From NCBI GenBank assembly GCA_938743325.2, contig OW568890.1:1-64000 (forward strand): a stretch of 64,000 nt of DNA, given 5' to 3'. Below, in pieces: positions 1 to 64,000 of the stretch (the first letter of the stretch is position 1; the number at the start of each line of letters is the position of its first letter). Origin of the DNA: Pycnococcus provasolii. Lineage: Eukaryota; Chlorophyta; Pseudoscourfieldiophyceae; Pseudoscourfieldiales; Pycnococcaceae. Both the position numbers and the translations under genes were made by a program. The notes below the pieces were generated by a model. It was not told the DNA's origin, ran no database searches, and was given only the letters and a program-made list of their open reading frames with translations.

Positions 1-235
1 CTAACCCTAACCCTAACCCTAACCCTAACCCTAACCCTAACCCTAACCCTAACCCTAACCCTAACCCTAACCCTAACCCTAACCCTAACCCTAACCCTAA
101 CCCTAACCCTAACCCTAACCCTAACCCTAACCCTAACCCTAACCCTAACCCTAACCCTAATTGTAACCCTAACCCTAATTGTAACCCTAACCCTAATTGT
201 AACCCTAATTGTAACCCTAATTGTAACCCTAATTG
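1..235. repeat. Telomere repeat array (CCCTAA)n with TTGTAA variants
   Basis: After a partial CTAA, 26 perfect CCCTAA hexamers run from 5 to 160, which marks the left end of the window as a chromosome terminus (TTAGGG-type on the complementary strand). From 161 the array degenerates regularly: TTGTAA hexamers replace CCCTAA at 161, 179, 197, 209 and 221, and a last truncated one starts at 233. The spacing tightens from 18 to 12 bases, so the innermost part is a 12-base CCCTAATTGTAA repeat. TTAGGG is the ancestral eukaryotic telomere; plants and many green algae use TTTAGGG. The hexamer alone therefore does not fix the lineage. Confidence 0.98.
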
Positions 236-791
236 CCAGGCTGGCAGTTTGACCCACATGTTGAAAAAAAAATTTCGCCTCCGGTATGCGGCCGACCGTC
301 GGCCAGCGTCGTGCAGAACGAAGCCAATAACAACAGCCATTTGTTTAGCCCGCCGTTTCCGGCGATATCTTGCCATATCACCAAGTAGCGCGGTGATGTT
401 GTGGTGTTGTGCCAATAGGCGCACCCGCCGGCTCCGCGCCGTCGTACTTGCTTCTCGAGCGAGTCCGAGAGGGTTCTGATGACCTTGAGTGTGCGTGGAT
501 GCTTATTGCCGACGTCGGACTCAGTGGGCAAGATTGGTATTGTCAACGCTTGCGGACACGATGTTGGTGCCGTCGTGGTTGTACGACTCCCAATTGATAT
601 CTTTCTTGTGCCCTCTGAAGGTCAGTGCGGGATGCCACCTTACCCAAACGGTACCTCATATTGCCGTAGCTGCCTTGAAATGCGAAACCTTCTCACCTAC
701 CGGCGGAGGGTCGACGAGTGTGCAGTTTTTGGTTTCCACAAGTTTCCACATCTTAAATTGTCTCATAACTATCTTGTCCGCGCTCACGGCG

Positions 792-836
792 ACCGTGATT
801 CCACGGATTTAGGCCTTAAAACCGTGAATCCACGGT
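792..836. repeat. Pair of short palindromes, ACCGTGAATCCACGGT type
   Basis: Two near-identical palindromes lie 29 bases apart: 792-806 (ACCGTGATTCCACGG) and 821-836 (ACCGTGAATCCACGGT, a hairpin with a 4-base loop). Between them is a TTTAGGCCTTAAA stretch. A third copy is at 1398-1412. The symmetry would suit a dimeric DNA-binding protein or the end of a small mobile element; nothing in the sequence decides between these. Confidence 0.5.
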
Positions 837-1397
837 TCTAGTTTAGCCCTGAATAACGTAGCCTCGGGTACTTATCTTGCTCATATGATGGTATGGGCAT
901 TCAAGTTCGTTCGTTGGCACAATGTCCACGCGAAATATGGAGTCATTTGGACACATACTCGAAAAGTTATTGCATCTCGAAATTCGTGACTCTTAGTCAC
1001 ACAACTCACCATAATAAGTCGCCGACCTACGGACGGTAGGAAAACATGACCTTGTGTGCTTTGGGGTGAACGATGCCCTACTTAGACATTTTAGATCAAT
1101 ACGAAACTTTGTAAAGTTCTTAAGTACATATGTAAGACTTTGTTGGTGGCGCGGGGGAGTAGATGCACACGTACAACGTGCACTACGTATCGCTTCATTG
1201 CGAAGAGTCATGAAAATCGCCAGAACTGCGTTTTGGTGCACTTTCTACACAATGTACCCTATATCTTTTTCTACAGTCTAGTACCACCGTTGGCACCATC
1301 TTGTAGAGCATCCTTTGAACTTTAATTCCCGAAATTTTCAGCTCAATCGGCCACGATCTAAGGCCTCAAACTGCAATTCGCGCAAAAGGCCATTTCG

Positions 1398-1412
1398 ACC
1401 GTGAATCCACGG
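1398..1412. repeat. Third copy of the subtelomeric palindrome
   Basis: ACCGTGAATCCACGG, the same as the copy at 821-836 apart from its last base. It is preceded by AAGGCC and followed by CTTTAG, so the similarity extends a few bases beyond the hairpin, as at the other two copies. Confidence 0.5.
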
Positions 1413-1945
1413 CTTTAGTGGTGGGAGTGGACAATCTATCTAGGTGTTCGTTTGACTTGATTTTTCCCTCAAACGGTCGCGCTTGAGGTGTTACGAGACA
1501 CTATACTAGCATTTGTTAGCATCTTCAACCTCTACATAGTAATGGATAACTTTAAAGTTGTGAAAGAAGCGTAAATCCTTAACATACAAACCTTCAAAGA
1601 TTCAGACTCTCGAATAACGACCAATCAAGGATCCCCGTTCTATCCTAATCAACAACAACCAATGAAGGATCCCCTCTCAACCAAATGTGCATGTTAATAT
1701 CCTTCGCCTTAATCGCCTACCCGGGTACCCTAACCCCCTGACCCCCTCACCGTCTCTTGGTTCTGGCGGACCACTTGAGCCTTGCAATCCCTTGCACAAC
1801 TTGTTGTCCCCCGGTTCCATGTCGGCCACGGGAGATGAGCGACGAAGAGCTCGAAAACTCGGTGAGTACCTGAAACACATGCCCTTGCACCTATCCCGCA
1901 ACAACCCACCCTACCCAGAAGAGGTTATGTCTGACTTGGTGGAGC

Positions 1946-3208
1946 TCAACGTGGAGTTGGTGGAGCCGTACATCCCACACCTCGTGCGGGTGTTGGGGTC
2001 GTACGATCCCACGTACCGTGAAGGTCCTCGTGAAACGGAGGCATAGCGCCGACGTTTCCGACTTGCATGTCGGTGGTCACGGGCGGCGAAGTCTCCGTTT
2101 CCGCTACGTTGACCTCCGAGAATGCTATAACGACTCGTTCCATGGCTTTATGCACGTCAAAGTCGTCAACACTCGTAGGCTTTGCGCAATCCTCCATGCA
2201 CAAACGCAAAAGACGGTCCATGTCTACCTTTGTCGAGATCCGCACGTGAGCGCACGAAACGCATGCCACGTATCGAGAAAGCCAATGTCGTTCTCGCTCC
2301 GACTCGTTCGCGCCAACGCGCGGTGCTTCGGGAATGACGTGAAGTTCTCCGCCGCCCTTCGGATAGAACCGTGCGTACATCAAGCCGAAGTTCTTGGACT
2401 TAAACCAAACGCTCTTCAATTTGGAAGAAACACCACCACGCGTGTTTGCGCGAGCGCATGCGCAATGCTCGCTAATGGCCTTCAAGAGAAGGTGCATCAC
2501 GGTGCTCTTGTGTTCGCCCTCCATGCCGCCGTCGTCGTCGTCGTGAGCTAGCATCACGACCTTCCTTAGACGAGCCGCAAGGTTGCGTTGCGAGCCGGGT
2601 ACCGCTTCCTTGACGAAGTCGTGTCGCGGTCTTTCTCCGTCCAAGAGCGGGGTGAGCCGCTTGTAGATTATATCGGCGTCGTGTTGTGGCGTCGGTGGCG
2701 GGCGCACGCACGCCGCGACCTTGTTATGACCCTCAGCAATAACGGTCGCATCCTCCTCGTTAGGCACAACGTGAACCCAACCGTGCGTGTATGCCTCTGA
2801 AAGAGGTGCCTGCTTCATGAAGTACTCCGAAAGGAAGAGGTAGCGCGTGTTCCCACCCACCAACTCGTACTCGTTGTCCTTGCGCTTTATTGCGAAGCCA
2901 CAATGCTCCTTTGTCCACCCTGCGATTTTTAAAGACGCAAATAGGCCAGAGAGCGCGTGCTCTTCGGTGCCAGGTTGCCACGTTTCCTCCGCGCTCCCAG
3001 GGAGGCGAGTGATGAAGTTGTCCACGACATCACGCGACCGCGTCGCAAACTTTGTGCTGAACCTCATGTCGCTCACGCGAACCCTTACGAGAGGTCCAAG
3101 CTTCTCGACAGCGGCGTAGTACGAGCGGATGACCTCGTCGTTGTCGACGTTGTCAGCTTCACCGGCGTCGCTACGTGCACCGGCGGCGACGTCTTGAACG
3201 GCTCGCAT
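1946..3208 (-). CDS. Hypothetical subtelomeric protein with a possible ParB-like N-terminal patch
   Basis: A 420-residue frame with no signal peptide or membrane segment. I do not recognise the family. Residues about 85-165 have the layout of a ParB/Srx-type domain: a helix with LFASLKIAGW, a strand with FAIKRKDNEYELVGGNTRY (compare the ParB pattern of a short dipeptide before G-x-x-R), then WVHVVPNEEDATVIAEGHN, similar to the family's strand and helix with an acidic pair and a conserved Asn. This is pattern recognition only. Residues 175-380 are mixed charged, with a DDDDGG loop near 225. The last 40 residues are Pro/Thr-rich and look weakly constrained, so the true 3' end may differ or include an intron. 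The start at 3208 is simply the first ATG; no TATA box is evident upstream. It is isolated, with no clear functional link to its neighbours. Confidence 0.5.
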   Translation of the reverse strand: MRAVQDVAAGARSDAGEADNVDNDEVIRSYYAAVEKLGPLVRVRVSDMRFSTKFATRSRDVVDNFITRLPGSAEETWQPGTEEHALSGLFASLKIAGWTKEHCGFAIKRKDNEYELVGGNTRYLFLSEYFMKQAPLSEAYTHGWVHVVPNEEDATVIAEGHNKVAACVRPPPTPQHDADIIYKRLTPLLDGERPRHDFVKEAVPGSQRNLAARLRKVVMLAHDDDDGGMEGEHKSTVMHLLLKAISEHCACARANTRGGVSSKLKSVWFKSKNFGLMYARFYPKGGGELHVIPEAPRVGANESERERHWLSRYVACVSCAHVRISTKVDMDRLLRLCMEDCAKPTSVDDFDVHKAMERVVIAFSEVNVAETETSPPVTTDMQVGNVGAMPPFHEDLHGTWDRTTPTPARGVGCTAPPTPR

Positions 3209-3274
3209 AGTTTGTTTTGAGTAACCGAAGCCTAATTAAGCCTATAGGTACTACTATTCTACCTATTACCAAGG

Positions 3275-3410
3275 ATGACGAAACCCTCTAACTTCCCATC
3301 CATCCCTGACAGAATCGACCAACTTCCCATCCCAACCATCCCCAACTGCCCCAACTTCCCATCTCATCCCTCCGAACTTCCCAAACTCAACAAAAGTTGC
3401 CCTTTTGCAG
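3275..3410. repeat. Degenerate pyrimidine-rich tandem repeat
   Basis: Imperfect iterations of an AACTTCCCATC core (for example near 3288, 3319, 3352 and 3376) separated by CATCCCTGA- or CAACCATCC-like spacers. One strand is almost purine-free for about 120 bases. It lies just upstream of the gene at 1946-3208, which reads away from it, so it may be part of that gene's 5' flank. No coding signal is seen. Confidence 0.5.
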
Positions 3411-3438
3411 CATCATACGCGGTTACTACTGTAAGGTG

Positions 3439-3484
3439 CGATTTGGGAGAACTCGCGATTTGGGAGAACTCGCGATTTGGTCGG
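3439..3484. repeat. 17-bp tandem repeat (2.7 copies)
   Basis: Unit GCGATTTGGGAGAACTC occurs at 3439-3455 and 3456-3472, with a partial third copy from 3473. Its reverse complement (ATCGCGAGTTCTCCCAAA) appears in the neighbouring array at about 3564-3582 and 3706-3723, so the two arrays face each other and can form stem-loops of about 17 bp. Confidence 0.75.
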
Positions 3485-3554
3485 AGAAGATGTTTTCCTA
3501 GGATGGTATGGACTATGGACTATCCCATCCCATCAGGTGGGACCAGGTGGTGTT

Positions 3555-3790
3555 CCCCGACCTAATCGCGAGTTCTCCCAAAGGTGTTCTCCAGTCCGAC
3601 CTAATCGCTCGACCAAAGGGTTCTCCAGTCCGACCTAATCGCTCGACCAAAGGGTTCTCCAGTCCGACCTAATCGCTCGACCAAAGGGTTCTCCAGTCCG
3701 ACCTAATCGCGAGTTCTCCCAAAGGTGTTCTCCAGTCCGACCTAATCGCTCGACCAAATACACTCTCCAGTCCGACCTAAGGTTAATCGC

Positions 3791-3791
<1 letters not shown>
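3555..3791. repeat. 34-bp tandem repeat array
   Basis: A 34-base unit beginning CCAGTCCGACCTAATCGCTC starts at 3591, 3625, 3659 and 3693. A 39-base variant carrying the CGCGAGTTCTCCCAAAGG core and a 35-base variant follow at 3693-3731 and 3732-3766, and a last partial unit runs to 3790. The 39-base variant core is the inverted form of the 17-bp repeat at 3439-3484. The array ends directly at a poly-C run. Minisatellite arrays of this kind are common in subtelomeres. Confidence 0.85.

Positions 3792-3822
<31 letters not shown>
3792..3822. repeat. Homopolymer of 31 C
   Basis: Thirty-one consecutive C (G on the minus strand), joining the 34-bp array to a GGC-rich stretch (3823-3850). Downstream of the minus-strand gene at 4140-6416, it would be read as poly-G. 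It can form G-quadruplexes and is prone to length error in sequencing. Confidence 0.9.
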
Positions 3823-3823
<1 letters not shown>

Positions 3824-4139
3824 CGGCGGCGGCGACGGCGCGCTCGTGCGCGCGCTCGAGCACCTTTGTGCGCAAGCTCTTGCGCATCTCTGCAAGCTCT
3901 GGCGGCGGCTTGGGCTCGCGTGGCGCGCGTGGCTTCGGTGCGGCGGCGGCCGCCTCGTGCGGTTTTCACTGCCCGGTGCGTGGGAAAAAAACGACGGTAT
4001 TACAACGAGAAAACAACTTTGGGAATGCAACAAGGACGGAATGCAACAAGCACAATCCATCATCCATTTCGATGAATCTCACGCTTCCTCATGTGCCGCG
4101 CAGCAACTTCAGGGTCAGGCAGAGTTCAGGGCGCAGTCT
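3823..4139. other. 3' flank of the Tyr-rich secreted protein gene
   Basis: About 320 bases with a GC-rich CGG/GCG-rich first half and an A-rich second half. Frames here are extensions or shadows of the adjacent gene. A TGTAA motif on the minus strand (plus-strand 4000-4004), 136 bases after the stop codon, matches the polyadenylation signal known from green algae such as Chlamydomonas; whether this organism uses it is not known. Confidence 0.35.
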
Positions 4140-6416
4140 TCATTCCCCACACAGCGAATTCGACTGGCCGTTGATGGGGATGGGCACCACACCCTGCGGG
4201 TTGTTAGCTGGCCCGCAGAGTACTATTTCAGACATTAGCTTCGCGTTCTCCGGCGTGTTTGCGATGAGAATCTCGTCACCAGGACCGGTCTGGATCGGAA
4301 GCGAGAGCGATGGGTCGCAGCACACGCAGTTGGTGCCCGTGTCCTTACATGTCGTTGGGTCGGCAGTCGATTCCGGGAGGCAGCACGTCGCGAAGCCACT
4401 TGTCGGGTTCCAAAACGTCTCGTTGTTCTGCGAGCCAAATGGTGCAACGGGAAAGTACTCCTGCGTACCCTCGTACGTTACGTCGCTCGTGAAGAACTGG
4501 TTCTCCCAGCACTCGCGCGAGCAAGCCTTACCATCCGAACCACCCGCACCAACCGGACCACGGTTCACCGAGTACGAGGCCGAGAAGCCATTTGTGGCGA
4601 GTTTGTAGTCGACGAGAAAGATTAGCGCAGTCCTTACCTCCACCGCAGTCACGGCGTCCTTCTCATTAAGCTCTCTGAGTGTCTTGTCCGGGTTCCTGAG
4701 CCAAGCAGTGGCGTTTCTGAGGTACTCGGCCGAGCAACCCGATGAGGGGAAGCCAATGTCGCTATCCGCCGGAGGGGGGGTGGCACTCACCGTAGCGTTG
4801 ATGCCACGGATGTTCCCAAACCAACGCTCGGTGTAGCACTTGCTCGGGTCGCAAGGTGCCACCGCGTTGTTAATGAAGCCACCGAATTGTGCCGTCACGC
4901 AGTCATTGTGGGCCGGATTCGTGCTATCGCAATTCAGACACAGGGTAGGTTCCTGGCACCCCATGAGGCCGGACGGACCGCCATTTTTATTTCCAGACAC
5001 GCGGTACGCGTCGCCGACTTGGGCGTTCTGCACTCCCTTGGCGAACGGGCAGCCCGTGATCTCGTAGGTGTCGAGCGTCTGGAGCGCGTTCATCGTCGAA
5101 CGAGAGAGCTTGTTGAGGAATGGCGCTTTCTTCGTGAGTTCGGATGCAAAAGACGCGAATGTCCCACCCTGGTAGCCAACCGTGCCAGGCACAAACGTGT
5201 CCGAAAACGGAGGACCTTCAGCTGGGATCCAGTCTCCATCGACCAAGGCGGCCTCAGCCTCGGCAGCCGTGATGAAGCGCGACGTGTTGTAGAGCGCGCG
5301 ATCCGGGATGGATGGCACGCGATTCTGCTTGTAGGACTTGCCGCTGGCTTTGCTCCTCCCGAGCGGCGCCGCCGAGATGAGGTCGTTGAAGTTGCTCGTG
5401 GAGAATTCGATCCCGCTATCGTAGAGGTCAAACAATTGAATCTTTCCCACTTCTGATTTGTTGGCGTCGAGGAAAACACCCGCCGCATCGCCAAGCGCAG
5501 TAATCAATTTGCTGATGCTATTCGATGGGTCGAAGATGTACACCGATTCGACGAAGTTGAGCGTGGTGGTTTGACCGGAGAACCATGCGAAGAAGTTGCA
5601 GTCTCCCTTCTTGCTATTCGCCGGCGGTTTCGGATACATCAACTTCAGGCACTCGTCGTTCTGGAAGGATCCTGCGCTGATGACGACATTGGTGCTGATG
5701 GCGACATTCTTCCGGAAAGTTGCCTTGTTTGCCTCATCCTCAGCATCCATGCAGCTGCCGGTCGCGCAGGACACCTCCGCGTATCCTGTGACGTCGCTGC
5801 ACGCCTTTCCGAGCGGAGTCTGGCCCTTGGACGCGAGGAACTTGTACAGCTCGAGGACTTGGCACGCGCTGCGGATGGTTGGCTCATTGCGGGTCGGACA
5901 GCAGTCGGCGCCGGTGCAGAAGCACTTCGATTTGAAGCAGTCGCCCGTGTAGTAGTTGTACTTGGCGTACTTGTAGTACTTCCACGTCCACGGCTTCCAG
6001 GAGTAGGCCTTGGGGTAGTAGGAGCCGCACGGATAGCCGTCATAGCCGTCATAATAGCCGCCATATCCGTCATACGAGCCATATCCGTCATACAAGCCGT
6101 CCGGGTAGCCGTCATAATAGCCGTCGTAGCCGCCAGAGTCGTACTTGTTGTCATTGTACTTGTTGCTGCTGTACTTCCACGTCCACGGCGCCCACCACTT
6201 GTACTTGGGATAGTAGCCTGATTTGTATTCATCACCGTAGTAGCCTGAGTTGTATTCATCAACGTACTTCGTCGTCTCATAAGTCGTCGTCGTCGATTTG
6301 TCTGCGCTCACACCACTCACGGCACTGAGCATTACGACGACAGCAAGCAGAGCGACCAGAACGGCTGATGACGCCGTGACGATCGATCGCATGTTCCTGA
6401 CATTCGTCGTCATCAT
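4140..6416 (-). CDS. Secreted Tyr/Gly/Asp-rich, Cys-rich protein of unknown function
   Basis: The frame is open from 6461, but a TATAAAA box (6447-6453) overlaps the codons of the first ATG, so translation more likely starts at 6416 (MMTTNV) or 6392 (MRSIV). From 6416 the protein has 758 residues. A signal peptide with a long Leu/Val/Ala core ends around SAVSGVSA. Residues about 45-150 are a Tyr-Gly-Asp repeat region (GYYDGYPDG, GYDGY) holding two copies of W-x-PWTWKY. The rest is a globular, Cys-rich ectodomain with CxC and CC pairs (CFCTGADCC, CVCC), several N-x-S/T sites and no further membrane segment. Tyr-rich repeats in secreted proteins often serve cross-linking in walls or adhesives, so an extracellular matrix role is plausible but inferred. 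I do not recognise the family. It is divergently arranged with the cadherin-like gene at 7961. Confidence 0.8.
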   Translation of the reverse strand: MMTTNVRNMRSIVTASSAVLVALLAVVVMLSAVSGVSADKSTTTTYETTKYVDEYNSGYYGDEYKSGYYPKYKWWAPWTWKYSSNKYNDNKYDSGGYDGYYDGYPDGLYDGYGSYDGYGGYYDGYDGYPCGSYYPKAYSWKPWTWKYYKYAKYNYYTGDCFKSKCFCTGADCCPTRNEPTIRSACQVLELYKFLASKGQTPLGKACSDVTGYAEVSCATGSCMDAEDEANKATFRKNVAISTNVVISAGSFQNDECLKLMYPKPPANSKKGDCNFFAWFSGQTTTLNFVESVYIFDPSNSISKLITALGDAAGVFLDANKSEVGKIQLFDLYDSGIEFSTSNFNDLISAAPLGRSKASGKSYKQNRVPSIPDRALYNTSRFITAAEAEAALVDGDWIPAEGPPFSDTFVPGTVGYQGGTFASFASELTKKAPFLNKLSRSTMNALQTLDTYEITGCPFAKGVQNAQVGDAYRVSGNKNGGPSGLMGCQEPTLCLNCDSTNPAHNDCVTAQFGGFINNAVAPCDPSKCYTERWFGNIRGINATVSATPPPADSDIGFPSSGCSAEYLRNATAWLRNPDKTLRELNEKDAVTAVEVRTALIFLVDYKLATNGFSASYSVNRGPVGAGGSDGKACSRECWENQFFTSDVTYEGTQEYFPVAPFGSQNNETFWNPTSGFATCCLPESTADPTTCKDTGTNCVCCDPSLSLPIQTGPGDEILIANTPENAKLMSEIVLCGPANNPQGVVPIPINGQSNSLCGE

Positions 6417-6446
6417 CTTCGTTACTACCACTATTATGGTATACTG

Positions 6447-6453
6447 TTTTATA
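6447..6453 (-). promoter_or_regulatory. TATA box for the Tyr-rich secreted protein gene
   Basis: TATAAAA on the minus strand (TTTTATA on plus), with an ATTGG (inverted CCAAT) motif about 8 bases further upstream at 6457-6461. A start of transcription 25-30 bases downstream falls near 6420, which rules out the ATG at 6461 and favours 6416 or 6392. Confidence 0.6.
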
Positions 6454-6894
6454 TGAGCCAATCAACAAACGCCTGCGCGCTGCCAATCTATCAGGTATGA
6501 TGAGGACCAACCGACCAACGCGTGCAGTGATTGATGAGGACGAATCAATGAACGGCTCAATAAATGAACGAAAGGAGCCAAGGTACCATACAAGCCTGCA
6601 AAAGTAGTAAGCTGGCTGCACTAACGAACCACCACTGGGCACCACTCACGAACACATGCAGGAGGCGTGACATGTTTCGCATGAAAATAAAATGGCGAAC
6701 AAATAACGGGCGGAGGGGCCGAGGGTGAAAAGGTCCTTGGGCCAAACAAACTCCCCCTTGTTCTTTCTCACTCTCCTTGGGGGATTCACCGTTGCTTGGT
6801 GCATTTGGACCTGGCCTGTCCTGTCCGCCTGTCCTTGGGGTCCGGCTGGGTTTTGGGTTCGTGCGAAAGGCGCGGCTCTGTGGTGCACTCGGGC

Positions 6895-6896
<2 letters not shown>

Positions 6897-6939
<43 letters not shown>
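6897..6939. repeat. Homopolymer of 43 C
   Basis: Forty-three consecutive C, followed by CCTCCGGAGG-type inverted repeats to about 7010 that could fold into short hairpins. Together with the 31-C run at 3792 it brackets the Tyr-rich gene. Confidence 0.9.
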
Positions 6940-6940
<1 letters not shown>

Positions 6941-7793
6941 CTCCGACCCCTCCGGAGGCCTCAGGAGGCCTCAGACCCCTCCGGACCCCTCCGGAGGCCT
7001 CCGGAGGCCGCGGTCCAAGAAGTAGACGTCCTGCAGGAGCTTAAGGGCACTGACCACAATGAGTGGAACGGGGGGTTCAAGTATACCCATGATACAGTTT
7101 GGCACTTTGGCCTGATCCCCGGATTTTCGCAAGGTGTTCCGAAAGGAGCAGTCCGTCACTCCGTCCATCTGCATGCCGCCACGGAACAACCTCGTTGCAC
7201 CGTGAGCAAAAAACGAACCTTTTTCTTTAACAAAGCTACCCGGTACGGTGCGTTTTGTCATGCGCCCTCATCATGAAGTTTTCAAGCTCATTTTCGTCGC
7301 GTCTAAGGCTTCGTTTTCCACAAGTTGTAGCATTGTGTGTGTGGAACCTCAACTTCCGACGGGAGTTTAGGTCGGGGGCGTTCCGTCCGACGGGAGTTTA
7401 TTTAGGTGACGGCTTCTTCGTGACGTTCCTTTACTGTGAGAGGCGCGAAAATAGTTTTACTTGCCACAGCTCTCGTTGCCTTGACTGTGTGCGGTATACC
7501 CAACGCACATCCTCAAGTTTGAAATGGCGGGCCCATGGCGGGGCCGGAATTTTCCGGGCCTTGCTAATAGTTTAACGAAGGATCCCAATTCGCCATGATG
7601 AGCTCCGACCAAACTTAATTCAGAAGGCCCTGGAGCAAGATTCTGGAGCAAAAAGGTGATCAACTTGAATACCACCTTTATGCACTGCGATGCAAAGTCT
7701 ACAAAAATCACATTCGGCGAAGTTTTGTTTCTCTTTGAAGGGATCGCGACGACTTGCAGCTCGCAATTGTTTTCACCTGTTGTTCCTATCAAC

Positions 7794-7800
7794 TATAAAC
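7794..7800 (+). promoter_or_regulatory. TATA-like box for the cadherin-like gene
   Basis: TATAAAC, about 167 bases upstream of the first ATG at 7961. It predicts a transcription start near 7825 and a leader of roughly 135 bases. An in-frame TAA at 7796 and the absence of an ATG before 7961 fit this. Confidence 0.45.
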
Positions 7801-7960
7801 TGTACGCACCCACGTCTTTGGCGCGCGTGTCCTCAGTCAGTCCTCTGGCTGCTGTGTCGAAAAAAAAGTGATTTTCTCCCCGCCGGCCCCGGCAGCCGCA
7901 CAACGTTTCGCCTCTTCGGGCGGAGATCACATCTCAAGCAGTCATCGAAGCGAATACAGG

Positions 7961-10900
7961 ATGCACCGTCGCGCTGGGGGTGCCGACGACGGACAGACGG
8001 CGGAGAGTGCAAGGCTCGTGCCGTCGTCGTCGTCCTCCTCCTCCTCCTCGCCGTCGCCGTCGCAGGGCAAAACGACGGAAACAACCGCGCTAACGACGAC
8101 AGCAACGCGCCTGCTGATCGCGGCCGCATTCATCGTCACGGCGGCGATCGCGATTTTCTATGCAGTCGGCGGGCGGGCGCCGCAACAAAGCATACAACAA
8201 ACAGCGGAAGCGCCCGTAGCTGCGTTGGAAAGAACAGTCACGCCGCCGTTCCCGCCGCTGCAGCAGCACCGCCGAAGAACGCACTTGCCGCCGACGCCGC
8301 CGATGTCTCCCAACCCACCGCCACCGCCGCCACACCCCGACCCTCCAAGGCACGATGTCGAGAGCAGCTTGTACCTGAGCTTTCTCTCGCTGACAACAGA
8401 CGATGAACTAGGCAACATACCTTTCGACGACGACTTTCGGCGCACGCATACTTCATATCACACAACCGTCGAGCACTTTGTCACGTACGTTGCTCTCACG
8501 TACATTACCGTTGCACCACGCGCGGAGGTTGAAGTGACGCGCGCTGATGACCGCAACGAGCGAGACGACAACGGGAGGTCCGTGCCAAGGTACGAGGTGG
8601 AAAACGGCGCCGGCGCGCGTCGAAAGATGCTGGAAGAAGGAACTTCGAGGCATCTTGCGCTGTATTTCGGGAGAAATGTTTTTGCGGTTCGCGTGCTGAA
8701 CGGAGGCCGAAGCCGCACGTACACGGTCACCGTCGATCGTGCCACCGCTCCAGAATTTACGCGTCTCGGAAGCTTGCGTTGCGCTGCCGGTGCGCTGTCG
8801 CCTCTATTCTCGCCTGATCGGCTTGAGTATGAGGTTGTCGTTGACGCAAGCGTCACGGCGACGACGCTACGTGCGACGCTGCAGCGCGACACGAATGCGG
8901 ATGTGGTGCTCGAATTTGAAGAGATGCCCATCAAGAGTGGCGTGACCACAAATGAGGTTCAAGTTCCGGGAACCTACCGCTTTGCAGTTGTTGCTCAGCT
9001 CGGCATGCGGCGCACGGAGTATACCGTCAACGTGAGGTGGCCATCCAGCCCGCCACCACCTCCGCCGCTAACGCCGCCACTCATCCCCCCTCCTCCACCG
9101 CCACCAAATCGACCGCACAGACCACCACCATCACCGCCACCGCGTCCGCCGAAGTCTCCTCCTCCGCCACCACCGCCGCCGCCGCCGCCACTCCCGCCAT
9201 CGCCACCTCCGCCTCCGCCACCACCACCGCCGCCGCCGCCGCCATCTCCACCTCCACCCCCACCGCCGCCGCCGCCGAGCCCACCGCCGCCTCTGCCCGA
9301 CTCCTTTTTTGTGCCACCGCCGCCGCCGCCGCCGCCGCCCGTCCCAGAAGATCCAGACGATGCCGCGCTTGTGCATCTATCTCTCACGTCTAATTCGCAC
9401 ATCGAAAGCTGGGACATAACGCCTCAGTTTGACGCCGATGTACTTGTGTACGATGCCATGGTCGAATGGGACGTGCCAGCAGTGGAGATTTTGTTCATCA
9501 CACGCCAAAGGGCTGCATCTGTGCTGATTGAAGATGCCGATGGAAAGACGCTCTACGACTCCACGAAGGAAACCGGCACGGAGGCGCCGTTTGAGAATGC
9601 AGGTGCCGGTGCTCCTACTGAGGACGAGGAGATTCAAAATCTACGCGGATGGTCAGCAGGTGACGAATCGTCCTTCACCCTAAACGGAGAACATGTGCAC
9701 AAGATGAAAAAACCGCCAAAGTCGACTTACTCAAATCATCCTGTTCTCGGGCAGTCCATGGAGCAAAACAACAACTTTTACGCCGACCGCAAGGGCAAGG
9801 TATTCAAGCGAAAGCCAAAGGGCACTTACGGCAGACGTCGATCGCTCCTGTCGATGGGAACTGTTTACGATATTGCACTCCAGCCGGGTTGGAATAAAAT
9901 TAACATCAAGGTGACAAGCCAAGACAAGTCACAGACGATCACGTACGCTCTACGCATCGGCCGTTCTGAACAACCACAGAATGCGGATCTTGTGAATCTT
10001 GACGTGTCTCCCGCGGTTTCCTCCGTCGGATACACGGCATCGGGCGCGCCTTTTGTTAGCGCAGATGAATTTGAGACCAACGAAGGCGCTGGTTTTGCCG
10101 TGTGGAGTCGTCCATTTACTACTCGCAGCCTGAACTACGTCGTTCACATGCCCGCAGCGATACAGTATGCACTCGTCACGCCAAAGACGCGTGATTCGAG
10201 CGCGAAGTTCAACATCACGGTTATCAAGCAATTTCTTGCATATGCAGAGGACGACGACGCGTCGACAGCTTCTGCAGTTGCGATTTCCTGGCCCGCCAAC
10301 AAGCCATTCGTCGTTCCACTTCTACCATTGCCTCGAGCTCTGCGCATCCTTCTTACAGTCACGGCACCGCTTGGTGTGCTATCTCGTACGTACGAGCTAG
10401 AGCTGGGCTACACGCCGCCGTCGCCACCATTACCTCCACCCTTCCCAAGGAGCTTTGCGCCCTCTGAGCCCAATCTGCCGCCCCCTTACCCATCACATCC
10501 ACCGCCAAGACCGCCAAGCATTCCGCACCCGCCGCCTGAGTTGAGTAAGGCGCAAAAGACGTGGCTGCAGCTCGAGTCAATTGATTTTGCACAGCACGTG
10601 CGACGCAGTGCAATGCTTGACGTTATGGTTCCATCTGTGGGCGTGCTGAGCCCAGACTTTGACCCAGAGACGCTGAATTATAAGCTCACACTTCCCGCCA
10701 ATGTGGAGAACGTGACGATGCAGTTCGCCCTCGGACGTTCGGCAAAACGGCACGGATCAGTTGCGACAATTGTCGATCAGATGCATCCAGACGAGCCGCT
10801 CGCGGAGCCATTAACCCATAACCCATCTGCACAGGCGGACGTGAGTGTGGAGCGCGGGCAGGTTCGAATCATTTCCATCATCATCAAGTCTGAGCTCGAT

Positions 10901-13537
10901 CGAGGGAAGGATCCGACATCGTATTCCTTTGTCGTGAGCCGCGAATTCATTAGCCCACCACCACCGCCTTTCGAGCCGGCGCCGCCCCCGCCAAGCCCAC
11001 CGCCACCAAGCCCTCCTCCACCACCGAGTCCGCCACCTCCACCGCCGCCACCACCACCTCCTCCACCACCGCCACCGCCTCCGCATCCACCACCACCAAG
11101 TCCAACTGCGCCGATTCCTCCACCGCCTCCGACCCCACCAAGTCCACCGCCGCCCCCACCCCCGCCCCCACCTCCGCCAAGCCCGCCACCGCCCTCACCC
11201 CCGCCACCCCCGCTGCCTCCGATTCGTGCCGATAATTCGTCGCTCGTGTTGCTATCCATTAGCGATTGCACGCTGGTACCTCGTTGGCATTTGGCTGTGC
11301 ACGAATACAACTGTGCTGTTTCCTGGGAAGTGGAAGAGGTTGACGTGACCGTACTCACAGCGGGTCCATCGGCGAAGATAAAATTTGAGCACGATCGAAC
11401 ACGACTAATCTCAAGCGATATTGAAGAATACACGTCTTGGGCTGAGCACGGAGTGCATCATCGAAACATTCCGGAAGACACGAGCGTAGTTCATATGCCC
11501 GACAGTCCACCGGCAACGGCGCCCCGCGTTGGCGTGAGGGCTGATTACAAGCCCGGGCCTCTTGAACCGGGCGGAGTTTCTGGGCGGATGGAGGACGCGG
11601 TGCGCGAAAGTGACAACGCGCCACTGATCCATCCACCTGGAGTTTCGAAACTGGAACCAGAACCAGTACCAACAAAGCCAGGACTTCGTGATGATACTAC
11701 TGCACCTCAGCCAAAGCAGAAGAAGGGCACAAAGTCGCGTCGCCGCAAGCAGCGTGGACGCCTTCGTCGGCTTCTGGCGGAAGGCGCAGCTCGCGTGGGC
11801 ATTCCGCATGGCGATTCTGGTCTAACCGTTGTCGTTACGAGCCAGGATGGCTCGTTAACGGAGCGCTACAATGTTAAATTCGCGCGACCGTTGCCACCCA
11901 GTGCATCTCGTGTTGGCATGCTACGTGCGGTAGGATGCGAGCTTCGCCCAAGCTTCACATCCAGCTTAAGAAACTACACGTGCTACGTGCACGGCGACGA
12001 TGGCCCCGATGCAGCTGTAAGTATTGTGGCACATCCGACCGACGCAGCAAAACGTCTGACTTCGAAATTGCGCTTTGCCGGTGACGCGGCTGAATGGGAT
12101 GAACCAAAGCGCGTTCCACTTGCACGCATCGCGGACGGTGATTCCACGCAGGACATGGCCATCGCGGTGTTTGACGTCACGGACACTTTTGGTAGCATGA
12201 CTGCATACCAAGTGCATTTGCGCTACTTTTCTCCACCTCCACCTCCGACAGCGCCGCCCCCTGGGCCAGGTGCCCCATTTCAGCCGCCGCCGAGTTGGCC
12301 TCCGCCGAGCCCGCCACCGACGCGTCCGCCGCCGTACCCAGCTTTCCCGCCTGCACAGCCTCCGGGACTTCCCTTGCCACCAGCACCACTATCTCACGCA
12401 TCAACGGCGCTCGATCGTGCGAGTGACATATTTGAATCGTCCATCTCGAGGAATGTCAAGCAGCTTCGTTCGATACTTGTTTCGGCTTTCGCTCCTGGTA
12501 TAATGGGACTCGTCGATCCAAGGGAAAAGAAAGGAGTTCCGATATTGCCCACTGTGAGTCACGTGCCTGCCTCGGCTGCGGATAAGGCGCGTTTGCGTGC
12601 GCAAAAGCCCGGTTTTGATCCGAATTGGCATGAATACGAAGTATCTCTGCCCTGGTGGACAGAGGAGGTTGTGATTCACGTTGATCCGTGGCGGAGGGAC
12701 ACGGAGGTCATGCTTGACGACGAACTCATGCCACCCGCAGAACGCGCGCGCGAATCGAAAGTGGTGTTCCAGCACCCCGACGATACGAATGGAAAACGTG
12801 CGGAGCTTGGCTCAACAGTTGCGGTGAAGGATGGCGACGTCTACAAGCTGCTTTTTGTGCGTCAGGCGGCGCCGAGCCCACCTCCACCAAGCCCACCTCC
12901 GAGCCCACCTCCCCCTCCGAGTCCGCCTGCCCCTCCGGGATCGCCTACGCCACCAAATCCGCCGCCCGAGCATCCGCCACGACCGCCGCCACCAAGCCCG
13001 CCACCGCCTCCACCTCCGCCAAGCCCACCACCGCCTCCACCGAGCCCACCTCCCAGCGTTCCCGCACATCCGCATCCGCCAAGCCCTCCGCCGCCGCCTC
13101 CGCCGAGCCCTCCCCCGAGCCCTCCCCCATTACCACCGAGTCCTCCACCTCCAGACGGGAAGCATGCAGAGGCAAAGCTAAGCTTGATGAGTTTCGATTC
13201 GGGCGAGCTTGCACCACGTTTTCGATCAGCACACACAAGCTACGAACTTTTGCATGTGCCTCGCCGTGCGTCCACGGTATCGTTGACATGGATGTCAAAG
13301 GCGCGCGGCGCCCGCGTTTCCGTTGTGGACGAATCGAGTGGCACTGTTCTCGGCGACGCGGGCGAAGAGAGCCTCGTGAGCGGCATTCGGGTGCATGACG
13401 AGCATGGCAACCCACGCAAGATGAAGGTGGTGGTGACGGCACGTGACGGCGTGAGCGTCGAGACGTACGAGGTGTCCGTGGTTCAGAAGCACGGTGTGGG
13501 ATCGGGAAGGAGGCTGCTCCAGCGATCCTATGATTAA
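7961..13537 (+). CDS. Membrane-anchored cadherin-like beta-sandwich / proline-rich surface protein
   Basis: The frame is open from upstream, but the first ATG is at 7961, giving 1,858 residues. A Ser-rich cytoplasmic tail is followed by one membrane segment (residues about 51-69, LLIAAAFIVTAAIAIFYAV), giving a probable signal-anchor topology with the long C-terminal part outside. That part alternates about nine beta-sandwich repeats of the cadherin-like type (pattern: L-x-L, then L-x-P-x-F, then L-x-Y-x-V, ending in V-T-x-x-D-x-S-x-T-Y-x-V) with four proline rods of SPPPP type (about 9046-9350, 10951-11222, 12229-12390, 12868-13155). SPPPP blocks in algae are usually hydroxyproline-glycosylated wall rods. 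Dibasic loops recur (GRRRSLL, RLRRLLAEG, GRRLLQ). An extracellular or wall scaffold is likely; the binding partner is unknown. TGTAA six bases after the stop may be its polyadenylation signal. Confidence 0.85.
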   Translation: MHRRAGGADDGQTAESARLVPSSSSSSSSSPSPSQGKTTETTALTTTATRLLIAAAFIVTAAIAIFYAVGGRAPQQSIQQTAEAPVAALERTVTPPFPPLQQHRRRTHLPPTPPMSPNPPPPPPHPDPPRHDVESSLYLSFLSLTTDDELGNIPFDDDFRRTHTSYHTTVEHFVTYVALTYITVAPRAEVEVTRADDRNERDDNGRSVPRYEVENGAGARRKMLEEGTSRHLALYFGRNVFAVRVLNGGRSRTYTVTVDRATAPEFTRLGSLRCAAGALSPLFSPDRLEYEVVVDASVTATTLRATLQRDTNADVVLEFEEMPIKSGVTTNEVQVPGTYRFAVVAQLGMRRTEYTVNVRWPSSPPPPPPLTPPLIPPPPPPPNRPHRPPPSPPPRPPKSPPPPPPPPPPPLPPSPPPPPPPPPPPPPPSPPPPPPPPPPSPPPPLPDSFFVPPPPPPPPPVPEDPDDAALVHLSLTSNSHIESWDITPQFDADVLVYDAMVEWDVPAVEILFITRQRAASVLIEDADGKTLYDSTKETGTEAPFENAGAGAPTEDEEIQNLRGWSAGDESSFTLNGEHVHKMKKPPKSTYSNHPVLGQSMEQNNNFYADRKGKVFKRKPKGTYGRRRSLLSMGTVYDIALQPGWNKINIKVTSQDKSQTITYALRIGRSEQPQNADLVNLDVSPAVSSVGYTASGAPFVSADEFETNEGAGFAVWSRPFTTRSLNYVVHMPAAIQYALVTPKTRDSSAKFNITVIKQFLAYAEDDDASTASAVAISWPANKPFVVPLLPLPRALRILLTVTAPLGVLSRTYELELGYTPPSPPLPPPFPRSFAPSEPNLPPPYPSHPPPRPPSIPHPPPELSKAQKTWLQLESIDFAQHVRRSAMLDVMVPSVGVLSPDFDPETLNYKLTLPANVENVTMQFALGRSAKRHGSVATIVDQMHPDEPLAEPLTHNPSAQADVSVERGQVRIISIIIKSELDRGKDPTSYSFVVSREFISPPPPPFEPAPPPPSPPPPSPPPPPSPPPPPPPPPPPPPPPPPPHPPPPSPTAPIPPPPPTPPSPPPPPPPPPPPPSPPPPSPPPPPLPPIRADNSSLVLLSISDCTLVPRWHLAVHEYNCAVSWEVEEVDVTVLTAGPSAKIKFEHDRTRLISSDIEEYTSWAEHGVHHRNIPEDTSVVHMPDSPPATAPRVGVRADYKPGPLEPGGVSGRMEDAVRESDNAPLIHPPGVSKLEPEPVPTKPGLRDDTTAPQPKQKKGTKSRRRKQRGRLRRLLAEGAARVGIPHGDSGLTVVVTSQDGSLTERYNVKFARPLPPSASRVGMLRAVGCELRPSFTSSLRNYTCYVHGDDGPDAAVSIVAHPTDAAKRLTSKLRFAGDAAEWDEPKRVPLARIADGDSTQDMAIAVFDVTDTFGSMTAYQVHLRYFSPPPPPTAPPPGPGAPFQPPPSWPPPSPPPTRPPPYPAFPPAQPPGLPLPPAPLSHASTALDRASDIFESSISRNVKQLRSILVSAFAPGIMGLVDPREKKGVPILPTVSHVPASAADKARLRAQKPGFDPNWHEYEVSLPWWTEEVVIHVDPWRRDTEVMLDDELMPPAERARESKVVFQHPDDTNGKRAELGSTVAVKDGDVYKLLFVRQAAPSPPPPSPPPSPPPPPSPPAPPGSPTPPNPPPEHPPRPPPPSPPPPPPPPSPPPPPPSPPPSVPAHPHPPSPPPPPPPSPPPSPPPLPPSPPPPDGKHAEAKLSLMSFDSGELAPRFRSAHTSYELLHVPRRASTVSLTWMSKARGARVSVVDESSGTVLGDAGEESLVSGIRVHDEHGNPRKMKVVVTARDGVSVETYEVSVVQKHGVGSGRRLLQRSYD
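9046..9350 (+). repeat. Proline-rich rod 1 of the cadherin-like protein
   Basis: About 100 codons of CCN-rich sequence encoding SPPPP, PPPPRPP and runs of up to about 14 prolines, between beta-sandwich repeats 2 and 3. The three longest rods are here, at 10951-11222 and at 12868-13155, with a shorter one at 12229-12390. CCA, CCG and CCT codons are mixed, so selection at the protein level is more likely than simple DNA slippage. Confidence 0.85.
10951..11222 (+). repeat. Proline-rich rod 2 of the cadherin-like protein
   Basis: SPPPP-type block between repeats 5 and 6, containing HPPPPSP and TPPSPPPP variants. It has the same extensin/pherophorin-like composition as rod 1. Confidence 0.85.
12868..13155 (+). 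repeat. Proline-rich rod 4 of the cadherin-like protein
   Basis: SPPPP-type block between repeats 8 and 9, more irregular than the others (GSPTPPNPPPEHPPRPP and VPAHPHPPSP interruptions). Rod 3, 12229-12390, is shorter and less pure. Confidence 0.8.
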
Positions 13538-13614
13538 ACCTGTGTAAAGCACCAAATACAAGTAAGTACTTTTACTACAATCAATCAATCAATCATACAA
13601 CAAAACACTTCTCC
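13538..13614. other. Convergent intergenic gap
   Basis: Seventy-seven bases separate the stop codons of the cadherin-like gene (plus) and the PKS (minus). The gap holds TGTAA at 13543-13547 and an ATCA tetranucleotide run at about 13580-13596. The 3' ends of the two transcripts probably overlap. Confidence 0.6.
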
Positions 13615-16600
13615 TCAATCTTCCAACAAACAAACAAATCCAAGAAACCTCTGGAGAGTACTCGCGATGATGCCGTCCCACGATATGCTCGATATGTGCT
13701 CTGGTCTGTATCCATGAAGGCGATGCAAAACAGTCTCCGCATCTGCGTTTGCCTTGCATAAAACTTTCGCCTCTGATTCGGCATCCTCCACTCCGCAAGC
13801 CTCCAATAGAAGACAAATGGCTCGCGTCTCCACGCCACATCCAGCGGGAGGTTTCAGCTGCGCCGCTGCGCGTAGTGCATCATCCCGAACCCTCACAAAC
13901 TCGGCAACTTCTCTGCCTTGAAGCACGTCGTCAACGCGCTTGGCAGACAAGTGAGATTGAAAGTCTCGCAAGCTGATGATGATCTCCATCTCATCACGAT
14001 GATTCCTCTCCCCTTCTTCCGTCACGAATAATGTTCTCTTCACTCCTCCTCCTGCTCCTCTTGCTCCTCCTGCTCCCTCCACAACCTCCGCCACAAAGGC
14101 TGCGGCACGCAGGGCGTGACTCACGTGTTGTTTCCACGTGCGCGCGGCAACTCCACGAGGTTTCAGTCGAGCGACGGCTTTGACCTGCTGTTGAGTCGTC
14201 GTAGTACTACTATCCATACTACCACTGAGCGCCTCGACAAATCTTTCCGCCGTCGCCACCGAAGAGGAAGGAAAGAAGCGTTTGGCTGCGTGGTACACCG
14301 CGAGTGCCGCATCTGCGTCGTTCGCGTCTGGCTCAAAGAGAAGCACCATGACAGCAGCAGTTTCCTCCAAAGAGCGCGCGAGTGACGTGGCCAGCGCAGA
14401 TCCGTACCGACCTCTTCCACAAACCGCAATCCTCCTCCTTCTCCTCCTTCTCCTCCCACTTAGCCACGTTTCGACCCTTCTCACGACGTCATGGTAGTGG
14501 CCTGTCAACTCATCCAGGCTCGTCTCATCCACCTCAGCGTTGAGTAGCGAATCTTCTTCTGGCAATGCGATGCCAAACACAGGCGCTGATGCAATATATC
14601 CCATGAGCTGTCGCAACGAGGAAACGTCACCAGAAGCGTCGTGAACAACATACACAGCGTCGACACCACCAGAATCATCGGCAGCGGTAGTTGTTGTAGT
14701 CGCAATCCCATGAAACGTGAATGTCAACGCGGTTGCGTTCAGCGGCACGATGGGCTCCACGACGACATCTGACGGCGGTATACTACCACTACTGCTCTCC
14801 TCGTCCTCCTCCTCCTCCTCGTCGTCCTCCTCCTCGTCCTCCTCGTCGTCCTCCTCCAACATCAGCATGTTCTCAAGGAGCTGCTGCCCCTTCTTCTCCT
14901 TCTTCTTCGCTGCTGTTGTTGTGATTCCCATTGCCTCCAAATAAGCTTTCATATCACTTTTCTCCTCCGTAGACAAAATGTCGCCGCCACTACTTTTACC
15001 CTCAACATCAGATGCGTCATCATGATGCACCACCCAACCAAATGCGCTGAGCTTCTTCTTCATATCCTCAATCAGCACCTGCATGCTATCACTTCTGAGC
15101 ATGCTGAAATGATCTTCGGGAACGTCCACAATCTCAAGATCGTCAGCAACTTCTGACCAAATCAAGCCGTGGTCAGCGCCGTCATCCATGTAGGCAACTG
15201 CACCTCTCCGCGAAGCTCGGTAGTACGTCACGCGCCCTTGAAGTCGCCTTCCCTCTTCGAATTGGTGCCATCGTATGTCAGATCGGCTGGACCCAGTCTT
15301 TACCGCCGTCGCGATTGCAAGAACCTGCTCTCGCACCTCCTGAGCGGTGAACTTTTCGTTTCGCATCACGCGATAGACGGGCGCAAAGTACTCGTATCTA
15401 TCCATCGTGCTCATGTCCGACCAGCCTGCGCTAGCATGCCCAAAATCAATCGCCGCTAAAATCATTTCCATGAGCTCGAACGCGTCTTCGTCTGTCGCCT
15501 CCCCCTCCTCCTCCTCCTCCTCAGCAGCAGCTACTGCTACTCCCCTCACCTGAAGCGGATGAGGTGCGTCGAAGACGAATACGTGGCCCACCTGTTCGCC
15601 GCGTCGCTCGAGCTGCAGGGCAACCTCCATCGCGACCACACCACCGTAGCTGTGGCCGCCAATCAGGTACGGCCCTCGCGGTTGCACGCGAAGAATGTCT
15701 TTGACATGCACCGCCGCGAGCTCGGAGATGTTCTTCGAGTCGTCCTTCTCGAGCGTGTAGATTGGCTGGTCGCTCCAACTTAGATGGCTGATGAAGCTGA
15801 AGTACGCCGACTGGCCATTTGCTACTCCTGGAGCGGCGAGGAAGAGAGGGCGCACCGCCGCACCTCGCAACGTGCGCAGAGACGCGGGCAAGGAAGAGGA
15901 GGAGGAGGCATCACCACCACCGCCTCCGCCGCCGTCACCACCAGCAACTCCAGCTTTTTCTTCTTCCTCACCTACTTGTACGGAGGAGGCAGCTGCGAGC
16001 TCTTCGCAAACGAACTTCGCAATCTCGCCAATGCTCTGGTAGTCGTACAGCAACGTTGCCGGAAGCCGCTGATCGAATACCTCGGAGAGCGTGCCACGAA
16101 GCTCCATGCCAGCTTGTGAGTTCAACCCTGAGCTCATCAGTGGGTCGTCGCTGTGCACGGAGTACCCGAGAATGGATGCCACCTCTTCAGACACCATCGC
16201 GCGCACCTCAGACTCAGACACGCGGCGACGATGATGATGACCACGTGCAGCATCATCCCGACGATAATCAGCGTCAGCATCAGCATCATGGGTGGTGGTG
16301 GCCGGCAACTGACATTCAGCCATGACGACAGAATCTGATGGCGATGACGACGTGAATTCTTCCATGCAGCTGATGAGGCGAATCGAGGCAACTCCGGCAA
16401 CCTCGAGTGAAATGTGGTGCAGATTGCTGCGGCGGTGGCGGCTACAATCGCCTACTGCATCGTCAGGAACAACGTCGCCGTGAAGTTGCAGCATTGCTTC
16501 CTCATGTGCACCACCACCACCACCACCACCACCACCGTGAAAGGCTAGCGCCTCGATTGAAAAACCTCGAGAAGAATAGTTAACTTCTTCTTCTGCTGCT

Positions 16601-19600
16601 GCTACCATCGGAGGATTACTGTTGCCGCCGCTGTTGCTCCGATTTGTTGCTGCTGCAGCCATCGACGACAGCCTGCTTGCGGCTGCAAAACCGAGCGACA
16701 CTGACTCACCAATACTGCGCATCGTCAAGTCATCACCTCCTGAGGCGGCGTGCGGACGATAGCTCATGGAACCGGCAAACGTGGTTTGTGACAGCGCAAG
16801 TAGTCGTGCACGTGATGACACTCCATGCCGAAGAAGCGACTGAGTGTGAGTTCCACTTACGATTTCGACCGGAGGAAGGATGCAATCGCCACGATTCGAT
16901 CGAATGGAAGAGGAACACAGCCCGCCCCTCACAGCTGTCGATGTACAAGCGCCACCACCAGCATTCACGTCTACAACAATACGCTTCGCGGTAGCCTGAA
17001 TCGACGAATGCGAGCGTCCCGTCAATGATGATACATGCAAAACGCCGGTGAAGGCGAAGAACTTGCACGTAAAATACGAAGTGGCAGTAAGGAATCTATC
17101 CTCTGATGCCGTCGAGTTGCAAAGCACCTTAGATAGAACGACGTGCTGCTGCGATTGAGATTGTGACCAAGATGGACCACCACCACCACTACCAGCAGCT
17201 GCAGCACGATTCTTCATCACTGATGGCGACGGCGATGGTGCGTAGATTCCATGGCGCTGTGGCAAATCGCGCATAAACGCAGCAGGAAGCTCGACTAGCA
17301 AAGCCAACAGGCTAAGCTTATCAAACGGCTGTAGTGTGCTTTGCTGCAACGCTGACATGCGCACATCCAATTGCACAGGCGTCCTCCGAAGATCGTTTTT
17401 AGGTATGCTTGTTATCCTGCACATGGCAAGGAGAGGCTCGACAGTGCGTTTCACCGAGCATCGACCAAGGATCAATGGCATGCGATTATGATTATGATAC
17501 GTGGTTGTCTCCGCCGCCCCCCGTGCGAGCACGGCACTTGCATTGGTGCCCTGAGCTGCAAACGCGTTCACAACACCCGCCAACAAGCAAGTTGAGCCGT
17601 TACCATCGAAGCCACTGTGCGACGCGAGAGCCCCGGCTTCACGGCATGCAGATAAATGCAGTGCATTATTGCGGTGCGATGACTGTACGCCAGTTGCACC
17701 ATCACCGCCAATGGCATGGGCCACGTGTGGATTGAGGCGCTTAAGATGCAGGACTGGCGCGATTGAGACCGCCGACATTGATTTCACTGCATGTGCTAAA
17801 AGCACGGCGCCAGCAGCAGCTTCGTGGTGCCCCATCTGCGGCTTGCAAGTGCTTGTAACGAGTGGCTCACATCCAGGTTTTGCGTGCACCGCTACGACGG
17901 ATGCCACCTCGACAGGATCGGCAAGCGAAGATCCATTCGCATGGAGTTGTGCAAGCCGAATGCACACACATGAATCGTCAAACAACGCTCTTCCTTGCCG
18001 CCGGATCATCGCGGATCGCATTACAGCCTGCTGCGACGGACCAACGGGGGCAACGAAGGAAGCGCCCGTACCATTGTGACTGACAGCTGACCCAATGAGA
18101 GCAAACGTGAACATCCTGCGATCATTAGCACCGTCGTCTGAGGCGGAGGCGGTCAAGCTGCCTCGTTGAAGCATAATAGATGTGCATGACTCGCCGCGTC
18201 CATATCCTCCAGCATCGGCGTCAAGAACACGGCTTCTACCGTCCATTGCTAGGAAGCCGGCGCGACTAAGTACAGCCGAGCTTCTCGGGTCGAGCAGGAG
18301 ATTTACACCGCACGATAGTGCTTGGCACTCCGAGTCCGTCTGAGGTTCCGATCCTCCGCCGCCATCATGCAGGATGCAGTTACGTGACATATGGCACGTC
18401 ACTAGCGAAGATGAACACGCCGTGTCAACACTGACCGCCTCGCCGTGCAGATTAAAGGTGTAGCAAAGACGGCCTGAAGACGCGGAATGAGCGGACGATG
18501 TAAAAGTATATCCGCTGATTCCTATAGAAGCGTGCTTTGATGTGACGGATTCGTAGTCTGAAGAGGCAATACCGACAAATGCGGATGTGGATCGAAAGTT
18601 CTTCTTTTTGTCGCCGGATGCACCCAAATTTCGCTTGAGCACAGCCAGTGAAGTAAGCAGAAGCTGGCGATGCTGTGGATCTAATAGGGCTGCCTCGGTC
18701 GGCGGAAGTGAAAACGCGCGAAGGTCAAAGCCTTCAACATCGACGCCATTGATAAAGCTCGCAAAGCGACTCACATCATCGTTGTACGTTGCACTCGTCT
18801 TCTCAGCATCCCAGCGTTGCAGAGGTACCCTTTTGCAGAAATCAGAAACCGATGCAAACATAGAATCTAGCATCGCATCTGCAGAATTTGGAAGCACAGA
18901 ATCCATATCTGAAATCGAAGTGATCGTGGAATCTTGTGCACCGTCCTTCGCGCAACTTGAGGTGATTCTTTCAGCATACAATACGTCCTCATCATTCGAA
19001 TCTGTGTCATCGGGTGCAAGCCGCGACGTCACGTACGATGCCATCGCAGATACGGTCGGATAGTCGAAGACGAGCGTGCCCGGCAGCTGCAGTCCCATAC
19101 GCGTCTCAACAGCATTTCTGAGCTCAACGGCGCCGAGCGAGTCGAGACCCGCCGCCATCAGCGGCTCGTCAGCCGACACGTCCGACCCGAGCACGCCGCG
19201 GATCGCCTCGGACAGCTGCTGCTGCACGTGCTGCTCTGACGCAGCATGCGGCTGCGCGCCGCGTCGGCGTCGTGTGCCCGCGACTTCCTGAGACTTCGTC
19301 TCTGCCAGCGGCGCGACGCCCTCCTCGGCAGCACGCACGTCGGCGAAGAACGCCGCGTCCGCGTACGCAGGCTGCTGCGCGAGGAAGCGCGTCCAGTCGA
19401 ACGGACTCACCGTCAGCACAGCGCCAGCAGGTGCACTCGCTCTCAGCAGCGACGATAGCGCGCCGCCAAGCACCGCCAAGCCCAACTCGGGCGTCACGAC
19501 GCCCACGCCCGCACGCTCCATGCGTCCTATCGTCGAAGCGTCGTTCGCCGCCATGCCGCCGCCGATCCACGCGCCCCACTGCAAGCTCAGCACCCGCTCG

Positions 19601-22600
19601 CCGCTCGCATGCGCGGCGTGCGCGGCGGCGTCGAGCGCGGCATTCGCGGCGCAGTAGTTGGACTGCCCCGGCGAGCCGAGGAACGCCGCCAGCGACGAAA
19701 ACAGAACCTGCGCCGATACCGCGTTCGCGTGTGTTGCTTGCACCAGCGTTCCCAGGCTGTCCACCTTCGCCGCAAACACGCGCCGCACGCCTGACGCGCG
19801 CTGCTGGGCGAGCGTCGCGTCCGCGAGCACGCCGCCGGCATGCACGACCGCGTTCGGGCCATTTGCCGCCGTCACGACGGCGCGGTCGCCCGCGGTCGCG
19901 GCGTCGCAGCGCTGCATGCGCACGAGCGACGCCGAGGCGACCAGGGCCTCCAATCCCTCACCACGACGACCAGATCGGCCGAGCAAATGCAGATGACAAG
20001 TCGACATGCTCGCGAGCCACGACGCCGTGAGAGCTCCGAGATTGCCCAGCCCGCCGCACACGAGCACGCCGTCGCCGACGCCGCCAGCGAGCACGTCGTC
20101 GCGCACCGCCCGCGGCGAGCACACCACGATCTTGCCCACGTGTCGCGCCTGCGACATCTGACGCAGCGCGGCGTGCGACCGCACGAGCGTGTGAGCGGTG
20201 GTACTCAGCGGCCGATACTGCATGGTGCTCGCGCACGTGGCGACGCGGTGCATGCCCTTGCGCATCGCGGCTTGTGGCAGGAAGTCCACCGCCACCAGCC
20301 GCAGCGTCGCATCAGATCGCTCAGCGCCGAGCGTCGCCGCCGTCCAGATGTCGCGCTTGCCAATCTCCACGAAACGAGCGCGAGAGGACATGCAGCTGAC
20401 GGTCGCCGCCACGACGCCCGCGGACGTGAGCGAGTTGAGCACCACGTCGACGGCTCCGAGCGTCATCGACGCCACGTCCGGGAACGTCGTCGCGCGCGAG
20501 CTGCCGACGTGGCGCACCGCCGGCGCGTGCGATCTCACCCAGTAACGCTTCGCGCTCGAGCCCGCGGTCGCGTACACCGTCGCGTCCAGTGCGCCGGCGA
20601 GCTGTGTCGCAGCCACGCCCACGCCGCCCGCCGCGGCGTGGACCAGCACGCGCTCGCCGCCGCGCGTGCGAGCCGCCTGGCTCAGCGCGAGGTCCACCGT
20701 CACGAAGACAGTTGGCATGCTCGCCGCCGCCTCGTGCCGCAGATGCGCGGGTAGAGCTGCGAACGTGTCGCCATACGCGTGCACGTAGTTGCCGAGACAT
20801 CCGGCGGCGAGACCGAACACGGACTCGCCCAACGCCGCCGTGCGAGCGCAGGCGCGTGCCACCGTGCCGGCGCAGTCGCCTCCCGGAGGACCCGGGTCGC
20901 CTGGGTACATGCCGAGCACGTTCAGCACGTCGCGGAAGTTGATGCCGACTGCGGACACACGCACGCGCATCATCGTCGAGCTGGCATCGTCGCCAGCCGC
21001 CTCGACGACTGCGATAAGATCCTTGATCGCGCCACGCGGCTGCGGACGCAGCTGCACAGCATGTTCGGGCGTCGCGGCGGTACAGCGGCGCACGCCCGCG
21101 CGCATCCAGTACCCTCCTCGATACGCATGGCCCTGAGCATCGGCGTCAACGATGTTACGCGAATGCGGCAGGTGCAATGCAAACTCGTCTGCGTCCGTAC
21201 CACCAGTCAGAGCTGGATGTCGAAGTTCTTGTGCAGCCGTGCGCCACAAACCACGTATCGCGGCGCCGTCTCGACTGCTTGACGAAGTGCGGGTCATGGC
21301 GGCGACGCTCGCCACCGCGCATGCGGTCTGCAGATGAACAGCCACGCTCTGCTCCGAATTATCAAGCAGGGATAACGTCTGCACCACGCTCAGCGCAGCG
21401 TACACAGACGATGAGATCCATGCTCGGGCACTGGACGCACCGTCGACACGTATCGTCGTCGTTGCCAACGCGCGAGGAGCAGCCGTCGTCGCATCTGCTG
21501 TCTGCGCAAGCCATCGGATCGCGTACATTGCGTCGCGCGTCGAGTGTACCGCGATCTTCGTGCTCGTCGTAGCCCCTTTGGTCATCGGCTTCGCGACCAG
21601 CTCGCTCATGTGCATCAGCGTCGCGCCCGCATCCGTGCGCAGTCCGAAGCTGCATGTCACGTCCGCGGTCGACGCGTGCAGACGCGCCCACACCTGCAGA
21701 CGCGCGTCCGACGTCGCGCGCGGCGTCGTCGTGTACAGCGATACGGCTGCGGGCACGCGCGCTACTGCGGCATCCTCGTCGGGAGACTCGAGCGCGTTGC
21801 CGAGCTGCATCGCCGCGTCGAGTGTCGCGGGATGTATCAGCAGACCCGTGACACGTGTTCGTGCAGGCTGACATACGACGCCCGTCGCCTCATCGATGCC
21901 GCGTCGAGACGCCGCGCGCGTGCGCACTGCCTGCAGCATTTGGAACGCCGGGCCGTACATCAGCCCGATGCCGTGCATCGTCGAGTACAGCTCGTGCGTG
22001 CTTGACGCGGTGGTACAGCGCGCGCGCATTGAGCTGGTGCTCGTACGCTCGAACGAGCGCGACGATGCAGCGTCGTCAGCGGTGCTTGTCGACGACGCCG
22101 TCATCCTCGTAACGATGCCGCGTAGGTGTGACACGCCTCGCGTGCGCGAACGCACGTCGACGTGCCCCGAAGCGACGCGCAGAGCGCACGTCACATCCAC
22201 CGCCGATCCGTCGAGCACAAGTGGCGCGGGGATGCTGACATCCGCAAGTGCCGCACAGCATGCTTCGCCGTGCGCGCCTACAAGCACCACAGCCGCGGCG
22301 CTCGCCGTCTCGAAGTATCCCGCGCCGGGGAAGATGCCCTGCCCGCGTACACGATGGTCGTGCAGATACGCAGCCACGCCGCGCGATCGCATTTCGATCA
22401 TCGCGACATCATCGACGACGCCGTACGCGAGCATCGGATGTGACGTGAGCGTGAACCAACGTCGATCGGCATGGTACACGCCGCGCAGACGGCGGGTGGT
22501 ACCCACCGCCGCGCGATCGACGTCGTCGCGCAGACCGACCAGCGCGTGCGCATTCGTGCCCTGGAAGGCGAACGAGCTCACGCCTGTCGTATGTGCCGCC

Positions 22601-25600
22601 GGACTCGCACTCGACGCGCGGGGCGCCAGACATGCGCACGCGCCGCCCATCGAAAGCACGACGCGCACGTGCGGGTTCATGTCGCGCAGGTGCAGAATGG
22701 CGGGCGCGTGCGGGACGGCGAGCGTGGAGGCGGCTGCCATCACGCCGACGATGCCCGCCGCGGGCTCCGTGTGTCCGATGAACGTCTTGCTCGCCGAAAG
22801 CGTGATCGCGACGCCGCCAGGCTTGCTAGTCAGCACGGCGGTAGCGGCGCCCACCTCGATCGGGTCGCCGAGCGGCGTGCCTGTGCCGTGCATCTGCAGA
22901 CCCGTGACGGTCGAGGCGTCGCGCACGCGTGCGTCACGCATCGCGGCGCGGATGGCATCCTGCTGCGCGGGTCCGTTCGGCGCCGTGAGCGCGCTCGAAC
23001 GGCCGTCCTGGTTGACGGCGCATCCTCGCAGCACCGCGCCCATGCCGCCGCTGCACCCGCCACCCTCGCCGATGCTCACACCGCCGATCTGCACGGCACC
23101 GCCCGCCTCGCCGCGCACGTAACCGTCTGCACCGCCATCCAGCGTTTTGCACCGTCCGTCAGGGGCAAGCATGCCTGCGACGGCGAACATCTTCGTCGTC
23201 ACGGGTATGAGATGCAGGCTGATGCCAAGCAATGTGGCGGCGTGCTTGTCAGATGTACGCGCGTAGGGAACGGCGAAGACCGATGCGGTAAGTGCGGACG
23301 AGCAAGCCGTATCCACACTTATGCTGAAGCCGGTGTAGTCGAAGATGTACGACAGACGCCCGCAGGCGACGCTTCCCGAAGCTCCTGTGGCTGAATATGG
23401 TGTGACGCCGCCGCTCATGTGCGTCGTGGCAAGCCTTGCGTACTCGGCGCTCGAAATGCCGACGGCAACACACCGCTGCTGCGTTTGCGCGCCTTCGCTT
23501 GAAGAAGATGCGTGCAGAGTCAGCAGAATGCGCTGCTGCGGGTCCATCAGCACCGCCTCCGCAGTTGACACGCCGAAGCAAGACGCGTCGAACATGTCGA
23601 CGTTGCGCATGAAGCCGCCAAACCGACGCACAAGCGACGCGTCGTCGCCCGTGCGCAGCGCCTCCGCCTCCGCGTCCCACCGATCGAGCGGAATACCAGC
23701 GATGCCGTCCGAGCGTCGGCCGGACTCCACGTGCTCTCCAGGCGTGCATCCCGCCGACGATGTCACACAAGCCATCACGCCGTCGCTCGTCAGAGACGAG
23801 TCAGCCACGCTCGCTATGTCGTCGTCAGCAGCGAGCTCCTCGTCGTCGGGTGCAAGCCGCGACGTCACGTACGATGCCATCGCAGATACGGTCGGATAGT
23901 CAAAGACGAGCGTGCCCGGCAGCTGCAGTCCCATACGCGTCTCCACAGCATTTCTGAGCTCAACGGCGCCGAGCGAGTCGAGACCCGCCGCCATCAGCGG
24001 CTCGTCAGCCGACACGTCCGACCCGAGCACGCCGCGGATCGCCTCGGACAGCTGCTGCTGCACGTGCTGCTCTGACGCAGCATGCGGCTGCGCGCCGCGT
24101 CGGCGTCGTGTGCCCGCGACTTCCTGAGACTTCGTCTCTGCCAGCGGCGCGACGCCCTCCTCGGCAGCACGCACGTCGGCGAAGAACGCCGCGTCCGCGT
24201 ACGCAGGCTGCTGCGCGAGGAAGCGCGTCCAGTCGAACGGACTCACCGTCAGCACAGCGCCAGCAGGTGCACTCGCTCTCAGCAGCGACGATAGCGCGCC
24301 GCCAAGCACCGCCAAGCCCAACTCGGGCGTCACGACGCCCACGCCCGCACGCTCCATGCGTCCTATCGTCGAAGCGTCGTTCGCCGCCATGCCGCCGCCG
24401 ATCCACGCGCCCCACTGCAAGCTCAGCACCCGCTCGCCGCTCGCATGCGCGGCGTGCGCGGCGGCGTCGAGCGCGGCATTCGCGGCGCAGTAGTTGGACT
24501 GCCCCGGCGAGCCGAGGAACGCCGCCAGCGACGAAAACAGAACCTGCGCCGATACCGCGTTCGCGTGTGTTGCTTGCACCAGCGTTCCCAGGCTGTCCAC
24601 CTTCGCCGCAAACACGCGCCGCACGCCTGACGCGCGCTGCTGGGCGAGTGTCGCGTCCGCGAGCACGCCGCCGGCATGCACGACCGCGTTCGGGCCATTT
24701 GCCGCCGTCACGACGGCGCGGTCGCCCGCGGTCGCGGCGTCGCAGCGCTGCATGCGCACGAGCGACGCCGAGGCGACCAGGGCCTCCAATCCCTCACCAC
24801 GACGACCAGATCGGCCGAGCAAATGCAGATGACAAGTCGACATGCTCGCGAGCCACGACGCCGTGAGAGCTCCGAGACTGCCCAGCCCGCCACACACGAG
24901 CACGCCGTCGCCGACGCCGCCAGCGAGCACGTCGTCGCGCACCGCCCGCGGCGAGCACACCACGATCTTGCCCACGTGTCGCGCCTGCGACATCTGACGC
25001 AGCGCGGCGTGTGACCGCACGATCGTGTGAGCGGTGGTACTCAGCGGCCGATACTGCATGGTGCTCGCGCACGTGGCGACGCGGTGCATGCCCTTGCGCA
25101 TCGCGGCTTGTGGCAGGAAGTCCACCGCCACCAGCCGCAGCGTCGCATCAGATCGCTCAGCGCCGAGCGTCGCCGCCGTCCAGATGTCGCGCTTGCCAAT
25201 CTCCACGAAACGAGCGCGAGAGGACATGCAGCTGACGGTCGCCGCCACGACGCCCGCGGACGTGAGCGAGTTGAGCACCACGTCGACGGCTCCGAGCGTC
25301 ATCGACGCCACGTCCGGGAACGTCGTCGCGCGCGAGCTGCCGACGTGGCGCACCGCCGGCGCGTGCGATCTCACCCAGTAACGCTTCGCGCTCGAGCCCG
25401 CGGTCGCGTACACCGTCGCGTCCAGTGCGCCGGCGAGCTGTGTCGCAGCCACGCCCACGCCGCCCGCCGCGGCGTGGACCAGCACGCGCTCGCCGCCGCG
25501 CGTGCGAGCCGCCTGGCTCAGCGCGAGGTCCACCGTCACGAAGACAGTTGGCATGCTCGCCGCCGCCTCGTGCCGCAGATGCGCGGGTAGAGCTGCGAAC

Positions 25601-28600
25601 GTGTCGCCATACGCGTGCACGTAGTTGCCGAGACATCCGGCGGCGAGACCGAACACGGACTCGCCCAACGCCGCCGTGCGAGCGCAGGCGCGTGCCACCG
25701 TGCCGGCGCAGTCGCCTCCCGGAGGACCCGGGTCGCCTGGGTACATGCCGAGCACGTTCAGCACGTCGCGGAAGTTGATGCCGACTGCGGACACACGCAC
25801 GCGCATCATCGTCGAGCTGGCATCGTCGCCAGCCGCCTCGACGACTGCGATAAGATCCTTGATCGCGCCACGCGGCTGCGGACGCAGCTGCACAGCATGT
25901 TCGGGCGTCGCGGCGGTACAGCGGCGCACGCCCGCGCGCATCCAGTACCCTCCTCGATACGCATGGCCCTGAGCATCGGCGTCAACGATGTTACGCGAAT
26001 GCGGCAGGTGCAATGCAAACTCGTCTGCGTCCGTACCACCAGTCAGAGCTGGATGTCGAAGTTCTTGTGCAGCCGTGCGCCACAAACCACGTATCGCGGC
26101 GCCGTCTCGACTGCTTGACGAAGTGCGGGTCATGGCGGCGACGCTCGCCACCGCGCATGCGGTCTGCAGATGCACAGCCATGCTCTGCTCCGAATTATCA
26201 AGCAGAGATAACGTCTGCACCACGCTCAGCGCAGCGTAAACAGACGATGAGATCCATGCTCGGGCACTGGACGCACCGTCGACACGTATCGTCGTCGTTG
26301 CCAACGCGCGAGGAGCAGCCGTCGTCGCATCTGCTGTCTGCGCAAGCCATCGGATCGCGTACATTGCGTCGCGCGTCGAGTGTACCGCGATCTTCGTGCT
26401 CGTCGTAGCCCCTTTGGTCATCGGCTTCGCGACCAGCTCGCTCATGTGCATCAGCGTCGCGCCCGCATCCGTGCGCAGTCCGAAGCTGCATGTCACGTCC
26501 GCGGTCGACGCGTGCAGACGCGCCCACACCTGCAGACGCGCGTCCGACGTCGCGCGCGGCGTCGTCGTGTACAGCGATACGGCTGCGGGCACGCGCGCTA
26601 CTGCGGCATCCTCGTCGGGAGACTCGAGCGCGTTGCCGAGCTGCATCGCCGCGTCGAGTGTCGCGGGATGTATCAGCAGACCCGTGACACGTGTTCGTGC
26701 AGGCTGACATACGACGCCCGTCGCCTCATCGATGCCGCGTCGAGACGCCGCGCGCGTGCGCACTGCCTGCAGCATTTGGAACGCCGGGCCGTACATCAGC
26801 CCGATGCCGTGCATCGTCGAGTACAGCTCGTGCGTGCTTGACGCGGTGGTACAGCGCGCGCGCATTGAGCTGGTGCTCGTACGCTCGAACGAGCGCGACG
26901 ATGCAGCGTCGTCAGCGGTGCTTGTCGACGACGCCGTCATCCTCGTAACGATGCCGCGTAGGTGTGACACGCCTCGCGTGCGCGAACGCACGTCGACGTG
27001 CCCCGAAGCGACGCGCAGAGCGCACGTCACATCCACCGCCGATCCGTCGAGCACAAGTGGCGCGGGGATGCTGACATCCGCAAGTGCCGCACAGCATGCT
27101 TCGCCGTGCGCGCCTACAAGCACCACAGCCGCGGCGCTCGCCGTCTCGAAGTATCCCGCGCCGGGGAAGATGCCCTGCCCGCGTACACGATGGTCGTGCA
27201 GATACGCAGCCACGCCGCGCGATCGCATTTCGATCATCGCGACATCATCGACGACGCCGTACGCGAGCATCGGATGTGACGTGAGCGTGAACCAACGTCG
27301 ATCGGCATGGTACACGCCGCGCAGACGGCGGGTGGTACCCACCGCCGCGCGATCGACGTCGTCGCGCAGACCGACCAGCGCGTGCGCATTCGTGCCCTGG
27401 AAGGCGAACGAGCTCACGCCTGTCGTATGTGCCGCCGGACTCGCACTCGACGCGCGGGGCGCCAGACATGCGCACGCGCCGCCCATCGAAAGCACGACGC
27501 GCACGTGCGGGTTCATGTCGCGCAGGTGCAGAATGGCGGGCGCGTGCGGGACGGCGAGCGTGGAGGCGGCTGCCATCACGCCGACGATGCCCGCCGCGGG
27601 CTCCGTGTGTCCGATGAACGTCTTGCTCGCCGAAAGCGTGATCGCGACGCCGCCAGGCTTGCTAGTCAGCACGGCGGTAGCGGCGCCCACCTCGATCGGG
27701 TCGCCGAGCGGCGTGCCTGTGCCGTGCATCTGCAGACCCGTGACGGTCGAGGCGTCGCGCACGCGTGCGTCACGCATCGCGGCGCGGATGGCATCCTGCT
27801 GCGCGGGTCCGTTCGGCGCCGTGAGCGCGCTCGAACGGCCGTCCTGGTTGACGGCGCATCCTCGCAGCACCGCGCCCATGCCGCCGCTGCACCCGCCACC
27901 CTCGCCGATGCTCACACCGCCGATCTGCACGGCACCGCCCGCCTCGCCGCGCACGTAACCGTCTGCACCGCCATCCAGCGTTTTGCACCGTCCGTCAGGG
28001 GCAAGCATGCCTGCGACGGCGAACATCTTCGTCGTCACGGGCATGAGATGCAGGCTGATGCCAAGCAATGTGGCGGCGTGCTTGTCAGATGTACGCGCGT
28101 AGGGAACGGCGAAGACCGATGCGGTAAGTGCGGACGAGCAAGCCGTATCCACACTTATGCTGAAGCCGGTGTAGTCGAAGATGTACGACAGACGCCCGCA
28201 GGCGACGCTTCCCGAAGCTCCTGTGGCTGAATATGGCGTGACGCCGCCGCTCATGTGCGTCGTGGCAAGCCTTGCGTACTCGGCGCTCGAAATGCCGACG
28301 GCAACACACCGCTGCTGCGTTTGCGCGCCTTCGCTTGAAGAAGATGCGTGCAGAGTCAGCAGAATGCGCTGCTGCGGGTCCATCAGCACCGCCTCCGCAG
28401 TTGACACGCCGAAGCAAGACGCGTCGAACATGTCGACGTTGCGCATGAAGCCGCCAAACCGACGCACAAGCGACGCGTCGTCGCCCGTGCGCAGCGCCTC
28501 CGCCTCCGCGTCCCACCGATCGAGCGGAATACCAGCGATGCCGTCCGAGCGTCGGCCGGACTCCACGTGCTCTCCAGGCGTGCATCCCGCCGACGATGTC

Positions 28601-31600
28601 ACACAAGCCATCACGCCGTCGCTCGTCAGAGACGAGTCAGCCACGCTCGCTATGTCGTCGTCAGCAGCGAGCTCCTCGTCGTCGGGTGCAAGCCGCGACG
28701 TCACGTACGATGCCATCGCAGATACGGTCGGATAGTCGAAGACGAGCGTGCCCGGCAGCTGCAGTCCCATACGCGTCTCCACAGCATTTCTGAGCTCAAC
28801 GGCGCCGAGCGAGTCGAGACCCGCCGCCATCAGCGGCTCGTCAGCCGACACGTCCGACCCGAGCACGCCGCGGATCGCCTCGGACAGCTGCTGCTGCACG
28901 TGCTGCTCTGACGCAGCATGCGGCTGCGCGCCGCGTCGGCGTCGTGTGCCCGCGACTTCCTGAGACTTCGTCTCTGCCAGCGGCGCGACGCCCTCCTCGG
29001 CAGCACGCACGTCGGCGAAGAACGCCGCGTCCGCGTACGCAGGCTGCTGCGCGAGGAAGCGCGTCCAGTCGAACGGACTCACCGTCAGCACAGCGCCAGC
29101 AGGTGCACTCGCTCTCAGCAGCGACGATAGCGCGCCGCCAAGCACCGCCAAACCCAACTCAGGCGTCACGACGCCCACGCCCGCACGCTCCATGCGTCCT
29201 ATCGTCGAAGCGTCGTTCGCCGCCATGCCGCCGCCGATCCACGCGCCCCACTGCAAGCTCAGCACCCGCTCGCCGCTCGCATGCGCGGCGTGCGCGGCGG
29301 CGTCGAGCGCGGCATTCGCGGCGCAGTAGTTGGACTGCCCCGGCGAGCCGAGGAACGCCGCCAGCGACGAAAACAGAACCTGCGCCGATACCGCGTTCGC
29401 GTGTGTTGCTTGCACCAGCGTTCCCAGGCTGTCCACCTTCGCCGCAAACACGCGCCGCACGCCTGACGCGCGCTGCTGGGCGAGTGTCGCGTCCGCGAGC
29501 ACGCCGCCGGCATGCACGACCGCGTTCGGGCCATTTGCCGCCGTCACGACGGCGCGGTCGCCCGCGGTCGCGGCGTCGCAGCGCTGCATGCGCACGAGCG
29601 ACGCCGAGGCGACCAGGGCCTCCAATCCCTCACCACGACGACCAGATCGGCCGAGCAAATGCAGATGACAAGTCGACATGCTCGCGAGCCACGACGCCGT
29701 GAGAGCTCCGAGACTGCCCAGCCCGCCACACACGAGCACGCCGTCGCCGACGCCGCCAGCGAGCACGTCGTCGCGCACCGCCCGCGGCGAGCACACCACG
29801 ATCTTGCCCACGTGTCGCGCCTGCGACATCTGACGCAGCGCGGCGTGCGACCGCACGAGCGTGTGAGCGGTGGTACTCAGCGGCCGATACTGCATGGTGC
29901 TCGCGCACGTGGCGACGCGGTGCATGCCCTTGCGCATCGCGGCTTGTGGCAGGAAGTCCACCGCCACCAGCCGCAGCGTCGCATCAGATCGCTCAGCGCC
30001 GAGCGTCGCCGCCGTCCAGATGTCGCGCTTGCCAATCTCCACGAAACGAGCGCGAGAGGACATGCAGCTGACGGTCGCCGCCACGACGCCCGCGGACGTG
30101 AGCGAGTTGAGCACCACGTCGACGGCTCCGAGCGTCATCGACGCCACGTCCGGGAACGTCGTCGCGCGCGAGCTGCCGACGTGGCGCACCGCCGGCGCGT
30201 GCGATCTCACCCAGTAACGCTTCGCGCTCGAGCCCGCGGTCGCGTACACCGTCGCGTCCAGTGCGCCGGCGAGCTGTGTCGCAGCCACGCCCACGCCGCC
30301 CGCCGCGGCGTGGACCAGCACGCGCTCGCCGCCGCGCGTGCGAGCCGCCTGGCTCAGCGCGAGGTCCACCGTCACGAAGACAGTTGGCATGCTCGCCGCC
30401 GCCTCGTGCCGCAGATGCGCGGGTAGAGCTGCGAACGTGTCGCCATACGCGTGCACGTAGTTGCCGAGACATCCGGCGGCGAGACCGAACACGGACTCGC
30501 CCAACGCCGCCGTGCGAGCGCAGGCGCGTGCCACCGTGCCGGCGCAGTCGCCTCCCGGAGGACCCGGGTCGCCTGGGTACATGCCGAGCACGTTCAGCAC
30601 GTCGCGGAAGTTGATGCCGACTGCGGACACACGCACGCGCATCATCGTCGAGCTGGCATCGTCGCCAGCCGCCTCGACGACTGCGATAAGATCCTTGATC
30701 GCGCCACGCGGCTGCGGACGCAGCTGCACAGCATGTTCGGGCGTCGCGGCGGTACAGCGGCGCACGCCCGCGCGCATCCAGTACCCTCCTCGATACGCAT
30801 GGCCCTGAGCATCGGCGTCAACGATGTTACGCGAATGCGGCAGGTGCAATGCAAACTCGTCTGCGTCCGTACCACCAGTCAGAGCTGGATGTCGAAGTTC
30901 TTGTGCAGCCGTGCGCCACAAACCACGTATCGCGGCGCCGTCTCGACTGCTTGACGAAGTGCGGGTCATGGCGGCGACGCTCGCCACCGCGCATGCGGTC
31001 TGCAGATGCACAGCCACGCTCTGCTCCGAATTATCAAGCAGAGATAACGTCTGCACCACGCTCAGCGCAGCGTACACAGACGATGAGATCCATGCTCGGG
31101 CACTGGACGCACCGTCGACACGTATCGTCGTCGTTGCCAACGCGCGAGGAGCAGCCGTCGTCGCATCTGCTGTCTGCGCAAGCCATCGGATCGCGTACAT
31201 CGCGTCGCGCGTCGAGTGTACCGCGATCTTCGTGCTCGTCGTAGCCCCTTTGGTCATCGGCTTCGCGACCAGCTCGCTCATGTGCATCAGCGTCGCGCCC
31301 GCATCCGTGCGCAGTCCGAAGCTGCATGTCACGTCCGCGGTCGACGCGTGCAGACGCGCCCACACCTGCAGACGCGCGTCCGACGTCGCGCGCGGCGTCG
31401 TCGTGTACAGCGATACGGCTGCGGGCACGCGCGCTACCGCGGCATCCTCGTCGGGAGACTCGAGCGCGTTGCCGAGCTGCATCGCCGCGTCGAGTGTCGC
31501 GGGATGTATCAGCAGACCCGTGACACGTGTTCGTGCAGGCTGGCATACGACACCCGTCGCCTCATCGATGCCGCGTCGAGACGCCGCGCGCGTGCGCACT

Positions 31601-34600
31601 GCCTGCAGCATTTGGAACGCCGGGCCGTACATCAGCCCGATGCCGTGCATCGTCGAGTACAGCTCGTGCGTGCTTGACGCGGTGGTACAGCGCGCGCGCA
31701 TTGAGCTGGTGTTCGTACGCTCGAACGAGCGCGACGATGCAGCGTCGTCAGCGGTGCTTGTCGACGACGCCGTCATCCTCGTAACGATGCCGCGTAGGTG
31801 TGACACGCCTCGCGTGCGCGAACGCACGTCGACATGCCCCGAAGCGACGCGCAGAGCGCACGTCACATCCACCGCCGATCCGTCGAGCACAAGTGGCGCG
31901 GGGATGCTGACATCCGCAAGTGCCGCACAGCATGCTTCGCCGTGCGCGCCTACAAGCACCACAGCCGCGGCGCTCGCCGTCTCGAAGTATCCCGCGCCGG
32001 GGAAGATGCCCTGCCCGCGTACACGATGGTCGTGCAGATACGCAGCCACGCCGCGCGATCGCATTTCGATCATCGCGACATCATCGACGACGCCGTACGC
32101 GAGCATCGGATGTGACGTGAGCGTGACCCAGCGTCGATCGGCATGGTACACGCCGCGCAGACGGCGGGTGGTACCCACCGCCGCGCGATCGACGTCGTCG
32201 CGCAGACCGACCAGCGCGTGCGCATTCGTGCCCTGGAAGGCGAACGAGCTCACGCCTGTCGTATGTGCCGCCGGACTCGCACTCGACGCGCGGGGTGCCA
32301 GACATGCGCACGCGCCGCCCATCGAAAGCACGACGCGCACGTGCGGGTTCATGTCGCGCAGGTGCAGCATGGCGGGCGCGTGCGGGACGGCGAGCGTGGA
32401 GGCGGCTGCCATCACGCCGACGATGCCCGCCGCGGGCTCCGTGTGTCCGATGAACGTCTTGCTCGCCGAAAGCGTGATCGCGACGCCGCCAGGCTTGCTA
32501 GTCAGCACGGCGGTAGCGGCGCCCACCTCGATCGGGTCGCCGAGCGGCGTGCCTGTGCCGTGCATCTGCAGACCCGTGACGGTCGAGGCGTCGCGCACGC
32601 GTGCGTCACGCATCGCGGCGCGGATGGCATCCTGCTGCGCGGGTCCGTTCGGCGCCGTGAGCGCGCTCGAACGGCCGTCCTGGTTGACGGCGCATCCTCG
32701 CAGCACCGCGCCCATGCCGCCGCTGCACCCGCCACCCTCGCCGATGCTCACACCGCCGATCTGCACGGCACCGCCCGCCTCGCCGCGCACGTAACCGTCT
32801 GCACCGCCATCCAGCGTTTTGCACCGTCCGTCAGGGGCAAGCATGCCTGCGACGGCGAACATCTTCGTCGTCACGGGTATGAGATGCAGGCTGATGCCAA
32901 GCAATGTGGCGGCGTGCTTGTCAGATGTACGCGCGTAGGGAACGGCGAAGACCGATGCGGTAAGTGCGGACGAGCAAGCCGTATCCACACTTATGCTGAA
33001 GCCGGTGTAGTCGAAGATGTACGACAGACGCCCGCAGGCGACGCTTCCCGAAGCTCCTGTGGCTGAATATGGTGTGACGCCGCCGCTCATGTGCGTCGTG
33101 GCAAGCCTTGCGTACTCGGCGCTCGAAATGCCGACGGCAACACACCGCTGCTGCGTTTGCGCGCCTTCGCTTGAAGAAGATGCGTGCAGAGTCAGCAGAA
33201 TGCGCTGCTGCGGGTCCATCAGCACCGCCTCCGCAGTTGACACGCCGAAGCAAGACGCGTCGAACATGTCGACGTTGCGCATGAAGCCGCCAAACCGACG
33301 TACAAGCGACGCGTCGTCGCCCGTGCGCAGCGCCTCCGCCTCCGCGTCCCACCGATCGAGCGGAATACCAGCGATGCCGTCCGAGCGTCGGCTGGACTCC
33401 ACGTGCTCTCCAGGCGTGCATCCCGCCGACGATGTCACACAAGCCATCACGCCGTCGCTCGTCAGAGACGAGTCAGCCACGCTCGCTATGTCGTCGTCAG
33501 TAGCGAGCTCCTCGTCGTCGGGTGCAAGCCGCGACGTCACGTACGATGCCATCGCAGATACGGTCGGATAGTCGAAGACGAGCGTGCCCGGCAGCTGCAG
33601 TCCCATACGCGTCTCCACAGCATTTCTGAGCTCAACGGCGCCGAGCGAGTCGAGACCCGCCGCCATCAGCGGCTCGTCAGCCGACACGTCCGACCCGAGC
33701 ACGCCGCGGATCGCCTCGGACAGCTGCTGCTGCACGTGCTGCTCTGACGCAGCATGCGGCTGCGCGCCGCGTCGGCGTCGTGTACCCGCGACTTGCTGAG
33801 ACTTCGTCTCTGCCAGCGGCGCGACGCCCTCCTCGGCAGCACGCACGTCGGCGAAGAACGCCGCGTCCGCGTACGCAGGCTGCTGCGCGAGGAAGCGCGT
33901 CCAGTCGAACGGACTCACCGTCAGCACAGCGCCAGCAGGTGCACTCGCTCTCAGCAGCGACGATAGCGCGCCGCCAAGCACCGCCAAGCCCAACTCGGGC
34001 GTCACGACGCCCACGCCCGCACGCTCCATGCGTCCTATCGTCGAAGCGTCGTTCGCCGCCATGCCGCCGCCGATCCACGCGCCCCACTGCAAGCTCAGCA
34101 CCCGCTCGCCGCTCGCATGCGCGGCGTGCGCGGCGGCGTCGAGCGCGGCATTCGCGGCGCAGTAGTTGGACTGCCCCGGCGAGCCGAGGAACGCCGCCAG
34201 CGACGAAAACAGAACCTGCGCCGATACCGCGTTCGCGTGTGTTGCTTGCACCAGCGTTCCCAGGCTGTCCACCTTCGCCGCAAACACGCGCCGCACGCCT
34301 GACGCGCGCTGCTGGGCGAGTGTCGCGTCCGCGAGCACGCCGCCGGCATGCACGACCGCGTTCGGGCCATTTGCCGCCGTCACGACGGCGCGGTCGCCCG
34401 CGGTCGCGGCGTCGCAGCGCTGCATGCGCACGAGCGACGCCGAGGCGACCAGGGCCTCCAATCCCTCACCACGACGACCAGATCGGCCGAGCAAATGCAG
34501 ATGACAAGTCGACATGCTCGCGAGCCACGACGCCGTGAGAGCTCCGAGACTGCCCAGCCCGCCGCACACGAGCACGCCGTCGCCGACGCCGCCAGCGAGC

Positions 34601-37600
34601 ACGTCGTCGCGCACCGCCCGCGGCGAGCACACCACGATCTTGCCCACGTGTCGCGCCTGCGACATCTGACGCAGCGCGGCGTGTGACCGCACGAGCGTGT
34701 GAGCGGTGGTACTCAGCGGCCGATACTGCATGGTGCTCGCGCACGTGGCGACGCGGTGCATGCCCTTGCGCATCGCGGCTTGTGGCAGGAAGTCCACCGC
34801 CACCAGCCGCAGCGTCGCATCAGATCGCTCAGCGCCGAGCGTCGCCGCCGTCCAGATGTCGCGCTTGCCAATCTCCACGAAACGAGCGCGAGAGGACATG
34901 CAGCTGACGGTCGCCGCCACGACGCCCGCGGACGTGAGCGAGTTGAGCACCACGTCGACGGCTCCGAGCGTCATCGACGCCACGTCCGGGAACGTCGTCG
35001 CGCGCGAGCTGCCGACGTGGCGCACCGCCGGCGCGTGCGATCTCACCCAGTAACGCTTCGCGCTCGAGCCCGCGGTCGCGTACACCGTCGCGTCCAGTGC
35101 GCCGGCGAGCTGTGTCGCAGCCACGCCCACGCCGCCCGCCGCGGCGTGGACCAGCACGCGCTCGCCGCCGCGCGTGCGAGCCGCCTGGCTCAGCGCGAGG
35201 TCCACCGTCACGAAGACAGTTGGCATGCTCGCCGCCGCCTCGTGCCGCAGATGCGCGGGTAGAGCTGCGAACGTGTCGCCATACGCGTGCACGTAGTTGC
35301 CGAGACATCCGGCGGCGAGACCGAACACGGACTCGCCCAACGCCGCCGTGCGAGCGCAGGCGCGTGCCACCGTGCCGGCGCAGTCGCCTCCCGGAGGACC
35401 CGGGTCGCCTGGGTACATGCCGAGCACGTTCAGCACGTCGCGGAAGTTGATGCCGACTGCGGACACACGCACGCGCATCATCGTCGAGCTGGCATCGTCG
35501 CCAGCCGCCTCGACGACTGCGATAAGATCCTTGATCGCGCCACGCGGCTGCGGACGCAGCTGCACAGCATGTTCGGGCGTCGCGGCGGTACAGCGGCGCA
35601 CGCCCGCGCGCATCCAGTACCCTCCTCGATACGCATGGCCCTGAGCATCGGCGTCAACGATGTTACGCGAATGCGGCAGGTGCAATGCAAACTCGTCTGC
35701 GTCCGTACCACCAGTCAGAGCTGGATGTCGAAGTTCTTGTGCAGCCGTGCGCCACAAACCACGTATCGCGGCGCCGTCTCGACTGCTTGACGAAGTGCGG
35801 GTCATGGCGGCGACGCTCGCCACCGCGCATGCGGTCTGCAGATGCACAGCCACGCTCTGCTCCGAATTATCAAGCAGAGATAACGTCTGCACCACGCTCA
35901 GCGCAGCGTACACAGACGATGAGATCCATGCTCGGGCACTGGACGCACCGTCGACACGTATCGTCGTCGTTGCCAACGCGCGAGGAGCAGCCGTCGTCGC
36001 ATCTGCTGTCTGCGCAAGCCATCGGATCGCGTACATCGCGTCGCGCGTCGAGTGTACCGCGATCTTCGTGCTCGTCGTAGCCCCTTTGGTCATCGGCTTC
36101 GCGACCAGCTCGCTCATGTGCATCAGCGTCGCGCCCGCATCCGTGCGCAGTCCGAAGCTGCATGTCACGTCCGCGGTCGACGCGTGCAGACGCGCCCACA
36201 CCTGCAGACGCGCGTCCGACGTCGCGCGCGGCGTCGTCGTGTACAGCGATACGGCTGCGGGCACGCGCGCTACCGCGGCATCCTCGTCGGGAGACTCGAG
36301 CGCGTTGCCGAGCTGCATCGCCGCGTCGAGTGTCGCGGGATGTATCAGCAGACCCGTGACACGTGTTCGTGCAGGCTGGCATACGACACCCGTCGCCTCA
36401 TCGATGCCGCGTCGAGACGCCGCGCGCGTGCGCACTGCCTGCAGCATTTGGAACGCCGGGCCGTACATCAGCCCGATGCCGTGCATCGTCGAGTACAGCT
36501 CGTGCGTGCTTGACGCGGTGGTACAGCGCGCGCGCATTGAGCTGGTGCTCGTATGCTCGAACGAGCGCGACGATGCAGCGTCGTCAGCGGTGCTTGTCGA
36601 CGACGCCGTCATCCTCGTAACGATGCCGCGTAGGTGTGACACGCCTCGCGTGCGCGAACGCACGTCGACGTGCCCCGAAGCGACGCGCAGAGCGCACGTC
36701 ACATCCACCGCCGATCCGTCGAGCACAAGTGGCGCGGGGATGCTGACATCCGCAAGTGCCGCACAACATGCTTCGCCGTGCACGCCTACAAGCACCACAG
36801 CCGCGGCGCTCGCCGTCTCGAAGTATCCCGCGCCGGGGAAGATGCCCTGCCCGCGTACACGATGGTCGTGCAGATACGCAGCCACGCCGCACGATCGCAT
36901 TTCGATCATCGAGACATCATCGACGACGCCGTACGCGAGCATCGGATGTGACGTGAGCGTGACCCAGCGTCGATCGGCATGGTATACGCCGCGCAGACGG
37001 CGGGTGGTACCCACCGCCGCGCGATCGACGTCGTCGCGCAGACCGACCAGCGCGTGCGCATTCGTGCCCTGGAAGGCGAACGAGCTCACGCCTGTCGTAT
37101 GTGCCGCCGGACTCGCACTCGACGCGCGGGGCGCCAGACATGCGCACGCGCCGCCCATCGAAAGCACGACGCGCACGTGCGGGTTCATGTCGCGCAGGTG
37201 AAGAATGGCGGGCGCGTGCGGGACGGCGAGCGTGGAGGCGGCTGCCATCACGCCGACGATGCCCGCCGCGGGCTCCGTGTGTCCGATGAACGTCTTGCTC
37301 GCCGAAAGCGCGATCGCGACGCCGCCAGGCTTGCTAGTCAGCACGGCGGTAGCGGCGCCCACCTCGATCGGGTCGCCGAGCGGCGTGCCTGTGCCGTGCA
37401 TCTGCAGACCCGTGACGGTCGAGGCGTCGCGCACGCGCGCGTCACGCATCGCGGCGCGGATGGCATCCTGCTGCGCGGGTCCGTTCGGCGCCGTGAGCGC
37501 GCTCGAACGGCCGTCCTGGTTGACTGCGCAGGAAGTTATGAGAATTGCATTCGAACTGTGGTATTGTGTTTGTATTCCGACGGTTGCCTCAGAGCGAACG

Positions 37601-40600
37601 AAGCCACCAGCGTTGGCGTCAAGGCACTTACATCTTCCTTCGATGTCGAGCATGTGAGCAGATGAGAGTGCAATGGATGAAGTAGGATGGCACATGATAT
37701 GAACCCCAAGTGTTGTGGATACGCACTTCGAGTTGCCTCCGTGGTTGATCGCCAGTGCTACTAACGAAGACGAACACGCGGTGTCAATGGTGCAGCACAT
37801 TTCACGAGAGTCGAACGTATACGATAGCCGACCAGAAGCAACACTTTGAGCAACACCCAAGGCAGACGAGGTCTGAAGAACATTGAAATGATATGGAATC
37901 TCCAAGAATTTTGCGTAGCCTGACGGTGCAATTCCAACTCCAACACGCCCAATCCCCTGGTCGCGACACTCTTCTCTGCTTACGCATGCCATTGTTATCA
38001 TCAGCAACATGCGCTGCTGCGGGTCCATCAGCACTGCCTCCGCAGTTGACACGCCGAAGAAAGAGGCGTCGAACATGTCGACGTTGCGCATGAAGCCGCC
38101 AAACCGACGTACAAGATCAGCACTTTTAGCACCTTCGTCTCGGCTAAACAACTCGTCCGAATCCCACCGATCGAGCGGAACAGCGATGCCGTCCGAGCGT
38201 CGGCCGGACTCCACGTGCTCTCCAGGCGTGCATCCCGCCGACGATGTCACACAAGCCATCACGCCGTCGCTCGTCAGAGACGAGTCAGCCACGCTCGCTA
38301 TGTCGTCGTCAGCAGCGAGCTCCTCGTCGTCGGGTGCAAGCCGCGACGTCACGTACGATGCCATCGCAGATACGGTCGGATAGTCGAAGACGAGCGTGCC
38401 CGGCAGCTGCAGTCCCATACGCGTCTCCACAGCATTTCTGAGCTCAACGGCGCCGAGCGAGTCGAGACCCGCCGCCATCAGCGGCTCGTCAGCCGACACG
38501 TCCGACCCGAGCACGCCGCGGATCGCCTCGGACAGCTGCTGCTGCACGTGCTGCTCTGACGCAGCATGCGGCTGCGCGCCGCGTCGGCGTCGTGTGCCCG
38601 CGACTTGCTGAGACTTCGTCTCTGCCAGCGGCGCGACGCCCTCCTCGGCAGCACGCACGTCGGCGAAGAACGCCGCGTCCGCGTATGCAGGCTGCTGCGC
38701 GAGGAAGCGCGTCCAGTCGAACGGACTCACCGTCAGCACAGCGCCAGCAGGTGCACTCGCTCTCAGCAGCGACGATAGCGCGCCGCCAAGCACCGCCAAA
38801 CCCAACTCAGGCGTCACGACGCCCACGCCCGCACGCTCCATGCGTCCTATCGTCGAAGTGTCGTTCGTCGCCATGCCGCCGCCGATCCACGCGCCCCACT
38901 GCAAGCTCAGCACCCGCTCGCCGCTCGCATGCGCGGCGTGCGCGGCGGCGTCGAGCGCGGCATTCGCGGCGCAGTAGTTGGACTGCCCCGGCGAGCCGAG
39001 GAACGCCGCCAGCGACGAAAACAGAACCTGCGCCGATACCGCGTTCGCGTGTGTTGCTTGCACCAGCGTTCCCAGGCTGTCCACCTTCGCCGCAAACACG
39101 CGCCGCACGCCTGACGCGCGCTGCTGGGCGAGTGTCGCGTCCGCGAGCACGCCGCCGGCATGCACGACCGCGTTCGGGCCATTTGCCGCCGTCACGACGG
39201 CGCGGTCGCCCGCGGTCGCGGCGTCGCAGCGCTGCATGCGCACGAGCGACGCCGAGGCGACCAGGGCCTCCAATCCCTCACCACGACGACCAGATCGGCC
39301 GAGCAAATGCAGATGACAAGTCGACATGCTCGCGAGCCACGACGCCGTGAGAGCTCCGAGATTGCCCAGCCCGCCGCACACTAAAGTTCGATGTGTGAAA
39401 GGATGAATAGGTGTCCCTGCCTGCCCTTCAAAACTGAGTGGTGGATTGGCTTGTGGGCAAACTCGTGCACCCAGTAGGATACCGCCTCGGCTTTGCATTT
39501 CATGTGGGTTGCTTTCATCACAAAGATCATGTGTAAGGACATGGCGTGATGCAAAGAGGTCTTCATCTGTACCGCCGATGAGAAATGGTTTCTGATGTTC
39601 TAGCAAAGCACTAAGCCACAGACCACGCATCGAGGCGTGACGACTCTCCACACGAGCGCCAACAGTCCTCAGATGTCCAAAGGAGGAGCACGGCTGAAAT
39701 CCGTGCTGTACGATGCTCAGCATGGCGTAAAGAGTGGTAAAATGCCAGGACGAGGAATCCAAGGATACTGTCGCGGAAGACACTTCAGAACTTGCCGCAC
39801 CAAACGTCACACTGCGTGCACACACCCATCGGATCGCGTACATCGCGTCGCGCGTCGAGTGTACCGCGATCTTCGTGCTCGTCGTAGCCCCTTTGGTCAT
39901 CGGCTTCGCGACCAGCTCGCTCATGTGCATCAGCGTCGCGCCCGCATCCGTGCGCAGTCCGAAGCTGCATGTCACGTCCGCGGTCGACGCGTGCAGACGC
40001 GCCCACACCTGCAGACGCGCGTCCGACGTCGCGCGCGGCGTCGTCGTGTACAGCGATACGGCTACGGGCACGCGCGCTACCGCGGCATCCTCGTCGGGAG
40101 ACTCGAGCGCGTTGCCGAGCTGCATCGCCGCGTCGAGTGTCGCGGGATGTATCAGCAGACCCGTGACACGTGTTCGTGCAGGCTGGCATACGACACCCGT
40201 CGCCTCATCGATGCCGCGTCGAGACGCCGCGCGCGTGCGCACTGCCTGCAGCATTTGGAACGCCGGGCTGTACACCAGCCCGATGCCGTGCATCGTCGAG
40301 TACAGCTCGTGCGTGCTTGACGCGGTGGTACAGCGCGCGCGCATTGAGCTGGTGCTCGTATGCTCGAACGAGCGCGACGATGCAGCGTCGTCAGCGGTGC
40401 TTGTCGACGACGCCGCCATCCTCGTAACGATGCCGCGTAGGTGTGACACGCCTCGCGTGCGCGAACGCACGTCGACGTGTCCGTTGATGTCCCTGATAGT
40501 GCAGCTAACATTTCCCCCCGCCGCTCCGTCGAGCACAAGTGGCGCGGGTATGCTGATTGAAGTGACTGTTATTTGCGCATATCCTCCAGAATATTCAGCC

Positions 40601-43600
40601 ATCATATGCTTTGCGCAGGCAGTACTGAATTCAATCACAGCACCTTGCAGTCTGGACTCGTATGCCAATGTACCACAGGAAGCACAAAACGCAAACTCAA
40701 CATGCGTTGTACCTAAGTAAGCTCCTATCACAAACTCATGCGAAGCAACCGTAACCCAGCGTCGATCGGCATGGTACACGCCGCGCAGACGGCGGGTGGT
40801 ACCCACCGCCGCGCGATCGACGTCGTCGCGCAGACCGACCAGCGCGTGCGCATTCGTGCCCTGGAAGGCGAACGAGCTCACGCCTGTCGTATGTGCCGCC
40901 GGACTCGCACTCGACGCGCGGGGCGCCAGACATGCGCATGCGCCGCCCATCGAAAGCACGACGCGCACGTGCGGGTTCATGTCGCGCAGGTGAAGAATGG
41001 CGGGCGCGTGCGGGACGGCGAGCGTGGAGGCGGCTGCCATCACGCCGACGATGCCCGCCGCGGGCTCCGTGTGTCCGATGAACGTCTTGCTCGCCGAAAG
41101 CGCGATCGCGACGCCGCCAGGCTTGCTAGTCAGCACGGCGGTAGCGGCGCCCACCTCGATCGGGTCGCCGAGCGGCGTGCCTGTGCCGTGCATCTGCAGA
41201 CCCGTGACGGTCGAGGCGTCGCGCACGCGCGCGTCACGCATCGCGGCGCGGATGGCATCCTGCTGCGCGGGTCCGTTCGGCGCCGTGAGCGCGCTCGAAC
41301 GGCCGTCCTGGTTGACGGCGCATCCTCGCAGCACCGCGCCCATGCCGCCGCTGCACCCGCCACCCTCGCCGATGCTCACACCGCCGATCTGCACGGCACC
41401 GCCCGCCTCGCCGCGCACGTAACCGTCTGCACCGCCATCCAGCGTTTTGCACCGTCCGTCAGGGGCAAGCATGCCTGCGACGGCGAACATCTTCGTCGTT
41501 GTAGGCATCAAGAGCATATTGATACCATTCACCATAGATGCGCTCTCTGCCGTTGTGATCTCACGTACTCCGAGCATTGTTGCCACCAAGGAGGAAGAAC
41601 AGGCTGTGTCGATACTGACGGAGACTCCTGAGAAGTCAAACTCGTATGACATTCGTCCGGCACAGACACTAAGTGCTGTGCTTGTCGCAGAGTAGCCAGA
41701 GACATTTTGAACATGTGCAAGCATGTACCGCGAATAATCTAAGCTCGACACGCCCACCAGGACGTTTGTTCGTAATGTCCCTTCAGACGTGTACGATGCA
41801 AGGACAAGTGCAAGGAGCATACGCTGCTGCGGGTCCATCAGCACCGCCTCCGCAGATGACACGCCGAAGCAAGACGCGTCGAACATGTCGACGTTGCGCA
41901 TGAAGCCGCCAAACCGACGTACAAGCGACGCGTCGTCGCCCGTGCGCAGCGCCTCCGCCTCCGCGTCCCACCGATCGAGCGGAATACCAGCGATGCCGTC
42001 CGAGCGTCGGCTGGACTCCACGTGCTCTCCAGGCGTGCATCCCGCCGACGATGTCACACAAGCCATCACGCCGTCGCTCGTCAGAGACGAGTCAGCCACG
42101 CTCGCTATGTCGTCGTCAGTAGCGAGCTCCTCGTCGTCGGGTGCAAGCCGCGACGTCACGTACGATGCCATCGCAGATACGGTCGGATAGTCGAAGACGA
42201 GCGTGCCCGGCAGCTGCAGTCCCATACGCGTCTCCACAGCATTTCTGAGCTCAACGGCGCCGAGCGAGTCGAGACCCGCCGCCATCAGCGGCTCGTCAGC
42301 CGACACGTCCGACCCGAGCACGCCGCGGATCGCCTCGGACAGCTGCTGCTGCACGTGCTGCTCTGACGCAGCATGCGGCTGCGCGCCGCGTCGGCGTCGT
42401 GTACCCGCGACTTGCTGAGACTTCGTCTCTGCCAGCGGCGCGACGCCCTCCTCGGCAGCACGCACGTCGGCGAAGAACGCCGCGTCCGCGTACGCAGGCT
42501 GCTGCGCGAGGAAGCGCGTCCAGTCGAACGGACTCACCGTCAGCACAGCGCCAGCAGGTGCACTCGCTCTCAGCAGCGACGATAGCGCGCCGCCAAGCAC
42601 CGCCAAACCCAACTCAGGCGTCACGACGCCCACGCCCGCACGCTCCATGCGTCCTATCGTCGAAGCGTCGTTCGCCGCCATGCCGCCGCCGATCCACGCG
42701 CCCCACTGCAAGCTCAGCACCCGCTCGCCGCTCGCATGCGCGGCGTGCGCGGCGGCGTCGAGCGCGGCATTCGCGGCGCAGTAGTTGGACTGCCCCGGCG
42801 AGCCGAGGAACGCCGCCAGCGACGAAAACAGAACCTGCGCCGATACCGCGTTCGCGTGTGTTGCTTGCACCAGCGTTCCCAGGCTGTCCACCTTCGCCGC
42901 AAACACGCGCCGCACGCCTGACGCGCGCTGCTGGGCGAGTGTCGCGTCCGCGAGCACGCCGCCGGCATGCACGACCGCGTTCGGGCCATTTGCCGCCGTC
43001 ACGACGGCGCGGTCGCCCGCGGTCGCGGCGTCGCAGCGCTGCATGCGCACGAGCGACGCCGAGGCGACCAGGGCCTCCAATCCCTCACCACGACGACCAG
43101 ATCGGCCGAGCAAATGCAGATGACAAGTCGACATGCTCGCGAGCCACGACGCCGTGAGAGCTCCGAGACTGCCCAGCCCGCCACACACGAGCACGCCGTC
43201 GCCGACGCCGCCAGCGAGCACGTCGTCGCGCACCGCCCGCGGCGAGCACACCACGATCTTGCCCACGTGTCGCGCCTGCGACATCTGACGCAGCGCGGCG
43301 TGTGACCGCACGAGCGTGTGAGCGGTGGTACTCAGCGGCCGATACTGCATGGTGCTCGCGCACGTGGCGACGCGGTGCATGCCCTTGCGCATCGCGGCTT
43401 GTGGCAGGAAGTCCACCGCCACCAGCCGCAGCGTCGCATCAGATCGCTCAGCGCCGAGCGTCGCCGCCGTCCAGATGTCGCGCTTGCCAATCTCCACGAA
43501 ACGAGCGCGAGAGGACATGCAGCTGACGGTCGCCGCCACGACGCCCGCGGACGTGAGCGAGTTGAGCACCACGTCGACGGCTCCGAGCGTCATCGACGCC

Positions 43601-46600
43601 ACGTCCGGGAACGTCGTCGCGCGCGAGCTGCCGACGTGGCGCACCGCCGGCGCGTGCGATCTCACCCAGTAACGCTTCGCGCTCGAGCCCGCGGTCGCGT
43701 ACACCGTCGCGTCCAGTGCGCCGGCGAGCTGTGTCGCAGCCACGCCCACGCCGCCCGCCGTGGCGTGGACCAGCACGCGCTCGCCGCCGCGCGTGCGAGC
43801 CGCCTGGCTCAGCGCGAGGTCCACCGTCACGAAGACAGTTGGCATGCTCGCCGCCGCCTCGTGCCGCAGATGCGCGGGTAGAGCTGCGAATGTGTCGCCA
43901 TACGCGTGCACGTAGTTGCCGAGACATCCGGCGGCGAGACCGAACACGGACTCGCCCAACGCCGCCGTGCGAGCGCAGGCGCGTGCCACCGTGCCGGCGC
44001 AGTCGCCTCCCGGAGGACCCGGGTCGCCTGGGTACATGCCGAGCACGTTCAGCACGTCGCGGAAGTTGATGCCGACTGCGGACACACGCACGCGCATCAT
44101 CGTCGAGCTGGCATCGTCGCCAGCCGCCTCGACGACTGCGATAAGATCATTGATCGCGCCACGCGGCTGCGGACGCAGCTGCACAGCATGTTCGGGCGTC
44201 GCGGCGGTACAGCGGCGCACGCGCTGGCTCATCCAACATCCCGCACGAAGTGCATTGCAGTCGGTAGCGTTGTTCTTCATCATCGTGTGTTGTGCGCTGC
44301 TGCGAGAGTATGCGATGGGGTCAAGATCGCATCCCGCTCTGATCTTGTTAGCACATTCAGCCAAAGATGCTCTCCAGAGTCCACGTATCGCGGCGCCGTC
44401 TCGACTGCTTGACGAAGTGCGGGTCATGGCGGCGACGCTCGCCACCGCACATGCGGTCTGCAGATGCACAGCCACGCTCTGCTCCGAATTATCAAGCAGA
44501 GATAACGTCTGCACCACGCTCAGCGCAGCGTACACAGACGATGAGATCCATGCTCGGGCACTGGACGCACCGTCGACACGTATCGTCGTCGTTGCCAACG
44601 CGCGAGGAGCAGCCGTCGTCGCATCTGCTGTCTGCGCAAGCCATCGGATCGCGTACATTGCGTCGCACGTCGAGTGTACCGCGATCTTCGTGCTCGTCGT
44701 AGCCCCTTTGGTCATCGGCTTCGCGACCAGCTCGCTCATGTGCATCAGCGTCGCGCCCGCATCCGTGCGCAGTCCGAAGCTGCATGTCACGTCCGCGGTC
44801 GACGCGTGCAGACGCGCCCACACCTGCAGACGCGCGTCCGACGTCGCGCGCGGCGTCGTCGTGTACAGCGATACGGCTGCGGGCACGCGCGCTACCGCGG
44901 CATCCTCGTCGGGAGACTCGAGCGCGTTGCCGAGCTGCATCGCCGCGTCGAGTGTCGCGGGATGTATCAGCAGACCCGTGACACGTGTTCGTGCAGGCTG
45001 GCATACGACACCCGTCGCCTCATCGATGCCGCGTCGAGACGCCGCGCGCGTGCGCACTGCCTGCAGCATTTGGAACGCCGGGCCGTACATCAGCCCGATG
45101 CCGTGCATCGTCGAGTACAGCTCGTGCGTGCTTGACGCGGTGGTACAGCGCGCGCGCATTGAGCTGGTGCTCGTATGCTCGAACGAGCGCGACGATGCAG
45201 CGTCGTCAGCGGTGCTTGTCGACGACGCCGTCATCCTCGTAACGATGCCGCGTAGGTGTGACACGCCTCGCGTGCGCGAACGCACGTCGACGTGCCCCGA
45301 AGCGACGCGCAGAGCGCACGTCACATCCACCGCCGATCCGTCGAGCACAAGTGGCGCGGGGATGCTGACATCCGCAAGTGCCGCACAACATGCTTCGCCG
45401 TGCACGCCTACAAGCACCACAGCCGCGGCGCTCGCCGTCTCGAAGTATCCCGCGCCAGGGAAGATGCCCTGCCCGCGTACACGATGGTCGTGCAGATACG
45501 CAGCCACGCCGCGCGATCGCATTTCGATCATCGCGACATCATCGACGACGCCGTACGCGAGCATCGGATGTGACGTGAGCGTGACCCAGCGTCGATCGGC
45601 ATGGTATACGCCGCGCAGACGGCGGGTGGTACCCACCGCCGCGCGATCGACGTCGTCGCGCAGACCGACCAGCGCGTGCGCATTCGTGCCCTGGAAGGCG
45701 AACGAGCTCACGCCTGTCGTATGTGCCGCCGGACTCGCACTCGACGCGCGGGGCGCCAGACATGCGCACGCGCCGCCCATCGAAAGCACGACGCGCACGT
45801 GCGGGTTCATGTCGCGCAGGTGAAGAATGGCGGGCGCGTGCGGGACGGCGAGCGTGGAGGCGGCTGCCATCACGCCGACGATGCCCGCCGCGGGCTCCGT
45901 GTGTCCGATGAACGTCTTGCTCGCCGAAAGCGCGATCGCGACGCCGCCAGGCTTGCTAGTCAGCACGGCGGTAGCGGCGCCCACCTCGATCGGGTCGCCG
46001 AGCGGCGTGCCTGTGCCGTGCATCTGCAGACCCGTGACGGTCGAGGCGTCGCGCACGCGCGCGTCACGCATCGCGGCGCGGATGGCATCCTGCTGCGCGG
46101 GTCCGTTCGGCGCCGTGAGCGCGCTCGAACGGCCGTCCTGGTTGACGGCGCATCCTCGCAGCACCGCGCCCATGCCGCCGCTGCACCCGCCACCCTCGCC
46201 GATGCTCACACCGCCGATCTGCACGGCACCGCCCGCCTCGCCGCGCACGTAACCGTCTGCACCGCCATCCAACGTTTTGCACCGTCCGTCAGGGGCAAGC
46301 ATGCCTGCGACGGCGAACATCTTCGTCGTTGTAGGCATCAAGAGCATATTGATACCATTCACCATAGATGCGCTCTCTGCCGTTGTGATCTCACGTACTC
46401 CGAGCATTGTTGCCACCAAGGAGGAAGAACAGGCTGTGTCGATACTGACGGAGACTCCTGAGAAGTCAAACTCGTATGACATTCGTCCGGCACAGACACT
46501 AAGTGCTGTGCTTGTCGCAGAGTAGCCAGAGACATTTTGAACATGTGCAAGCATGTACCGCGAATAATCTAAGCTCGACACGCCCACCAGGACGTTTGTT

Positions 46601-49600
46601 CGTAATGTCCCTTCAGACGTGTGCGATGCAAGGACAAGTGCAAGGAGCATACGCTGCTGCGGGTCCATCAGCACCGCCTCCGCAGATGACACGCCGAAGC
46701 AAGACGCGTCGAACATGTCGACGTTGCGCATGTAGCCGCCAAACCGACGCACAAGCGACGCGTCGTCGCCCGTGCGCAGCGCCTCCGCCTCCGCGTCCCA
46801 CCGATCGAGCGGAATACCAGCGATGCCGTCCGAGCGTCGGCCGGACTCCACGTGCTCTCCAGGCGTGCATCCCGCCGACGATGTCACACAAGCCATCACG
46901 CCGTCGCTCGTCAGAGACGAGTCAGCCACGCTCGCTATGTCGTCGTCAGCAGCGAGCTCCTCGTCGTCGGGAGCGAGCCGCGACGTCACGTACGATGCCA
47001 TCGCAGATACGGTCGGATAGTCGAAGACGAGCGTGCCCGGCAGCTGCAGTCCCATACGCGTCTCCACAGCATTTCTGAGCTCAACGGCGCCGAGCGAGTC
47101 GAGACCCGCCGCCATCAGCGGCTCGTCAGCCGACACGTCCGACCCGAGCACGCCGCGGATCGCCTCGGACAGCTGCTGCTGCACGTGCTGCTCTGACGCA
47201 GCATGCGGCTGCGCGCCGCGTCGGCGTCGTGTACCCGCGACTTGCTGAGACTTCGTCTCTGCCAGCGGCTCGACGCCCTCCTCGGCAGCACGCACGTCGG
47301 CGAAGAACGCCGCGTCCGCGTACGCAGGCTGCTGCGCGAGGAAGCGCGTCCAGTCGAACGGACTCACCGTCAGCACAGCGCCAGCAGGTGCACTCGCTCT
47401 CAGCAGCGACGATAGCGCGCCGCCAAGCACCGCCAAACCCAACTCAGGCGTCACGACGCCCACGCCCGCACGCTCCATGCGTCCTATCGTCGAAGTATCG
47501 TTCGCCGCCATGCCGCCGCCGATCCACGCGCCCCACTGCAAGCTCAGCACCCGCTCGCCGCTCACATGCGCGGCGTGCGCGGCGGCGTCGAGCGCGGCAT
47601 TCGCGGCGCAGTAGTTGGACTGCCCCGGCGAGCCGAGGAACGCCGCCAGCGACGAAAACAGAACCTGCGCCGATACCGCGTTCGCGTGTGTTGCTTGCAC
47701 CAGCGTTCCCAGGCTGTCCACCTTCGCCGCAAACACGCGCCGCACGCCTGACGCGCGCTGCTGGGCGAGCGTCGCGTCCGCGAGCACGCCGCCGGCATGC
47801 ACGACCGCGTTCGGGCCATTTGCCGCCGTCACGACGGCGCGGTCGCCCGCGGTCGCGGCGTCGCAGCGCTGCATACGCACGAGCGACGCCGAGGCGACCA
47901 GGGCCTCCAATCCCTCACCACGACGACCAGATCGGCCGAGCAAATGCAGATGACAAGTCGACATGCTCGCGAGCCACGACGCCGTGAGAGCTCCGAGATT
48001 GCCCAGCCCGCCGCACACGAGCACGCCGTCGCCGACGCCGCCAGCGAGCACGTCGTCGCGCACCGCCCGCGGCGAGCACACCACGATCTTGCCCACGTGT
48101 CGCGCCTGCGACATCTGACGCAGCGCGGCGTGCGACCGCACGAGCGTGTGAGTGGTGGTACTCAGCGGCCGGTACTGCATGGTGCTCGCGCACATGGCGA
48201 CGCGGTGCATGCCCTTGCGCATCGCGGCTTGTGGCAGGAAGTCCACCGCCACCAGCCGCAGCGTCGCATCAGATCGCTCAGCGCCGAGCGTCGCCGCCGT
48301 CCAGATGTCGCGCTTGCCAATCTCCACGAAACGAGCGCGAGAGGACATGCAGCTGACGGTCGCCGCCACGACGCCCGCGGACGTGAGCGAGTTGAGCACC
48401 ACGTCGACGGCTCCGAGCGTCATCGACGCCACGTCCGGGAACGTCGTCGCGCGCGAGCTGCCGACGTGGCGCACCGCCGGCGCGTGCGATCTCACCCAGT
48501 AACGCTTCGCGCTCGAGCCCGCGGTCGCGTACACCGTCGCGTCCAGTGCGCCGGCGAGCTGTGTCGCAGCCACGCCCACGCCGCCCGCCGCGGCGTGGAC
48601 CAGCACGCGCTCGCCGCCGCGCGTGCGAGCCGCCTGGCTCAGCGCGAGGTCCACCGTCACGAAGACAGTTGGCATGCTCGCCGCCGCCTCGTGCCGCAGA
48701 TGCGCGGGTAGAGCTGCGAACGTGTCGCCATACGCGTGCACGTAGTTGCCGAGACATCCGGCGGCGAGACCGAACACGGACTCGCCCAACGCCGCCGTGC
48801 GAGCGCAGGCGCGTGCCACCGTGCCGGCGCAGTCGCCTCCCGGAGGACCCGGGTCGCCTGGGTACATGCCGAGCACGTTCAGCACGTCGCGGAAGTTGAT
48901 GCCGACTGCGGACACACGCACGCGCATCATCGTCGAGCTGGCATCGTCGCCAGCCGCCTCGACGACTGCGATAAGATCATTGATCGCGCCACGCGGCTGC
49001 GGACGCAGCTGCACAGCATGTTCGGGCGTCGCGGCGGTACAGCGGCGCGCGCGCTGGCTCATCCAACATCCCGCACGAAGTGCATCGCAGTCGGTAGCGT
49101 TGTTCTTCATCATCGTGTGTTGTGCACTGCTGCGAGAGTATGCGATGGGGTCAAGATCGCATCCCGCTCTGAACTTGTTAGCACATTCAGCCAAAGACGC
49201 TCTCCAGAGTCCACGTATCGCGGCACCGTCTCGACAGCTTATTGAAGCCTGATGTTGTGCATGATTCGGAACGGAAACTGCGTTGAGTGTTTCGAGAATT
49301 AGGGGAAATGTCACGCATGTGCTGAGTAGTGTCTGTATCGTTCCAAGGCATGCGCATAGGATGGAAGTGGTCGACACTTGTTGAGAGAATGAGTACGCGA
49401 CGTGCTCTCCAATGATACGGAAGAATGTACGACTGTCATGCACAGAAGAACTTTGCGTAGCTTGTGCAATAGCCTGCCAATTTGTAGTGTACATAGCATT
49501 CGGCATAAGTGGTGCAGAGCGCTGGGCGCGATAGGGACCACTTGAGGACATCGCCGTGCTTGCCATTCCAATAATGCGCGCGTGAGGAATGCAGTGACTT

Positions 49601-52600
49601 TGGTATGCAAGTAGGAAGCTTGCTCGCAAATCATTCGTGGTAGACTCGTGGCTGCTGATCTGTGCAAATCCTGTGAGCACTCGGCTATCTCCGTATTTTC
49701 GAGGCTGTGACACGAATGCTTCCACAGATCTTGGCAGACGAAGCATCTTGGTGTTGCAGTTGGCATCACCGCTCGTCCTTGCACCCCCAGTGAGAAGAAC
49801 TGCAGCCAGTTGGAATACAGCATCCAATGACTGAGGACTCACACTGAAACCAGAGTTTGATGCATGACCATCGGCAACATCGGCACGGGCACTCGAGCTA
49901 CCATTCTCTTGGCTGACGTTCGAAATTCGAATGTGCTGCAGAAGCTGATACGCAGGGCCGTATTCAAGGCCCATTTGCATCATGTTAGTGTATGAGTGAC
50001 GCGTGCATGCAGGAGTACTCAACGCGATGGATGTGGGGTCCAAAGATGTAGTAAGCTCTGGTGTAGCGGCTTCAACAACAGATTTTATTGTTTGATTGTT
50101 CGTTGTCATCACCACTAGGGATGCAAGTGGCAAAATAGAACTGTATCCTCCGGAGCAGTGCACCACCTGCTCATCATCATCAGCTTGGTCGGACGAGCTG
50201 ATTATGCTCCATGTCCCCGCATTATACGCCAAGCGTATGTTTAGGGCTGTTCTGTTGCCAAGAATACATGCAGCTTGAATCAGCATCGAATGTGTATTGA
50301 TGCTCTGATTCATGCCGCCACCAGCACAGTTCAGCATGCGGCTGGCCGTACTCTGCGACATTTCCATGTAAGCGGCAGCAGGAAGGATTGCCTTGCCTAA
50401 AACTCGATGATCAAAAATGGACGCAGGAATGTCCTGGCGAGTGCGGTTGCACGCAAGTGTAACAACGCAGGGAGTTGCTGTAATGCTCTTCGCCGATTGC
50501 AAAAGACCGTGCGGCTCGACGAGAATTGGCGAACATGTCATGGAGTGTGTAATGCGAATCTGACGTTCTAATGATACGCAAGCATCAGCAGCACCCACGA
50601 TGTTGGCATGTGCGTTGCTTCCCTGAAACGCAAAGCTGGAAACTCCAATGGCAGATTGAGCTGCTGAAGGTGTCGAGGTAATGCCTTTTGGGAAGGGCAC
50701 TCCAAGAAAAAGGGCGCCGCATTCTCGAGCTGACGACGACACGATGGATGATGTTTCCCCTCGATTTGACATCTTCTTAGCTGCCGCATCAAGGGCCGAA
50801 CTCACGTGCATGTTCATCTGCCGTAGATGATTGAGGCCACCTTGAAATGAATGCAAGAGCATCTCCACTGAATGGTATAGACCAAGTATGCCAGCTGCCG
50901 CTTCTGCGTGTCCCGTGCTAGACTTGGTCGACGCATGCGAGCAGCACGGGGATTTGGTGCCATTGTTCAAGGTATTCGCATCTCCACCGCGTAGTGCTGC
51001 ATGTAAGGCCGAAATCTCAATTGGATCTCCAAGGGCTGTGCCGGTGCCGTGCAGCTCAACTGCTCCATAGGCGTTCTGTGCAATCGCCAGACAGGCACGA
51101 ATCAACGATTCTTGAGATGGGCCGTACGGGGCTGTGATTGTGCTTGAACGCCCGTCTTGATTCACCTCGCAGCTCACAAGCCACATGCCACCAGTGCTGC
51201 TAGTGCTGCTAGTGCTGCACATTTCAAGAGACACAAGTCCACACCCATCACCGCGTACGTACCCATCCGCGCTAGCATCGAGCGTCTTGCAGCGTCCATC
51301 GGGCGTAAGCATGCCGGCGGTTGCAAACATCTGCGTCACTGTCATCCCAAGAATGGCGTTCACACCACCGCACAATGACGAAGTCGATGATGATCCCATT
51401 GTTGAAGCACCGATCGCACGCCCAAGAGACTTCTTCCCAAAGTGCATGGCTACGATCGAGGACGAACACGCCGTGTCAACACTTGCGCATGCGCCATGCA
51501 TGTTAAAGGTAAACGAGAGACGGCCCGATGCCACGCTATGAGCTGTGCTCACGCCAAAGTACACTTGCAAGTGCGAGGGTGTTGCGTACGCCATCATGAG
51601 CGTCCAGTCGACTTGCGCTATGCCAACGAATGCGCTTGTCATGCTCGCCTTGCCGCCGCTTTTTCCGCGATGGTGCGCGTAAGAATGTGCAGTGGCAGGA
51701 TCTGGTGATGAGGAGGAGGAGTTCATAATCGCTGCAGCTGAGCGCAGGAGCAAGCGTTGCTGAGGATCAATCGTTGAAGCCTCGGAGGACGTGATGGCAA
51801 GCGCAACCTCGTCTATGGAATGAATATCGCAGAGACGAGCGGAGAAACGAGCGGCTGAGGATGGCAAATCGATCGTTGGTTCACGAGTGTAAGGAATAAG
51901 TCCTCCACGATCCCAGAAGCGGTCTTTATTTAGCGGATGTTGCGACGACTCGATCCATGCATGAGCACCACCTGGCAGTTGACAGTCAAACTCAGCGAGG
52001 TGTGCCACCATGTTGTTGGAATTGCTGCCTTCTTGTTGTTGTAATAATGAAGGCGACCTAGCAGCCACTGTAAGCGATGACGTCGACGCCGCCGAGACGT
52101 CTGCAGTAGTAGTAGTCATCGCGATATTTGAGGACGGAGGCTGTCCATCTCCACTGGATTCGTCGTCGTCACCACCAGCAGCATCAGCATCGTCATCAGA
52201 TTCGCCATATTTGCCACTGTCTCGAAGGAGTGTGTCAATAAATGCACAAAGATCGCTCAGAGTTGAGTAATCGAAGAGAGTCGTGGATGGAATTGCGATA
52301 CCAAGCTCGTGCGTTAGTCCAGAAGCAAGAGCAAGTGCGTCTGATGATGTGACTCCAAAGTTCCACAGAGACGCATCACTTGAAATGTCTTCGTCACTCT
52401 CTTCGAGCACAGGTAGCTGTCTGAGAATCATCGCCGTGTGCTCTTTCCTCCTCCTTATCTGGGTTGCGGCTTGCAGATGCTTTGAGTTGGCGGTGACTTT
52501 AAGCGGCTCCTGCTGCAGTCGCGAGGGGATTCTCATATTAACGTCATCATCAATTTCACGAGACACTGCTGTCGTTGTTGTCGCACCCAGCTCATCGCGG

Positions 52601-55600
52601 ATTAGGGTGGCCAGCGAGCTCACGTCTGTATAATCAAACAATGTTGTCGAAGGCAGGTGCAAGTCGAAGTGTGAAGATAACTTCTCGGCAATCACAATGG
52701 CCATAGCAGAAGTCAAGCCGAGATCCCATATGGACTGATCCTCCGTGGTTAAGTCAGGAAGTTGTTCGTGGAGTATGTCGAGAACTCGACTTTCCTGCTG
52801 CAGTCGCGAGGGGAGTCTCATATTAACGTCATCATCGATTTCACGAGACACTGCTGTCGTTGTTGTCGCACCCAGCTCATCGCGGATTAGGGTGGCCAGC
52901 GAGCTCACGTCTGTATAATCAAACAATGTTGTCGAAGGCAGGTGCAAGTCGAAGTGTGAAGATAACTTCTCGGCAATCACAATGGCCATAGCAGAAGTCA
53001 AGCCGAGATCCCATATGGACTGATCCTCCGTGGTTAAGTCAGGAAGTTGTTCGTGGAGTATGTCGAGAACTCGACTTTCTACAACCGCAGAATTTGTGGT
53101 TACGGCTTCATCGGTAAAGTTGACGACGACATCGTCTACCGATGAAGACACTGATGTGGTTCTGGACTCTGACGACGATAAAACGACAAGATCCAACCAA
53201 GCAACTGACAAGCTGTGTCCGTCCGAAGTTCTTCCAGCCGCAATGTCGAGCGCATACGCACTAAGCTGTGACTTGCAAGGTGCGTTCACGACGTAAATGT
53301 GGACAGCAACACTGCTGGTGTCAGTACCTTTTGTATGGAGCAGCAGCAGTGGCTCGAGCTGAGAAAGAAGAATACTTTCATCGTGAGTCGTTGGTGCAAC
53401 AGGTGCGTTTGCAATGACAACATTCTGCACGCCACACGTGTGCACCAGCTTGCATAGAGCACCAACAATATCGCTCATGATATCGGATGTGTACGCGTCT
53501 CGCTCGTTGAGGTCAACAATCAATGTATGGACCAGCGATGATGATGGTACCTGACTCCGATTCTCCTGTACACGATGGTTCGCTCGCTGAGAAGAATCTT
53601 CACCATCCTTTCCAATGGTCACACAAAGTGTGGGGCTACCCAAGACTGTGACTGCACTATCCACATGATATCGGAACCCATCATCCAAGTGTGATGAACC
53701 TTCATCATCACGACTACCGATGCTGATACCACCTCCTACTGCACCTAGTGTTGACTGCTGCTGCCTTACCAGCACGGGCGTCAATCGGCGGTGGGTTGTC
53801 GCCTGCATCTTCTTCTTCAGCTCCTCCTTGCGAATCTTTCCCGATCCCGTCGTCGGCATGCAATCCAACACGCGAATCGAGTACGGAACCTTGTATGCGG
53901 CCAGTGATGCGCGACAAAATGACTGCAAGCTCGACGGCGAGATGTCGCCGCCAGGCTTCAGCACCACGGCAGCTGCCACCATCTCGCCCATGACGTCGTT
54001 CGGCACGCCGAACACAGCCGCCTGCATCACCGCGGGATGCGCGTACAGTGCGCCCTCCACCTCTGCGGTGTACACGTTCTCGCCGCCGACCAGCACCATG
54101 TCCTTGCAGCGGTCGACGATGCGAAAGTACGCGCCTTCGTCGTTGCGCGGAGGCACGGCGAGGTCGCCGGTGCAGAACCACCCGCCCGCGAGGAAGTCCG
54201 TTCTCGCCGACTCGGCGCGGTGCAGGTAGCCCGAAAACACCGTCGCGCCGCGTACCACCACCTCTCCCGCGGCTGGCTCGTCGTAGCCCGCAGTGTCGTC
54301 GTGGTAGCGCGGGCACACAATGCGCACGTCGACGAGCGCGAACGGGCGTCCCGAGCTGCACAGGCTATGCGTCGTGGCGTGCGGCGGCGGCGACTGCAGC
54401 GACATGGCGATCTTGCCACAGCACTCCGTCATGCCGTACGAAAGGAAGAACTCGCACCCGAGCGTCGCCATCGCGCGCAGCGTTGTCGCGGGCGCGAGCG
54501 GCGCGCCGCCGCATGACATGAGGCGCAGGCTCGAGAGGTCCTCCAGCTGCATTGTCGTCGACGACGACAGCATGAGCGACACCATCGTCGACGCGACGTT
54601 CGTGACGGTGATGCGCTCGCGCTCGATGGCGGCGAGCGCGCGCGCGGCGTCGAAGCGCGGCAGAATGACGTGCCGCGCGCCGAGCGCGGTGATTGCGTAC
54701 AGCGCGAATGCGTCGACGAGGTGGAACATAGGCGCGAAGTGGCCCCAGACGTCGGAGGACGCGAGTCGCATCTCGAGCGCGGTTGCCTTGGCGTGGCACA
54801 CGACGATGCGGTGCGTAAGCGTGACACCCTTGGGCTTGCCGGTGGTGCCGGACGTGTAGTAGAGCTGATAGTAGGAAGAAGGCGACTGCTGAGCAGCAGC
54901 GGCAACCTCGCCGCCGCCACCATTCTCTTCGTGCAGTGACGACATCGTCGTCGTCGTCAGAAGGCTGCTTGTGGAAGAGCAGCACAGCTCGTAGTCGTCG
55001 TCGTCGTCGCTGTGTCCGTCGCTGGATGATGACGACGTCCACAGCACGGGCACCGAGGTACCCGCATCCGACAGGGCGCGCGCGTACTGTCGCTCCGCGA
55101 CGATACACATCGGCGATCCGTCGTCGAGGATGTGCGCAAGCTCGGGGCCGACGAGGTGCACGTTGACGTTCAGCACGGCGGCGCCGGCGCGTGCGGCGGC
55201 AAAGTGCACCTCGAGCACACGGTGCGAGTTGTTGAGCATGCACGCGACGACGAAAGAAGAAGAAGATGATGCTGATGATGAACGCTGTGGAGGTGCTGGT
55301 GGTATTGTGCTGGTGGTGGTGGTGGTGGTCGTCGTCGTCGCGTGGCATCGTCGACGTTGTAGGCTGCAAAGATGCGCGGCGAGTGCCTCACACCGGCGAA
55401 GGCACGTGCTGTATGCAAGTTCAGATGTTGTGCTGTGCATTTGATCTCTGCTGCGTAACGTTGTGGTGCTACTGATGATATGAACACCATCCTTTTGTGT
55501 TGACTGGTCTGCGAGGAAGCTCCATATGTCATCCATGCAGCAATCTGACGTTTTCTTGGTTTGCATGACACCATGTTCAGATGAACTCTCTGGAAGTTGG

Positions 55601-58600
55601 GCTTTCGCAATGTGTGAATTCAGATTGCATGATGCATGAGATGCATGAAGCTGCATTTCTCGGACGAGTTCGGCGAAAGGCGATGAAGAAGAAGAAGGCG
55701 ACGACGTCACCACCGAGTCTCCGTCGATGCAGGTGCGAATCAGCCATTCAAGGCTGTTGACGATGGCATCCGCTCGGCAAGGTGCGATGGTGTCGGCAGC
55801 GTACATGAGATGGCCGTGCAATTCGCCACTTTCATCACGCCCCATTGCAAGCCAGTAATCAAATGCGGCATGCTCCATCGTGAGACTCGAGCCATCGTAG
55901 CCCGTGGGGAGGTAGCTGAAGTTGCTTGTGAAGAGCGGATTCACGCCCGGGGCAGCTCGTGGGACACGCATGGTGGAAAGTAATTTGTCCCAAGGCACGT
56001 CAGGATGTGAGAAGCACGCAAGTACGACGCGTTTTACGCGCTGCGTGCACTCCGCAAGAGTTTCGACCGGTGAGCTCACTGAGCTGCCACCCGTGGTGGT
56101 GGTCGCGTCGGTGCCGAATGTGCACCGGACAGGTAGAATGCTCGAAAAGCATCCCATGGCATCTCCGCGCACGCCAGTGTTTTTCAACCTCTTTCCTCCT
56201 AATTCTCCACCACCTCCTGCAAGGATTCGTAGGTCGAACGGCGTCCCCACGGTAACGGCGCACGAATCACGTCCAGCATCCGTTGACTGGCTGTGAAGCG
56301 TGATCATCCATGCAGTCAACAAGACGTGAAAAAGGCTGCAGCCATGGGAAGCTGCCCACCTCGTGAGCTTTGTCACGTCTTCCGCTCGAAGCGACGGTAG
56401 GGGTACAGATGCGTTGCGCACCACTGGAATCTGCGCTGTCAGGCGTGGATAGTCAGTCATGGGGCGAGTCGGAACGAAAATGCGTTCGCCGCTGCTGCCG
56501 TGTTGTTGCGTGTCGCCACAGAGCACGCCAATCCAGAATGCCAGCGCATTTGCAGAAGCTGCATCAAATTGTCGATGATCTCGCTGCAACGCAAAGTAGA
56601 AGAACGAGTAATCCTCCTCCTCCTCCTCCTCCGCGTGGTTGTGGTCGTGCTGTGACAGGAGAATGCCATCGCCAAGCTGTTTGCTCCGAGCTTCTGCCGT
56701 AAAACGAGCGCGAATTTCCGCGGCTGATGTGACAAGTGATCGCCAGTCTGCGACAATGTGATGAGCTGTCACGAGAACGAATACACGCCGATGACAACCA
56801 AATTCAGCAGCGGCAGTAACTTCGTCGTCGTCATCTGCACGTGACGTCGTCGCCGCCATCTTGTTTTTGCAAACGTAGACGACGATCTTCAACGCGCGGA
56901 TGAGCGGCCCAGTTGCTAGGTTCATCGGATCGCCGAGTGCCGCAACGCCCTCGCGCACTGCAGCTCGTCGTGCGATGGCGTCCACGCTCTCCTCCTCCAC
57001 TTCCTCTTCTACATCGTCAGCAGTTCTTGCAGAAACCGCACGAATCGTCGTGGTACTTAAGTCAAACCAATCCAAGGGTAGGATTTTCTGCACATCGCCC
57101 CGAGGGAAGTATGCGCGCAGAGCGACATGCTTAGCTACTGTCTGGCGAAAGCATTGCCGCAGAAGATGCGTTTCTTCTTCTTGTGCTGCATCATCGTCGT
57201 GTTCGGAAGTCGGATATGGAAGGAGAACGTTCAGGTGGTATGCGGTGTTGGTCGGCTGCAGGGCACAGAACGTCCAGAACACGCGCTGCTCCTGAGTCAG
57301 CGGCCACGATTCGACACGTCGCGCCACATCTCTCGCAACACTTATGTTAACCAGCTCTGTCAGCTCTTCGTCGTCTTCTCTGCCACCATCCCATGCATCA
57401 AGTCGTGTACGTTGATTTTGCTGAATCCCATCATCGTCATCGCAAACCGCCGTCGCCGATTCTGCCAAAGGAAGCCTGGAGGCTGCTGTCGCCACCCTTG
57501 CGATTTCCCCCGCGAGCTCCGCAGGTGTTGGCATGTCAAATAGCAGCGTAGACGGAAGACTCACCTGAAAGCGAGCTGAGATGGCATTTATCAGCTCCAT
57601 CCCTGTAAGCGAGTCTGCACCCTTCTCGAGCAGCGACTCGTCGCTTCCGACATCCGTCCCGAGCGTGGCTCTGAATATGCTCTGCAGCTGCTGCTGCACA
57701 AAAGCGGTGGTGGTGGTGGTGGTGGTACTAGTGCTCGCTAACGTCCCAGATGATGCTGCCGCCGATTCTGCCAAAGGAAGCCTGGAGGCTGATGTCGCCA
57801 CCCTTGCGATTTCCACCGCGAGCTCCGCAGGTGTTGGCATGTCAAATAGCAGCGTAGACGGAAGACTAACCCGAAAGCGAGCTGAGATGGCGTTTATCAG
57901 CTCCATCCCTGTAAGCGAGTCTGCACCCTTCTCGAGCAGCGACTCGTCGCTTCCGACATCCGTCCCGAGCGTGGCTCTGAATATGCTCTGCAGCTGCTGC
58001 TGTATAAAAGCGGTGGTGGTGGTAGTGGCAGAAGAGCTGATTGGAGTCGTCGGCGGCGGCGGCGGCGAGGTGGTGATGGTACTAGCGCCAGACTGCTTGC
58101 CAAACAGGTGCGTTTTCACACCCGCCTTGATTGCATGCTGTCGTAGCAGATTCAAGTCAATCGGAGAAATGATGTGGACAGGCGAGACGACATTCGCAGC
58201 ACAATTCACGAGGGGGGCGCACAATGACATCGAGAGTGCTTGCAGGCCATCGCGTGTAGTCAGCACACCTAGGCCGATGCGCCTAAGCTTGGCAAGTACT
58301 GCAGGAAGGCTCGATGCCATGCCCACATCTTCCCAACCTCCCCACGCGAGGCTGACTCCCGATACGCCTTGATTGCGAATCTGGGCACACTGCGCGTCGA
58401 GAATGGAATTTGCGGCGGAATAGTTCGCTTGTCCAGCGGTTCGAAATGTTGCCGCGACAGATGAAAAGAACGCGATGACGTGAAGAGGTTCGCGAGGCAA
58501 CGACGTGCCGTAAATGGCTGACGCTGATGACGACGGCACGGCAGTACCCTTTGCCGCGAACGACGCGCGTGCACCACCCGGCGTCTGGCTCGCCAGCATC

Positions 58601-61600
58601 GCGTCGTGCAGAATCCCAGATGCATGAATGCATGCACTGCAACGCGTTGTGGAGTGTCTCAAGAGAGCGGCTGTCACCGTATTCTCCGCAGAGGTGTCGA
58701 CGTTGCACCGAGAAAGTGTGAGCAGCGCGTTGCCATTCTCGTGTGCCAATTGCTGCCGATGACCGCGACGTCCTTCTTCTCGCGGATGAGCTCGAAACCG
58801 CCCTGAGCGGCCTAAAAGATTAATCCGTCGCGCAGTGCAGTACGTCTTGAGGTACGTTTGTGTCATCCATCCCAGCGAGCCGAGACCACCTGTGATGCAA
58901 ACGACGCGCATGCACGACAGCGACGCGGCTGCGAGTTTCGACGGCTGGTGGCCTTGCCGATGCATCGCAGGTGCTAGATGTGGTGTGTAATGAGCACGGG
59001 ATGTGCACACGATGCCAAAGTCGTCATAAGAATCACCGTCTTGTGCATCACCCGTCTTTGACGAAGCTGGAAGGTGATGATGATCCTGCTCAAGGACGTT
59101 GAGTCTGCAGCAGTAGTAGGAAGAGGATGTAGAAGTAGTGTCACCACCAGCGGCGAACATGTCCGAATGAATACCGCGGAATGATGGCAGCGGTTGATCA
59201 TCATCACGCCTCCTTGATTCTCTCTCCGCAAGCCACGTACGTGCTAATGACCAATGTATGGTCGCCACATGATGACTTCGCGAGGATGGCAGCATGACTG
59301 CAGGCGAACTTCCGCGGGGAGTAAAGGCCATCGGCGTGCATGCGGCAAAGGTGCTGAGGAAGCAAGAGGATATATCACCATCGGTCACTCGAGTGAACGC
59401 TTGCAGCGACCTCAGGAAACAGGTTGCTAAAGATGGACGTTCATCATCGTTTCGCTGGTGGTGTTCAGTAGTAACCACGTCGAAAGCTCGCCGCCTTGCC
59501 GGGCTGGCGCGCGAGGACATGCTGGTAGCGGCAGCGGCGGCGGCGGCGGCAGCCACCATCCCCTCCTTCGCCTTCTTCGCGCCTCCTCGTGAGCACAGCC
59601 AGCGAACCTCATACAGAGGCGGCGATGAGGCAGTATCAGCAGCATCATATCGTCGTTCCTGTGTTGTTGGCTGGTGTCGCACAGGGCGTGTCTCAAGGTT
59701 GTGGAGAGTGCACAGAGGAGATGTCGAGCTATCCAAGTAAATTCGATGCGAGGAGATCGAGGAATTCTCCGTGATTTGACGCATATTCACGACGACTTGG
59801 AGCTCGCCAGATTTGCGTGAAATGGCATGTGGTGCTGTCATCACAAAATTTGCAAGGCTCACTGGAACGCGAAGCGCCGAAGACTCGCCGTGCTGCGTTG
59901 CCGCAGTCACCACCATCGGTGCATGGATTGCGGCGTCAAGATGGCCTGGATGCATGCACCATAGGCTTGCATTGTACGTCGCGGGGTCACATGCACTGAC
60001 AGTCGCAGTTATGTGCTTGCCACGGATATCGTGTGCAATTCTCTGTAGACACGCAAACGACCGGCCATACTGCAAGCCAAGTGCTTGCATGTGATCGTAC
60101 GCCCACACCGTGGATGCCGGAATCGCCGCCTTCGTGGAAGAATCCGTCTTCTCTGTGGCAGCGGTGATGATGCGCGGCGCCTTGTTGTCTGCGACAAACA
60201 CCGGCATAGTCGTCGATCGTGCCGATGCGTATCGATGTGCACGTCCGCCACTTGCTTGCTTGCGCAGTAGAGTGACCACATTTCCCGACAGTGTATGCAC
60301 CGAGCATGCCACGACAGTTGTACCGTGAAGTACGATAGGCGCATGGATGACTAAGCTTGCAAGACATCTGCTGCTGCTCCCACCATCGCCATGATGATGG
60401 GACGGTGATGATGCTGTCGTTATTGATGAGGTGGATGCAGCCGCACGCTTAAGCTCGAGGAAACAAGCTGCTGGTAGCAAGGCGCGCCCTTGCACCACAT
60501 GCTCCTGAAGGAATGCGAGGCGCGCGTTGTGTGCAAACGCCATCTCGTACGCAATAACCCCAGGCTCCGAATTGTTGCTGCTGTTGTAGGCGGCAACTGT
60601 GCTGGCGGTGCTGAGGAGTGGATGCGGTAGCGGTGTGATCCAGTGCGACTGCAAGAATGTTGTGCGACTGCACGCATTCTTCGCTGTTGTTGGCGGCAGT
60701 AGTAGCACATCATCGTGGGACTTGTTGACTGCGATGATAGTGCCAGCGGCGGCGTTTGTTCCCTGGAAAGCAAATGCGCTGATATTCGCTCCCTTGTGGT
60801 TCATCGAGGCACTCGACTGCCTCCGGAAGAAGAAGAACGCGTCTGATGCTGCCATTGGTCGCTTTTTCGTCGCCTCGTGAGCACAGTAAGGATTCATCGT
60901 TCGCAGGTGTTCAATCGCTGGCAGAATCCCATCGCCAAGTCCACGCGAGGCTGCTAGAATGCCATTCAAACCCGCAGCTGCTTCAGCATGACCAACACGG
61001 CTCTTCGAAGCAGAAAGCTGGAGACGATGATCTGGATCACCGCCAAGCAGAGTAACAAATACCGTGGCAGCTGCGCTGAACTCTATTGGATCGCCCAGTG
61101 CTGTTCCCGTTCCGTGCATCTGCAAATTAGAAACAACTGTCGTCGTAGCAGCACCGTTGTCGCTGTTGCCGCGGACAAGCAGAAGGTCGAGGCATCCACG
61201 CAAGACAAGGACTTGGGCAGGTCCATTTGGTGCGGTGAGCGTGCTTGATCGGCCGTCTTGGTTCACGCTCGTGGCAATAAGGAGATGACAATCAGACGAT
61301 GATGACGACGGCGGTGGCGCTGAGCTCGCGTGTAGGCCGGCGATCGACTCACTTCGCACGTACCCATCCGCGTCACTGTCGAGCGCCTTGCATCGGCAGT
61401 CGGGAGCAAGCATACCCGCCGCTGCGCAAGTTGCCGTCCATCGCACTGCAAGCATGACATTCGAGCCAAAGCAGAGACTCGTCGTTGCCACCGTGTGCGT
61501 GGACGCCTGCTGCGTCATGCGAGCGAGGTGAGTGCTGACAAGTGCGCTGGAGCAGGCTGTATCGACGCACACAGCCGGTCCCCCGCATCCAAACAGGAAC

Positions 61601-64000: not shown

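What the first reader, a model, noticed from the sequence alone, without database searches (positions are those of the whole stretch)
13615..64000. Uninterrupted PKS reading frame of at least 16,794 residues next to a telomere
The frame is open from the stop at 13615 to the window edge, with no intron needed anywhere. It combines two AMP-ligases, one condensation domain, nine KS and eight single or grouped carrier sites before a thioesterase. Its N-terminus lies further right, so the protein is larger still. Known giant algal PKSs show that such proteins exist, but this order (ligase-PKS-condensation-ligase-PKS) is not one I recognise.
Basis: partly seen in the sequence, partly recalled or inferred. 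Interest (0 to 1): 0.85.

Follow-up and report, generated by a model that had tools for sequence, protein, structure and literature searches.

The report
Giant intron-free green-alga polyketide synthase
Next to a chromosome end, this green alga carries one unbroken 51.6-kb gene for a 1.8-megadalton enzyme assembly line that probably makes a long, wax-like hydroxy fatty chain, and its near-identical units look as if they keep overwriting one another except at parts that may decide what each unit does.

Summary
The minus-strand frame runs stop to stop over C30:13618-65187 (17,190 codons; 17,171 aa from the first Met, 1.80 MDa); the N-terminus lies only 1.1-1.2 kb beyond the window. Order: ligase-ACP2-KS-DH-KR-ACP2-C-ligase-ACP3-[KS-DH-ER-KR-ACP]x2-[KS-DH0-KR-ACP]-[KS-DH-ER-KR-ACP]x4-KS-ACP-TE. 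No AT was found in it; stand-alone AT candidates lie elsewhere. The host is a green alga; this is a new member of the known chlorophyte trans-AT giant PKSs (Shelest 2015), with 23,586- and 13,856-codon unbroken relatives in the same genome. What looks new is the mosaic: long tracts of modules 2-8 are 97-100% identical DNA and abut islands of about 30-60%: a KS segment (~68-183) around the active cysteine, the dead-DH, ER-less part of module 4, and module 2's KS-DH. Tract GC3 is 0.775 against 0.530 elsewhere, as GC-biased gene conversion would give. First KS halves follow position (KS5, behind the hydroxyl module, joins its counterpart in a sister gene, 100/100), second halves follow the gene. 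Likely product: a long saturated acyl chain with one programmed mid-chain hydroxyl. Product, expression and the C-ligase step are untested.

The parts
1..235 (.). telomere: CCCTAA repeats to ~160, then degenerate CCCTAATTGTAA-type repeats
   Evidence: read directly
13615..64000 (-). giant PKS frame, in-window part; continues to C30:65187 (first ATG ~65130); 17,190 codons stop to stop
63298..64000 (-). AMP-ligase 1 (loading); domain runs to 64749 outside the window
   Evidence: duplicated stretch C30:63265-64896 is 98.7% identical in DNA to ligase 2
62095..62550 (-). two tandem carriers with GVTS motif (ligase-linked type)
60745..61962 (-). KS1
58309..60528 (-). module 1 DH and KR, no ER
57499..57990 (-). 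two tandem carriers (GADS)
55618..57177 (-). condensation (C) domain, HHIVAD motif
53782..55419 (-). AMP-ligase 2, recent copy of ligase 1 (DNA 98.7%)
52231..53067 (-). three carriers, GLTS/GLTS/GVTS
46981..51864 (-). module 2 KS-DH-ER-KR-ACP; KS-DH part diverged, ER-KR-ACP part 97-100% identical to module 3
42151..46860 (-). module 3 KS-DH-ER-KR-ACP
38344..42030 (-). module 4 KS-DH0-KR-ACP, no ER: predicted hydroxyl-forming
40555..40749 (-). module 4 island 1: DH N-part without HxxxGxxxxP, GC3 0.35
39382..39825 (-). module 4 island 2: ER-less DH-KR linker, GC3 0.42, shared with sister gene on C5 (62 of 141 aa)
33532..38223 (-). module 5 KS-DH-ER-KR-ACP
37531..38001 (-). KS5 island (KS residues ~75-231): own type, shared with C5 KS 11104
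28696..33411 (-). module 6 KS-DH-ER-KR-ACP
23860..28575 (-). module 7 KS-DH-ER-KR-ACP
19024..23739 (-). module 8 KS-DH-ER-KR-ACP
19006..37530 (-). tandem array, period 4,836 bp (1,612 codons), copies 99.4-99.6% identical
17527..18864 (-). terminal KS9: DTACSSS kept, HGTGT replaced by HANGS
16003..16194 (-). last carrier (GLNS)
15028..15867 (-). thioesterase, GHSYG nucleophile motif

Best explanation
One gene, readable as a single exon, for a non-iterative trans-AT type I PKS of the chlorophyte kind. (1) A ligase activates a carboxylic acid and loads it on dedicated GxTS carriers. (2) Modules without AT are charged by stand-alone acyltransferases. (3) After the second ligase, modules 2 and 3 add saturated C2 units, module 4 (dead DH, no ER, intact KR motifs) leaves one hydroxyl, modules 5-8 add four more saturated C2 units, and the TE releases the chain. 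Starting from a C16-C18 acid this gives about a C30-C32 acid with the hydroxyl at C11 (C32-C34 and C13 if the odd terminal KS also extends): a very-long-chain mid-chain hydroxy acid suited to a resistant wall polymer. (4) The repeated modules are kept nearly identical by intragenic, GC-biased gene conversion or recombination; selection keeps two things from being overwritten: the KS segment around the active cysteine, which matches each KS to the chain it receives, and the hydroxyl-forming part of module 4. Shown here: frame, domains, motifs, identity mosaic, GC3 contrast, conflicting trees. Inferred: expression as one protein, GC-biased conversion as cause, the KS segment as specificity cassette, the product and its use. 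The step of the C domain plus second ligase is a guess: ester formation onto a hydroxylated acid, or a second loading point.
For: Frame and coding signal. Domains and motifs. No AT match in the frame by Pfam at E 0.001; the genome-wide AT search gave 5 places: C29 (in another PKS frame), C13, C26, C4, and one on C13 below cut-off. Green-alga host: Lhca3-type protein, best match 6ijj. Acyl/aryl ligase type. Module 4: HxxxGxxxxP not found and no ER, KR motifs intact; its counterpart on C5 also lacks the DH motif and ER. Mosaic: tracts of 97-100% next to blocks of about 26-62%. GC3 in tracts of at least 96% identity against the rest: 0.775 vs 0.530 (C30, 11,312 of 17,190 codons), 0.784 vs 0.591 (C22, 9,611 of 23,586); 0 of 2000 mask rotations reach either difference. 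The pooled contrast holds in each of six domain types; C5, which has no such tracts, is at 0.624. The KS island has about the same limits in two genes. KS first-half tree: KS5 + C5 KS 11104 at 100/100, and one clade of C30 M3-M8 is rejected, p-AU 2.7e-7; second-half tree: C30 M3-M8 one clade, 98/94. Bacterial trans-AT KS phylogeny tracks substrate (PMC7930024, passages).
Against: No transcript, protein or metabolite. Copy number of the 4.8-kb tandem units could be misassembled. The two C22 KSs behind KR-only modules (5187, 8272) do not join KS5/C5 11104, so the KS segment may mark ancestry rather than substrate. A recombination-shuffled cassette would look much like a protected one. Not every near-identical tract is GC-rich: the tandem carrier copies at residues 2388-2578 and 4037-4226 have GC3 0.63-0.65 and 0.53, and per-domain ranges overlap (KS 0.71-0.81 in tracts, 0.47-0.81 outside). 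GC3 could be raised by something other than conversion. The test groups were chosen after the FastTree was seen. Starter length and KS9 activity are unknown. Module 1, the C domain and the second ligase do not fit a plain hydroxy-acid line.
Confidence: 0.65

Rival explanations
1. Same kind of PKS, but the near-identical modules are simply very recent tandem duplications, without ongoing conversion.
For: M6-M8 with most of M5 form a clean 4,836-bp tandem array at 99.4-99.6%; the tandem carrier copies are near-identical without high GC3; module duplication is the published explanation in algae (PMC4661987).
Against: Identity stops sharply inside domains and resumes (M3 against M4, M5 against M6, KS3 against KS6); M2 and M3 share only the ER-KR-ACP part; the two ligases, about 9.5 kb apart with different neighbours, are also 98.7% identical; the GC3 contrast and conflicting half-domain trees are not expected from plain duplication.
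Confidence: 0.2
2. Assembly artefact: collapsed or expanded repeats make one giant frame out of several genes.
For: Exact runs up to 1,863 bp between tandem units; no reads available.
Against: The frame stays open through unique parts on both sides of the array; the repeat period is a multiple of three; two further giant frames on other contigs share the plan; M6 and M7 differ at 21 sites, 14 of them synonymous.
Confidence: 0.06
3. Hybrid PKS-NRPS making a peptide-polyketide: the C domain and second ligase add an amino acid.
For: C domain with HHIVAD, followed by ligase and carriers; the nearest solved match of the C region is a PCP-C didomain, over its C-terminal part only.
Against: The second ligase is a copy of the loading ligase; by name, none of the 60 best of 205 PDB matches and none of the 25 best of 107 NCBIfam models is an amino-acid A domain; its carriers are the same GxTS type as after the loading ligase.
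Confidence: 0.15
4. The product is a membrane, signalling or defence polyketide and not a wall hydroxy acid.
For: Functions of nearly all algal type I PKSs are unknown (PMC4661987); the first ligase-KS-DH-KR part and the C domain imply a more complex product.
Against: Six fully reducing modules and one hydroxyl module give a lipid-like chain; a C. reinhardtii type I PKS mutant is impaired in forming the durable zygospore wall (PMC11808291 passage).
Confidence: 0.35

Closest known systems
Chlorophyte non-iterative trans-AT type I PKSs (CvaPKS1, CrePKS1, OluPKS3, MicPKS2; Shelest et al. 2015, PMC4661987)
   Same: MDa size, many KS modules without AT, Lig domains, nearly identical modules, deviant terminal KS (HANGT in CrePKS1/VcaPKS1, HANGS here), occasional C domain
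   Different: Two near-identical ligases, one in mid-line behind a C domain; 1.80 MDa here and 2.47 MDa on C22 against the 1.2 MDa quoted there for Chlorella variabilis; conversion mosaic with GC3 contrast, which the parts of that paper read here do not describe
Chlamydomonas PKS1 (Heimerl et al. 2018; paper itself not seen, mentioned in passages of PMC11808291 and PMC12636532)
   Same: Giant green-algal type I PKS; similar terminal KS motif (motif from PMC4661987)
   Different: Function here unknown; orthology not tested because no sequence of it was at hand
PKZILLA proteins of Prymnesium parvum (recalled; only search listings seen)
   Same: Giant algal PKS as one protein (recalled)
   Different: Haptophyte; larger; product a ladder polyether toxin (all recalled)
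GRINS of bacterial assembly-line PKSs (Nivina et al. 2021, as described in PMC10394414 and PMC9899208, passages)
   Same: High identity between parts of one PKS, attributed to gene conversion
   Different: GRINS have GC and TA skews above 25%; 0 of 203 one-kb windows here have both. The signal here is GC3, in a trans-AT line
Long-chain hydroxy acids and diols of Nannochloropsis algaenan (PMC8511707, PMC11211512, passages)
   Same: Proposed start: a KS+KR-only step leaving one hydroxyl, then full elongation cycles to C30-C32
   Different: Other phylum; there elongases were proposed for the later steps; here all steps would lie on one protein

Membership tests
Type I PKS (criteria of PMC4661987) | KS with DTACSSS and HGTGT plus another PKS domain | tested here: met
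   9 of 9 KS have DTACSS(S/A); 8 of 9 have HGTGT, KS9 has HANGS
Type I PKS (criteria of PMC4661987) | Multimodular (non-iterative) layout | tested here: met
   nine KS, each followed by at least one carrier; that each works once is inferred
trans-AT PKS | No AT in the modules, stand-alone AT in the genome | tested here: met
   no Acyl_transf_1 match in the frame; stand-alone candidates at C13, C26, C4; that one of them serves this PKS is untested
Chlorophyte giant PKS clade (clades 6/9 of PMC4661987) | Host is a chlorophyte | tested here: met
   Lhca3-type antenna protein places it among green algae; chlorophyte class and species not identified
Chlorophyte giant PKS clade (clades 6/9 of PMC4661987) | KS domains fall in that clade | not tested
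   no KS sequences of other algae were at hand
Chlorophyte giant PKS clade (clades 6/9 of PMC4661987) | Near-identical modules | tested here: met
   M6/M7 99.57% DNA
CrePKS1 orthologue | Terminal KS with HANG(T) motif | tested here: met
   HANGS
CrePKS1 orthologue | Role in zygospore wall | not testable with these tools
   needs mutants
NRPS module | C domain with HHxxxD | tested here: met
   HHIVAD; Pfam Condensation E 2.5e-12, match covers profile 232-358 of 456
NRPS module | Amino-acid A domain | tested here: inconclusive
   best matches are acyl/aryl-CoA ligases; specificity not measured
GRINS | GC and TA skews above 25% in ~1-kb repeats | tested here: not met
   0 of 203 one-kb windows have both skews over 0.25

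The most novel reading that the evidence does not exclude
The gene is a self-editing assembly line: GC-biased gene conversion continually overwrites modules 2-8 of one eukaryotic trans-AT PKS, and what survives un-overwritten marks the residues that set substrate choice. A ~115-residue KS cassette around the active cysteine, with about the same borders in two giant genes, and the dead-DH, ER-less segments of the hydroxyl module are such survivors, while unequal exchange of 4.8-kb units adds or removes C2 steps between hydroxyl and carboxyl: four fully reducing modules on C30 against one on C5. The genome would thus be a natural map of PKS specificity and a chain-length ruler.
Probability: 0.43. 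Interest if true: 0.75.

Novelty: new member of a known kind. Interest (0 to 1): 0.55.

Why it matters
Giant algal PKSs are known but nearly all lack a known product. Here the module logic makes a concrete, checkable prediction (a mono-hydroxylated very-long-chain acid), and a sister gene with three fewer fully reducing modules after the hydroxyl module predicts a shorter spacing. The conversion mosaic points to a short KS segment as the part that stays unblended, which bears on the open question of where KS substrate choice resides and where modules can be recombined. A 51.6-kb and a 70.8-kb reading frame without need of introns, in a 32-Mb genome, also test the limits of transcription and translation of one message.

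Tried and rejected
Nannochloropsis as host was my first guess from genome size and telomere and the reason for the paper searches; the Lhca3-type antenna protein makes it a green alga. GRINS as the conversion agent was rejected. A fresh deletion as origin of module 4 was rejected: its two islands are diverged from the other modules and island 2 is shared with C5 (62 of 141 aa); island 1 is no closer to C5 (17 of 58 aa) than to M5 or M6 (18 and 17 of 61), though both lack the DH motif. 'The first KS half predicts the substrate everywhere' was not upheld: the two C22 KSs behind KR-only modules form a pair of middling support (91/75) away from those of C30/C5. Helper genes next door: none recognised by eye among ORFs listed right of the gene in C30:65200-80000 (minimum 150 and 250 aa, no family search); on the left a cadherin-like repeat protein and two ORFs without Pfam match. 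Pfam at E 0.01 gave nothing for five stretches of the giant between or after domains: 62548-63300, 58900-59772, 53038-53817, 16168-17550 and 13618-15030. Species: not identified; the 18S search (Rfam RF01960) failed twice for technical reasons, and no Rfam family reached its threshold in the window. Whether this genome is published cannot be told from here. Searches for a published link between gene conversion and algal PKSs (listings; passages of PMC6731263, PMC12636532, PMC10394414) showed none in this library, which lacks most subscription papers; I did not open the other listed papers except those cited. Trees used all 31 KSs of the three giants; KSs of the smaller PKS frames (C2, C24, C29, C40) were not used. 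The labels of what each KS receives are my own inference.
Full report
Observation. It is open from the stop at 13615-13617 to the window edge (16,794 codons). The window is the first 64 kb of contig C30 (596,126 bp) in a 32.3-Mb, 46-contig assembly. With the next DNA of that contig the frame closes at an upstream stop: 17,190 codons, C30:13618-65187, first Met at codon 20; from that Met the protein has 17,171 residues and 1,795 kDa. The other five frames of the stretch hold 273-506 stops each, and a Markov estimate of a stop-free run of this length is about 10^-177. The contig begins with CCCTAA repeats.

Two more such frames were found in the genome: C22:237404-308161 (23,586 codons, 2,473 kDa from its first Met) and C5:1056931-1098498 (13,856 codons, 1,454 kDa), both also unbroken. 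So the finding is one of a set of three and not the largest.

Host. The genome has at least 51 matches to the chlorophyll a/b-binding family; one translated locus is nearest to Lhca3 chains such as 6ijj and 7yca (that these come from Chlamydomonas and Ostreococcus is recalled). It is a green alga; the species was not identified.

Anatomy. Pfam and HMMs built from the gene's own domains give, from the N-terminus: ligase, 2 ACP, KS1-DH-KR, 2 ACP, C, ligase, 3 ACP, module 2 (KS-DH-ER-KR-ACP), module 3 (same), module 4 (KS-DH-KR-ACP), modules 5-8 (KS-DH-ER-KR-ACP), KS9, ACP, TE. That is 2 ligases, 1 C, 9 KS, 8 DH, 6 ER, 8 KR, 15 ACP in 11 groups, 1 TE. No AT is found in the frame; the genome-wide AT search gave five places: C29 (inside a 2,669-codon frame that also holds a KS), C13, C26, C4, and a sub-cut-off one on C13.

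Motifs. All nine KS of C30 keep DTACSS(S/A); eight have HGTGT; KS9 has HANGS. Shelest et al. 2015 report HANGT in the terminal KS of the Chlamydomonas and Volvox enzymes (PMC4661987). The DH of module 4 lacks HxxxGxxxxP and module 4 has no ER, while its KR keeps its motifs, so the expected output is a hydroxyl. The C domain has HHIVAD. The TE has GHSYG. All 8 of 8 carriers that follow a ligase in the three giants read GxTS, whereas 31 of the 34 other carrier matches read GxDS; the exceptions are GLNS (C30 last), GILDS (C5 last) and a truncated C22 match (my count). I know of no name for this difference.

Ligases. The two ligases are 98.7% identical in DNA over 1,645 bp and in 535 of 545 residues. 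The best PDB matches are feruloyl- and fatty-acyl-CoA synthetases, and the best NCBIfam models are long-chain-fatty-acid CoA ligases, well below their cut-offs. They look like carboxylic-acid loaders rather than amino-acid A domains. The C22 giant has the same ACP-C-ligase-ACP-ACP-KS core, so the arrangement is not a one-off.

Mosaic. Modules 6 and 7 are 99.57% identical in DNA over 4,836 bp, and the array from residue 9220 to 15394 repeats at 99.4-99.6%. Identity is patchy by block. Module 2 is unlike module 3 in KS and DH (blocks of 30-62%) but 97-100% identical through ER-KR-ACP. Module 4 is 98-100% identical to module 3 except in two islands (DH start; DH-KR linker with the ER missing). 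KS3 and KS4 share one version of the KS segment around the active cysteine, KS6-KS8 another, KS5 a third; KS5 also differs to 70-80% over residues ~10-50. M8 leaves the array in its last linker before KS9. The segment covers KS residues about 68-183 between KS3 and KS6 and, in a different gene, between two KSs of C22; against KS4 or KS6, KS5 differs over about 70-235 (read in blocks of 20 residues).

GC3. Codons in tracts of at least 96% identity have GC3 0.775 against 0.530 elsewhere in C30, and 0.784 against 0.591 in C22; 0 of 2,000 rotations of the mask reached either difference. C5 has no such tract and stands at 0.624. Pooled by domain type the contrast holds in all six (tract/non-tract: KS 0.771/0.602, DH 0.773/0.559, ER 0.842/0.656, KR 0.820/0.621, ACP 0.749/0.599, ligase 0.845/0.670 with only two of each), so it is not a matter of which domains are repeated; single domains overlap, however (KS 0.71-0.81 against 0.47-0.81). 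Islands inside the array are low: module 4 at 0.35 and 0.42, KS5 at 0.47. Against the reading, the tandem carrier copies (residues 2388-2578, 4037-4226) are near-identical at GC3 of only 0.63-0.65 and 0.53, as plain duplicates would be. On the whole this is what GC-biased gene conversion would leave. It does not meet the GRINS definition as given in PMC10394414: 0 of 203 one-kb windows have both skews over 0.25.

Trees. With all 31 KSs of the three giants, the first KS part puts C30 KS5 with C5 KS 11104 at 100/100, and a single clade of C30 M3-M8 is rejected (p-AU 2.7e-7). The second KS part makes C30 M3-M8 one clade at 98/94; the planned test of the KS5/C5 pair on the second part did not run (script error). 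I had seen FastTree versions first, so the AU p-value is not for a group named in advance; the idea that the KS behind the hydroxyl module would be special came, but was not written down. Both joined KSs sit right behind a DH0, ER-less module. Module 5 is also the closest of the C30 modules to the C5 module at 11104 (79% against 73-74% for M3 and M6-M8 and 61% for M4). Against a general rule: the two C22 KSs behind KR-only modules group elsewhere.

Reading. The C-terminal part of C30 (M4, M5, M6-M8, then KS9-ACP-TE) matches the end of C5 (9900, 11104, 12654; 64%, 79% and 39% aa identity for M4, M5, M9) with three modules added. If each module acts once, C30 puts four C2 units between the hydroxyl-bearing unit and release, C5 one. 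From a ligase-loaded acid with n carbons, C30 would give n+14 carbons with the hydroxyl at C11 (n+16 and C13 if KS9 extends). With C16-C18 starters this is C30-C32 (C32-C34), the size class of wall hydroxy acids and diols reported for another algal group (PMC8511707, PMC11211512, passages). A type I PKS mutant of Chlamydomonas is impaired in the durable zygospore wall (PMC11808291, passage). A wall-polymer precursor is therefore the favoured use, but that is inference. What the first ligase-module and the C domain contribute remains open.

Known or new. Shelest et al. 2015 already describe the kind: MDa trans-AT PKSs with Lig domains and near-identical modules in chlorophytes (parts 1-5 of 7 read). 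Chloropicon primus is reported with 12 polyketide synthase genes (PMC6731263, passage). This is a new member, with two sister genes. The conversion mosaic, the GC3 contrast, the KS segment with about the same borders in two genes and the GxTS carriers did not turn up in the listings and passages I saw (searches); no search named the GxTS motif, so this is a weak statement. PMC10394414 (passages) reports GRINS in amoebae and choanoflagellates and says they are less prevalent in trans-AT lines, in part because KSs there are choosy, which fits the protected KS segment seen here.

Noticed in passing
G000:C22:237404-308161 (L011-L018), minus: A larger unbroken PKS frame, 23,586 codons, 14 KS: SAT-like N-terminus, central C-ligase core, and an end with a degenerate KS followed by a sulfotransferase domain (Pfam Sulfotransfer_3), resembling the KS0 + IPR027417 ends of MicPKS2/OluPKS3/OtaPKS1 (PMC4661987); might release a terminal alkene or sulfated product.
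   Followed up: partly
G000:C5:1056931-1098498 (L020-L024), minus: A 13,856-codon PKS frame with HMG-CoA-synthase-like and enoyl-CoA-hydratase domains built in between its third KS and the next carrier, as in beta-branching cassettes (recalled), here in cis.
   Followed up: partly
C30, C22, C5 giants: 8 of 8 carriers behind a ligase read GxTS; 31 of 34 others read GxDS.
   Followed up: partly
window:7799-13534 +: 1,912-codon open frame converging on the PKS, with four Cadherin-like beta-sandwich (PF12733) stretches.
   Followed up: no
window:1949-3208 - and 4143-6461 -: Open frames of 420 and 773 aa near the telomere without Pfam match.
   Followed up: no
G000:C31:133072-142609 and 360395-366434: Twelve chlorophyll-binding protein matches with the same score, in two clusters, both orientations: a very homogeneous antenna gene family.
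   Followed up: no
G000:C2:396490-397020 and G000:C5:1095595-1096125: KS matches with identical score and profile range; C2 and C40 carry smaller PKS frames (2,846-3,410 codons), some near contig starts.
   Followed up: no
window:160-235: Telomere-proximal degenerate repeats of the form CCCTAATTGTAA behind the perfect CCCTAA array.
   Followed up: no
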